From Pohlia nutans (Eukaryota; Streptophyta; Bryopsida; Bryales; Mniaceae), in the NCBI GenBank assembly GCA_022496805.1, contig CM040102.1:18445955-18509954 (forward strand): a stretch of 64,000 bases of DNA. Reading direction: 5' to 3'. The stretch's first letter is position 1. Each line of letters opens with the position of its first letter. The translations under genes and the position numbers were made by a program. The notes beneath the pieces were generated by a model that saw nothing but the letters and a program-made list of their open reading frames with translations, ran no database searches and had not been told where the DNA came from. Below, one piece after another: positions 1 to 64,000 of the stretch.

Positions 1-692
1 AGAGGCCTTGCTGGCATAGCTCTTGATAAAATGCTTAAAATTATGTGGTTGAGTAGCATTCAGAAGTAGCTTTCTAGTTACTAATGTCGCACATTGTTTT
101 TAAAATATTGAAAGCAACCACTTTGAATGTCGGTGACCCACATGAAATACTCAAAAAGATATGTACATTGCTAGAAGACCACTCAGTTTTCGGTGCCTGA
201 ATATCCAAATACTGTACCCTATTAGACCTGAATGCCGAATTAATATTCTGATAGGTGGTGTATTAATGGATCTTTTAAGCTTACCAGAACTAAGCGAAGA
301 AATGATAATAATAAGTTTTGCTTAATAATTAACTAATAATTGTTGGTGATGGATTTTTTAAATCAAACTGCGTGAACATGTAGGAAACATCATTGCTCAT
401 GTCTCATTGAAAAGTTCAAAAGGTAGTCAAGGAATATCACCAAGAATATATATAGTAGAGGGACATAAACATATTTTTAGAATAGACACATAATGTGGAA
501 ACATCTTGGAGGACATACCATGTCTATCACAAATTTTTGAAGGAAAGGTAAATCTTAGTGGAATTGAATCGAAGTGAAATAATTTTCTAACAAAATTTAT
601 AATTTTCATAAATTTTCAAAATGGATTGTCTTGAAAATATAAAATTGCCCCTAGGTGTGAGCTATAATCATTCAAAATCAGCCTATATTTAA
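1..692. other. AT-rich spacer, no gene seen
   Basis: No coding frame, RNA gene or terminal repeat is visible. The only long frame is a 60-codon AT-rich one that I do not regard as a gene. Confidence 0.6.
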
Positions 693-1232
693 CCCTTTAG
701 CGCGCCGGCGTCCAGATTCTGGACGTCGGATGAATTTCAGCAGCTCGATTTTTGTAGGTACCGGATGTTTTTCATCCATTTTTTTTTCTTTTCATTCTTG
801 TGCTAGTTGAATACCATTTGTACGGTATGGATCTTCCAAATAAGATAATGTGAATTTTTGAATATTTACAAAAGTGATTAATGTCAAGTTTCAATCTTAG
901 TTCAAAAAGAAAGACCTTAAATATGATTTTCCATAGTAAGTAGAATCAAATAATGGAAACCATACCATCTCGTAGTGCATGTCATTCTAATTTCATTACA
1001 ATATTTTTGAATATTTTTGTGTTAATTTTAGATTTTTAATTGAATTTCAAGAGAAAACCTTGCAAAATTACTTTTAAAATATTAATAATAAATATGATGA
1101 ATCCAACCGTACGGATGTTATCTACACATTGACATTTACAACTTTTTTTTGTACATCAACTCCATTTTCGTTTTTCATTGACCATTTTATAACAAATCTT
1201 TGAAAACAGTGTTGAATCGGGACGTTAAAGGG
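693..1232 (+). mobile_element. TTAA-flanked MITE, 540-bp family, copy 1
   Basis: Flanked by TTAA at 689-692 and 1233-1236. Ends are CCCTTTAGCGCGCCGG and CGGGACGTTAAAGGG. It is 540 bp and non-coding. A second copy of identical length lies inverted at 55881-56420 and matches along its length. Confidence 0.8.
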
Positions 1233-1236
1233 TTAA

Positions 1237-1997
1237 TGAGGAAATTACCTTAAACTGCCTCATTTACACCCTTGAAGGAGTCTAGTTGATTGCAGTGCTA
1301 AATTACTTCTTTCCAATTGTCTTAATTGCTTTGTTATCGCTTTGTGATTCTCATTGTCATTCATTGAAGTACTTAAATTTGCTTTATTAACACTCAATTT
1401 CACTTATTAATTACTACGTTGAGAGTTCACTTGAAGTGAGGTGGAATTGGGTCAATATTCCAAGGAGGAATTGGGTAAGGTGCATAATTGGGTCATGGAG
1501 GGCTTTAAAGTGTCTCCACCTTAGAAAATTCATAACTTTATTGAACCTTACTCTATAGTAGCTCCATCAAATCATATGTAATTTTTCTATAAACAGCCAT
1601 AGTGCCACTGAATTGAAATTGCACTTCGGTGAATCATATCTCCCTTTTTACTACATGTTTAGTCACGTAATTGGTTGACTTATCTTTTGAAAACAATTGG
1701 AGCTCTATAGATGCATTTATTCATGCATGTAGATGGAAGAAGCTTAAAGTTGTTTTCGCTTCATGACATTTAGTAGCCTTCATGCACATTGCCTTTACAT
1801 TCATCCAACAATATAGAAGTTCATTTAGAAAAGGGATGGACATTACCAGTTGTTGTTTGAGGTCATTGGATTGGAGTAAAAAAAAATGGAAAAAAAAGGA
1901 AAAAACAGAAACCACCAAAGAAGAAGAAGAAAAAAAATAAAAAAATAAAAAAATCTTGCCGGCACGTAGTCTAACACATGTAGAGCCATCCAACTTT

Positions 1998-2035
<38 letters not shown>

Positions 2036-2432
2036 TATTTTTTTTATTTTTTTTATTTATTTATTTATATTTTCAATTTAAATGTAAAAAAAGTTGTCAG
2101 CAAGCATTGGCCGGTGTGCTATTCCAGTTCAATTTATTGCACTAAATCACTACAACATCTTTTTTTTTTTATTATGTGTTTGAAGCTTTGAGATCTTATT
2201 GACCTTCCCCATTACCTTTGTGTAAAACAAAGAAGGAAGTGGAGGAATTGGAAAGATGCAGCAACTAACCGACGGGGTCAAAGAGAGCGGCAAGTCGCGT
2301 AGTCTCTGCTTCAGTATTTACCCTAGGTTTACTTAGATTTACTTTTATGGCTTTTATATACTAGTCATATAACTCCTTGAAAACGATGCGTTTCCGTAGT
2401 CTCTCCCCTGGAAGGACAGAGACAACAAACTA
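1237..2432. other. Spacer with (TA)n microsatellite
   Basis: No gene. It holds a (TA)n tract at about 2003-2032 followed by a T-rich (TTTA)n run, and a degenerate piece (1741-1815) of the dispersed repeat found at 11377-11503 and 63870-64000. Confidence 0.55.
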
Positions 2433-2849
2433 CGGTGGTTACCTCATTCCCAACTGAATAAGAAATACGGATATGAGGCATTGAAATTATTTAGTGTTAA
2501 ATTTTTTTAGAGATAGACAAAAAGAATTAAATTCCAGCACAAGTTGAAACATAATTTTTGGATGAAGAATGAATTAGTTACAAATTTTCAAAGTTGAAGT
2601 ATGACGCATCCCATTCACGTCATATAGGTACACCTCTTTCTGTCTGAAGAAGATTTGTACTGCACACACTAAAGATGCTTGAACCAACAACAACGAATCC
2701 ATAACCACACTTACACATACTAAAACCAACAAGAGAGAACCCATTACCAACTCTAACTCATGCTACAACCAACACCGTCAGAGCATTGATTGTGGATAAT
2801 GCCCCTACCTGTTGGTAAAAGGAGCCAGTTGGGAATGGGGTAACCACCT
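2433..2849. mobile_element. MITE with 23-bp TIR GGTGGTTACCCCATTCCCAA, copy 1
   Basis: Terminal inverted repeats GGTGGTTACCTCATTCCCAA and its complement bound 417 bp of non-coding DNA that contains AACCAACA-rich direct repeats. A TA precedes the left end. Copy 2 is at 22826-23266, where TA lies on both sides. Confidence 0.8.
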
Positions 2850-2854
2850 GGGGA

Positions 2855-3050
2855 GGGAGAACTAGCCCCTACACTGGGACCATCTGGTTTTCTCATTTGG
2901 GGGTCTGGGAGCTTTTTTTGGAAATTTTAATTCTATATTTGGGGTCTGCGACCCCAATTTTCTCTAGGATCACCCACCATGTTCAAAAATAGGGGCAAGC
3001 TTTTGTTTTTTTTTTCTATCTTTGGTCCCAGTGTGGGGGTTAATTCTCCC
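2855..3050. mobile_element. Small MITE with 28-bp TIRs
   Basis: Left end GGGAGAACTAGCCCCTACAC and right-end complement GGGAGAATTAACCCCCACAC agree at 25 of 28 bases including the following TGGGACCA. It sits directly between two other MITEs. A related, more diverged unit is at about 6050-6235. Confidence 0.6.
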
Positions 3051-3066
3051 AATCCTAACCACCTTA

Positions 3067-3431
3067 GAGCATGCCCAGCAGCATCCTTTTTACACTCACC
3101 AACGCATGCAAGTTGGTGTGAGAGAATTAGGAACTTCCCTAACAACAAACATCAAGCATGCTTAGAATAAAGGTCATTAATCAATTTTAAACTACTACTT
3201 TTGTCTCTACTTGAGACAATCATAATGATGGAGAATAAGTTTACTAAAGTTATCTTCATAAAGTGGGAGCATGATTTTGTCACAGAGTAAGACAAAGTGC
3301 TTGATGGGGAAATCACCTCCGCCAAATGAACAATATTTGGAGTTGAAATATCAAACTCCAAACTATGAGAGGTACTTTACCAGTCAAAAATAGCGTTGGT
3401 GAGTGAAAAAAGGATGTTGCTGGGCATGCTC
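3067..3431. mobile_element. Tourist/Harbinger-like MITE with TTA duplication
   Basis: 365 bp with TIRs GAGCATGCCCAGCAGCATCC and its complement, flanked by TTA at 3064-3066 and 3432-3434. A TTA duplication and ends starting GAGCAT are typical of PIF/Harbinger-derived Tourist elements in plants. It is non-coding. Confidence 0.8.
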
Positions 3432-3789
3432 TTAGCTACTGCTTTTTCATGGATGATGATGTCAAATATTCTGCACATTCTCCTCAAAGACAAGGTAGAG
3501 CTAGTGAAGGCTACTGAATGTTGTGTTGTGTGAAGGGGTTTCACGACGTCGCATTTGTTCCCGTGAGAAATTACGTGGCAGTTGCGGGGGCTACTGTACA
3601 TGCCTGAATGCAAGGGGGCAACTCATCATTCCACCGCCGATTCAGCGACGCAGCAAAGCAGCAAGCAAAAGCAGCACCTCCAGAAGTACTCTCACTCTCT
3701 CTCTCGTGCTGCGCAATATTCCACGTCCCCCAGATTCCTACAGAATCCCCACCCACAAAACAAACTGTCAGTAGTACTGTATACAAGAA

Positions 3790-4318
3790 TAAGAGCATCC
3801 TCAATGGGGCCTCTAAACATGCCCGTATATTAAAAAAAAATTTGATGTAGATGAAATTAGAAATTCAAATTGTTGTTATTAGAATCATATTTTAACCTTT
3901 AAACGTCCCAACATCCACAAACTGGATCACGAACAGATTCAAAGGCTCATAACTTTCTCGGATGATTTTCATCCAAGTCACCTTTGAAAGCCTATTAAAT
4001 TCTCTACCAATTGCAATAAATCTCTCGTAATCGGGAGTTGTTGATAATATTGAAGAGGTCTTCAACTACAAGTATGTCAAATTTGTTGGGTAGATTTTAT
4101 GCTTTGCAATTGTCTTCTCATGTACATTTGAGCCATGCTAATATCTACTTTTGAGGCTAGGATCTACTTCTGTTCAAAGGGTTGGTACGTTTAGGGGTTA
4201 AAGTTAAGTAGAATAGACCAAAGAAAATTTTGATTTGTACATTGGATGATTAAGATAAACCCCATTATCCCTTGAACGTATAGAGGGTCTTTAGAGGGCA
4301 ACCCAAAGAGCATCTCTA
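3790..4318. mobile_element. Diverged GAGCATCC-ended element hosting a TTAA MITE
   Basis: Outer ends GAGCATCCTCAATGGGGCCT and, inverted, AGATGCTCTTTGGGTTGCCC are similar but diverged. Nested inside is the TTAA-flanked element 3896-4197. Confidence 0.4.
3896..4197 (+). mobile_element. TTAA-flanked MITE, short relative of the 580-bp family
   Basis: TTAA at 3892-3895 and 4198-4201. Ends are CCTTTAAACGTCCC and GGTACGTTTAGGGG. Its first part resembles the 580-bp elements at 28159 and 59321, so it is probably an internal-deletion derivative (302 bp). Confidence 0.7.
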
Positions 4319-5148
4319 AAAATCTATAGCAATTGTTGTTGTTTACAAAGAAACAAAAAATAAATAAAAAATAGCGAGCTTGTCGTCAGTGTTCTTGTTG
4401 CTTTTTAATATAAAAATGTTTTGTCTCTCTTCACAACCTCTGCACAATCATAGTTCCTCCTTCTCCATGATTCTTTCATTTGATTGTGGATTGTTCGACA
4501 ATTTTCAATCTAGGTTGTCTTTTAGAAAATGATCAAGTGAGTGTAAACAACCTTTTAGAGGCATTTCTTAATGTAAATGAGTTTATGAATTTTAACCTTG
4601 AAAAAGAAAGAACTAGATTGACTTTGAGCTAAATTTGATGTAGCTCCACATTAATCACTGAATGTAATTGTCCTTTCATTCAAAGCATCCTCAATGTATC
4701 CGTTGCATTGGACTATGTAAAAACCAACATTGAGTGACCATTTCATAAAAGTTGTTTAGACTGACATCAATGTGAACTTATGCAAGTGAATCTATAGTAT
4801 TCATCGATGTTACTACTTTAACCCCTAAGTTCCCCCAAAACCATTTTGGATCACTATCCATTTTCCGGATTTGTTTAAAACTAAAAATAACTTTTTTCCA
4901 AAATAAAAATATGATGTCATAGATAAACAAGTGTTCTTTCCAATGCAGTTGGAATTATGTCCATCTAATCAAAACTCTACTTAAGGTTTTTTTTTTTAGA
5001 GACCTTGTAATGGATAGGGGTATGAAAGGAAGAAAGAGATTTGGCTAAATTAACCATTACCCCTACAACTCTCCTCCAATTGAATGAACTCACGTCTCAT
5101 TGCATACAACCCATGTGGAATGGAATCAACTTCCTTTGACGTGCTTAA
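4319..5148. other. Spacer with a solitary TTAA-element end
   Basis: No gene. At 4818-4821 a TTAA is followed by CCCCTAAGTTCCCCC, which looks like one end of a TTAA element, but no partner end was found. Confidence 0.4.
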
Positions 5149-5534
5149 CCCTTAAACATCAAGAGGGCCTAAATGGGACAGCCCGGAAGGAATCTAAATT
5201 TTTATGGGGAAAATAAAATAAAATAAAATAAAATAAAATAATATATTTTTTTTTTGCAAAAACGGCTCTGTAGTGCACTGCTGGCTAGCACTGTAGCACT
5301 GCGGCACTGCTGAACTTCAGCTGCTCCAACCCCAAAACTTGTTCAATTTGATAACTTTGATTGCTTACCAACGATTCCACAATCTCTCAAATGAGGCGAA
5401 AATTTGGAATCTAGATCGCTTTTTCAATAGCTTTCCAACGCAGCAGTCTCGCTTGATTTGGTTGAGAAAATCAACTTCTTTCTTCATTATTCTCTTTTAA
5501 ATAAATCCATCGGGCTTTCCTTGACGTTTAAGGG
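5149..5534 (-). mobile_element. TTAA-flanked MITE, 375-bp family, copy
   Basis: TTAA at 5145-5148 and 5535-5538, ends CCCTTAAACATC and CTTGACGTTTAAGGG, 386 bp. It contains an (AAAAT)n run at 5211-5240. Same family as 25802, 34114 and 58198; a conserved GCAGTGCACTGCTGGCTAGC palindromic region lies inside. Confidence 0.8.
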
Positions 5535-5538
5535 TTAA

Positions 5539-6895
5539 TGAATATAATTGGCTTATTTTTTTTGACAAACCTACCCGAAGTGTTGAAACTGCTTTTCAAT
5601 ATTGAATTGTGATTGCATCCTCCAATGACATGCATTCATGAACCTAAGACGTGCATAATACCGGGCTTAACATCTTGCTGAAGTACTTTATTGACAAAAT
5701 GCCAAAATTTTGACACCATATTTTCATATACAAAAATAGATACAACTTATACTATCCTAATGAACATTTACACCAATCTATTATACAATGCAAGTTGATG
5801 AATGCACACTCCCTAAGATGGTTTCACCACCGGAATAATTGTGCCGAACTCTGGCACGGACCAACCTACTCTATTACATAACGCAAGGACACATGTGAGG
5901 CGCTTCCTGCAATGATTCTGCTTCTAGAACTATTACGTTGTGTTGAGCTCTGGCATGAACTAATTTAGTGAAACAAGTCCTACATATTCCCCGACCCCAA
6001 AGCCTCCCCTCTCCCTCGCGGGACGTTAATGCAAGCACTGTTCACTATGGGCCCCATATTCTAAAATTTTCATTTTGGGCACTTTAAGACCTTATTTTGG
6101 CCATTTTTTTTTCGCAAATTTGGAGCCTACGGTCCAAATTTGGTTAGGGAGGATCCCTTGGAAATTTTAAACCTTTAGAAGAGAGGGTTATTTTTAAAGT
6201 GGGCCCCTACATGTTCCAAATAAGGGGCATATTTTGTCCTCTTGCATTAATGAGAAATTCCTACATATTTGCCTATAGAGCAAACTCATTGAAAAGAGCT
6301 AGAGTCACCTTGCCTCATAAATGTGAATGAAGGCGACGAAAATAATTGACAAGATCCCTCACTTTCTGCATGTTTATATTTTCCTATTTTCGGCCGCTCA
6401 CTTACTGAGATCCTGGCACTGCCTCTCCAGTGCGTGTCTTCGGGATAACATACTTGTCAGCCCCAGGGGCGAGCCACGGTACTAGCTCTCAATTGCATTC
6501 ACCGGCAAGCTGCTTACAACACTCAGTTCAGTTGCCGCTTTGGATTCAACAGACACTCCAGATGGGAGTTTTACCAGGTGTGATCACATGGCTAATTAGT
6601 CAATTAATGGGGGTGAAAGGGATGGATTTCTGTTTGGTTTTTCTTCTTTAGCCTCTGTCACGTTTTGAAGGCTTTGCAGAGATTTGGGTAAGGATTGAGC
6701 TTCTTCTTCTTCTTCTTCTTCTTCATACCGGCCATGAATGTCGGTACTTGGGTACTACTGTTCCTCACCACTGTTCCTTCCAGGATTCTGGTGGGTCAAA
6801 GAGGCCAGCAGCTAGAGGATGGCTAGTAACGTACATTGTTGCATTGGCATCTCGCATAACTTATCTTACTCAGAGCCTCTCCCCATGGGCCGCCC
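5539..6895. other. Repeat-rich region upstream of the RINGv gene
   Basis: No convincing coding sequence. It includes a diverged small MITE at about 6050-6235 and a (CTT)n microsatellite at 6700-6723. Confidence 0.45.
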
Positions 6896-7110
6896 GTCCC
6901 CGCTCTTGCAGATAATAGACAACCGGTTCACTGTTCAACCTTCTCTGATTCTTCTCTAATAAAAGTGAGAGCGGGTCTCTAAAAGACAGCGGCCTTGGTT
7001 TGAGGAAGTGCCAAGCCCGTCCTATCGCTCTAGCACCCGTCCTCTAATCCAAAGCAGGAGCTAAAATTGGTTTATTCTCTCTGCAGAGAGTGGGCACGGG
7101 TGGCCCATGG
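6896..7110. repeat. Dispersed repeat in the RINGv 5' region, copy 1
   Basis: Resembles 56828-57040 (blocks such as AAGCGAGAGCGGG/AAGTGAGAGCGGG, AAGTGCCAAGCCC and CACCC(A/G)(C/T)CCTCTAAT). It ends about 290 bp before the RINGv ATG, so part of the promoter or leader may derive from it. Confidence 0.6.
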
Positions 7111-7395
7111 GGACTCGCCCTCACACGTACAGCGCTGTCGACAGAGCTGCAACCAAAGCTCCTTCTTCTTCCAATCCCCCCCTGTTTTTTTCTATTTTTT
7201 TTTCTGTGAAGTGTTCGCTGCTAGACCAAGTCTCCTGACAGAGGCGGGGGTTTAGATTGTGTCAGTGAGGTCAGAAGAATCAGAAGCCTGATGGACATGG
7301 CGTGGGAGAGGAGAGGTTTTAGCAAGTGTCAGTAAGAGGCAGGGGCTTCAGCCTGTACGAGGAGGTTTGAGCATTGTTGCCGCAAGTCATCGGAG

Positions 7396-10300
7396 ATGGA
7401 GCCCGCTAACAACGGCGAGACGGCCGAGACTCCTTCCGCTTCTAAGGTGTTGCAGTGACTCCTCCCTCTGTCATTTTCTCAAATAGAATTTCTTTCGTTG
7501 GCATATAAGGTCGAGGACACTATTTAACATATGTAGGAGTGTGATTTTTGGGAGAGAGATCACTTTGGGTACAAGAGCCAAACTCTCTTTGAGATTGAAT
7601 TTTTATCACTATATGTGAATTTCTTATGGAATTATCCACTGTTGAAGGGACAGTAGACAAGGCTCCCCTTTTCATTCAAAGATCAAAGGGCTTAGACATA
7701 AAATTGAAGGCCAATAGATGAGTTACTGTTGGTAACAGGAGACGGTTTTAGTATCCTCTATCTTGAACTTTGATGATGTAGCTCACTTTTTACTGATGCT
7801 AGTTTTTGCTCCTTGGATGGCCAGGAATCCATGTATCAAAATTCTCAGATAGAAGAAACCGGCAGTGACAGTACAATCACAGTTGACAAGAATGCTGATA
7901 AAATTCCTGTGGGACCTATCACTCCACTCTCTGAGAAGAGAACAGTTTCTATGCCGGTGACGCCATTTCTGGTTTCCTTGGGAAGCCCTGGACCCAGTTC
8001 TACACACCCAGTCTCCAGCAATAATGCTGCTGCGGTAACTCACAAGTTCATACTCTCGTGATTAGTCGGTTGGCGCTTGTAATGTCAGGTAGTGTAGACT
8101 GTTAAGCATTTTGAACCAATATGAGTTTTTGTAGATTTGAAGAGCTCACAAATTTTTATCGGTATGTATGAATTTCTTAGGAAATCATTCAAAGAGAGGG
8201 AGGTTGTAGACCACTATTGAAGGGATAGTACCGGTAGACAAGCCCATTACACCACTTGCTAATAATTCCAGATTGATTTCGTAAAACAATTTGCAGAGTG
8301 GATCGGTAGAGATGAAGAATATTGCTCGAGCTGCTTCCATGCCGCTCAATCTTCCGCCCCTACGGAAGCCGGGCGGGCCTAACAGTGGAGCCACTGTGCT
8401 GCTCAAGTCCATCACTTCACGCATGGCAGGTGGCACCACCTCAGGCGATGGCAGCACGGCCACCAAAGACCCAGACTCCGTCACCGTGCAAACAGATGTG
8501 GAAAAAGGTATATTCACGCAAATAGGACCGTGACTTTTAGTGACTGCTTCATGGCTATCTTATTAGCTGATTTCGTCTATGTTAAAAAACTCACCATTTT
8601 GATTTTTTTATAGCAGTGGTTACATGATGAAAATAATTGAAGGTAGAGAATACTATTTGAATCCCTTTAATAATTATTACATTTGTAGGAGTGTGCTTTT
8701 TGGGAGATCAAGAACCGAATTAATGTTTTTTGGTTTTCTTATGCAATCATTCAAAGTGGCAGGTTGTAGACCACTTGAGTTAACTGAAAAGAAGCCCATC
8801 TAACCTCCCTTTTTGCTCTACTTCTAACCTCTTTTTTGAGCTATACTTGGGTTGAATACTGTTGTGTCATAGCTTGTCCCCTTCTGGGCCATGGGCTTGG
8901 AGGTTTGGTAGAAGGTGTGGGAGTCATTGCGAGGTGTGGAGAATAATGACAGTGGCTTGCTTTAGATTGTCTCCCAACTCATCATGAACTAGTTTTTGGT
9001 TTATTTATATTTCAATATGAGTTCAAGAGGAGTTTGCTGAAACTTTCCTCTTTGAGCTGACTTTTTGGTTAACTTTACTATTGAAGGGATAGTAGGCAAC
9101 CCCATTTCCATTCAAAGATCAACAGCCAAGTGATGCTTACATCAGTCCAACTTCTGTAAGAATAAAATGAGTTGTTGTCGGTAACAAGGGTGATGAATTC
9201 CTGGTTTGGACCCGTTGTTGGTGCAGGTGAGAAAGATGGGAAACATGATGAGATTCCGGAAGAGGAGGCAGTGTGCAGGATCTGCTTTGAAGAGCTGTCG
9301 GAGGAGCATGGCGAGACGCTGAAGATGGAGTGCAGCTGCCGGGGCGAGATGGCGCTTGCACACAAAGACTGCGCCCTCAAGTGGTTCGGAATCAAAGGGA
9401 ACCGCACCTGCGATGTCTGTGGCCTGGAGGTTTGCAATTTGCCGGTCACGGTAGTCAGGCACGGGAACCAGCCTGCTGCTCCTCCCAGACCTATTCCCGC
9501 CGTCCTTGATGCAAACACACGGTAATAGGCTCTTCTCCCTGCAAACAGCAATGCTATTGATCAATGTTGGAAAGTTCAGAGGGCTCGGTAGTGCTCAACA
9601 CATTCTTCTCCTATTTTGTGAGGAAGTTCTTTAATTGACTGGTACTGGTTTTCTTTTCTTCTCTGACCACCTTTAAAAAGAAATAAATTATTGCAGTGAA
9701 AGTAACCACTAGGCAACACACGGTAATAGACTCTTCTCCCTGCAAACAGCACGTTTACTTCCATGCTATTGATCAATGTTGGAAAGTTCAGAGGGCTTGG
9801 TAGTGCTCAATATATTCTTCTCCCATTTTGTTTCAATTCCGAGGAAGTTGACTGGTACTAGTTTTATTTTCTTCTCTGATTAATCAATAGCTCCTTTTAA
9901 AAAACAAAGAAACTTTTACAGTGAAACTAACCACTATATGGATGGTTCAGTGCATGGCAGGATATGTCCGTGTTGGTGATGCTGAGCATGCTGGTGTATT
10001 TCTGCTTCCTTGAGCAGCTCCTGGTACGTGCAATGTTTCCTTATTGTTCATTAGAATTAACCGAAAAGAAGAGAAAATACATGTTAGGTGAGGTGAGTTT
10101 GACTTGTATCTAAGGCAACCAAGCAAACTGGCATGGTTTCCAAAGAATTCAAAATAGAAAGGAGTGTGGTACTAGTTTTGCCGTCACAAAGGAGGCAAAA
10201 CTGAGATGAAGGTGAGTTCAAAGAGAGCCAAGGCTTGGAGGCCATGGCCCACATCCACTTGAGATATAATTAAGTGACTGCATTGATTAGTTGGCTCTCA

Positions 10301-12724
10301 CAACTTGGAGCTCGTGTCTAAAATTGAAGATAGAGGGTATCTTCTTCCCTTGGAGCTTTGATTTCGGTTACACTGAAAGAGGGCATGCAGTCAGACTTCT
10401 TGAAATTTTGTGGGTTAAAACACCTGTTCTGTTTTTGGTTAACTCTATTACACTCATTCTTTTCACTCAGTGTTTGAATCCCTTAGTGCCTGAATAGCAA
10501 GTCTATTTTGAGGAACTATTGTTAATTATAGTAATTTCTAAACATATCCCTACCATCCATTATTGTAGGCCATACTCTCTACTTTCTAAAACTATGGCCT
10601 ACAATCCATTATTGTAAGCATGTTACCTTTCTGGTGGATGTTGTATTTGTGTCATGTAATTTTCAAGAAATGTGAAATTTAGGAATTACTATGGTAGACC
10701 TACACTTGTGAAAGCAGTGAGTATAGTTGGGGAGTTCGTGACATGGTACCTGGTTTGATCATTTTGCAGGTTGGCGAAATGGGTTCTGGAGCACTTGCAA
10801 TATCACTTCCGTTTTCCTGCGTCTTGGGTCTGCTTGCTGCCGTCACGGCCTCTAACCTTGGTAGGTCACTAACTCCATCTGAACCCCACTTACAGTGTTT
10901 TCCAGTACTGTGTAATAATACCAGCATTGTCATGTTTTCTATGCATTAAGACAAGGTAGAAGCACCTAATTGTGTTAATGCTCTAAGAATGCAATTTATT
11001 ACAGAATGTGTTACTCCCTCCGTCCCAAAGTTATTGTCCAAGTTTTTGGCGTGTTTTAATTCAACACAATTTTTTGCCAAAAAAACCGTCTCAGTACTTG
11101 AAAAATGGTCTATCTTCAATAGTAGTATGTAGTTTTTGTGTCACTCTTGTTGTCCGCCCTGTTTGAAGTGGACAAAGCTCACGTTTGAAGTATAAAACAT
11201 AGGACAAATATTGCAAAAAAATTTTGCCAAAAACTTGGACAAAAACTTTGGGATGGAGGGAGTACTAGGCAAAGCCATAGATCACACTTGAGAGTTGTCA
11301 ATTTTCCAATCTTGTGTGGACCGAGGAGATGTGTTCATAACATTTAGTAGCATGCATTATCTCTGCCTTGGCTCTTCAGTAGATAGTGTGGAATATTCCA
11401 CACCCAACAGTACTTCATCAGTAGCTAAGTGGACAGGTAGAGGGTTATGAGTAGAGTGCATGAAGGAAAGGCAGTGGACATGAAGGCTACTGAATGTTAT
11501 GTTTGTCTCCGTGTGTGCAGTGGAAAGGCGGTATGTATGGCTGTACGCCACGTGTCAACTTGCGCTTGTAGTCTGCTTTGCTCACATTTTCTATGACGTG
11601 GTAGGTGCTCATTGGCCACCAAATCTTCTTGTGTGCTCCACCCAACAATTTTTATTTTACAGTTTTAAAAGACAATCCCCATTTGAATTTCTTTGTACAC
11701 AACATAACATTCTATAACGTAGAGATTTTGTCCCTTAGGCCTTCTGTAACACCTCACAAGATGATGGAATATCCTTTATGTATTTGGACAAGGATTTTAA
11801 TTGTTCACTAAGATCTCATTAGCTAACGGATGTGTGAAAGTTATACGTAACCATACCTAAATTGCAACCCTGCAAAATCTTGCACAATGCGTACATATTG
11901 ATTTTGAGAATGTACACCACCTCAATATTAGAACTCGTGTTAGTTTTAGATCATTTACCAAAAATACTTTGAATACTTATTACTTTTGCATATGGTATTC
12001 AAAGAATGCATTCTTCAGTGCATTGGAATCTTCTTTGATTTTCCAACATGAATATTTAAAATTATGAACATTCTAATAATAGAAATCATGCTCAGTGCTT
12101 AATCCCTAAAGGACCAAGTATTCATGGTTTTAAAAGGACCAAGGATTCATGGTTTTAAAATGACAAATTCAATTAATCATATTGTGAAATATATAATTCA
12201 CATGAGACTAAATTTTGTATCACTAGAATCAGTGAAGAATAATGCATATGATGGTCAAGAAACAAAAAATATTGAACAAAAGGCAGTCCACATAGAACCT
12301 ACTCAAAACTGCTAAAAAAAAAATACGAGGCTTCTTGGTCTTTTAAGGGTTAAAGTGTTGCAATTAGGTGTGGTTACTTTAGCGGTAGATGATTGGAATA
12401 TGTTGAGTTTCCAGTTGGAGAGGATGTGTAACCTGTGGTTAAATTTGATTTGAGCAGGTGCATGTGGAGTCCGTGTTGACAATATTATTGTCTACGTTTG
12501 TGGGGTTTGGAGTTGCCATGGTGGCAAGTACCCTGATCATAGAGTACCATAATTACAAGAGAAGGACAATGGCGCCAGTTCAAGAGGGAGAGGGAGGTGG
12601 CACCCTTGTACAAACACCGGCAGAATTAATTCCAGGCACACAACCAGCTGGAGCTCAACAACAGGACCATGTGGTGGTGCAAATGGAGGCTCAGACTAAC
12701 CCACTTCATGGTCCTGCCACCTAA
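7396..12724 (+). CDS. RINGv (MARCH-like) membrane E3 ubiquitin ligase
   Basis: Eight exons, read by me from splice sites and frame: 7396-7446, 7825-8034, 8297-8507, 9227-9521, 9951-10023, 10770-10860, 11521-11600, 12458-12724. All introns are GT-AG, phases agree, and the product is 425 residues. The N-terminal 155 residues are low-complexity, rich in Ser/Pro/Thr. A C4HC3 RINGv finger follows with C174, C177, C193, C195, H203, C206, C219 and C222, and a Trp four residues after C206. RINGv domains bind an E2 and ubiquitinate membrane targets. After the finger comes a Pro-rich linker, then four hydrophobic stretches in exons 5-8 (for example VLVMLSMLVYFCFLEQLL), which match the tail of the plant RING/FYVE/PHD superfamily rather than animal MARCH proteins. 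The tail after the last helix is Gln/Thr-rich. Introns 6 and 7 carry MITEs. I chose the first ATG because it opens the frame that splices into exon 2. The substrate is unknown. The exon 1 boundary is the least certain. Confidence 0.88.
7533..9190. repeat. Related sequence blocks shared by introns 1, 2 and 3 of the RINGv gene
   Basis: Blocks TGTAGGAGTGTG(A/C)TTTTTGGGAG (7535, 8687), TTGAAGGGA(C/T)AGTA (7643, 8217, 9073), CATTCAAAGATCAA (7673, 9110) and GTTGGTAACAGG/GTCGGTAACAAGG (7728, 9176) recur in order in different introns. The exons between them are not similar, so this is not exon duplication. Confidence 0.55.
9513..9935 (+). repeat. Imperfect tandem duplication across the exon 4 donor of the RINGv gene
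   Basis: Units of about 200 bp, 9513-9714 and 9715-9935, both start AACACACGGTAATAG and continue with CTCTTCTCCCTGCAAACAGC and GGAAAGTTCAGAGGGC. The second copy repeats the last exon-4 bases and its 5' splice site (GT at 9723). Confidence 0.8.
10050..10196 (+). repeat. Dispersed repeat in RINGv intron 5
   Basis: Over 90% identical by eye to the complement of 50700-50852, including CCGAAAAGAAGAGAAAATAC and GCAAACTGGCATGGTTTCCA. No terminal repeats are obvious. Confidence 0.75.
11014..11262. mobile_element. Stowaway MITE in RINGv intron 6
   Basis: Left end CTCCCTCCGTCCCAAAGTTA and right end TTTGGGATGGAGGGAG are flanked by TA at 11012-11013 and 11263-11264. CTCCCTCCGT is the classical Stowaway terminus (Tc1/mariner type). 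The termini carry extended inverted repeats around TTGTCCAAGTTTTTGGC. 249 bp, non-coding. Confidence 0.93.
11377..11503 (+). repeat. Dispersed repeat next to exon 7 of the RINGv gene
   Basis: About 130 bp, roughly 85% identical to the complement of 63870-64000 (AGCTAAGTGGACAGGT, GAAGGAAAGGCAGTGGACAT, GAAGGCTACTGAATGTTATG). It ends 17 bp before the exon 7 acceptor, so the branch-point region lies in or beside it. Confidence 0.75.
12103..12349 (+). mobile_element. TTAA-flanked MITE, GGACC family, in RINGv intron 7
   Basis: TTAA at 12099-12102 and 12350-12353, ends TCCCTAAAGGACCAAG and CTTGGTCTTTTAAGGG. 247 bp with an internal direct repeat (GGACCAAG(G/T)ATTCATGGTT twice). It serves as the empty-site reference for the nested copy at 25757. 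Confidence 0.8.
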
Positions 12725-14178
12725 TGAACATTGGTACAAAAATTAATTCTTATCCTTGGTTTTCTGGTAGAGCAGCTTTTATCAATTGCACCCCTGTATA
12801 GAGATTGTTTTGTTCACAGCGATTAGGGTTGTAGTAGTAGTGCCCCAGAGCTGAATGAATCTGGATGAATTGGGCACTCCAATAAGTGAGGTTTTGGACT
12901 CAGAATAGTGGTTGCACACCACCCTGGAAAGCCCAGTCAGCGGTGGATGTAAAGGCTATGTAAAAAGCACGCAGAGATGTACCATACTAGAAATTGCTGG
13001 CCGTGTAAAGGGCTTTGCACTCCCTCGAAAGATACAAGCATAATACTGTACACCATGTCACTGGACTGATATTCCAAGTCCTTTTGGCCCAGAGGATACT
13101 GTCTGGGGCAGTGTTGAATTTGGACCTTTCAGATTTCATATTTTGATTCATGAGAGATTTGCTTCAGCTGATTTTGTGCAGATTTGTGAGTTCGCCATCT
13201 AGGTCAAGGAATTTCTTGATTGTTGTGTGGCATTTGTGTGCATATGCAGCAGTATTAATGATTATTGCTGGGATTCCATTGAATATGTGCCCAGTGAAAC
13301 CTCAAATTGGCCCGACTGAAACCTCAAATTGGCCGGCTAAACCTCAAATCTATTCTTGTCACAGATTGTTAGCACTCTGGAATTTTTCACAAATATGACC
13401 ATTTGGATGCTTGTCCAAACCACCGAAGTTGAAGTACTTTTGAGTTGCCCAACTAAATCCTCCGATTAGTTGGCTGTACCTCAAATCTTTTCTTGTGATA
13501 GATTTTATTGCTCCGCACATTTGAACATCGCATTTTAGCACTACGAATATTCGCTAATTCGTTTAAACATTTATGCTCGTATTTATTAGGATGAATAAGT
13601 ACAGTAACATGTTCACTAATTGAACGTCATTGCTAAAACCTCTTACTATTGTAGTCAATCATTAGGATTGCCAAAAAACAATTGTATAAAGAGAAGCCCA
13701 AATCTTTAGGAATTTTTTTTTCAAAAAAAGTCTCTTTTATATGGTGAAAAAGAGAATCTTGAAAAATATTTGCAAAATTTTCCAATTTTCGAAGAGTAAC
13801 TTTCCCAAAAAAAATAATCATTTGGCATGACAGCTGGGTGCGGTACCTCTTATTAAGATAAAAACATCCAATTATGTCCCTGCACCCATTCTTTCACCAT
13901 AGACTTCTCTAAAATTGTTCCACAAAATGCTTTCGGAACCATTCCTTTTCTTAATTCTCATTAGTTGAATTTGAATTTGATAAGAATAGGTTTTCAAACG
14001 AGTCTTTAGGATGGTTCAAGTGGTTCAAGAAACTTTCACTTTGAAAATTCATAGCAATTACATCGCTTATTCAAAAATCCTACTTTAAAAAAATAAATTA
14101 AAATCATCATTTTCAATTGCTAATACTACAAAATATACTACGTTGAAAACGTATCCCCAATTGTGGTGAATTGCTTAA
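12725..14178. other. 3' flank of the RINGv gene
   Basis: Contains the likely 3' UTR and AT-rich spacer. A short degenerate repeat of ACCTCAAATTGGCC type occurs at 13290-13350, with a related piece at 13470-13505. No second gene seen. Confidence 0.45.
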
Positions 14179-14760
14179 CCTTTAAATGTCAAAGCAAGCC
14201 CCATGGGCTTTTTATGAAAGAATAATTTAGGAAAGAAGTAGTTTCCCTTACCCAAAACAAACGAGGATTGGTGCATTGGAAAACTACTAAAAAAGCGAGT
14301 TAAATTCTCAACTTGCGTCTCATTTGAAAGATTGTGGAATCATCCTCAAGCAATCAAAGTAATCGATTTAACCCTTAAACGTCCCATGGGGATGGTATAT
14401 ACGTTGTCGTATGATTGAGATTTACTACCAACAAGAAATTCTAAATTGGAATCTTAATAGTTCATTAGAACCGCATTGATGTATATTTCAACTTCTCTTC
14501 TCCACCCAAATCCATTAAAGATGTGGATCCGTTCTAAATACAACCAAAATACACCGTATTCTACTGGTCGCCATGGCACATTCAGACGTTTAGGGGTTAA
14601 ACAGGAGTTGAGGTTGGGCAGCTGAGGTCGTTTTTAAAATGGTGCAACAGTGTTGCAGCAGTGGCTAGTCAGGTAGCCAAGAGAGCTAGTTTATTTTTTT
14701 CTTCCAAAAATTTAAATGCCTTCGGGGTTGCCCCGCCCTAGCCCTCTTGACGTTTAATAG
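14179..14760 (+). mobile_element. TTAA-flanked MITE, 375-bp family, split by a nested element
   Basis: TTAA at 14175-14178 and 14761-14764. Its halves (14179-14371 and 14601-14760) align to the uninterrupted copy 25802-26176. The interruption is the 225-bp element 14372-14596. Confidence 0.85.
14372..14596 (+). mobile_element. TTAA-flanked MITE, 225-bp family, nested
   Basis: TTAA at 14368-14371 and 14597-14600, ends CCCTTAAACGTCCCATGGGG and CAGACGTTTAGGGG. Exactly 225 bp, as is the copy at 26818-27042. Confidence 0.9.
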
Positions 14761-14764
14761 TTAA

Positions 14765-15372
14765 AAGTACGGTTCTAGGTATTTCTACCTTACCGGTCTT
14801 GAACTTTCCATGGTACTATGGTACACATTTCAAGATACCGGTACACAGAAGTTAGCATCCCGGTGTTGTTAGACTTGGGATCACCACCAATGAAACAGAT
14901 GAAGGGAATAAGTGGATGAATTTTTGGATGATAACACATTCATCCATGTGACAATGACGTCCCTGTCCGAAGGCGGGGACATGAGAGCGCGAGCCCGCCC
15001 AGGCCTCATCAGCAGCAGGGCCGGCATTGCATCTTCTTCCTCCTCCTCCTACTCAATTTTTTTTTTTGGGCGTGGTCGTCGATGTTCTCGTGAGCTGTTT
15101 TTTTTTAGGTCTGATGGTGGACGTTAATCGATAGAAACGTACAGTAGTCTTTGTTTTCTTGGCTTTTTTCTGGCACTTTTCGACTCCATGTCTGTGTGAT
15201 ATCCGTTTGTTTGCCGAGCGCTCCGTCAATTGTAGGTTTTCAGTCGCTGGATTGTGCGTTGAGGTCGTGAGACGTTGCATTGATTTCGTACATAGAAATT
15301 GTGATTGATGGAGTGGTGATTAGAGAGACAGAGAGAGTTTTTAGTTTTGAGGTGCTAGCTCGGAGCTCATTA
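14765..15372 (+). other. AXR1 promoter and leader
   Basis: GC rises from about 14930. No TATA box is clear. Poly-T runs at 15057 and 15099 precede a leader of up to 200 nt. Confidence 0.35.
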
Positions 15373-18300
15373 ATGGCGCAGCGCAACAAAAACAAGTACG
15401 ATCGTCAGCTCAGGTAAATTACTACTTCGTTTCTGTGGTTTAGCACCTGTAGATTTGAATTGAATGTTAGTGATTCGAACTGATTTGCAATTCTTGGTTT
15501 GTAATGAAGCCAATCTGCATCCGATTTTTCAATTATGAGGTTTAATGAGTGATTTCCATTTTACAGGTTGGAGTGCTGTGGTTTTCATCGATTATTGTGG
15601 ATAATGTTACTGCTGCAAGTTTTGACAGTTTTAACACACTGCTGTTATGAGAAACTGTAATTTCGAGTATAATAAGAGGTTACTTGTTGCTTGTGTGTGC
15701 AGAGTATGGGGGGAGCATGGTCAGGCTGCGCTAGAACTAGCACGCGTTTGCGTTCTCAATTGTGGTCCTACTGGCTCGGAGGCTTTAAAGAATTTAGTTC
15801 TTGGAGGGATAGGATCTTTCACCATTGTGGACGCATCCAAAGTCTCTGCCTCGGACTTGGGAAATAATTACCTAGGTGAGCTTCCATCAACACGTCTCCG
15901 GAGTAATTTATGTGGCTGGAATATGCAAGATCGGCTTTCATTCACCGTTGGTGAAGAGTCAGTTCGTCAATGCTGAAATTTCTGCATACGTTTGCTGTTA
16001 CTGGTACTGGAATTTGGCGATTGTTCGTACCGACCTTCAGTGATGTGTTTTGCAGTTGACTGGGAAAGTATGGGGCAATCCAAAGCAAAATGTGTCTGCG
16101 GATTGCTTCAGGAATTGAATGAGTCTGTTAATGCTAAGTTCGTGGAAGAGTTGCCAGAAACTTTGTTGGAGTCCAATCCGACGTTCTTTGCGCAGTTCAC
16201 TCTGGTCATTGCAACTCAGGTAACTATTCATTTATTTTGTTAGTATACGCTTCTTTTAAGACGTGCCGTTTCGAGCTTAGCAATAATAGAAAACTCTTTG
16301 ATCCGTGGACCCTAATCACTGGCAAGGCTGCGATATGTCTAATGCAGATATAGGGATGGCAGTTTTTACCTGCTGTTAAGGTTTTACAACTTGTAATCGG
16401 ATTATTTAACGTAGTCTGTCTTCAGAAATCATTTAATGCCATTTTCAATTTCATCATCTAATTTATCCAGAGTCACTGGATCGGGTCTTGGCCAGATGAC
16501 TGAGGCGCATTTATTGAAATTGGAGGAAATATGTCGGCAAAAAAAAATCATGCTCGTGATTGCTCGCTCCTATGGCTTGGCGGGTCTTGTTCGAATAAGT
16601 GTTAGGGTAAGTAAACCTGGCGATGAGTGTTTCTGTTCCATTCTTGTTTAAGCCAGTGCTTACCTCAGTTTTAGGAGACTCCACAGTAGAATCTCTCAAC
16701 CCTAACCCTCTTGCTCTGATCTGAAATTCCTATTTATACAGGAGCATGCTGTAATTGAGTCGAAGCCAGATAACAAAGTGGAGGATCTTCGGCTTCATAA
16801 ACCTTGGCCTGAACTTCAAAGGTTCAACATTGTTATGATTAGTTTGGATTCTTTAAACTCTAAGCACTAGTTTGCTTCAGTGTTAAAAGTGATGTGTTTA
16901 TAAGATGTTTGCATTAAACTAATATTGGCTGTTATGTATCTGTCCTTCAAGAGGCCATGGTTATTTGTCAAGTAGGTCAATATTTTAGCAGTTTCTTACG
17001 CAGAACTAGAAAGGTCGTGTTTTAAAGATTGATGGGCCCTTTTGGTTCGGAATGAGGTTTTCATGGATTCCCTTTATATTACACCAGTATTTGATTAGAT
17101 TAACCATGTCATTATTTGAAGTCTCTCCTAGTCTCACCCTTCTCGTTACTTTGTGTTGTGCAGGTTTGTTGACGAATTTGACATTGACACTCAAGACAAT
17201 AATATACACAAACACATTCCGTTTGCAGTACTCCTAATCAAAATTGCAGAAGACTGGAAAAAAGCACATGATGGCAAGTTGCCATCTAATGTGAGGTTAT
17301 TCAAGGTAATGATTGCACTTAATAAACCCTGTCTTCAATTGCATCTAAGATCTGACTGATGGTTTAAGTATCTGGGAGGCACACGTAGTTCATTAGACCA
17401 CATTGTCTCATGATGACTAATCACTTAAGTCGTTTCATCTGTTTGTTGGCTAAAAACTACAGGAAGCAATCACTGCAAGGAGACGGGTTGCTGAGGAAGA
17501 GGACAATTATACGGAAGCTTTGAAAAGTGCATATATTGTGTTGTTTCCTCCCGGAATTAGTAAGCTCTGTGTCCCTAGACTCCTGTATGTGTTGCTGATA
17601 AACGCTGTTCTTCAAGGCTGTTTCTTTTCCACATTTTCTTAATGCTTCAATTTGTGAGGTGACTCAATAAATTTCAGGGATATTCTAATATTCAATATCT
17701 GTACCCTAGTAGTTGGAAGTCTTAGATTGGTCAAGATTAATCTTTATGTTGCAGCCAGGTTAATGACTTTCTGACTTTTTCATTCTTTGGTTTCTGTCAG
17801 ATTCGCAACTGCGTGCTGTACTGGAGGACAAGGCAACTGATGTTGATGCATCATCATCTGACTTCTGGGTCATGGTTTCTGCTCTCAAGGTTCATCTAAG
17901 CTGCCCCTTTCCTCAATTGACAATGAGAAGCTGTTATCCTACATTTCACTCAAGTATCTTTTGAAAGCTTAGACTCTCAGACAGGTTATGCAGCCAGAGT
18001 CGCATCATGGTAGTTCTACCGATTTCAGCGTATCCTTCACTCTTTATTTTCACTGATATATGGTCCTGAACCTATTTTCAGCAATTCATGGCAAATGAGG
18101 GTCAAGGAGAGCCTCCTTTGGATGGTGCTATTCCGGACATGCATTCGTTTACAGAGTAAGACTCCCGTATCTCAATCGGAGAATTTTACAATCGTTACCG
18201 GTTCATTTGTATAGATATTTGAAGACGATTGCGCATTTTAGTTAATTGACATTTGTGAAGGGATAAAAAAATTTGTGTATACAAATATTGTACCTGAATG

Positions 18301-19815
18301 CATGATCTTCATTTCTATTGCAGGTACTATATTAAGTTACAAAAAATCTATCAAGCCCGAGCAGAGGCTGATGTGACAGCTTTGGAAGGACATGTGGTCC
18401 GCATTTTGAAGCAAATTGGCCAGGACTCTTCTCGCATTGCTAGGAGTACCATAAAACTGTTTTGCAAGAATGCTCGGAATTTGAGGGTATGTATATCAAC
18501 ACTTGTCCTTGTTAGATGGTCTCAGTGATGGGTCTGGGAGTGCTTTGTAAGTTAGAAAATGATTTTTTAGTGACTAAATGATCATCATACGAGCATCTTC
18601 AAGGTTCTTGAGATTTCTAACAATATTGTCAAGCCTTATGCAGGTATTGAGATGTAAGATGTTGAATGAGGAATTTAGTTCACGGACAGGGCCTGAACTT
18701 CAGAGACTTCTTGCAGTTGAAGAAAGCAGGTAAAAATTCTGGCCAAACCTATAATTTGGCACTCTTGATTTGCCTGATCCTGGATTTCATACATCACGAT
18801 CATTGCTTCTTTCATAAGGTTAGCACATATTTATTAGGGTTCATCAATTGCATCAGGACATACGTGAATTGAATTGCATTCATATTCTTCTAGTATACTT
18901 GGCTATTTCTACACTACGTTATCCTTGTGACTGAGATCCCCTTTTTATCTGCAGGCTGTTATTGTGAGGAAGTTATGATTTATTTACATGCGATGTTTTT
19001 GCAGTCATCCAGCATTATATGTTCTGCTTCGGGCAGTGGACCACTTTGCTGCAACTTATAACAGATTTCCGGGTGTCTTTGACGGGTATGCTTTACAGCA
19101 TCAAAGAGATACAATTTTCAGCACACATCGAGAATCATATCATGCAATGGATCTTTAGCTGTCTATTTCCATTGTACATCTGTGCCTTTCTGTCACTGTT
19201 GATAAAACTTTTTAAGGGTGGCTCAGTATTTCACGGGATTAGTATGCATATCTTGCATTTTCTGCTTGATGATGTTTCCAGTAGCTTGCATTAGTATATA
19301 TGAACCGATGCACATTTCCTAAATCTTCTTTGATTTTGCGTCTAATATGCCCATCTTGAACTGTTACGATATCAAATTATTTTGATAGTATCACATCTGA
19401 AATGACAATGTATGTATCAATTCAGGGAATTGGAGGAGGATGCATTACGGTTGAAGTCGTTAGCAATAGGTCTGTTGAATGATATGGGGGGAGGTGGAGC
19501 AAGTCTTCCTGAGGACGTAGTTAGCGAAGTCTGCCGGTTTGGAGCAAGCGAAATACATTGTGTGGCATCGATTGTGGGCGGAATTGCTTCTCAAGAATGT
19601 ATCAAGGTACCAAATCGTTCCTTTCTTTGTACCAACCTTCATTATCATTGGTGCATTCTCTGTTTTTGTTCAGTTCCCTCATGACCATATATTGCTCGAA
19701 GCTCTGCTCAACAATAATTGTGTCTTTGCAGCTATTGACAGGGCAATTCACACCAATACAAGGAACGTTTATCTATAACGCCATGAGCGCCACATCCTTG
19801 GTGTTAAATGTTTAG
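15373..19815 (+). CDS. AXR1: NEDD8-activating enzyme E1 regulatory subunit (AXR1/NAE1)
   Basis: Fourteen exons: 15373-15413, 15703-15875, 16056-16219, 16496-16606, 16742-16821, 17164-17305, 17463-17559, 17801-17889, 18082-18155, 18324-18486, 18644-18729, 19005-19085, 19426-19606, 19732-19815. Phases are consistent, giving 521 residues (Arabidopsis AXR1 is about 540). It pairs with ECR1 to adenylate NEDD8/RUB and load it on the E2 RCE1, which then modifies cullins; in plants this supports SCF-TIR1 auxin signalling. Recognisable blocks are [14 protein letters not shown] at the N-terminus, the ThiF-type core [19 protein letters not shown] (residues 33-51), [57 protein letters not shown] and the C-terminal [12 protein letters not shown]. 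As expected for the regulatory half, it lacks the catalytic cysteine domain, which is in ECR1. The start is the only in-frame ATG before the conserved KYDRQLR. No frame damage is seen, so the gene looks functional. Confidence 0.95.
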
Positions 19816-20514
19816 CTAATAGCTGCATTAATGTCTCCTGCCCCCGTGGCTCCCGGCAACTTCCTGCGGGATACTGTTTTCAGCTGCGATTCTGCAGTCA
19901 TAGAACCTTCATTTTAGCTCTGAAATCTGCTCGAGGTTGGCTATTGCAATCATAAATAGTAGAGAAAGTGTAGGGTGTACAAACATTATGATTTCCCCTA
20001 TTGATTGGGATATAGATAGGACATGGGTCGTACATTTTCCGCTTGTCGGATGTCTGCAGCAAGAGCTAATTTCTGGAAGTGCTTCCAAAACTCAACTTTA
20101 GCAGACTTCTAGAACTGCTGGAAGTACTTCATACTCTCAACCCTCTCTAATGACACTGCCTCGGGGGAACAAATGGCTAACTTGACATGTGGAAGTTGGC
20201 CAATCAGATTTGTACACAACAGATAGGCATCTAAATCCCCTTTAGGGTTTGGACAAATCCTTTCTTCTACCGCTCCTAAACTCTACGATTTTTCGTGCGA
20301 TGGTCCGGAGCTGGAGGAGCAACGTTATCGTCCTAAACTGATTGAATCTCTCGCCAATTGCATTCGGTGAGTTCACACTAAATTGGATTGCTGAAATCAC
20401 AATTCGCTTCGCTTGTGGGCTGTCCTTCTTTTCTGCCATTTGCACAAAGCACTGTCATCATGCGTTGAATGCGTCCACATTGGTAGGAAGTACTACGCCA
20501 TAAGCACTTCCCCT
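19816..20514. other. Spacer between AXR1 and the Cys/His-rich gene
   Basis: Holds the AXR1 3' UTR and the next gene's promoter. No further gene recognised. Confidence 0.45.
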
Positions 20515-20529
20515 AAACCCTAAACCCCC
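20515..20529 (+). promoter_or_regulatory. Telo-box (AAACCCTAAACCC)
   Basis: The interstitial telomere motif AAACCCTAAACCCCC lies 19 nt before the ATG of the Cys/His-rich gene. Telo-boxes in plant promoters and 5' leaders are known from housekeeping and ribosome-biogenesis genes. A second motif, TTTAGGGTTTGG, is at about 20240. Confidence 0.6.
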
Positions 20530-20547
20530 GCGCCTGCGTGAGCGGCT

Positions 20548-22582
20548 ATGGAGATTGTGCGTTGCCATTTTCCTCAATTCGCTGCTCCATTGCGCGTCGG
20601 GAAGTCATCGTCTTCGTCATCATCATGGACTTTTCACGGAGGCAAGGATTTCAGCGCGGTGGTGAATAAGAATCTGCGCTTGAATGGCGAAATTGGAGAC
20701 CGTGTGCAAGGAAGGAACGGTGCTTCGGAACAGTCCGAGCAGGTAGAACTGTTAATCAGGGCAATAAGATCGCGGGGAAATGATCGATCGGAGGAGCCTG
20801 AGCAGCTGAAGCTTTGTGTTCGGTGCGGGATGACTTACCGACATGACGACAATAGCCCCATTTCTTGCAAGTACCATGGCCACATGACGGGTATGTATGA
20901 ATACTGCTCTGTATTATATTGTAATGAATTCATTCAGTTCTCTCTCTGTAACCCACCGGCCTGCCTGTCTCGGGCTCGTGATTGGCTCTTAGATAGTAGA
21001 TTACTCACCATAATCCAACTACAGGTTACATTCTCAAAAGCTTCAAGGCGCTAATCCGAGCAGACGCCCTCGACAGGCAGGCTGGTGAGTCACGTTATGT
21101 TATTTCATCTACTCGAGCCGTTAGGGTGTGTAATGCACTCCTCACTACCTACTTCGTGCTTCGCACTCGATAGGTAGTGGGGAATGCATTACCCACCCTA
21201 ATGGCTCTCGTAGATGAAATTACATAGTTCGTTATGGTGCTTAGGGCATTATTATCTTCAATTTGGAATGGTGGCGAAGGAGATTAGATCGATACCGTTT
21301 CTCCTCGGACAGATAATATTATAAGTGAGCAATGAGTCCCCTCCGTCTTGCGGCCAACATGTGCGGTTCTAGTACCTTTGCTAAGGGCCGCTTCACACTA
21401 TGGCCGTCCAAGTCGAGAGGCCGTGGGATTGAGTTACCAAACTTTGTTGTCTTGCCCACCAAGGGGAGAGACTACATAAATGCTTCGTTTTTTAGGAGTT
21501 ACCGGGAGTTACGCACCTGTACAATGAAATGAAGCCGTAAAAGTAAACCTGGATAAATACTAAGGCAAAGACTCCGCGACTAGCCGCTTGTTGAGAATCC
21601 AAAGAAATGGGCTGAAAATAGGCAACAAAATATAGTTTTGATTTTTTATGAAAAAAAATCGACGGCCTCTTGACCATAGTTTGGGTTTTCATTCCTGTCC
21701 TACCCAAACTAGAGTCTGTCACCTTGGTCAAAAAGTGCTGCCATGTAGGCATTTTGGACGGCGATGGCCTTTGAACTTTGGCCTCTAGTGTGAAGGGTTG
21801 AGAGGCCAAATTCTTGATTTTTGCAATTTGATTGGTGGAAATCAACGGCCTCTCAATGTTTAGCCATAGTGTGAAGCGGCCCTAAGTAGGCTATGGCGAT
21901 TGATTACCACAATTTCTGCTGCAGCTTCCTTTTTTGTTTCCCTCTTTATATAAGTTGTATGTTTCGTTGCATCACGAATTTCCAGGCATGTCATTTTAAC
22001 GTCATTTTGATGGGGGCGTTAAAGTGATGGTGTGAGAGAAAACATAATATTGATGTTGAAAGAGTTCTCGTTATTTTGAATAATATTGGAATAATTGTCG
22101 TCATTTTGGTGTCATTTTAACGTGTTAACCTTTAAAGGACATGGCTTTCCTAATTCCCACATCCAAAACCTCTTTTAAACTCCATTTTAAGCATGATTCT
22201 ATTTTTAATTTACTTTGGATCTACTCTAGAAAGAAGTAATGCATGCATTGAGATTCAACTTGAACTATTGTAGCAGTTTACTTGCTTTACATTTCATGGT
22301 GATCATTCTTTCGATCTCGTTTAGGCTCAATATCTCCTTTGCTTGGTATCAGGGGATCGAGGCTTGTACGCTTTGGCACCTCCGCACCAAGGAATAGATG
22401 GGGACTGGACTGATGCAAGTGGAGTTATTGTTTACAAGTGGAATAACGAGAACGAGCGACCGAGCACAGGAAGCAAAAACTGGAAGCGCAGGTGGACATG
22501 TTGTGGGGTGTATGCTGAAGACGCTGTTCCTTGTCAATCAGGAAGTCACGTATCATATGACGATGGAGCTACCCGATATTGA
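20548..22582 (+). CDS. Conserved plant Cys/His-rich protein, possibly plastid-targeted
   Basis: Two exons, 20548-20890 and 22353-22582 (phase 1 intron of 1462 bp), give 190 residues. The first 45 residues are Ser-rich, basic and poor in acids, like a plastid transit peptide (inference). The C-terminal half has C90, C93, C107, H110 and H112 (CVRC...CKYHGH), then LAPPHQGIDGDW, SGVIVYKW, KNWKRRWTCC with C164/C165, C175 and H180, ending GSHVSYDDG. The spacing CxxC ... CxYHxG ... WxCC ... C ... H resembles a zinc-binding CHORD-like fold. I recall plant proteins with the same PPHQGIDG and HVSYDDG blocks but cannot name a function. The frame and splice join are well supported by the continuity HMTG-DRGLYALAPPHQGIDG. 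A telo-box sits just upstream. The intron contains a foldback element, a long-TIR MITE and one end of a TTAA element. Confidence 0.8.
21025..21084 (+). other. Possible 60-nt in-frame cassette exon in the Cys/His-rich gene
   Basis: Inside the intron, 60 nt are bounded by a good acceptor (CTACAG) and donor (GTGAGT). The stretch is phase 1 on both sides, so it would add exactly 20 residues (YILKSFKALIRADALDRQAG-like) without a stop. Without it the conserved HMTG-DRGLYAL block is continuous, so constitutive use is unlikely. It could be an alternative exon or chance. An inverted-repeat element begins right after the donor. Confidence 0.3.
21093..21230. mobile_element. Foldback element in the Cys/His-rich gene intron
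   Basis: Arms of about 52 bp (around 21102-21152 and 21169-21220; ATTTCATCTAC ... TAATGCA(C/T)TC ... CACTACCTA) with about 90% identity and a short loop. No coding content. Confidence 0.75.
21384..21883. mobile_element. MITE with AGGGCCGCTTCACACTATGG ends, copy 1
   Basis: 500 bp. Perfect 20-bp TIRs, AGGGCCGCTTCACACTATGG and complement. Same family as 37445-38020. Target duplication is not clear. Confidence 0.85.
22129..22200 (-). mobile_element. Truncated end of a TTAA MITE (GGACATG family)
   Basis: TTAA at 22125-22128 is followed by CCTTTAAAGGACATGGCTTT and further sequence matching one end of 34794-34980. No right end found. Confidence 0.5.
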
Positions 22583-22825
22583 CAGCCTTTCTATTCTACT
22601 TCATGCTTAAATATGTACAGGAGCAAGTACGTGTGGTTTATCAAATAGTTTTGATGATTTGTTCTGGAGCTGTATATTTACATTGCAGCTTTTTTTAAAT
22701 CCAATTCCTTGCGACTAGTTCATGGCAATGGCAACAGCAATGGTGTTGGCTCTTGAGCTACATGAGAGATACAGAAACTAGGCTTCACCATGTTGCTCTT
22801 GGGTCACCCAATTGCTTTAAAGCTA

Positions 22826-23266
22826 AGGTGGTTACCCCATTCCCAACTGAATAAGAAATACGGATATGAGACATTGATATTATTTAGTATTATTATTTTT
22901 TAGAGTTAGGCAAGAAGAAATAGATTCCAACACAAGTTGAAACATAATTTTTGGATGAAGAATGAATTAGTTATAAATTTTCAAAGTTAAAGTATGACGC
23001 ATCCCATTCACGTCAAAGAAGATTTGTCTTGCACACTAAAGATGCTTAAACCAACAACAACGAATCCATAACCACACTTACATATACTAAAACCAACAAG
23101 AGAGAACCCATTACTGACTGTAACTCATGCTACAACCAACATCATTGCAACATTGATTGCGAAAAATGCCTAACTCATGCTACAACCAACATCATTGCAA
23201 CATTGATTGCAACAAATGCCCCTAGCTGTTGGTTTAAGGCGCCAGTTGGGAATGGGGTAACCACCT
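22826..23266. mobile_element. MITE with GGTGGTTACCCC ends, copy 2
   Basis: 441 bp flanked by TA (22824-22825 and 23267-23268). Ends are AGGTGGTTACCCCATTCCCA and complement. An internal 50-bp block (CATGCTACAACCAACATCAT) is duplicated in tandem at about 23125-23215, explaining its extra length against copy 1. Confidence 0.85.
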
Positions 23267-24372
23267 TATGGCATTTCTATGGCATTTCTCAGTCTCTAGG
23301 CAGCTACAATAGTACAAGTTGAATTCCTCACTGCAGGCGAGTTAGAAGTTGTGATGCAAGGAGAAGTGGGCATCCGTAACAAGTTCAGCATTTCAGATAC
23401 ATTTCAAGACATTTAGCTTCACGGCAACTGCGATGGACGTGATGTGAAAGAACTGAGATCAGCGCAAGAATACATGGTAACAGTGAATGACTCTACTTCA
23501 AAAAATTTACAAAGAATAGTTTACATCTGCGACGCTAATTCGCAAGCAGAGGTAGAACTTGAAAGCTGTACTGAAACTGTCCATCCATGTGTTAAAAAAC
23601 ACATGTTGTGAGGTATTATCTTCTACAACACTTCGCCATGTCGGCGTGGTCGATGATCTGAAAAAATCAGCTAGAAAATGTCTCTACTCTAAACTTGAGC
23701 CCCAATAACTTTTTTGATAAGGTGGAGATTCAGCTCGTTCACTTCAGGGGTCGAAGTGAACTGAAGTCAACGGCTATTGATATGCCTGAAATCAACCAAT
23801 AAGGGGAAGTGCACTGAAATCAAACGCCAATTGATATGCTATCTAAGCCTCAATGGCCACAGGAGGATTTCCGAGGGGCTAAATTCTAATCAGACCACTG
23901 ATAGCCCCTCTAAGCTAACTGCCCGGAAATATTCCTGTGGGCATCACCATTCGTCTTCAATGTGAGAAGTCCTCGGAGGAAAGAAACGAATCAAAAAACT
24001 TTCGAAACGCATCGATTGTATGGAGAGCTATGTCCGGATATCATCTGGGCAGATGATCATATATCATCTCTCAACCCCTGCAAGCAGCAACGCCAGCAGA
24101 ATTGTTAAGTCCACCACTAGTGGGAAATGTGTCATTTTTTCACTTACTAAAAATGAAAAAGGAATGAAACAGCGCCAGACACATGGGTTGTGTTACTACT
24201 GGTGAGTAGTTTTGGTCACAAGAAGACTGAAATATAAGCACAATATTCTGCCACTGTTCACTGTTTCCAGGAAATGGAGAATGAAAAACGACAGATCTGC
24301 TACTAGTGCACTGGTTTCGGAAGCGCTTTTATTCTAGTAAATCTCAACAAACAAGTGTTCAGCGCTGGATTC
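23267..24372. other. Unassigned spacer
   Basis: Composition is less AT-rich than the repeat fields but no frame over 62 codons and no homology is seen. It may include the 3' UTR of the putative minus-strand gene. Confidence 0.35.
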
Positions 24373-25255
24373 TCACCATGCCACTAATTTCCTCGAGTGC
24401 AACATTGACTTCCCGGCTGAAACCGACGCGTCCCTGACATAGCTTCCACTGACTTCGGTATCTGCACAGACAATCACAGTCACTGACGGAAAATTTTGAA
24501 CCCTCTAGAAGCCCTCTAGAGCTTCTCAAAAGGACTTCGGCTAGCTTTTTAAAATGTACTTCTCATGAAAAATGCCAAGACTATTCCCCTATATCTGCTC
24601 ACCCAAGAAGCAAGATGCAATGATGATAAGATGGTCGTAGGCAATTCCCATTGACCATTCAAGCAAGGTACAACGAAGAAGTACTCCATAACAAGATAGT
24701 CATAGACACTTCACACACATTTGTTGTACCCATCCCTAAGCTCAATACATTTTAACAATGTCAAAAACTAAAGGGCTCTTAGAGGACTCATTATTTCGCT
24801 AATGAATACTATTCACGAAAAAGGCAATACATGGAAAAAGTCCCGACACATTCTCAAAGAATCCTATCAGACAGCTAGTCCACAGTCGGCGTAGAGCTTG
24901 ATAAATCGCCCCAATCCAAAGAAGCATTGTAATCACGGCACAAGACAGCTACATTGCTAGGTACATGTCCATTCGCACCCTCGTTTCTATTCCTCGAGTT
25001 TCTGTTCCTGGATCACAACTAATTTTTTTAACAAGTTCATAAAACAGAGGAAGATCAATACGCCTTGCATTACGTACCTGCGGAGAGGCGGACAAAAACC
25101 GAGGTCATGACCGTGGTGAACCATATCATGAGAACGACGACAAGCATGAGACGCTGGAAGATCTCAAACTGCTTCGTCTTCGTCACTCGCCGCAGCCGCA
25201 AGCTCAGTTGGACCATGGAGCACGAGTCCTGCTGGAACACTTTGATCTGCGCCAT
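24373..25255 (-). CDS. Possible small membrane protein, two exons
   Basis: On the minus strand, exon 1 is 25255-25078, ending in a strong donor (CCGCAG then GTACGT). Exon 2 is 24461-24373, starting after CTGTGCAG. The phase (1) fits and gives 88 residues. The product starts MAQIKVFQQDSCS, has a basic stretch (RLRRVTKTK), then one strongly hydrophobic helix (LMLVVVLMIWFTTVMTSVF), then a polar Ser-rich tail. I do not recognise the family. The frame stays open 5' of the ATG for about 29 codons after an AG at 25337, so the ATG exon might instead be internal to a longer gene whose 5' part is not visible. A 17-G tract sits about 110 bp upstream. The codon make-up is more gene-like than the flanks, but no homology supports it. 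Confidence 0.33.
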
Positions 25256-25361
25256 TAGTAGAACCCACGTACCCCGGAAGAAGCTCAAGAGACTGGTCGC
25301 ATCGAAGGTCTTACAAGCTACGTCCTCTACTGCAATCTCTCAACACTGTGGGCTGTGGGGT

Positions 25362-25378
25362 GGGGGGGGGGGGGGGGG
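25362..25378 (+). repeat. 17-base poly-G tract
   Basis: A run of 17 consecutive G. It could form a quadruplex and is also a place where assemblies are often wrong in length. Confidence 0.9.
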
Positions 25379-25756
25379 AAAGAAAGGGTACAAATGCTGC
25401 AGAGCGAGAACCAATGCGGCTAATAAGCAGGAAGTGGGTGGAGTACTGGCGGCAAGGTGGGTGACGAGGGCGTGATTAACGTTGCGCGCTGATTGTGCGG
25501 GAATGTAGTTTAGTAGGTGCCAACTTTTCTAGCTCGGCAAGGCTGGAGCTCCTGTTTCGATCTGCTAATTCGGGAGCAAGGTTCCGTTTCCAATTCCAGT
25601 TGGACTTCCGCATTCCCCGTTTGGTCATTGACAGCGTTCGCCCCGCTCCTTCGAATAGCCCCTGGTGAGGTCGAGCATGTTTGCACGTGTACGGTTCGCC
25701 CTCTGTATGTGGTTTCCCTTGGGACTAGAATATTAACGCATTTATCATGAGGTTAA

Positions 25757-26366
25757 CCCCTAAAGGACCAAGGATTCATGGTTTTAAAATGACAAGTTTA
25801 ACACTTAAACGTCAAGGTAAGCCCCATGGGCTTATTTAAAAGAGAATAATGAAGAAAAGAAAGTTGATTTTCTCAACCAAATCAAGCGAGGATTGATGCG
25901 TTGAAAAGCTACTCAAAAAGCGATCTAGATTCCAAATTTTCGCCTCATTAATTTTGAGAGATTGTGGAATTGTTGGTAAGCAATCAAAGTTATCAAATTG
26001 AACAAGTTTTGAGGTTGGGGCAGCTAAAGTACAGCAGTGCTACAGTGCTATTCTGCAGTGCAGTGCATAGCCGTTTTTTGCAAAATAAATAAATAAATAA
26101 TAAAAATAAAATTCTTCCTCCAAAAATTTAGATGCCTTCCGAGCTGCCCTGTCCAGGTTGTCTCGACGTTTAAGGGTTAAACGATCATATAGTGAAAACT
26201 ATAATTTGAATGGGATCAGATTTTATATCACTGGAATTAGTGAAGAATATTACATATGTTGAATAATTGAAAAAAGAAAATTTAACAAAAAATAATCTAC
26301 ATAAAACCTACTCAAACTTACTGAAAAACACATGAGCCACTTGATGGCCTTATGGTCGTTTAGGGG
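25757..26366 (+). mobile_element. TTAA MITE of the GGACC family, split by a nested element
   Basis: TTAA at 25753-25756; the right flank is TTAC, a one-base change. Its two halves match the uninterrupted 12103-12349 copy, with the 375-bp element 25802-26176 between them. Confidence 0.85.
25802..26176 (+). mobile_element. TTAA-flanked MITE, 375-bp family, nested
   Basis: TTAA at 25798-25801 and 26177-26180, ends CACTTAAACGTCAAGG and CTCGACGTTTAAGGG. It carries the same CAGTGC-rich palindromic zone as its relatives. Confidence 0.9.
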
Positions 26367-26399
26367 TTACGGTCCCCTAAACGTTCCATGGGGATAGTA

Positions 26400-26704
26400 A
26401 GGTTGAGACACCTAAAACCGATCAAATAAAACACGTGCTATACTTGGGATAAATGAATCGATATTTTGATTATTTACCTCTTTTAACACTAAAAAATTAA
26501 GAAGTTTTCATATTTAATTAAAAAATTTGATAATTATTTGAATAAGTGCAAATTTTTAAAGTGGAAGTTGTAGGTTTACCAAAAACCGATCGTATGCTCT
26601 AATGTTCAAATGAGGTGCATCTTCCCTTTCAAAATCTAGAAATTAGGCAAGAATCTAGAGTGGTTGGTCTTTGTGTACCCGGTCGAGAATGGGTGTCTCA
26701 ACCT
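26400..26704 (-). mobile_element. 305-bp TA-flanked MITE, copy 1
   Basis: Ends AGGTTGAGACACC and complement, TA at 26398-26399 and 26705-26706. The host element gives the empty site GGTATATACG, showing that TA is the duplicated target (Tc1/mariner type). Same length as the copy at 31082, which is in the opposite orientation. Confidence 0.88.
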
Positions 26705-26817
26705 TAAATACGTTGTCGTATAATTAGCATTTGCCACTAACAAGAATCTTTAAATTTGGATGTAAACAACTCACTAGAACCGCATGAATTTTACTTTGTT
26801 AAACTCAAACCCATTAA

Positions 26818-27042
26818 TTCCTAAACGTCTGATAATGCCTTTGCGGCAAGTAGAATACAACGTATATTCCTTGTATTTGGAATGGATCGACACCTTTAAT
26901 GGGTTTGAGTTCAACAAAGAAGTTGAAATTCAAATCAATGCGATTTTAGTGAGTTATTGAGATCCCAATTTAAAACTTCTTGTTGGTAGTAAATGCCAAT
27001 TATACGAAAACATATTTACTATCCCCATGGGACATTTAGGGG
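26818..27042 (-). mobile_element. 225-bp TTAA MITE inserted into a member of its own family
   Basis: TTAA at 26814-26817 and 27043-27046. It interrupts the parent within CCATTAAAG, seen uninterrupted in the 14372 copy. Opposite orientation to its host. Confidence 0.9.
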
Positions 27043-27128
27043 TTAAAGGTGTGGATTCATTCCAAATACAAAAAAAACATGCCATATTCTACTTGTCGCA
27101 AAGGCATTTTCAAATGTTCAGGGGTTGA

Positions 27129-28158
27129 GGTTTCCATAATCATATTCGCATTAGAGTTATTCAAAAAAAAAGAACTTGTTTTCAAGCGGAGTTCAAGTGG
27201 AGTTCTCTTCCAATACTTGTGATTTTTGATAAGCATATAGTTTCCAATGGTCGGAGCTCTTAGCTTAGGGGAACATGTGGGAACTCTCCTTTAGCATTGC
27301 GGAGGTCACAAGTTTTAATCTCAACGATGATGCAAGGCCTTATTTTAAATTAGTATCCAACTCATCATAGACTAGTTTTGCAATCTTTTAAATTTAAAAC
27401 AAGTTTAAGGTGAGTTTAAGGTTTCTTTCCACTTTGAGACACTCTTTTTGGTTAACTCTGTTGTGAAGAAGTTAATCTTTATAAAGTTATTGTTCATATT
27501 TAAGGGTTTCAAACCGTCTATAAGTGATATCTCTTTTGGCAGTAGATACTTGTAAAGTTTAATTCATGAGTTACAAACTTATCATGAGGTTGAAGATTTT
27601 ATAATCCAATTATGAGGAGGTTCATCTTTATAAAGTTAATATTAGTCGATTTAGTCCGCCCTATGGCATTTCTACCTGGTGACTCTGTATATTATTTTCC
27701 TAGCAGTTTATTTGTTCATTTTGTGCCAAAATAAAATATAATAAAATTTTATTTTCGTTACTAAAGGGTTTCAAACCATTTATACTCCTTTGTCCCATAA
27801 TAGGCATATTGTATCTTGAAAATAGAAGACTTAATTTTGATGTTGTAGTCCATTGGTTTGGACCTTCAGCCAATAAGAGTAGTAGTTTGAGCAAACAAGA
27901 AGCTTAACTTCTAAATGCTTGAGGGATAAGGAAAAAACTTAGATGTGTCATAAATGTTACTTCTTCAACTTTGATGAAGTAAGGTCCAAAAGAGAAAATG
28001 ATAAGGATGATGTTTAGTAATTATTTGTACAATCAAACTTTAAAAAAAAAAATTAAATCCTCATTTAATGAATTGAGAAGAAATTATTGTTGAATATTCA
28101 CCAAAATTTTAAAAATTATTTGTACAAGTTGAAAATTGGTATGATTCTAGAATTTTAA
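27129..28158. other. AT-rich repeat spacer
   Basis: No gene. Contains one member (about 27470-27620) of an imperfect dispersed repeat (ATCTTTATAAAGTTA, CTTGTAAAGT, GTTACAAACTTATCAT) that recurs at 29045-29135 and 29690-29870. Confidence 0.45.
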
Positions 28159-28738
28159 CCCCTAAACGTCACAACGTCCAGAAACTGGACGACGAATGAT
28201 TTCAAAGCCTTCTCACGTTCTCATCAACGCTTGGATGATACTCATCCAATTTTTTGGAGATTCTTCACCAAGTTGTTGTCCTATCTAATGGCTAGATTTA
28301 GTCATACTAGAGTACATATTTTTCTAAAATTACAAATGTAGAAGTATGTCAAGTCGTTGACCGAGCCAAAATTGCATTGACTCTAGTTCAAAGTGGAATC
28401 GTGAAAAATGAGGTCATAAATTTAAGAAACACAAAAATTTCAAAGTATCACCATTTTTTAGAGTATCTCATTTCAAACTCATTCCAACAAATTTTACTCA
28501 AAAAATATTGAAATTTAGTTTGTAATCGAATTTACAAGGAATTTTTAATTTTAACTTTCAAAATTTATAATTAAATATTGATGATTGTATTAGTGAATGG
28601 AACCGTACGGATGGAATCTAAAATTCAAAATCTAGAACTTTCATTTGTATATCAATTCCAGAATATTCTTCTAAATAGTAATTTATAATGCTTTTTCTCA
28701 AATTGTCAATTCCAGGGACACCCTGGTACGTTAAGGGG
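28159..28738 (+). mobile_element. TTAA-flanked MITE, 580-bp family, copy 1
   Basis: TTAA at 28155-28158 and 28739-28742, ends CCCCTAAACGTCACAACGTC and TGGTACGTTAAGGGG. It is near-identical to 59321-59900 over 580 bp. A degraded, truncated relative spans about 30589-31005. Confidence 0.88.
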
Positions 28739-29141
28739 TTAAAAGCAATCTTTTCAAAGGATATAACATCATTATTTTTCCAAAATATTAAGTTCAATTT
28801 ATAACACTAGGACAATGTTGAGGTCTTTGTTTTTGAAAAATTCTCGAAGGTGGAGACTAACTAGGATCGACATGATTCAAATTGGATTAGAAAGTTGACT
28901 TGATTTCCTATTTGAAAATATCTTGTACATTTTATATTAAAAAAATTCATCATGAAAAAAAATCACAAAATGGTTATTTAGTCAACTAGGAGTTAATATG
29001 GGACATATTGGAAAGGCGTTGAGGAAACTTAATAAAGGAAAAAAGGAGTAAGTGATATTTCTTGGAAGTAGATAAAAGTAAACACTTGTAAAGTATTAAC
29101 TTGTGAGTTACAAACTTATCATAAAGTTGAGGCAAGCTTAA

Positions 29142-29671
29142 CCCCTAAACGCTCAAACGGCCATTTTCTGGTCGTTGCCCGAATCTACGGGGCTACCTAG
29201 AACCAAAAAAATGATTTTTAAAATTTTAAAAATACTACATCAAGTCTACTTTCCAACCCAATTTGAATTATGGCAATTCAAGTTAAACTCCACCGGAGGG
29301 AATTTTTCAAAGGAGATCACCTCAACATTGTCTTAGTGTTATAAAATTTGCTATTTAGGGAAAGTAATGATGTTCCCTCCATCATTTCTTTTTCTTTTTT
29401 GAATTTTACAATAGATAGCCCAACTCTAACCAATCATACAAAATTTTGAAGTCTAAACTTAAAAATTATAATTTATACAAATTTGCAAAGGTTATCGCTT
29501 TTAAATTCATTAAAAATGATCTAAATTTATTTTTGGAAATTTGACCGTACGAATAATTTGTAGAAATGATACTCTATATTTTGTCTATTAAACCAAACTT
29601 CATCAAACATATGGAAGGCACATATTATAACACATCTATGTTTTGTCCAACACCCCTCGAGCTTTTAGGGG
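29142..29671 (+). mobile_element. TTAA MITE, 530 bp
   Basis: TTAA at 29138-29141 and TTAG at 29672-29675; ends CCCCTAAACGCTC and GAGCTTTTAGGGG. Inserted into the dispersed repeat described at 27129-28158, pieces of which lie on both sides. Confidence 0.7.
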
Positions 29672-29675
29672 TTAG

Positions 29676-31081
29676 ATAACTAAGTTGCAAGGAGGTTAAT
29701 GTTTATAAAGGTAACATTCCTTATTAAAGGATTTCAATCCTTCTATAAGTAGTAGTTCTTGGCAGTAGATCAAAATGAAACACTTGTAAATTAATAACTT
29801 ATAAGTTACAAACTTATTATAGACTAGGTTTATATCAAATTTGAGGAAGTTAATCTTTATAAAGTTAACATTTATTACACTACATTAAACAATATAAGTT
29901 ACACTAGAATGTGAAAGTGAAGTGCGACATGTTTCAGTAGTGAATGTATTTGATGTAGCCATGGTCAAATGCATCTAAAAATTTTGGGCGAGTGTTTTTT
30001 TTCCATCAAACGCAATTATCTTGCAATCCATGTGGTTAAATTCAACAAAATTTGTTGTGGATGTTTTTCAAGTAGTTTAGGACAAGATCTTATAGTTAGA
30101 GGGTTAAAAAAAAAAAAACATTGTTTTGGAATATTTACACGGAGTAGTAGATTTGACAGCATTGGAGTGTTTTGGACAAAAAACGCTTTGGTCCTTTAGG
30201 GGTTAAGATAAAACTTCATATACTCATTCACACAAATCAACAAGTGTAAATTCCCTCTCAATCTAAAGATCCTATTCCTTTTTTAAGGAGAAATGTAGTA
30301 TGATTGATGCAAACTTTATCACATTATCCAAGAAGTCAAAAAACTTCTCTAAAATAAACGGAAAAAATAAAATATTTTTTGTTTGTCCAAGTTTCAACAT
30401 CAAGCACAACAAGATTATCAAACTCCATCTTACTCATGTATGCTATTCAAAAAACACTTACTGTATCCTAATTGCATGGACTAATAATGTTATATTTGAA
30501 ACTATATCATACATCAATTAACATTTTTAGTAAAGCAATGCGATTGAAGATTTGGATTTTTTTTTAATTAATTAATTAATTTTTCTCCTAAACGTCACAA
30601 CGTTCAACTTTTGCACTGAGTTTATGGACAATCAACATATTCAAACTCCCCCTATGTTCTCATTAATGCTTGAATGAAAGTCACCAAGTTATTGTTTTAT
30701 CCAATGGATGGATTTAGTGATTCTTAAGTTCATAATTTTTTTACATTACAAATGTAGAAGTATGTCAAGTTGTTAACTAAGCGAAAATGACATTGATTTT
30801 AGTTCAAAAGTGGTCTTAAAAAAATGAGGTCATATATTTAAGAAACACAAAAATTTCAAAGAATATCTCATTTCAAATTCATTTCGGCAAATTTTACTTT
30901 AAAAATATTAAAAAATTGTTTGTAATCAAATTTAGAAGGAATTTTTAATTTTAACTTTCAAAATTTATTATTAAATACTGGTGATAGTGTTGGTAAAAGA
31001 CAACGTTAATGTCAAAGTTACTTTTAACAGAAAGGTACCTTCAATATTTCACCCAAGACCGATTCTTTCTACTAGTAAATA
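29676..31081. other. Spacer with relics of TTAA elements
   Basis: No gene. A solitary right end (GGTCCTTTAGGGG then TTAA at 30203-30206) and a truncated 580-family relic at about 30589-31005 are present. Confidence 0.45.
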
Positions 31082-31386
31082 AGGTCGAGGCACCTAAAAC
31101 CGATCATGTACCCAAAACCAACCACCCTAGATCCTTGCCTAAATTTTAGATTTTCATAGGGAAGATGTACCTCAATTGTACGTTAGAGCATGTGATCAGT
31201 TTTAGATAAACCTACAATTTTCACTTTGAAAATTTGTACTTATTCAAATAATTATCAAAAAAATCAAATAAAATATGAAAATTTCTTAATTTCTTACTGC
31301 TAAAATAGGAAAATACTCAAAATATCAATTCATGTATCCCATGTATAGTAAATCTCTTAACTGATTGGTTTTAGGTGCCTCGACCT
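31082..31386 (+). mobile_element. 305-bp TA-flanked MITE, copy 2
   Basis: Ends AGGTCGAGGCACCTAAAACC and complement, TA at 31080-31081 and 31387-31388. Internal sequence matches the inverted 26400-26704 copy. Confidence 0.88.
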
Positions 31387-32559
31387 TATAGTCAGTCTAA
31401 TCACTAAAAGAAATGTGAGATTCTAGGACTACAAGTATACGATTCAATATTGTTGGAATTGAGTTACTCATGTGGTAATTAAATTACTCATGAGGGAATT
31501 GATAGGCCAAGGGTCTATGACCCCAAGTTAGTTAGAACACCAAAGTAATAGTCTAGTTAGTCTGTACATATTCTAAGTATGTAGACAGACGATACTAGGA
31601 CTATAAGTGTGGCTTGGTGGGTGAAGGAGATACCATTGTCTATTGAACAAGATCTCACTTCTATGGTTGGGTGGCAAGTCACATAATGAACATTGTTTAC
31701 CTTTTGTCTCGCCTTTTGTGCACATTATTTTTCTTAATTTAACAAATATGAGTCGTATACTTGTAGGCCTAGAGTCCCATATTTCTTCTAGTGAATCAAG
31801 TGGCTTTGTTCAATGGATTTCTCAAAACTACAATCCGTTTTGATTAGCTAGTTAGGCCTGTAATATTGTTTCTATTGTTCTGATCTGAGGAGGATTTGTT
31901 TGGAGGATGGATTAATGGCTAATTCCATTCGTTTCATTCGTTGTGTTACTACTCAGTCGGTGTTGTGGGCAACGATGAGAACTTCAAAATGATTGTAAAA
32001 TTACATATTTTAAGTTTTATCCACTACCCCTAGAACCATGATTGCAAGGCAATAATGTGTACAAGAATGATGGTAAATTTTGGTAGTCACTTGGTATAAT
32101 TAGCAGTTTGGCAGTAATGTTACTTCCCAGTGAATTAGACAAGGTTCCCTATGACATCAATTAGAAAATGCTGTGAAGACTTGGCGTTTTCACGAATCGA
32201 AATCATCTAGTTTTTGCATGAGTGTTTCACTCAGTCTTTAGACTGAAGAATTCCAAAGAAGACCTTGGTGTACTTACTGGTTGAAACCAATGTTGTACTA
32301 TACTGGTATTAAGACGGCTCTTAATAGTGAAATAAATAAATCAGAGTCTGATGTCATAAGAGAGTAAACCGGTATTTAGAACCGTGAACTGCAATCCACT
32401 ACAAGTAGAAAGATGCGACACTGGTTTAAAAAATGTTATATTAAAGGGTTGCACTATAATTACAATACGTGAGGGTCAGATTCAATACACAACTAGAATA
32501 CTTGAGGGTCAGATTGAATGATAGCTGAGTGTTGAAATTGAATTCCCATGTCATCCAGG
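31387..32559. other. AT-rich spacer, no gene seen
   Basis: No supported coding frame, terminal repeat or RNA gene is visible. Confidence 0.45.
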
Positions 32560-33080
32560 CTCAGATGTACATCAGGTTTGGACACATTGGCATGGATGTT
32601 GACTTCCAACTACGGCACCACCTTGAAAATCTGCACTCAGATGTTGAGAATTTTGGGATCCGGGAGCTCAAACACACACACATCGCCCTTGTCTAGACAA
32701 ATGAATGCTCCATCACAAATCTGGCTGGTCCACCCGGCCCTGTCCAGGCGTAGGCGCGGGATCTATTCCACCTCCCACACCTTGTCTGACGCGTTGATCA
32801 ATGTCACCTTCGTCCTCACCGACGGAAGCAACATTGTGGTGGTACCGTTGCACAACAATAAGTCTGTGGGACGTTAGATTTTTCTGGCAATTAACAAGTT
32901 CAAAGTGAATGTTACCAGGTAGAATCCGTGGTAGACTTGGGCATCACACATCACCGCCACGAACTTTTGCACCGCAGATGCAAATCTCATGGCCGCCTTT
33001 ACAGCATGGTTGCGGTCTTTGTCACTCACGTGATCACGCCCATGGGACTTGGAAACAATCTCCGAGAATTTTTTGCACCC
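32560..33080 (-). pseudogene. B3-domain transcription factor pseudogene
   Basis: On the minus strand one reading frame gives a B3-type DNA-binding domain with at least three in-frame stops. It contains VYHGFYLVTFTLNLL, then (after a stop) RPTDLLLCNGTT, then VRTKVTLINASDKVWEVE, stop, RLRLDRAGWTSQICDG, LDKGDVCVFELPDP, stop, VQIFKVV. The pattern 'VTL..S.K.WEVE ... GW ... GD.CVFEL' is diagnostic of plant B3 folds (REM/ARF/ABI3 superfamily). The upstream part of the same frame (EIVSKSHGRDHVSDKD, VKAAMRFASAVQKFVAV) is alpha-helical looking and is duplicated in inverted orientation just outside it. The stops are single-base and the frame is otherwise intact, so loss appears fairly recent. Confidence 0.7.
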
Positions 33081-33284
33081 TTATTGTTGCAAGAAACGCA
33101 TGGCGCGACTCGGACATTCACCATTCAAGGTCCCCACTGCATCACCATAATTTCCTGCATCAGCATAAATTTCCTGCAAGAAATTCTCGGAGATTGTTTC
33201 CAAGTGCCATGGGCGTGATCACATGAGTGACAAAGACCGCAGCTGTGCCATAAAGGCGGCCATGAGATTTGCATCTGCGGTGCA
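32968..33284. repeat. Long inverted repeat of the B3 pseudogene 5' part
   Basis: The arms are 32968-33078 and 33174-33284, about 110 bp each at roughly 95% identity, separated by about 95 bp. Each arm carries the block running from the ACCGCAGATGCAAATCTCATG end to the AACAATCTCCGAGAAT end. The left arm is the pseudogene sequence itself; the right arm is an inverted copy. A transcript crossing it would fold into a long hairpin. Confidence 0.85.
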
Positions 33285-34113
33285 GAATGATTTTTTTGAG
33301 CTGCAAGGAAGCTATTTAAGCATCATTACAGACCCTCATATCTTCCTCTCCAGACCCTAGTCAGATTCCCAATAACTACCTGAGGCGGAAGGGGTAGGTT
33401 GGCACACTGATTGTGCCAAATAATTTTTTTTTTACTCTAGAAGTAAATTATTACTGAAAATTATAATATTCACAAACATTATGTAAGATTCTCTTTTTGA
33501 CCATAATTTTTTTGAAAAAGAAATTTCCCAAAAAATTAGGCATTTATTTTTGGAAATATATTTTGTCACCCTTGCCACAACTCCACCTACGGTATTTTAA
33601 GTGTTATGTAAGGTGGAAGTACCTATACCGTAGTACCATAGCAAGTTCGCCAAAAAATAATTTAAAAAATAAAAAATGTAAAAAATTGGAAATTATGAGG
33701 ACAAAAGATTGAAAATAGAACAAATTAATTTTTAGATGTATTTTGCTATTTCTAAGCTATTTTGGGCTATTTTGGACTATTTTTAATCATTTTTTTCTCA
33801 GAATCAAAAATCAAGAAATTCATTTTTTGATAAACGAATCTTATTTAAAAAAATACCAACTATTCATTTGTGGGGTGGCGACCCTGCTATGGTACTACAG
33901 TAACCAATAAGATAAGGTTTTTTAGCATGGAAAATTTTGAAGTTTCATTGATGGGATATTTTTCTTTCATAGAAAAACATAGATATTGTAGAATGGTAAA
34001 AAAAATCAATTTTTTTCTTCTCAAAATTAAATTTAAAAAAAATTAAGTGACAAGTTCATTGAAACCCATCATTAATATATAGGCTCACATGTAATCAACA
34101 ACAATGAAATTAA
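33285..34113. other. AT-rich spacer, no gene seen
   Basis: Only short AT-rich frames. Two partly inverted copies of a CTATGGTACTAC-type motif lie at about 33628 and 33887. Confidence 0.4.
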
Positions 34114-34490
34114 CCCTTAAACGTCAAGAAGGCCTGAACGGGGCAACCCAGAAGGCATCTATATTTTTTTTGGGGATTTTTTTAATTTTTAATTTTTAAT
34201 ATTTATTTTTGGGTGCCAAAACGGCTCTGCAGTGCACTGCTGGCTAGCACTGTAGCATTGCGGCACTACTGAACTTCAGCTGCCCCAACCTCAAAATTTA
34301 TTCAATTTGATAACTTTGCTTACCAACGATTCCTCAATCTCTCAAATGAGGCAAAAATTTGGAATCTAGATCGCTTTTTCAACAGCTTTCCAACGCAACA
34401 AGTCTCGCTTGATTTGGTTGAGAAAATCAACTTTTTTCTTCATTATTCTCTTTTAAATAAACCCATGGGGCTTACCTTGACGTTTAAGGG
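34114..34490 (-). mobile_element. TTAA-flanked MITE, 375-bp family
   Basis: TTAA at 34110-34113 and 34491-34494; ends CCCTTAAACGTCAAGAAGGC and CTTGACGTTTAAGGG; 377 bp. Confidence 0.88.
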
Positions 34491-34793
34491 TTAATTCCCA
34501 AACAAAAAGTTGCACCATGTGGATGCCGAGGTGGTGGCTCTTGGTTGACCAACACTATGTTGACTTTTGGATAGTACTATACTGGCTTTTGAATAGCACT
34601 GTAGTGTCTTGGTTTTCATGAGAGGTTTAATTCTGAAAATAGTGCGCTTACTGCACCAATCAGAAGCACTCAACTTTTCAAGATATAGACGTAATTAAAA
34701 CGTTCCTAGGAGCTTTTTAGGTTTCTGGAACGAGCCCCCCAATCCTAGGGATCGGAAATTGGGAGTGGGCGGAAATATGCACCGCTACCTTAA

Positions 34794-34980
34794 CCCTTAA
34801 AGGACAATGCAAGGCCCACGGGCTTAGTTATATTTTGGGAGAATCTTGCTCATAACTTCTATTCCATTGCATCAAATGGGGTTTTTAAAATGCCAAACTG
34901 AGCACCTTAGAGAGATCCTTAAAATGAAATTTAAAAGAGATTTTGGATATAGTATCAGGAAAGCATATGTCGTTTAAGGG
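34794..34980 (+). mobile_element. TTAA-flanked MITE, GGACA family, 187 bp
   Basis: TTAA at 34790-34793 and 34981-34984; ends CCCTTAAAGGACAATG and TATGTCGTTTAAGGG. Shortest complete TTAA element here. Confidence 0.82.
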
Positions 34981-34984
34981 TTAA

Positions 34985-35791
34985 TGTACAGGCAAACTCA
35001 GAACTCCGCCCCTTATGCAGTGGCTTGCTGTGGGATTTTGTGGCTAGGAAATCTTCCCCCCAGATGGACGACTTTCATTGCTTACTCCATAAGTCTCCAT
35101 TGTAGCTAAATAATAAATGTGCTATTTACTTACCGTTTTAATAACAACATAATTCACGGAGGTTCGTCCTTCACTTCTTATCCTCTCAGTTCCCCGAACG
35201 AGTGCCATCACACGGATGAACAGAATTTTCGCGACTTATTCATTGATTGGATGACCCTGACGATGACCAATATCGAACGGGAAAAAGCATTGCATCCTCT
35301 CTGAATGTCGTTTTTGGGATGAACGAATGCTTTTTCGGTGATGATGGATGAACGTGGAGCGCCGATTAACGGACAACCGTTGGATGAACATCAGAGCTTG
35401 ACGGTTGGAATCCCCGCGATGGGACTCTTTCAACTGCCACCTCTCTTTGTCGCTTTCAAGTGGCGCCTGAGCTTGGGATTCAAAATTTGAACTGAAGCTG
35501 ATTCCCGCCATAAGAGAATTAGGGCAAGTTTGAGCGCCGAAATTCGCAAGGAGTAGTTATAGTTAACAGCACTCTGACCTCTTCTTGTAATCAGTCTTGC
35601 GATGGTTTAGTAAATCTTGGCGTTTCGCGAGAGATTAAGGTTAAGATATGCTTTTACGTTTTAACGACACCCGCTGTCCTTGCATGGCTGAATTTGCAAG
35701 AATTAGGCTGGACTTGATAGATCGAATTGAGTTTAAGGACAATATCACGCCATCAGCCATGTTGCTTGGAGAATCACGGACGTGACAAGGT
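34985..35791 (+). other. 5' flank of the F-box gene
   Basis: Likely holds the promoter and leader. A minus-strand frame of 91 codons (35236-35511) has no recognisable domain and I leave it unassigned. Confidence 0.35.
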
Positions 35792-37048
35792 ATGAACTCC
35801 GAGGAAGAGCAAGGGCCGAGTGTGCACCAGGAGGGAGAGAATGAAGTGGTTGCAAGGAAGACCGAAGGAGATGAGTGGATATGGAGCAAGCTTCCTCCTG
35901 AGCTCCTAGTCAAAGTGTCGTTCCTGTCGGTTCCGACCTTATTTCGATGTCGTGCAGTGTGCAAGACATGGAATAACCTAATCTCATCCCCTGAATTTGC
36001 AGCTCTTTGTGCACAAGCACCTGTACAGAAATCGCAGGTAATTCTTGTAGGGCTTCCAGGTCTGAGCTCGTTATGGTTGGCGTACATGTTCGATGCGCGT
36101 GCCAACAAGTGGTGCCATCCCATGGATCTGAAATTTCTGCAACCCTGCTGGGAGCTCGCCTTCGGAGACGCCACTAAGGGGCTCATCCGCCGTCGGGTTC
36201 TCGCTGCTTGCGGATCGATGATTTGCGTATCAGCCACTCACGTCAAAGGCTCCGAAGTCTTGGCGGCTTGCAATCCTGTCCGCAAGACTTTCGAAGAGCT
36301 TCCGCCTGTAGGTTCTTGCGCCGCTTTTGGCGCCTGTGGTTTGGTTCACATAATTCCTGACACACCCATGGCAAGCTACAGAATCTTCTACTTGGAATTC
36401 GTATTCGATCCCCGCGACACAGGCTCAGAGGACAAACGCTCGCGATTTCACGTGTACGAATCTACCTCAAAGAAATGGAGATCACTGAACAGCATTGCGA
36501 AAGGACTCAACCACGAACGATCAGTGGATCGTTGCTCCATGGTTCACTTCAACAATGTGATTTACGTACTCTGGTACGAAGACTCGCCAACCTCTTACTT
36601 GCAAAATGGAAAACATGTCCTCATGCCATTCCATTTGCTGCAAGACGAGTGGAGGGAGGTTGGTTGCGAATTGTCGGCATCCCTCCGACGGGTAAAATTG
36701 GTGGTGAGTGGACCTTGGTTGCTTCTCGTGGGAGCTTTGGAAGATACCTATCATATCTGGAAGCTTGAAGTCTCTTCCAACGAGAACTATGAAATTGCGC
36801 GCATGCCCGACTTCTTCACTCGGAGGATGCTGGATGATCCATTCAATGCTCTCATATGTGGCTATGGCGAGGCCGTTTTCTTCATGTCAGCCAAAGGCAA
36901 GCCAGTGTTGTACGACTGCGCCACTGGAATATGGCAACGCTTGCCTTCACTCAGTAACACTCTGCAAGGCACATTGCCGCAATTCAACCGGAGCAATCTC
37001 TTCGAAAATTTCATTGACTTTTGTTTGGATGTACCATTATCCTATTGA
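35792..37048 (+). CDS. F-box protein with beta-propeller-like C-terminus
   Basis: An intronless frame of 418 residues. An acidic leader is followed by an F-box at about residues 30-75 (WSKLPPELLVKVSFLSVPTL then FRCRAVCKTWNNLISSPEF), the Skp1-binding module that makes it the substrate receptor of an SCF ubiquitin ligase. The rest contains repeated beta-rich blocks ending in Trp or Lys-Trp (ANKWCHPMDL, STSKKWRSLN, DEWREVGCEL, HIWKLEV, TGIWQRLPSL), typical of F-box-associated kelch/galactose-oxidase-like propellers in plants. The ATG at 35792 is the first in frame with the F-box. The gene is GC-richer than its flanks and undamaged. The substrate is unknown. SCF activity requires cullin neddylation, the pathway of the AXR1 gene in this window, but that link is general. 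Confidence 0.9.
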   Translation: MNSEEEQGPSVHQEGENEVVARKTEGDEWIWSKLPPELLVKVSFLSVPTLFRCRAVCKTWNNLISSPEFAALCAQAPVQKSQVILVGLPGLSSLWLAYMFDARANKWCHPMDLKFLQPCWELAFGDATKGLIRRRVLAACGSMICVSATHVKGSEVLAACNPVRKTFEELPPVGSCAAFGACGLVHIIPDTPMASYRIFYLEFVFDPRDTGSEDKRSRFHVYESTSKKWRSLNSIAKGLNHERSVDRCSMVHFNNVIYVLWYEDSPTSYLQNGKHVLMPFHLLQDEWREVGCELSASLRRVKLVVSGPWLLLVGALEDTYHIWKLEVSSNENYEIARMPDFFTRRMLDDPFNALICGYGEAVFFMSAKGKPVLYDCATGIWQRLPSLSNTLQGTLPQFNRSNLFENFIDFCLDVPLSY

Positions 37049-37444
37049 TTGGCAATCATGCTCTTGAAAATGGAGCATGTGGAGAAACGTCACAGGCCTT
37101 CTACAAGCATCACCAATGCTGTCTTCCTCGACCGAAAACAACCCCTTGCTCGGAATCAGTGGTACAACTTGGGTAATAGAACTCCTCACGATGCTCCGCC
37201 ATATGAATAGTTGGAAGTAATAATCATCCTTAGCCGTTTCTCGTTTGAAAAAATCTGATATTTATGTAAGTTTGCATTTTCATGTGCAGAATTGGGGCCG
37301 ACTTCAACTCAATTGGTTCTGATATTTCAACTGGAATATTTCAAGCGGGTATGAAAGATATAGGCTTTTCATGTACAGTACATTCTTCAACCCCAGAAAG
37401 TAAGATCACGCATTCTAGGCATTTGGCCATTCTTTTCTTTATTT

Positions 37445-38020
37445 AGGGCCGCTTCACACTATGGTCGTCCAAGTCGAGAGGTCGTGGGAGTTCATGGCCA
37501 AAGGATGTTGAGAGCATAAAGGTTTGGGCTTGAAATATATAATATAATATAGAAATTGGAGCCTTCGGCCGGTCATAATGTGAAGCCTCCAAAGGCCAAT
37601 TCCAAATTTCAAGCATCAAGGCAAAAATAGTGTGAAGTCCCATTTTGGAAGTTCAAAGGCCAACCCTTCGGTTGGTCATAATGTGAAGCCCCAGAGAACA
37701 AATTCAAAGTCCAAGCTTTTAATGGCCAAACCTTTGATAAAGTAAAAAATCTCATTAGTTTATAAAAAATTCAACGGCCTCTCAACCATAGTTTGGGTTT
37801 TCATTCTTATCGGATTCAACTCTCATTAGATTCCCTCACCTTGGAGCCAAAATGGTCAAAAAGTGTTGCCGGGTAGACATTTTGAAAGGCAACAACATTT
37901 GGATTGGAAGGCGACGATCTTTGGGTCAAGAGGCTACAAATGACGAACTTTGAACTTTCTTGTAATATGATTGGTGGAATTTGACGGTGTCTCGACCTTC
38001 GCCATAGTGTGAAGCGGCCC
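37445..38020. mobile_element. MITE with AGGGCCGCTTCACACTATGG ends, copy 2
   Basis: 576 bp with the same 20-bp ends as 21384-21883. It contains several internal direct repeats of a TAGTGTGAAG or TAATGTGAAG motif (about 37576, 37629, 37680), so the terminal sequence is partly repeated inside. Confidence 0.85.
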
Positions 38021-39531
38021 TCAGCTCTTTCGTAGTATCTTTAGCTTGGGCAATCAACCTGCGACTTCTTTTCGCATAGAATCTACGTTCCCAAAGTTAC
38101 ATGGATACATGGCATTGTGGAATACAGGTGAAGACCGCATTCCTTCCAGGAAGGGAACAAAGTGACTTCAAGATTCAACAAACTTTCCATGGTGTCAAAA
38201 ACATTTTAAAATCCAGTTTACCCCAGTCTGATGCAACTGACTCCGTTGTCATGGCTGCTTATTCAGTATGTGCTGTTGTGGAATGTGCAAGAGCACATAC
38301 TCTCGGAGCCACTTCACGACGAAATGCCCATTCTGTGCAAATGTGCATTCCTGTTGCTGTGGCATGTGCAGTTGCCCCTTTCCGTCCTGCACCAGCAAGT
38401 CCCCAATCCTCGACTCTTCCAACACTTCGAATTATAAGTCCACCACAAGTTCTTGGAGAAATGAAGAGCTCCCTTTCCACAACAACCATCCAAGCTTTTT
38501 ATCACGCCCAAGGCTCTGTCTCCAATGAGGATGAACTCTGACAATCTGCATACTTGAGAATGCGCAAGTGCTTAACAATTTGCGAGGATCCATCAACGAC
38601 ATACATGTTACCGCTGAACCTTCCAACAGCCATCGAATACTCGACGGAGTAAAATCTCAAAGCGCAAAAAAACACGGCCTGCTACCGAACCACTACCTTC
38701 ATAGTCTGTCTGAATCTCTGGCCACCGCTCCAGTGGTGATGGCCAATACCTCGGTGAATCTCCACCAACAATGCTTGGTTCAGCTCTTTGAATCAAGAAT
38801 GATAAGGAACTGTGGTTCTTGCAACGGTACGTAAGTCTCATTTTTCATAAGCTAAATGTCATCAAGTTGGATTACATAGCACAAAGATCCTAATTAACTG
38901 GGAGCCCGGAGATGCAGGCAAATGAGGAGCGCAGGATGCACGTTGGAGAGCTTACATCATGTACGAAAGCAAACTCGGTACGGTATGCTTTCTTCCGCAT
39001 GTCGAGAAAGAATCCCTGCTTCCAACTCTGTTCTGTTTCAGATAATCCAATCAATCTTAATTAGTTTAAGCAATCTCAAGTTAAGAAAATCCCTGATATT
39101 CCACATTGGATGGTTCTCGACGCAGGGCCGACTGAATTTAGCAAGAACCATCCCAGGGCTTGGTACCGTACCCTTCTCACAAACAGCAACATAAACTATC
39201 CTTAAACTCGCAGAAATTGCCATGCATCTTAGACAGCAACATGTATGTCATAAATGTTCCCCAATTAAAAGGGAACCATATTTTCCTTTGAGGATGTTCA
39301 ATGTATTGTACACAAGCAGTAGCACAACGTTATGGTCACTGTGCCTCACAGATAAAACCCTTGGCTACCAACTATCCAGGGAGTCTGAAGTAATCCTGGT
39401 TCAAATAATTTCCATGGCTATAAACCTATCCACAGTGTCAATATAACTATTGCATGGGCAACTCACCCTTCAAAACTGCAGTTGCAAACTATATCTATCT
39501 AGCCCGCTTCCTTGGCTATACTTACTGCACG
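38021..39531. other. Spacer between the F-box gene and the GLT1 3' end
   Basis: Composition is near coding level at 38100-38850 and several overlapping frames of 60-146 codons exist on both strands, but none shows a domain. It includes the doubtful kelch-like fragment. The GLT1 3' UTR lies at its right edge. Confidence 0.35.
38502..38660 (-). pseudogene. Possible decayed kelch-like coding fragment
   Basis: The minus-strand frame reads about YSMAVGRFSGNMYVVDGSSQ then IVKHLRIL, a phrase that looks like one kelch blade, before stopping at 38502. Frames before and after are shifted or closed. This may be a relic of an F-box/kelch gene. Support is only by eye. Confidence 0.18.
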
Positions 39532-42500
39532 CTAGCTGGAAGTAGCAGTGAGTTCCTGCATCTTCTCTGCAGGTGATTCCTCCTCGGGTGCCTCATCCGC
39601 CATCAGATAACTATCAACCTGAGCTGCTGCTTGCCTTCCTTCGGCGATGGCCCACACTACCAACGACTGTCCTCGTCGGCAGTCACCAGCTGCAAAGACT
39701 CCTTGCAAGTTGGTAGCGTGCTTGCCGAAATCTGCTTTGAAGTTCGATCGTGCATCTGTCTGGAGACCAAGCTTCTCCGCAATGTTCTGCACAAGATGAC
39801 ATATTCAAGCATCAGTTCAGGTACTCCACCAAAACTACCGAGGTATGCAACCATTCTTTGCTGCAATTGAAAGAAGTTCTGTTGTAGGGATTAAAAACTT
39901 ACTTGCTCCGGCCCCAAGAATCCCATAGCCAGAAACACAAGGTCGGTTTCAATGGTTTCATTCGACCCTGCAACCTCCACCATCTCGAACCTTCCATTGT
40001 CACCCTTCTTCCACTCGACGCGAACAATCTCCATGCCCGTGACTTGACCGCTGTCGTTGCCGATGAATCTCTTAGTCAGGACTTCGTAGGAGCGAGGGTC
40101 CTTTCCAAACTTGGTGGCTGCCTCCTCGTGACCGTAGTCCACTCGGAAAATGCGAGGCCATTGAGGCCAGGGGTTGTTCGCCGCCCTCGTCTGTGGTGGT
40201 TGCGGAAGAAGCTCCAAGTTGACGACATTGGTGCAACCATGTCGAACGGATGTGCCGATGCAGTCCGTGCCCGTGTCACCACCTCCGATCACCACCACCT
40301 TCTTCCCCTTGGCAGAGATGTATTGCCCGTCTTCCAAGTTGCTGTCCAACAAGCTCTTGGTGTTCTTGTGCAAGAAATCCATGGCGAAGTGGATGCCTTC
40401 GAGGTCACGGCCTTCCACCGGCAAATCTCTGGGCTTAGTGGCTCCACAGGCGAGCAAGAGAGCTCCGTAGTCAGATCGCAGATTCTCAACAGAGTACATG
40501 GGGTCAACGCCAACATGAGCATTGGTGACGAATTGCACACCCTCTGCTGCCATCAGATCCACTCGTCTTTGAACTACATCCACCTTGTCGGTCTTCATGT
40601 TGGGAACACCATACATCATCAAGCCTCCGATTCGGTCTGATCGCTCGAAGACGGTGACAGAGTGCCCCTTCTTGTTCAGCTGATCCGCAGCAGCAAGACC
40701 TGCCGGCCCGCTGCCCACAATAGCTACCTTCTTCCCTGTTCTTTTCAGAGGCGGTCTTGGAACCATCCATCCGTTCTCGAAGCCCTTGTCGATGATGGTG
40801 CACTCCATGGTCTTGATCGATACCGGATTCTCTATAATGCCGAGAACGCAGGCCCCCTCACAAGGAGCAGGGCAGACGCGGCCTGTGAATTCGGGGAAGT
40901 TGTTGGTCTCTAGAAGCCTGTCCAAGGCGTCGCGCCAGCGGTTCTGGTACACGAGCTCGTTCCATTCCGGAACTTTGTTGCCCAAGGGACAGCCAGTTTT
41001 GTCCTGTAAGAGAGATGGGTTCAGTCACTGACGTTCTTCTGTGTAACTTGCGAATTCAGCCAGACTTGCAAAAAAGCAACCTTAGGAAAGTGATCTTGAG
41101 AGATGAATACCTGGTTGCAGAAAGGGGTGCCGCAGTCCATGCATCTGGCTGATTGCGTCTTCACAAGACCATCCTGGTTGGCAGAGGCCAATACTTCGCC
41201 CCAATCCTTCATCCTCTCCTCTGCAGGTCGGTAGGGTAGCGGCTTCCTGTCATACTTTACGAATCCACCGTGCTTGATCGGGTCTGACACTTCAGTCGGC
41301 CTGCTTATAGAAGGAAGCACCTCCTGCTAACACCGAAAGGAACAGGGTCACTAAGAGCTACAAATGCCATTTCAAATCCTTGTAAAGAAGGGAAACTTTT
41401 AACAGAAAATGTGTCAAGTTAAGTGCTTTCTGGACACCAAAAATTCTAGTTCTTCCAGTCGAATTAGCTCATTGTACCTCTGTAGCTGCTGGAAGCATTC
41501 CGTTTGATGAACCATTAGCAACAATGTCCACGACCTTCTCAGTGGCAGCAACTGCTGCTGGTTGCGGGTCCACCTTTTTCAGAGGAGCAGCCTGGATTTG
41601 ATCTGCCAATTCCTTGGCCTTGATCTCCTTCAACACGCGCTTGTAATCCCGAGGGAACACCTTAATGAACCTGGGAAGCAAGGCGTCAAAATCGGCTAAA
41701 ACCTCTCCGGCGAGCTTGCTCTTAGTGTGGCGCTGATGCTGCTGGATCATAGCCCTCAGGGTCATCACATCCTCTTCCTCTTCGACAGGATCCAAATCGA
41801 CCAATCCCTTGTTGCATGTCGACTTGAAGGTGCCGTCCTTGTCAAGCACGTAGGCGACGCCCCCGCTCATTCCCGCTGCGAAGTTCTTCCCCGTTTTGCC
41901 GAGGACAACGGCAATGCCACCGGTCATGTATTCACAGCCATGGTCTCCCACTCCTTCCACAACAGTCTTCGCCCCCGAATTTCGCACCGCAAAGCGTTCG
42001 GCTGCCATACCGTTGAAGTAAGCCTCTCCACTTGTTGCTCCATACAGGGCCACGTTTCCAATCACAATGTTCTCCTTAGGGTCAAATGTGCTACACCTCG
42101 GTGGATATACAACAATCTTGCCACCGCAGAGACCCTTCCCTACGTAGTCATTGCTGTCGCCTTCGAGTTCTATAGTGATTCCCTTGCACATGAAGGCTCC
42201 CACAGACTGTCCAGCGCTCCCATTCAGCTTCACGTAGATGGTATCGGTGGGAAGCCCTGCCAGCTTGTAGCGTTTCGTAACCTCGTGGCTAAGCATTGTA
42301 CCAACTGCTCTGTTGGTGTTCTTAACAGGACTCTCGATGTAGACCGGAAGTGCACTCTCCAGCGCAGCGTGAGCCGATTTGATCAGGTCCTGATCCAGTG
42401 CAAGCTCCAGCTCATGATCTTGTTTCATCACACATCGCTGTGCGGCGTTAGGTCGAATAGTAGCTGCTGGTCGCACGAGCAAAGACAGATCGATGTTGGC

Positions 42501-45500
42501 GAGCTTCTCATTGCTTGCGAGAACCTCCTCATCGACCTCGAGAAGGTCGGCACGCCCGATGAGATCGTCCATTTTGCGGATGCCGAGACTAGCCATGAAT
42601 TCCCGAGCCTCTTCGGCAACCATGTACAAATAGTTGATGACGTGCTCGGGTTGTCCCGAGAATTTGGCCCTCAGGATGGGGTCTTGAGTAGCAATGCCGA
42701 CCGGGCAAGTGTTCTTGTGGCACTTGCGCATCATGATGCATCCCATAGTGATCAGAGGAGCTGTTGCAAATCCAAATTCTTCCGCTCCCAGCAAGGCAGC
42801 GACCATGATGTCCCGTCCAGTCTTCAACTGGCCGTCGGTTTGCAGGACCGTGCGACCGCGGAGGTCATTTGCAACGAGAGTTTGGTGCGTCTCAGCCAGA
42901 CCCAGCTCCCACGGCAGACCAGCATTCTTGATACCAGTCCAGCGACTCGCACCGGTGCCTCCATCGTGGCCAGAGATCAGGACGTGATCTGCATGACCCT
43001 TCACCACCCCGCTTGCCACAACTCCAACTCCTGCTTCCGAGACCAGCTTTACACTAACCCTCGCTCCAGGGTTTGCATTCTGCAGGGGCATCACGAGTTT
43101 AGAACCTCTGTAAGCCATAGATCTTCTACCATCTCTTTCTTGGTTTGCCATATCTTGGTGCAAATTGATACAAGTAGAACAATCAGTTTGACATATCCAT
43201 AAAAAAATTTGTGGCTGCAGGTAGAATATTACCTTGAGATCGTGGATGAGCTGGGAAAGATCTTCAATGGAGTAAATGTCGTGATGTGGTGGGGGACTGA
43301 TGAGGCCGACACCAGGTGTGGAGTTTCGGGTGACGGCAATGTCACCGATCACCTTGTGACCTGGTAATTCTCCGCCCTCACCAGGCTTTGCACCCTGTTT
43401 CGTGAAGACATTCTGAGTTAGCAAATTCATGAGATAACGAATAAGACAAGACGAAATTATTCAAGATTATAAGCACATTGCGTGAACGAGTGCTCGGATG
43501 ATTGCGTACCTGAGCCATCTTGATTTGCAGCTCGTCAGCATTGGTAAGGTAATAGCTGGTCACTCCAAATCGTCCACTGGCAATCTGCTTAATTGCACTT
43601 CGTTGCGGATTTTGCGAACCATCCTCAAGGGCCTCAAGTCTCGAAGGATTCTCTCCCCCCTCACCAGTGTTAGACTTACCGCCAATCTTGTTCATGGCAA
43701 TAGCCAGAGTGGAATGAGCTTCAAGGGAGATGGAACCATAACTCATGGCGCCTGTGCAGAAGCGCTTCACTATCTCGGAGGCAGGTTCAACCTCATCCAG
43801 CGAAATTCGAACTGACTCTGGCTGCTCTTTGAATTTGAGCATGCCGCGAACGTTGATTTTCTTGTTCAACTCGTGAGTCATCTTTGAAAACTCCTTGAAG
43901 GCATCGACACTGTTGGTGCGGGCAGCTTCTTGGAGCTTGGCCATGGCCATGGGGTCATTCAAATGTACCTCACCGTCCTTCCTCCAGTTGTAATCACCTG
44001 GGTTGGGAAGAGCATTGGCATCTGCACTCCCTTCTGGTGCTTCGCGCGATGGGAATGCCATGTCGTGCAGTCTAAGAGAATCCTTCGCCAGCATCTCAAA
44101 TGTTGCTCCTTCCACACGGCTGGGCGTTCCTTTGAAACACCTCGACACAACCTCCGAAGAAAGTCCCAACGCTTCAAAGATCTGAGCTCCTTTGTATGAT
44201 GCCAAAGTGGAGATTCCCATCTTTGCAAGAACCTTGAGCATTCCAGAGTTGCTTGCGTAGAAGTACGACTTCACGATCTCGTCTCTTGAGAAGGATTTGC
44301 CAGCTTTCTCCATGGGAATTTTCCCATCAACCTGGAGCCTGAAAATGGTCTCCATCGCCAAGTACGGACAGATCGCATCAGCTCCGAATCCAACGAGTGT
44401 GCAGAAGTGATGAACCTCTCGAGGCTCCGCAGATTCAACCACAAGGCCAATGCGAGTACGCTCCATTGACTGAACCAAGTGGTGATGCACGGCTCCGACG
44501 GCCAACAACGAGCTTACTGGCACTCTTTGAGATGATGTACCTGATCACAAGAGCAGCAAAGACTTAAAGAGAATTCAAGTAAGCCATTGAGGAACCCATG
44601 TATCTTCGAACTCACAGGAAGATGGAGGTGGTTGAGGATTAGAACTCACCTCTGTCAGAGAGGACCAACATGGAGTAACCCTCAGCCACAGCCATGCGAG
44701 ATTCGGCGCAGATGCGAGTAAGAGCAGCCTCGAGGCCAGCGGGACCTTCAGACTTGTCGAAGGTGACGTCCACTACCATCGTCTTCCAGCCACGGTATTC
44801 CATTTTCTTCACTGCTTCCATCTCCTCGAGGCCAAGGAGCGGACCACTCAATGAAAGACGATTGCATTGCTGCTCCACAGTTTCGGTCAAGTCACCCTCC
44901 GGCCCAACCATGCACCGTGTCGATGTCACAACTGCTTCGCGAATGGGATCAATTGGCGGGTTGGTAACCTGCCCCCAAGTAGTGCAACAAGCGATGGCAA
45001 TGCTAGAATTAGATTGAGTTACCTTAGAAAATCAGAACCCTAATTATGACATCGGTTCGGCCGAGAAACTTTCACTGGATTGCAAGCACATCTAATTCTG
45101 GACGTAGCTGTGCAAGAAGTCTGACGTTGACGATGAGAAATGTACCTGTGCGAACATCTGCTTGAAGTACTCGAACAACAGCTTCGGCCTGTTGGACATC
45201 ATGGCTAACGGAGCGTCATTCCCCATAGACCCCAATGCCTCGGAACCGTCCTTCGCCATGGGAAGAAGCAGCATCTCCAAGTTCTCCATTGTGTAACTGG
45301 AATCATCAACAAAATCCCCCGTCAGTAAGACATCCTTCAGCCATTTTATGGTTTACAAAACATGCTATCAGAAACAAAATAGATTGACATCGGTGTAGAA
45401 GTGTTACCCGAAAGCCTTAAGAGGAGTCAGCAAACCCTTAATTCCCATGTTTTCCACAGTGAAAGTAGGACTGGCCACATTCTTGTCACCAACGATGACA

Positions 45501-48156
45501 GGAGGCACTCGCATCTTCTCGGGCACCGAATCCACAACCTCCTGAAGAGTGAACTTTTGGCGTTCCAGCCACTCGGCATAAGGATACTTGGAGGATTGCT
45601 GCTTCTTGAGCTCGTCACCATCGACCACTTTGTGGTTTTCGAAGTCCACCAGCAGCATGGTGCCGGGATGAAGCCGCCCCTTCTGGGCAACGTTTTCGGG
45701 TTCGACATCGACCACTCCTACTTCACTTGCCATGATGACACGGCCGTCGTGTGTCACGTAGAAACGTCCAGGTCGGAGACCGTTTCGGTCCAGAGTTGCG
45801 CCCAGGTACTTCCCGTCCGTGACTGCAGATTACAAACTCTTTGTCAGTTGCCGCATCACATGTAGAATCCCCGAGACAGTATGAAATTCGCTAAGAATCA
45901 GATTCTTGGGGGAGAATTGAGAAGAAGTTTACATGTGACGAGTGCAGGTCCATCCCACGGCTCTATGATGCACGAGAAATATTCGTACAGAGCGCGGCGT
46001 TCCGGGTCCATGTTGGGATCGTTCTGCCATGCTTCCGGAATCATCATCATCACAGCCTCGGGAAGAGATCGACCAGCGCGCACCAACAACTCCAACACTC
46101 CATCAAATACACCTGTACGAGACGGGCTGACAGGTTAGCCCAGTGAACTCGCAAATACTTTGAGCTATCTTTTTAAGAAAAAATTACATTCAGTGAAACA
46201 GAAGTACCAGTCATGTACCAGAATCCGAAGAACCGGCGTCGACGATTGGAAGCAGCTTCTTGAGCTCCTCCGTGGACAGCCCGAGGCTCTTGCATTTGAA
46301 AAGTCCCTCGCGAGCATGCATCCTATAACCCATATCAGAAATGTGATCATAATCTTCCAGGACGTTCCGAAGTTCTAGTAAAAATGCTGAGCAGAAACTC
46401 TTAGAAGTTGCATAAAATTCACAGGATTGGGGTTCTAGCACTGCATAGAACTCACCAGTTGACGTTTCCGCGGAGTGTGTTGATCTCTCCATTGTGACCC
46501 AACATGCGCATGGGCTGAGCTCTGTCCCAACTAGGGAACGTGTTGGTGGAGAATCGAGAGTGCACAATCCCCATGAAACTGGTGAACCTCTCATCGCCCA
46601 GATCGGCGTAGTAGTAATTTGTCAGCTGATTCGGTTTCAGTTGCCCTTTGTACACCACAGTCCTGCAACCATTCAAACCTTCAAGCTAAGTAAGAATTGC
46701 TGCATGGCGGCGTGGTTAATTTTCCAACTGAAGACAAACAGAGATTTCTATCACTGTCTACAAAGGCGCGGAGTTGGAATTTCAGAGTGGGATGAGGAAA
46801 ATTACATGGATGACAGAGAGCAGATGTAGAAGTCCTTGGAGGCGCCGCGCTTCAAGTTGAGAACCTGTCGAATTGCCAACATTGAGGTCTTTCTCAAAAT
46901 GTACATCTGCGACTCAAATTCGACATTCGAGAGTGTGCTCCGGGTGAGGAACACTTGCTCAATGAGAGGCTCGGTCTCAATGGCGGATTTTCCCAAGTCC
47001 GAGTTGTCCGTTTTGATTTTGCGCCATCCCAGAACAGAGTGGCCAAGACCCTCTGCCACTTGCGTGAAAACCCTCCTAGCGGTTTCGCGACGGGCGTCAG
47101 AAGTGGGCATGAAGATCATACCAACTGCATAGTCTCCTGGCGGCGGCAACTCACGTCCTATCTCTTCGGGTACAACCTGGACAGTTGCAAAACACCCCAG
47201 GCTCACCAAATCAGTCGGAGAAATGAACTGTTTCGAGGAAAATGCTGCAAGGAAACACTTCGAAACCATTGAACTGCAACAGGATTCTACAGTACCTGGG
47301 AGAAGTAGTTGTGGGGAATGCCAACGAGAATTCCAGCACCGTCTCCGGTGTTCTCCTCGCACCCGCACGCTCCTCTGTGGGCCATTCGCTCAAGCATCTT
47401 GAGAGCATCCACAACCTGCCACCACGATCGCAACACCAAAGTTCAAACCTCTCAGCCACAACGTAAGAATCAAAACTCAAAGTTGGTTGACGTCTTGGAG
47501 TCTCCGATTCTCTTATTGCTCACAAGTAACGATCCCTCGATCACCAGTGGAAATTATGTCACGGTCCTCTGTACAGGTTTCTAACAAATTACACTCTACG
47601 AAGCTTCTGCTCTCTCAACAAGCAGCAGAAGCTGCATTCATGAAGCCGAACAATGCAACGAATGTGCCCAACCTCCGAGGTGAAATTAAGAGAATGATCG
47701 CAATGAGGAGAAGCTTACGGTGTCACGGCTGGGCTCCTGGGAGAGCTTGGCGACGAATCCCACACCGCACCCATCCTTGTCGAATGCAGGATCGTACAAT
47801 CCAAGGTTGGATTCCGGCACCGAAGACAATCCCGCCCTCACAGAGACTTGAATGGTATGCGTGTGTCGCTGCTTTGGAGACTGCGACCAGACTCGCTTCA
47901 CCACTCGGGCCTTCTCGCTCTCGGCGAACTTCTTGAGCCCCGTGAACTTACCACCCGCTAACAATTGTCGGCTCCCGAACGACGTCTCGCCATGCACGCC
48001 AGCGGACACAACTCCTCTGCGTCCCACTGCGGTGCTGGTATAGTTCACCTTCTCTACTCCTCTGCGCGGTTTAGAAGTTTTTTTCCCACCATTAATATTA
48101 ATCGCCGCCTGTGGGTTAGAGTGCAAGCTCAGGGGTGCACATAGCATAGCTTCCAT
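39532..48156 (-). CDS. GLT1: NADH-dependent glutamate synthase (NADH-GOGAT), plastid precursor
   Basis: Fifteen exons on the minus strand: 48156-47719, 47415-47296, 47176-46806, 46662-46456, 46322-46219, 46112-45933, 45822-45408, 45296-45146, 44968-44650, 44540-43510, 43394-43233, 43079-41478, 41323-41111, 41003-39903, 39786-39532. They give 2222 residues (Arabidopsis GLT1 is about 2208). The enzyme converts glutamine plus 2-oxoglutarate to two glutamates using NADH, normally in plastids. A leader of about 129 residues precedes the class II amidotransferase nucleophile C130 (CGVGF). The FMN/synthase domain carries the 3Fe-4S cysteines C1280, C1286 and C1291 ([13 protein letters not shown]). 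The GXGXG helix domain follows. The NADH half has Cys clusters (C1761, C1764, C1769, C1776; C1815, C1819, C1823), the FAD loop GSGPAG at 1868 and a second dinucleotide loop ([12 protein letters not shown]). It is the normal plant alpha-beta fusion. All motifs and splice sites are intact. Confidence 0.97.
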
Positions 48157-48548
48157 TAGCAAGCTTCCCTTCTCTCACAACCTCCCGCTCGTCTTAATTA
48201 TAAACTCTCACCACAACTGATCAGAGGAACTGTAAGCCAACACTGAGCACTCTGATCTTCACTCAATAGATTCGACTCGAGTGGGATCCCACTCCAAGTC
48301 CTCCCCAGAACTGGTGCATCCCCACAAACACCAGCAGTAGATCGTTCCTGCAGAAAGTTCAGAACGTCTAGAAATCAATAATCAGCTGATTGATAATACA
48401 GAGCACTGCAGGCGGGATGATCGAGAGAGAAAGAAAGAGAAGAGTGCCGCTGATCAGCCACCAGTAGATGCACTGGGCGAGCGAAGAGGCTCGAGAGCGA
48501 GCGAGCGAAGGTAGCAAACTTCTTCGGAAGGAAACGGTGACGGTGAGT

Positions 48549-48558
48549 TTATTTATAA
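48549..48558 (-). promoter_or_regulatory. TATA box of GLT1
   Basis: On the minus strand the sequence reads CTTTATAAATAAAC. It is about 390 bp upstream of the GLT1 ATG. Transcription would begin near 48520, giving a leader of about 360 nt that includes a purine-rich GAGAGAAAGAAAGAGAAG tract at 48420-48442. Confidence 0.55.
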
Positions 48559-48884
48559 AGAAATTCTTGGGTGGCTTCAGGGGGATGGGACACCAGTGAG
48601 CGCGAGCTTCGTCTGGGCCGGCTGGTGAGGGAGGTCGCGCACAGACGCCGTTGACGAATGTGATTTAAGGTAAATGTGGTTGCTAATTCATAACCCAACT
48701 GCCTTCTTCAGTTGGCTTTGCAGGTGCTCAAGTGGAGGTTTTATCAATTGCCTCCCTACAATCTTTCCCCATCTTTCTCCAAATGAATCCTTGTCCACAT
48801 CCAACTACTTTTTAGTAACTATCTGATAACTGCGTTTTGACATCTTGCGAGCTCGATCACCGTGCTCGGAGTGCGCTAGCGGTG

Positions 48885-49031
48885 ATGGCGAATCTTTCTG
48901 GAGTTCGTCCTCTTACCAATGGGTCCAAGTTGGTGATCAAACGGTGTGAAGGAAAGCAGTTAAAGCAGGTGGGAATTTCAACGGAGATGGAGAGTAGTAA
49001 GTCCGTAGGGGTTGAATTTGTTGTAACATAG
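48885..49031 (+). CDS. Short open frame divergent to GLT1, unproven
   Basis: The frame begins MANLSGVRPLTNGSKLVIKR, has coding-like composition, and runs 48 codons. A usable donor (AAGCAG then GTGGGA) at 48968 would make it a first exon, but I found no convincing second exon downstream. It lies about 730 bp from the GLT1 start on the opposite strand, so it could share that promoter region. I recognise no family. Confidence 0.18.
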   Translation: MANLSGVRPLTNGSKLVIKRCEGKQLKQVGISTEMESSKSVGVEFVVT

Positions 49032-51002
49032 GCTTGAGTGATTTGATAGGCAAACAGACGGACGCGCGTGTGCTGACCCGTTCTTTTCCTTGAATACTGG
49101 AAGCTTACAATATTTATAAGTAAAGGTCGGAACTTGAAAGCTGGACCCTCCTGGCGAATTCCCGCTTACCTGCCCTACTATGAGCAAACTGATCTTCCAA
49201 ACTGCGCTATTTTAAGTTTAAGTACATCGATTACAACAATAATAGTTTCAGCCCTTCAGAAATTGGAATCCTTTGGAAAAATTCAGCATTCGTCTCATGT
49301 AATTTCGTCTTCTATTTTTAATGTTAACAAATTCTCGACTGTACAGGTATTCTATTGATAACAGCAGCGTAGTCACCAGATGTTGACCTGCAAACTTGAT
49401 GCCGTGCTTTTGAATACGACTGCAGGTACAATTTCAACCCTGAGGAATACAGTAATTACTGAATTTGAATTTACATTCAAAGTAATTGAATTATGAACCG
49501 GGCACGTGGAATGTCAAAAAGGAGCAGTTGTGGTAAATACATCGTGGGTCCCAAACTCCGGAAAATTGCTAATTATGGTGCATAGTTTCGCTTTCTAGTG
49601 CATTCTTTTTCCGAGTTTTATTGACTGGTTTTCCAAATTTAGTGATGTGGGGCCTCTAATTCCGAGAATGTTTCGCGGAATGTTTATCCTGTAATTGGTA
49701 CTAGACAGTTGGTTTGAAACGGTGGCCCCGACCTTTCCACCGTATACGGGTTGGGACCCCACTTGCCCAGTATTGGTTGCAGTTTCGAATGGCCGGGATG
49801 CAAATCATGCAGTTTGATGAATCTTTCTGGAGGAAACGTAGATTTCTCCCTGGTACGATGTACCCAGGAAGAACATGGAAATTGTACCTGCTTACGCATG
49901 ATTGACCATCATAGATTCAGTCTAAGGAATCTGTCCTGCGTAGCTGCAATGAACATTTGGGGATCACCAAATGTTGTGGAAAAATGTGCACAACCAGTAC
50001 TGATCCATCTCAACTGGTTGCATGCCATGGAACAGTGTCTGTGTTTATGAGCCATCAGATAAACTTCCATTCGAAATATACCGTGGCAGGTGTCAGGTGA
50101 AGAAGATTGTCGGGGTGTATAGAATCTAGAGAATGTGGATTTTTTTAATAGTGAAAAAACTAACAACTCCTGTAGAGTACAGTGCCCTAACAATAACGTT
50201 GTCGCTTGTCACTCACAGCCATAAAATTGGTATTTTATTTTATGTTTTTGAAATAAATAAAGGCAAGCCTTTACTACCCAAAGAAACATACAATTGAGTT
50301 AACCGAAAACAGATGATGAGTTTGACCTCTCTATAAGTTAATCGTGGAAATGGATTTCTGTGTGGTATTTGAGTGTAGCCGAAAACAAAAGCAAAGTTCT
50401 AAAACTCTAGTTCTCCATGGACTTCGGGACTGCCAGAATTTCAAAGTATCTAAATTTACAAAAGTAGCCAAATGGGCTGCATTCAAGCCTGGCCAAAAGG
50501 GCTGCAATCAAGCTGTTTTTCAGGGATGTTTCTCAGGGCTCTTCTATTTCAGGGTGACGAAGGGGACATCGTGACAACATGCGATGAAGTCTGACAACAC
50601 GAGATAAAAACAACATGAAATCGAGAGGAAGGAGACAACTAGTAACTGGCTTTCTTCAGCCAACACAACTATTGACACAAAACTCCCCTTAGAATGAGTT
50701 TTATAGTCTTTTTGACGGCAAAACTAGTTCTCACTGCTTTCTATTTTTAATTCTTTGGAAACCATGCCAGTTTGCTTGGCTGCCTTAGATACGAGTCAGA
50801 CTCACCTCACCTAACATGTATTTTCTCTTCTTTTCGGTTAACTCTAATATAAACCCTGACTTGACAGGTCCGGCAAGGCAGGACAATGACTAGGATCCTA
50901 CCTAATTGAGCTAAATTTAATGCTACTAAAATTTCACATTGGTATTCCGTTAACCTAGGCAACAAGAAGATTCTTGCAACACCATTGTTTTTTAACCTTT
51001 AA
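49032..51002. other. Spacer with unassigned frames
   Basis: A 99-codon Cys-containing frame at 49751-50050 has no recognised domain. The dispersed repeat matching RINGv intron 5 occupies 50700-50852 in inverted orientation. Confidence 0.4.
50700..50852 (-). repeat. Dispersed repeat, second copy
   Basis: Complement matches 10050-10196 at over 90% by eye. Confidence 0.75.
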
Positions 51003-51473
51003 CTCTTAAAGGACCAAGTGTCTAACTAGGACAATTCAATGTTCGGGTAGGTTCTCACAATGTCAATTTTTATTTTTACTTTTAAAATAAATTATGTGAG
51101 TTCGGTATATCAATACAAAAATGGGGATCTAGTTTTTTATTATGACTTTTTAAGTGGAAGTTATGGAGCAAAAGGGGTTCTTTGGAGGAGAATGGGCAGT
51201 GCTGGCAAGGCTCAAAATAAACCTCATAAATTATTATTTTTCAACTCTAATCGTAGGATCTTGTTTTAAATTACGATGAGAGTGCATGGTAAAATTTTCA
51301 TAGAAATTGACCATACATATTGCAAGGTTATAGCATTTGAAGTAAAAAGATGAAATTGCAATCTGTATGATATTTTCTCACCGTCTTTGAAGACATGGGA
51401 AAATTTGTTAAATTGGTCCAAAAAAATCTTAAATTAAATATAAATGTTTAATTTGGTATTTTCTATCAAAAGA

Positions 51474-51524
<51 letters not shown>

Positions 51525-51591
51525 TAAGAAAATGAATGAAAGAGGTGAAAATGATGCTCAAAAACAAGAAAAACTTGCGATCCTTTAGGGA
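51003..51591 (+). mobile_element. TTAA-flanked MITE, GGACC family, 589 bp
   Basis: TTAA at 50999-51002 and 51592-51595; ends CTCTTAAAGGACCAAG and GCGATCCTTTAGGG. An (AT)n run fills 51474-51521. Confidence 0.72.
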
Positions 51592-51595
51592 TTAA

Positions 51596-52146
51596 ATGTC
51601 AAGAGGGTCCTTAACGGGTAGCCGAGCGGGTAGCCCAAAAGAATATAAGAAAAATTAGAGAATTTCCCCTAATAGTTGCCCTTTGAGTAACGTGAACAAC
51701 CAATGAGAATTCCTCAAATTCTCTATGAATAATGAATGCAATGCTCAATGCAGTGAACATGGTCAATCCAAAACAAATAAAAAAATTCAATGAGATTTTG
51801 GCTCTTTAGTGAGCTCTGCAATCCTAAATTTAAAATTTAAATGATTAAAATAATCAAAAAGGAAAAAAAACATTGTTGAACAACGTTGATATGCGTTGGC
51901 GGATCTATTATGCATCAAGGTCTCAAGTTGCCCAACTCCCTCCCCCCACCACCAATTCTCTTATAGTCTTTTCAATTTTATTTGGAATGTACAATTTACT
52001 AAAACATGCGTATTTGCTAAATTTAACCTCGTTTTTTCATCACCTTTTCAAAGCACCAATTCATTTCAATTTTGATTGAGAAAATTCACTTTTTTCTTCA
52101 TAATTCTCTCAAAACAAGCCCATGGGACTCTTTTTACATTAAAGGG
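51596..52146 (-). mobile_element. Degenerate TTAA MITE adjoining the previous one
   Basis: Shares TTAA 51592-51595 with its neighbour; right TTAA 52147-52150. Its right part (ATTCACTTTTTTCTTCATAA, CAAGCCCATGGG) matches the 375-bp family. A solitary further end, CTCTTTAGTGCCCACATGGCC-like, starts at the same right TTAA. Confidence 0.5.
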
Positions 52147-52544
52147 TTAACTCTTTAGTGCCCACATGGCCAATATATGGTCACTGCTTGTTGTTTTTTC
52201 GTTGTAACTCTGCATGTGTACAATCAAGCTTCATTGTCTGAAGAATGGATGAAGGGGAGTGCCATCTACATCTTATAAAGAAAAAAAAAAAAAGGATTTG
52301 GAATTGTGGAGCTTGCCAAAATACTTGTTTATACGATTCAATATACAAAAGAAACGTATAGCAAAATGAGAAAGATACCCTATGTAAGGAAAACCAAAAT
52401 GGTCAAACTGGTCGCTTCGAAGGAAAGTCATGTCTGGCGTCAAAGTTCTGAGGGATTGAAAGAAAAAGAAATGGAGACCTTAATGTGTAGCATTGTACCT
52501 AAAACCGTATATTGTTGTATTCTCAGTTCACTAGAGCATCTATC

Positions 52545-52675
52545 CTCAAAAGAGTAGAGTAGTTTTGTCTAAAGAACCCTTTGTCCAGTGGGCTCTGTGT
52601 TGTTTACATTACGAACAGACACTTTATTTACGTTCGTCTCGTAGGAGGTCCGGAGTTTCTATCTATTTATCTATT
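52545..52675 (+). mobile_element. 5'-truncated SINE fragment
   Basis: Matches the 3' domain of the intact SINE at 63494-63860: TTACGAACAGACACTTTATT, then GGAGTTTCTATCTATTTATC tail. Confidence 0.65.
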
Positions 52676-52737
52676 GTATTCTGAACACTAAATTTGCAAT
52701 GCATTTATTTTTTACCCATGGAAGAGTTCTCTGATAT

Positions 52738-53098
52738 TAGAGTTATCCTTAAAGTCACCTTGTATTTGAATAAGATACCGTGAATTTTGCTTTAATGTAC
52801 TCTTATTTGTTCACCCCAAATAGTTAAAAAACATGAAAAAGCTTGGTGGTCTATCATTATTAGTCTGTAAGAGCTTGGTGGTTTTCAAACTCAAGGGAAA
52901 CTAGTTTAGCCGTCAAGAAAGACGGCTAGACTAGTTTTCCAAGAGTTTGAAGACCACCAAGCTCTTACACACCTAAAAATGATAGGCCACCAAACTCTTC
53001 CCTACCTTTTAACTATTTGGGGTGAACAAATAAGAGTACATTAATGCAAAATTCACTGTATCTTATTCAAACACAAGGTGACTTTAAGGATAACTCTA
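52738..53098. mobile_element. Near-perfect 361-bp foldback element
   Basis: Two arms of about 175 bp centred near 52918. The left arm runs from AGAGTTATCCTTAAAGTCAC to AACTAGTTTAGCCGTC; the right arm is its complement with few mismatches. TA adjoins both outer ends. Loop of only a few bases. Confidence 0.88.
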
Positions 53099-54858
53099 TT
53101 GTAGGATGAGAGATGGTAGGTCCAATCTCCCTGGATATAAAAAAAGTAAGTTGAAACTCCGGATAACCTCTTGACTGAAACCCTATGTGAACTTTGAAAT
53201 TCCTCATAAAATCACGTGATTATTGGAATGAGGTATGAAAACTATTATGGAAAGGTTGTTACTTTCTCAATTTTGACATAAGACTCACTAAGTAGGCATT
53301 TTAGATAGTCTTTACGCTTTGAGTGAGAACATGTGCAACTGTGTCTTGGAGAAGTCACTTAGTGTAAATATTGGTTACATATGAGCAAACAAAGGGTATT
53401 TAATGGGGGACTATGAAACAATTAGAATTTTCTACTATTTACAGTATATTTAGGGTACATTCCATACATGTTCTAAGAATATTCTTAAAATATTCTCAAA
53501 TTGGTTTTAAAACACCTTATATTACTTCTATAAATTTATAATTTTTATCTGAAATGAATGAAAGACACCCTATATTTGTTCTCTCATAGTTATCTAAATT
53601 CTTGACAGTGACTTCCCCAGGAACTGTGTTAATGAACACATTATAAACACTTTAATGATGTTGAAGTGATTTTTGGGGTTTGTGAACTTCTTTCAATGTT
53701 TTAATAAAACGATTATGTACGACAAATAGACAAATAGACTCTTCATTCGCATTAGCCCTACAAAAGGATCTAAATTCTTTTTCTTGGATGATACTCAATA
53801 GAATAACGACTAACTCTTTTTAAAGAATATATTAATTGTTTGAACGAACTGGCAACTATTATGTCATTTAGCAACGAACTTTTTAACCATCCAAAAATTT
53901 GATAGGATCTATGTTTCATCTATTTAAATTCATTGACAATTAAAATTTTCATCCATATAACAAATTTGAAACTATGGCAACAAGAAAATTGGATTATAGG
54001 CTTAAAGCATTCGCACCTTTCTCTAGAATTTGCTCCTAAATGCAAGAAATTTTCATCGGGCGAATTTATCCCTCCCCCACCCACTAAATTGTATCTCACA
54101 TTGTTGCACAATCTTAAACTAATGTCACGTTGTCATGTGTTTCAACACAACAAAGTCCTTCAGTTATTAAACTTGCTAATCATAGTGGCTACTTGGTTTA
54201 GAGGGGTTTATTGTGACATCACTATGTCTTGTTGATTTGCCGTCGTAAAGATCATGTACAGGTGTTATCGTAAACTTTTCATCCAAAATATTCCATAAAA
54301 AAGTGGATACAAGCATAGAGTGCGCATGCTCTTATGTTGGCAAATTTTGTTCTCACGAGTGGAAAAATTAAAAAGAAAAAAAAAAAAGTTGTTTCGAAGA
54401 TAGGGTATTACATCTTCTCATGTGCTCATGATAAACATTGCTCTTGCCACATCATTGGGCTGGGGTGGTCCATTAGAAGCTGAATCTAAGATTGCACAAA
54501 GACGTGCCGTGCGTGCCTATAGAAATGTGCAATGTGCAAGCAAGACTCCTGCGAGGCCCAGGGATTTCTTGCACTTGGAGAGATACGAACAATATTCTGA
54601 ATGTCTCAAGATTTTTATAATCCAACTCACACTGCAAGGAATTGGGGTACTTGACATGCATACGTGGTTCTAGGCTCCTAGCTTGCCGGCCACGATTCCA
54701 TTCACTCTTACACAACTCAAATCAGTGAGAAAAGTAGATTTGGGATAAGAATGTGGAAGGAGTCACATGGGTAGAACTCCTTTCACTTTCAAATTAACTG
54801 CATTTCCTTGTGAATGATCTCGCATTCAGTTGACTCATGGCCCATTCACATCAGTCAT
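53099..54858. other. AT-rich spacer, no gene seen
   Basis: No supported feature apart from a GCATGCTCTTA motif at 54326 that resembles a Tourist-like end without a partner. Confidence 0.4.
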
Positions 54859-55164
54859 GGCCCATTCACACCAAGCCTATGCCGCACTTGCGTTCGCGTT
54901 CCCGAAATGGAGGAAGGTAAAACCCAAAAACAAAAAAATATTGAAAGCCTTGTCTTTTCTTGCTGCAACTACTGTGCAACTACAATTCACTACCGCAAGT
55001 TGGGCCATGCTCCTTTTTTGCGTTGCGTTCCTCCATACGTTGCGTTGTCATGCGTTCGAGTAATTTCTCATTTCATATTTTATATTTCTTGTTTCCCAGC
55101 AGATTCCCTCAAAGTTACCTAACGCACGCATGGATGCTGAAGCTCTGCTATATGTGAATGGGCC
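54859..55164. mobile_element. Probable MITE with GGCCCATTCACA ends
   Basis: Left GGCCCATTCACAC and right GTGAATGGGCC; the left terminal block (CATGGCCCATTCACA) is duplicated in tandem at 54837 and 54857. Internal sequence is GC-richer with several CGTTCG/CGTTGCG motifs. Confidence 0.55.
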
Positions 55165-55880
55165 TTCACCCAACGCGAATCTGCGTTCGTCAAATAAGTT
55201 TTTGGTAGCTATTATAGTGTGCTACTGTAAAAAAAATAAAAAATTAACCTAACGCATGCAAGAAGCTGCTCCAACGCATTTTGGGTGCCGCAAGAAATTT
55301 GCACTCTGCTAACGTACATGCATTGGCCAAAAGCAGGAAGTGACAAAGCTCTGACACTACAAAAAATTGTATATTATTTTAAAAATTTACCTTGCAACAT
55401 TCCAGGAACACGACGCAAGTGCTGGAGCTTCTTGGCCATCGTTAGTATTTCACTCACCTGAGCCACCTCATGATCGAGAAGGCCTTTCTTTTTCAAAATA
55501 CAGGGGTTATGCATGTGTATATATGTGTATCCTTGTGACTCGTACGACTGCATTCTGTATCCACCTGCACATCCGTGAGTAAATGATTCAGAATCATGTC
55601 CCAACAATATTAATGCTCCCCACAGAGAGACATAGTGAGTCACCACCAAAAGACTATGCTTCCTCTATCCCAACCTTCCCCATACAGACAGGCTGCTGCT
55701 GGGGCACAGAATACTTTATGTGAGGTGGAGCATTGTCAACATTCAGGAGCTTCTGTGAACGTTGTTTTCCTTCCAACATAATGATGTGGAATATTTTGCA
55801 TCATTTCATCTCCCAATGAAATGGTGTGGAATATCCACATCAATAGTTGTAGGACAGGGGTACAAAGTAAGAGCAATTAA

Positions 55881-56420
55881 CCCTTTAACGTCTCGATTCA
55901 TCACTGATTTCAAAGATCCGTTATAAAATGTTTGATGAATACCAAAAATGGAGTTGATGTACAAAGCAAAGTTGTAAATGTCAATGTTTAGATCACATCT
56001 GTATGGTTGGATTTATCATATTTCTTAGTAATTTTTTTAAATTAATTTTTCAAGGTTTTCTTTTGAAATTCAATTAAAAATCCCAAAGTAACACAAAAAA
56101 ATTAAAAATTGTTGTAATGAATTTGAAATAACATGCACTACGAGATGGTATGCTTTCCATTATTTGATTCTACTTATTTTGGAAAATCATGCTGAAGGTC
56201 TTACTTTTTGAACTAAAAATGAAACTTGACATCAACCACTATTGTTATTTTTCAAAAAATCACAATATCTTATTTTGAAGATCCATACCGTACAAATGGT
56301 AGTCAACTAGCACAAGAACCAAAGAAAATTTGGATGGATGAAAAACTGTACAGGATGTAGTAAAGAGAAGGATTTCAATCTGTTCGTCGTCCATTATATG
56401 AACGCAGGCGCGTTAAAGGG
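55881..56420 (-). mobile_element. TTAA-flanked MITE, 540-bp family, copy 2
   Basis: TTAA at 55877-55880 and 56421-56424; ends CCCTTTAACGTCTCG and GGCGCGTTAAAGGG. Inverted copy of 693-1232 with identical length. Confidence 0.88.
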
Positions 56421-56439
56421 TTAACTACGGTGAACAATT

Positions 56440-56550
56440 TTTTGCACCAATGGCCTTTTGTCTGGTGGGCACTGGCTCATTTTCAAGACGAACAGACACT
56501 TTATTCACGCCAGCCTCGAAAGAGGTCTAAAGTTTGTTTCTATCTATATA
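56440..56550 (+). mobile_element. 5'-truncated SINE fragment
   Basis: Contains TTGTCTGGTGGGCACTGGCT, ACGAACAGACACTTTATTCA and the TTTCTATCTATATA tail shared with 63494-63860. Confidence 0.7.
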
Positions 56551-56827
56551 TTTAGTGAACAGTAATTGAAAGCACTCACTCAATTATAATTCGTGTCGTG
56601 TAATTGTTTATTAGATTATTCAATAGCCCATTCAATTAGAGATCACTAATCACTTCATTTATAAAAGTGGATGAAACTAAAAGGCAGCCTTCTTGAAAAT
56701 GTTATGACGAGGGAAGGAAAAAAAAATTATAAAAATAATAAATAATAATAATAAAAAAAGGAAAAAAAAAGAAAAAGAGGTTATGTAACTTAGCACATAT
56801 GAGAAGCACTCCCTGCAAAACACCTGG

Positions 56828-57040
56828 CCCCACTCTCTCTAAAATAGAAAACCAATTTACGGTTCAATCTCCTCTCATTCTTTCTTGATAAAGCGAGAGC
56901 GGGCCCGTGACGGGGTTCGTGAAAGACATCGGTCTTAGTTTGAGAAAGTGCCAAGCCCATTCAATAACTCAAGCACCCACCCTCTAATTCAAAAAATGAA
57001 CTAAAATTAATTCACTCATTTTGTAGAGAGCAAACGTGAG
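56828..57040. repeat. Dispersed repeat, copy 2
   Basis: Matches 6896-7110 upstream of the RINGv gene. Confidence 0.6.
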
Positions 57041-58197
57041 TCTGCCCTGAACCTTTTCAAGACATAGGTTTCATAGCCCCTCTCAAAATGTTGCCTCTAT
57101 TTTGTAGTTCTCAAGTCCCCAAATTCCTTGAAAGGCATCTAAGATAAAATATAGTTATACATATTAATATATTGTATAATGCTTGGTATTGCTCCCTTCT
57201 GTCATTTCAGCATAAATTAGAATATCCCTTTAGGAAATTCATCCAATGGCACATGAATTCAATTGCATTGTGTCAGGTATTAATCTCAATCAAACAATGT
57301 GTTCAATAGTTTTGCAAAAAAAATCTAAGGCAATGCATTCCTTAGTATTGGTGAATAATGTTCCTCAAGCCTATGCCCTAAAAAATCCTCATAGACTATG
57401 AATAAATCAAGTCCTTGCATGCTTGTACAAGTATTATATTTCTTTTAATTATTGATTTTTGGGGACACAAAAAGGAAGATTTTATTTCAATGTAAATATC
57501 ACAATGTACAATATTGGGTAGAGTCAATATTCTTGCCGATAAAATAGATATCATACAAACATCCTCACGGGATAGCGTATTGAAATCTCAGGGAGTGTAC
57601 TATTCAATAAAGCCAAGAATCACGTGCGTGCATCCCCCCTAATTAAAAACCCCCTGTATACATTTTCCTTTTGGCTAAAATTAAGCAATATATGTACAAA
57701 TCTCATAGCCTCAAAATACATTTCCTTATGTACACATGGGCTAAAAATGAGGAATTATACTCCAAGCCCCATGTATATCTACTTTCCGCTCGATTAAAAT
57801 ATATCTCCGATACATACATTTTGTACATGCTTGTTCTAAATAATACCCTTGTTGTGCACGCACGTGTATAATTACAGTGCTTGAAGAGTGCACTCCCTGG
57901 GATTGAAATTAACCCATAAAGGACATGGTAAGCTTGAGGGACTTTAGTTTTGAGAGAATATTTCAGAAAAGCTTTAGAAATGTAACTAAAGCCTAGGACA
58001 GAAAATTCATAAACTATGAAATTAGTCCATAATCTCCTTACAATCCCAAGGCCTGCATCAACCCCATCCAAGGCCTTGTGAAAAACCATCCTCACACAAT
58101 CCAACAGACTCTAGGCCACAATTCAAGAGACCAAAGAGACTACACCCTAACATAATTGTCCTAAATAATTGGAACTGGAGGCCCCATTGTAACTTAA
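57041..58197. other. AT-rich spacer
   Basis: No supported gene; a 133-codon minus-strand frame (57703-58104) has no domain. A solitary TTAA-element end (TTAA then CCCATAAAGGACATGG) starts at 57909. Confidence 0.4.
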
Positions 58198-58560
58198 CCC
58201 TTAAACATCAAGGTAAGCCCCATGGGCTTATTTAAAAGAGAATAATGAAGAAAAAAGTTGATTTTCTCAACCAAATCAAGCGAGACTTGTTGCGTTGGAA
58301 AGCTACTGAAAAAAAGATCTAAATTCCAAATTTTCGCCTCATTTGAGAGATTGTGGAATCGTTGATAAGCAATCAAAGTTATCAAATTGAACAATTTTTG
58401 AGGTTGGGGCAGCTGAAGTTCAGCAGTGCCGCAGTGCTACAGTGCTAGCTAGCAGTGCACTGCTGAGCCGTTTTTGCCCAAAAAAACCAAAAAAAAAAAT
58501 CCCCAAAAAATTTAGATTCCATCCGGGCTGCCCCATTCAGGCCCTCTTGACGTTTAAGGG
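58198..58560 (+). mobile_element. TTAA MITE, 375-bp family, first of a head-to-tail chain
   Basis: TTAA at 58194-58197 and 58561-58564; ends CCCTTAAACATCAAGG and CTTGACGTTTAAGGG; 363 bp. Confidence 0.88.
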
Positions 58561-58564
58561 TTAA

Positions 58565-58787
58565 CCCCTAAACGTCTGAATGTGCCTTTGCGACCAGTAG
58601 AATACGGTGTGTTTTGGTTGTATTTGGAATGAATCCACCCTTTAATGGGTTTGAGTTCAAAAGAGAAGTTGGAATTTAAATCAATGTGTTTCTAGTGAGT
58701 TATTGAAACCCCAATTTAGAGCTTCTTGTTGGTAGCAAATGTCAATTATACCGCAGCATATATACTACCCCATGGGACGTTTGGGGG
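58565..58787 (-). mobile_element. TTAA MITE, 225-bp family, second in the chain
   Basis: Shares single TTAA junctions with both neighbours (58561-58564, 58788-58791); 223 bp. Confidence 0.88.
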
Positions 58788-58791
58788 TTAA

Positions 58792-59015
58792 CCCCTAAAC
58801 GTCCCACGGGGATAGTACATACGATGTCATATGATTGGGATTTGCTAGCAACACGAAAATCTTTATTGGGTCTCAATAACTCACTAGAACCGTATTGATC
58901 TAAATTCCAACTTCTTTTTTGAACTGAAACCCATCAAAAGTGAGGATCCATTCCAAACACAACCAAAACACACCGTATTCTACTGGTCGCAAAGGCACAT
59001 TCAGACGTTTAGGGG
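58792..59015 (+). mobile_element. TTAA MITE, 225-bp family, third in the chain
   Basis: TTAA at 58788-58791 and 59016-59019; 224 bp; opposite orientation to the preceding copy. Confidence 0.88.
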
Positions 59016-59320
59016 TTAATGCTTTTCCATGGTTCCATGTTCAGGTAATTGAAGGACATGAAGCGGGTGATGACATGGACCAGGGCCACACAGGTCATGA
59101 AGCAACCTGGCCAGTCTGAAACACATGAAATACAATGTATTTTTAGAAACTAGCTGGGGAGACAAAAATACGAGGTCAAAGTTACATGCAAAATTTGACT
59201 GAACATAGCTTTTACACCACTGTAGTCAAGGAGAAAGGAGAGAAAAGGAGAGAAAGGAGTATGCAAAAGTTAGTTTGTCAATACCCAGAACCACCAATTG
59301 GAAATGGAATAGATCTTTAA

Positions 59321-59900
59321 CCCCTAAACGTCCCAGCGTCCAGAAACTGGATCACGAACGGATTCAAAGCCTTCTCACGTTCTCATCAATGCTTGGATGA
59401 AACTCATCCAATTTTTTGGAGATTCTTCACCAAGTTGTTGTCCTATCTAATGGCTGGATTTAGTCATACTAGAGTACATATTTTTCTAAAATTACAAATG
59501 TAGAAGTATGTCAAGTCGTTGACCAAGCCAAAATTGCATTGACTCAAGTTCAAAGTGGAATCGTGAAAAATGAGGTCATAAATTTAAGAAACACAAAAAT
59601 TTTAAAGCATCACCACGTTTAAGAGTATCTCATTTCAAACTCATTCCAACAAATTTTACTCAAAAAATATTGAAATTTAGTTTGTAATCGAATTTAGAAG
59701 GAATTTTTAATTTCAACTTTCAAAATTTATAATTAAATATTGGTGATTGTATTAGTGAATGGAACCGTACGGATGGAATCTAAAATTCAAAATCTAGAAC
59801 TTTCATTTGTATATCAATTCCAGAATATTCTTCTAAATAGTAGTTTATAATGCTTTTTCTCAAATTGTCAATTCCAGGGACACCCTGGTACGGTTAGGGG
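59321..59900 (+). mobile_element. TTAA-flanked MITE, 580-bp family, copy 2
   Basis: TTAA at 59317-59320 and 59901-59904. Matches 28159-28738 nearly base for base. Confidence 0.88.
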
Positions 59901-59904
59901 TTAA

Positions 59905-60441
59905 CCCCTAAAGGACCAATCAACCCTATTATGCTTGATTTTTGGTCAAACGCCCCAAAAATCAAGTGTTTTTAGTTTTATTGTAATTGGTGTTTCATTA
60001 GATGTTTAAGTTAAGTTAATCTACATCTTTTGACCATTGGGATTGGAGAATAGATTTCATTTGAATTTTTTTCTACCGTTGAGAAATTTGAATTTTGAGT
60101 GTTCAAAATACAAAGGGCTTTCTAAAAATGATCCAATCATAGGTCTCTTTTAATTTTTTCACTTTCAGTTTTTTACTCCTTGTAAATATTACTTTCATCT
60201 ACATTGAATATAATTTTTCATATTAAATTTGACAAAACTATATTTATTTTGAATTTTTACCTTATTTTCATGATAAAATTTGTAAATATTCAAACTTTTT
60301 TCCAATCATGTTGAAAATTTTGTCATACCTTCATAATGTTGATGACTATCTATGAAAAATTATAAATCATACAATGTGATATTTCAAGTATGCAAATTAT
60401 AGTGCTTTGACTTTTACAAAAGAAGTGAGGACCTTTAGGGG
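59905..60441 (+). mobile_element. TTAA-flanked MITE, GGACC ends, 537 bp
   Basis: Shares TTAA 59901-59904 with the 580-bp element; right TTAA 60442-60445. Ends CCCCTAAAGGACCAATC and GAGGACCTTTAGGGG. Confidence 0.82.
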
Positions 60442-60690
60442 TTAATGATAGCAAGCAGTCTATTACTGAACGTAATAGTTCTTCCCTGTGTAGCCTAGCC
60501 TTAACACATAAGAGCATCCGCACCTCTGCACTCTAAAGCTGACTTGCTAAAATTATCTATTATACAATACAGTATGGTTTGTCTCACACGACCGTTCCGC
60601 GCTGGAATCCGTCCATGTGCTCAACGGGACGGGTCCCACTAGTTCATCTACATTTGAAGAGTTCTTGAACTTACACTCCCTTATCCTTAA

Positions 60691-61493
60691 CCCTTTAGTG
60701 CCCATGGTACTGTAGCTCAGAGCCCTGGATTTCAGTAGACTTTTTCACTGTGGTTGAGACTACCAAAAATAAAATGGGTTAAATTAGAAAGTAACCGTAC
60801 AATTCTATTCTCAACTCGAGAGCACACGTTTTATTAAAATTTGAGAATCATCCGATGGTGGGATCGCAAGATTATAGTATGTATTTGAACTGTATAATGC
60901 ACGTTCAAAAACGAGATTTTGGGGGGTGTGTGACTTCAAAGTTAAATATAATTTGAGGTAAATTTTCAAAAATAAAAGCAAAGAAGTTCAGCTATGCCCT
61001 ATGTCAACACCTCTCCCTTGCAATCTTTCATATCAAAAATAGACTCACACATAATTATTGTAAGATTTATAAGTGAAAGTGACTTCTCCATGTACGGTTT
61101 AGGACAAAATTTTATACGTTGAAAATTGACAGGAGTGGGTACATTAGTCAAGATCGGATTACACACGCTAATGGAAGATGAAGAAGAGAACACAATCCAA
61201 AAAAATAAAACAAGATAACAAACTTCCAAACACAAGAAATACTTCACAATATATATGTTGTATTTGTAAGTATTTACTGTATTTTCAAGTATTTGCAGTA
61301 TTTTCGCGTTCTGTTGATAGGTATTTTGATAGTTGTACAATTCCAAATTGAAAATTTCTTTTTCTGGAAGGTGCGTAATGTATGTGGGCAAATCTGAACT
61401 TCAAAACTGAAGTTCCAATTCTTCACGGATTCTCTGCTATTTGCATTTCAGACATTGTAGTGACCATAATGTGGTTTGCTGGACACTAAAGGG
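60691..61493 (+). mobile_element. TTAA-flanked element, GTGCCC family, 803 bp
   Basis: TTAA at 60687-60690 and 61494-61497; ends CCCTTTAGTGCCCATGG and GGACACTAAAGGG. Longest complete TTAA element here. A 130-codon AT-rich minus frame inside shows no transposase motif. Confidence 0.78.
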
Positions 61494-61497
61494 TTAA

Positions 61498-63493
61498 ACG
61501 ACCCTCAAGCACATCAATCACAAGTAGAATGTTGAATATAGTCAACTAAACTTAAATTTGAAAAGTTATTTCTTAACTCGCTAGGATTGAGGGTTAAGAG
61601 GCATTTTTGAAGAGCCATTTGAGCATTCCCACCCATGTACACTAGGACTAACTCCCTAAAATTTTCATCTCCATCTGAAGAGCCCTTGCACTCACACTCC
61701 CCCACCCTTACACGCCCTTCACATATCAAAAGTGGGCATCAAATAGTCAATGGACCAATCACAAATAGAATGTGAGAATATTGTTAACTAAATAGTGATT
61801 TGAAGGCCTAATCTCTAACTCGCTAGTATTGAGAGTCAAGAGGTAATTTTGAAAGGCCTTTGGCACTTTTCATCTAGGAGGGCATGGGTGGCCATGCTCT
61901 TAGCATTTTTCATCTAGCTATAGCTTGTGTCAGACTCTTTGAAGACATGGGTGCGGGTGCTCTAACACTGTTAAGCCCTAAAGTTTGTACCCTTACTAAA
62001 GTTTTCAAGATTCTCCCCGATGTTCTTTGTTTTCACATTTTAAGTTTGTCTTACTTGTTTGACTCCTACTAAATTCCCTTATATGATGACAAGTGTTATC
62101 TTTCACTTTAATTCCATGGAAAATCAATGTATCAATAAAAATCAAACAAAGCAGTAGGGGATGTAAAACCCTACGATTATAGAATGTAATGAAGGATGCA
62201 AGTTCCTTGTTACCAACAAACGCTTATTGAGGATCAAAGAATTTATTTTTTTCAATTGGTAGAGTGACATGTACCCTAAAATGTAAACAGGTAAAGGAAA
62301 AAATGGATAGAATCATTCATATTTATATGCTCATTCATAAAATTATTTATAATAAGGCACTTTCATCCAAATATTGACGGTTTTAGTATTTTTGAGAAGA
62401 CTAACAATTTCATCCTCTCTTTTTTCTTTTTCTCATTTTTCCTAGTGTAAAAGTAACCACTCCGAAAATCAGTTAAGATTCTGGCAAAAATTAGCCAATT
62501 TTCTTTTCACTGTTGAGAATCATCCTGATAAATTCTTGGGGCCCTACAATCAGTGGAACGGATTGTAGCTACAGTATTCTTGGAAGGGGAGACCTGATCT
62601 CAAGCTTGGCCCTTGGAACCGGCCCATAGATTTCCAATCATGTGAGAGTGCCATTCCATCTTGTACACGTTATCCCTATAATTGAAATGACGTGATTTAT
62701 GTTCAACCCGGCTCTCCATCCTCATGTCCAGGCCTGCCTATCGGGCTCTCGCAATATGAGCATCTTCTTATGAATCCCTGGAATGTGTTCAATTTATTCT
62801 AATTGCTTCATTGGGATACCCTTATGTTTTTTTTTTTAATTCATTATATGTGCAAGTGTCATGGTTCTAGAAATTTCTGGGAGCTCATGGAATCATGGAA
62901 TAATGGAATCTTATAGTAGATAGATAGAAACTTTGGTTCTCTTTTGAGGTTGGTGTGAATAAAGTGTTTGTTCGTCTTAACAATAAATTAGTGCCCACCA
63001 AACAAAGAGCACTGGTGTAAGACTACTCCCCGCATTTTAAGAATAGATGGAATCCTACACTTCATATGATGAGATTCTCTTGAGTTTTCCACCATGCAAC
63101 TTGTCTACATATACATTACACTGAAATTGTGGCCCACGGTATTTACGAGAGGCTTTACCAATAATTATTTTTCCAAAACATTGTGGTAAATTTCATTCAA
63201 ATATGATGAAAAAATTGTTCAAATGGATGAATGTACCCACGCTATTCACCCACCCACAGTATATGCTGTATATGGTGATTTCAGTGTACTAACTGTAGTA
63301 GCAGGATGCATGGGGCACCTGGCTTCGCTTATTGTAACATACAGTAATTTTCAAATTATACAAATGAACAGCGGTTACATTCAGTATACAATAAGACAGT
63401 AGTCTTTATACGAATAGTCTTTATACAAATGATCAGCCGTTACGTTCTCCTTTACCATATGGTCAAAATACACAGCTACACTTGTCCATGCAA
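61498..63493. other. Spacer, no gene seen
   Basis: Only short frames. Near 61665-61700 sequence resembles the left flank of the 803-bp element (60640-60680). A SINE fragment lies at 62921-63030. Confidence 0.4.
62921..63030 (-). mobile_element. 5'-truncated SINE fragment
   Basis: Complement of the SINE 3' domain: GATAGATAGAAACTTTGG, GTGAATAAAGTGTTTGTTCG, GTGCCCACCAAACAAAG. Confidence 0.7.
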
Positions 63494-63860
63494 GATAGAT
63501 AGAAACTCCGGTCCCTTTTAGGGGCCGGCGTGAATGAAGTGTCCGTTCGTAATGTCAATGACCCGGTGCCCACCAGACAAGGGGACATTGGGACAATATT
63601 ACTCTCCCCTTTCGAGGATGAACACTATACTACCACACTATGCTAGTTCCTAGCTAGCCACTAATGCTTTGAAGATATCGGACATGGTATCCCTCCAAAG
63701 GACTTTGAGGTACCCATACAACAAGGTCCAAGGAGCCCCCACCATAGTTGGGTGGACTATGGTGGTGAGCACCACGCCGGCATGGGGAATAGAACCCACA
63801 ACCTCCTCATTGGGGGCCACGAGCCCTAACCACCAAGCCAAGGCCCGTGGTGCCTTCATT
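63494..63860 (-). mobile_element. Intact tRNA-derived SINE with 9-bp target duplication
   Basis: On the minus strand a tRNA-like head carries an A-box-like TGGCTTGGTGGTTAGG and a B-box-like GGGTTCTATTCC about 35 nt later. A body with GTGGTGCTCACCACC follows, then a 3' domain with stem CCGGCCCCTAAAAGGGACCGG-type pairing, then a short TATCTATC tail. The 367 bp are flanked on both sides by TCCATGCAA (63485-63493 and 63861-63869). Three truncated copies occur in this window. SINEs need LINE enzymes in trans. Confidence 0.85.
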
Positions 63861-63869
63861 TCCATGCAA

Positions 63870-64000
63870 CATAACATTCAGTAGCCTTCATGTCCACTGC
63901 CTTTCCTTCATGCACTCTGTTCATCACCTTGAGCCTCCACCTGTCCACTTAGCTATTGATGAAGTATTGTTGGTCATGGAATATTCTACACCATCTACTG
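63870..64000 (-). repeat. Dispersed repeat, copy at the window edge
   Basis: Complement of 11377-11503 in the RINGv gene; runs off the window. Confidence 0.7.

Follow-up and report, generated by a model that had tools for sequence, protein, structure and literature searches.

The piggyBac transposon, of insect origin, is a standard tool of genome engineering; older classifications, to our knowledge, list piggyBac for animals and protists, not plants. Trichoplusia ni piggyBac (6x67), piggyBat (9c0f) and Xenopus Uribo2 combine a TTAA duplication, CCC ends, a PF13843 transposase with a DDD triad and Cys-rich C-terminus, and a fold that is likewise predicted for the moss enzymes described here. 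How, then, do the elements of the Antarctic moss Pohlia nutans compare? They and the longer elements that encode these enzymes resemble the known superfamily in all of these respects. They differ in their host, in the identity of their transposases to Uribo2 (25–28%), in forming a separate group in the tree and in having many ends that read CCCC, not CCCT.

As described in PMC2872659, the CMITEs of corals are likewise piggyBac MITEs that duplicate TTAA; they comprise several families, occur side by side in arrays and include one family that partly matches a coding element. The coral families, however, have a common interior and differing ends, whereas the moss families have common outermost ends and differing interiors; the adjacent moss elements observed, unlike those of coral, belong to different families or lie in opposite orientations. 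The Kolobok T2-MITEs of Xenopus, as PMC6004289 presents them, share the TTAA duplication and the abundance, but their ends read AGGRR (RR...YY), of opposite polarity, and they belong with another transposase. By the account in PMC4054914, PpTc1 and PpTc2 offer a moss precedent of another kind, a DNA transposon type earlier known from animals and fungi and amplified in a moss, but with a TA duplication, CAGT ends and a DD34E transposase.

Our searches of the open-licence literature turned up no paper describing native piggyBac elements in mosses. The simple summary of PMC10813416 gives "insects, fungi and plants" as the sources from which piggyBac has been isolated, with no plant example there; the plant review PMC10794571 includes PiggyBac in its list of plant superfamilies, again with no plant example at that place. 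The Pohlia nutans genome paper puts DNA transposons at 23.68%, and the word piggyBac occurs 0 times in its main text.

Ends, target sites and insertion history

The window, that is, the whole 64-kb stretch of DNA analysed, contains 23 elements that have two ends and no long reading frame. Together they occupy 9,595 bp (15.0%), or 9,285 bp once a 310-bp element of a different type, nested within one of them, is left out. The sequence-only reading had counted 23 TTAA-bordered elements, with their lengths and termini, in about 9 kb of the 64 kb; our re-count agrees, though its 23 may differ from the 23 that we re-delimited, several of which are degenerate or nested. Intact TTAA stands at 42 of the 46 ends, followed by CCCYTWAACGTC-like termini. 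The four exceptions are the right flanks of F2 (TTAC) and H (TTAG) and the flanks of the outer D element (CGGT and TTGA). Allowing at least 14 of 16 matches, the end motif TTAACCCYTWAACGTC occurs at 38 sites in the window and at none in 20 order-1 Markov shuffles. A left-type end with a right-type end 80–850 bp away (score at least 13) was seen 20 times; the mean in the shuffles (n = 50) was 0.02 and the maximum 1. The 8 bp beyond the TTAA have no clear consensus in the 21 of 23 elements compared. CCC, a feature of piggyBac-type termini, starts 34 of the 42 ends compared; the strict published motif CC[C/T]T, as PMC2872659 gives it, is present at only 19 of the 42, and CCCC at 17.

CCCYTWAACG-like ends are found in all families; by their interiors the elements sort into about seven groups: A/B/X, C, D, F, H, K and N. 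Stretches are held in common between the interiors of A, B and X. B1 (689..1236, minus strand relative to B2) and B2 (55877..56424, plus) both measure 548 bp, B1 from TTAA to TTAA, and are 83% identical over the full length; A1 (28155..28742, plus) and A2 (59317..59904, plus), both 588 bp, are 96% identical; X (3892..4201, plus; 310 bp) has its first 68 bp in common with A. Relative to C5 (58194..58564, plus; 371 bp), C1 (5145..5538, minus; 394 bp) is 85% identical over its full length and C4 (34110..34494, minus; 385 bp) 88%. The first 41 bp of G (34790..34984, plus; 195 bp) are in common with C, and 128 bp of G have a 91% copy in the locus L026. M (59901..60445, plus; 545 bp), with ends CCCCTAAAGGAC and CCCCTAAAGGTC, has its first 19 bp in common with F. 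Further elements are H (29138..29675, plus; 538 bp), K (50999..51595, plus; 597 bp), N (60687..61497, plus; 811 bp), with ends CCCTTTAGTGCC and CCCTTTAGTGTC, F1 (12099..12353, plus; 255 bp), D2 (58561..58791, minus; 231 bp) and D3 (58788..59019, plus; 232 bp), the last two being 86% identical in inverted orientation. At three junctions, C5/D2, D2/D3 and A2/M, a single TTAA is common to two neighbours.

Do these elements duplicate the TTAA? In three cases one element has inserted into another, and comparison with sister copies that lack the insertion shows a single TTAA-like site in the empty copy. D1 (14368..14600, plus; 233 bp) sits at TTAA within C2 (14175..14764, plus), where four sister C copies read TTGA. 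C3 (25798..26180, plus; 383 bp) sits at TTAA within F2 (25753..26370, plus), and the sister copy F1, which served as the empty site, reads TCAA. Dn (26814..27046, minus; 233 bp) sits at TTAA within the outer D element (26370..27128, plus; degenerate TTAA), which is also split by the 310-bp element of another kind; the site is CCATTAAAG in three of four sister D copies and CCATCAAAA in one. In addition, A1 lies within H2 (27904..28996, minus), which has TTAA on both sides.

K2P among the copies in the window ranges from 0.04 to 0.41, and the elements are nested in layers. The single "burst" proposed from the sequence is therefore too simple, although family A has undergone a recent expansion: among 40 near-full-length copies scored (A2 included), the 39 others are at least 98% identical.

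Across the 698-Mb genome the exact end motif was counted 26,008 times, against 0 for the reversed control; with 14 exact ends, the window has about six times the genome mean density. A rough extrapolation gives some 40,000 MITEs in the genome, and a first look returned 3,436 candidates genome-wide for C5, with 3,502 candidates for A2. In 20 family C copies from elsewhere in the genome, TTAA stands at 38 of the 40 ends, the flanks are unrelated, and identity between copies drops from 0.8–1.0 to 0.2–0.4 just beyond the ends. The three junctions with a common TTAA in the window led us also to consider a preference for insertion at the TTAA of existing elements. Back-to-back exact ends occur at 102 places in the genome, against 37–68 expected if independent; an element adjoins 5 of the 40 ends of the C copies, against a baseline of 4.6–5.1% per side (tail 0.035–0.051, local clustering uncontrolled). 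On this direct test of 20 copies we do not claim the preference.

Scans for other content gave nothing: no credible Pfam match, as a transposase remnant, in any of the 10 frames scanned out of the 39 MITE frames of at least 45 residues; no match of the family D pattern in bacterial and viral collections; and no Rfam match in the window at gathering thresholds.

Transposase-coding elements in the same genome

If the MITEs encode no enzyme, where might one be found? A profile search of the Pohlia nutans genome with the piggyBac transposase domain PF13843 (DDE_Tnp_1_7) returned 1305 candidates, and 116 of the 116 scored were above the cut-off, distributed across contigs C1–C22; the same search in 14 control genomes returned none. 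At 18 of 26 loci examined, the enzyme frame lies within an element of 4.4–7.2 kb with TTAA-CC ends (or CTAA variants), both ends being delimited in all but 8 loci. Homology between coding copies starts and stops at TTAA, within one base, in the sets L009/L018, L013/L024/L017 and L012/L026; in L029/L030 it is bounded by CTAA or TTAA within three bases, and in L011 the homology to L010 begins at an inner TTAA. Some coding copies on different chromosomes are 99.4% identical.

The catalytic residues are conserved. All three residues of the DDD triad are present in 19 of the 20 transposases aligned, the exception being L011, which has N and not Asp at the second position. A Cys-rich tail is present in all 20 and in L029–L032, whereas the frames of L033 and L034 stop short of it. 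Pairwise identity among the 20 ranges from 34 to 99.8%. Against the PDB, the transposase profile matched piggyBac 6x67 (E 5e-62) and piggyBat 9c0f (8e-56). Foldseek likewise placed 9c0f and 6x67 first for the predicted fold (E 6e-23 to 2e-21; TM-scores 0.56–0.66), the model used being the best of five at pLDDT 74.9, with the other four at 57–65. The sequence-only reading had proposed to seek in this genome a DDD, Cys-rich piggyBac transposase whose element has the same ends; such transposases are present, in elements with ends of the same kind. What that reading chiefly claimed, that a land plant has piggyBac-type MITEs, is upheld, the plant being a moss; we also looked for the two observations that it had named as contrary, a duplication other than TTAA and a full-length relative with another transposase, and the outcome favours piggyBac.

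Might the MITEs nevertheless belong to another superfamily? Kolobok elements also duplicate TTAA and are known from green and red algae, having been reported, in the account of PMC9587614, from a chlorophyte and rhodophytes. Yet Kolobok termini are given as 5'-RR...YY-3' (PMC9587614; PMC6004289), and the termini here, 5'-CCC, are of opposite polarity; on that ground we set Kolobok membership aside, and with a piggyBac transposase carried by elements whose ends are of this kind it is extremely improbable. Tc1/mariner-like elements with a TA duplication, a choice of TTAA as target and ends starting ACCC pose a subtler problem: since TTAA is a palindrome, a TA duplication confined to TTAA targets yields identical junctions, and the site itself cannot separate the two. 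However, a target of TA without a wider requirement does not fit TTAA at 42 of 46 ends in the window and 38 of 40 ends of the C copies, and it is a piggyBac enzyme that elements with such ends encode; target site and enzyme together leave this reading scarcely credible. We conclude that the elements are almost certainly piggyBac MITEs, non-autonomous transposons of Pohlia nutans that are mobilised in trans by several different piggyBac enzymes, which longer elements of this genome encode. If they work as known piggyBac does, a DDD transposase would bind the CCCY-type ends, cut the element out and join it into a new TTAA, leaving TTAA on either side. The moss enzymes probably act on these MITEs in this way, and excision would be expected to be seamless.

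Links between MITE families and coding elements

Does one transposase move all the families, or do several? Two matches are clear: the left 67 bp of family B (B1) are 85% identical to the coding element in L032, and the left 56 bp of family K are 82% identical to that in L030. Two are weaker: the first 33 bp of family H are 85% identical to the left end of the coding element in L027, and family C matches that in L031, near the range of shuffles at several ends. In every one of these four families the match is mainly at one end. F, G, M and X have only short terminal stretches in common with coding elements, and no parent of families A, D and N was found among the 26 loci.

The sequence-only reading held that one transposase type had moved many unrelated short sequences with about 12 terminal bases in common. 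The common ends stand, and they might allow a single piggyBac transposase to cross-mobilise all families; moreover, only B and K have clear parent matches that reach beyond 12 bases. But the families B, K, H and C each match a different coding element, and identity among the 20 transposases falls as low as 34%, so that a single enzyme is unlikely.

Origin and meaning of the moss group

How did piggyBac come to be in a moss? In the tree, a branch with an SH-aLRT of 100 sets the moss transposases, together with 26 unnamed sequences, apart from the 13 animal sequences sampled. Among the best 120 of 126 relatives, those with a species name are animals, and a protein search with frog Uribo2 found none named as a plant's among the best 120 of 453.

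These names, and the fact that piggyBac is known mainly from animals, would fit a recent horizontal transfer with an animal donor, insect or other, and equally contamination of the assembly. Against this, the 116 matches are spread across contigs C1–C22, the MITEs lie near moss genes, identity to frog Uribo2 is 25–28%, and the moss group is parted from the sampled animals; we regard recent transfer or contamination as improbable. An old transfer may have occurred. We give about even chances to the reading that mosses, and perhaps land plants or the green lineage at large, possess an old, diversified piggyBac group of their own. It would persist as a number of distinct transposase lineages, with MITEs particular to each, and would have been active until recently. 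The recent activity in this own-group reading is suggested by the near-identical coding copies on different chromosomes and by one MITE family with dozens of copies at least 98% identical.

Many transposase frames, diverse lineages and, on rough extrapolation, tens of thousands of MITEs in one moss genome extend the documented range of the piggyBac superfamily. The genome makes new transposases available to test in plant cells, and the choice between old residence and horizontal transfer becomes directly testable across bryophyte genomes.

Ends and target site of the elements in the window

With at least 14 of its 16 bases matched, the consensus end TTAACCCYTWAACGTC is present at 38 sites in the 64 kb, and at none in 20 Markov shuffles; paired ends number 20, against a maximum of 1 in 50 shuffles. 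The two-ended elements bordered by TTAA that a sequence-only reading had described were borne out. We delimited 23, occupying 9,595 bp of the window, and an exact TTAA is kept at 42 of their 46 ends. The strongly conserved inward part of the ends extends about 12 bp, and outward of the TTAA the flanks of the window elements have no clear consensus. The interiors, described as several and unrelated, do fall into about seven groups with no similarity between groups at the threshold used. Since the longest frame within the elements has 133 residues and a Pfam scan of 10 of the 39 frames inside them gave no credible match, the elements look non-coding. One end, CCCCTAAACG, includes CCCTAAA, the repeat unit of plant telomeres; this is probably coincidence.

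Is the TTAA the target, or part of the element? Three elements are inserted in copies of other elements whose uninterrupted sisters are present in the window. Where D1, of family D, interrupts C2, the single retained TTAA aligns gaplessly with TTGA of four sister C copies; where C3 interrupts F2, it aligns with TCAA of the sister F1. The site at which Dn entered an outer D copy is CCATTAAAG, with an exact TTAA, in three of four sister D copies, and CCATCAAAA in the fourth. In a fourth nested case, A1 inside H2, the alignment is too loose to be informative. At 58561, 58788 and 59901 one TTAA is common to adjacent elements; such sharing would be expected were TTAA the target and no part of the element. 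Genome-wide, back-to-back exact ends with one TTAA occur at 102 places against 37–68 expected under independence, a marginal excess counted without control for clustering. Among 20 family C copies taken for flank reading from the 39 scored outside the window, 38 of the 40 ends have TTAA and the other two TCAA and CTAA, and between-copy identity drops to background just outside the copies.

The window also holds other features. A 253-bp element at 11012–11264 has ends TACTCCCTCCGTCCCAAAG... that resemble the Stowaway (Tc1/mariner) MITE end of flowering plants, in this case in a moss. Two copies of a 310-bp element (31079–31389 and 26397–26708) have 28-bp inverted ends AAGGTCGAGGCACC..., and the nested copy suggests a TA duplication. 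Long hairpins at 52738–53098 and 32965–33287, with arms of about 178 and 113 nt that are 88–92% complementary, have no recognised ends. An F-box frame (35786–37045) is identical to a Logan sequence and has 79% identity to a protein of the moss Ceratodon purpureus; NADH-glutamate synthase domains lie at about 39.9–47.4 kb on the minus strand.

Transposase-coding elements in the genome

The genome search for a piggyBac transposase in elements with matching ends, proposed from the sequence, was productive. In 697,796,988 bases (332 contigs), with the window at C18:18445955–18509954, we obtained 1,305 first-look candidates for the transposase domain PF13843, and all 116 that were scored exceeded the curated cut-off; 14 control genomes gave none. 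The match is free of stops in 78 of the 116, a share that applies to the best-scoring hits and not to a random sample. Of the scored loci, 26 (L009–L034) were taken with flanks, and both element ends were delimited in 18: by paired TTAA-CC in L009, L010, L012, L013, L015, L017, L018, L019, L021, L022, L024, L026, L027, L028, L030, L031 and L032, and by homology, with CTAA variants, in L029. None or one end was delimited in L011, L014, L016, L020, L023, L025, L033 and L034. The ends include CCCCTAAACGCC, CCCCTCAAGGCC, CCCCTAACTGCC, CCCCTAAAGGACC and CCCTTAAACGTC; at loci compared with no second copy, terminal match decided which of the many TTAA were paired, and some pairs may be wrong.

Boundaries drawn by comparing copy with copy are independent of assumptions about the ends. 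L009 and L018 (on C14 and C12) are homologous over 5,038 columns at 99.4%, with limits at TTAA within a base, the left end of L018 being fixed by comparison with L009. The limits also fall at TTAA within a base for L013/L024/L017 and for L012/L026, copies at different places, and within three bases of the site for L029/L030. For L010/L011 the right end agrees and the left end disagrees. The transposase frames of L014, L016 and L023 are 98.5–99.8% alike, with homology over several kb containing short tandem repeats and no TTAA-CCC pair found around the frames; they may be immobile copies or stem from a segmental duplication.

Of 20 moss transposases aligned, 19 have a complete catalytic Asp triad and all have the Cys-rich tail; among six further frames, the tail is present in L029–L032, and L033 and L034 stop short of it. 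A profile of eight moss transposases matched piggyBac (6x67, E 5e-62) and piggyBat (9c0f, 8e-56) in the PDB, and nothing else at E 0.01. The predicted fold best matches the same two structures, with Tn5 transposase next (pLDDT 74.9 in the best model, 57–65 in the other four). Kolobok, the other TTAA superfamily considered, was rejected: its termini are given as RR...YY (PMC9587614, PMC6004289), opposite in polarity to the moss ends.

Candidate parents of the MITE families

Which coding elements might have given rise to the MITEs? Beyond the common 12 bases, B1 aligns to L032 over 67 bp at 85%, and K to L030 over 57 columns at 82%, both far above shuffled ends; these are the two clear matches. 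Two others are weaker: H with L027 (33 bp, 85%), a moderate match, and C with L031 (32–35 bp, 80–84%), where some C ends exceed the shuffles and others fall within them. In each of the four families the match is mainly at one end. F and M have about 20 bp in common with L030; at its right end, M also has 28 bp in common with L027. Families A, D and N found no parent among the 26 loci.

The sequence-only reading had one transposase type mobilizing many short sequences. Its shared 12-base ends stand, and a single enzyme might cross-mobilize every family through these common outer bases; we consider this improbable, however, as B, K, H and C resemble four different coding elements. These matches are better read as pointing to several lineages of transposase, with MITEs particular to each, than to one enzyme.

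Abundance, age and relatives

On the two strands the exact 16-base end motif is present at 13,014 and 12,994 sites, against 1.7 expected from base composition; a reversed control pattern has no site genome-wide. Extrapolation from this one dense window, counted for the purpose as 23 elements (9,090 bp) with 14 exact ends, gives, very roughly, 43,000 elements, 17 Mb and 2.4% of the genome. A first look gave 3,436 candidates for family C, of which 40 were scored: the window copy and 39 others at 91–94%. For family A it gave 3,502, those scored being the window copy, 39 others at 98–99% and one 54-bp fragment. Pairwise K2P in the window runs from 0.04 (A) to 0.41 (C2). This range, with the close likeness of the A copies, points to repeated activity and one recent expansion.

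Among open-licence papers, our search found none that describes piggyBac as native to mosses. Insect piggyBac is discussed, in the text available, as an untested tool for Physcomitrella (PMC5505980), and plants are mentioned generally as piggyBac hosts, with no example in the text seen (PMC10813416, PMC10794571). The text of the P. nutans genome paper puts DNA transposons at 23.68% and names DNA/CMC-EnSpm (PMC9247546).

How are the moss transposases related to others? A search with eight of them retrieved 126 proteins with E no worse than 1e-5. The best 120 include none named as a plant's; nearest to the moss enzymes are sequences from JGI, ENA and Logan, of which two have 79 and 83% identity to L032, and those named to species come from fish, locust, bee and shrimp. 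We built a quick, unrooted tree (short search, one support measure) of 67 rows: 22 moss (the 26 minus four near-duplicates), 32 without species name and 13 animals. A branch with SH-aLRT 100 places the 22 moss rows and 26 without species name on one side, and all 13 animals and six without species name on the other; moss rows are interleaved with rows lacking a species name. Unrooted, with a small animal sample and with 32 rows that carry no species name, the tree suggests that these transposases likely form an old moss piggyBac group.
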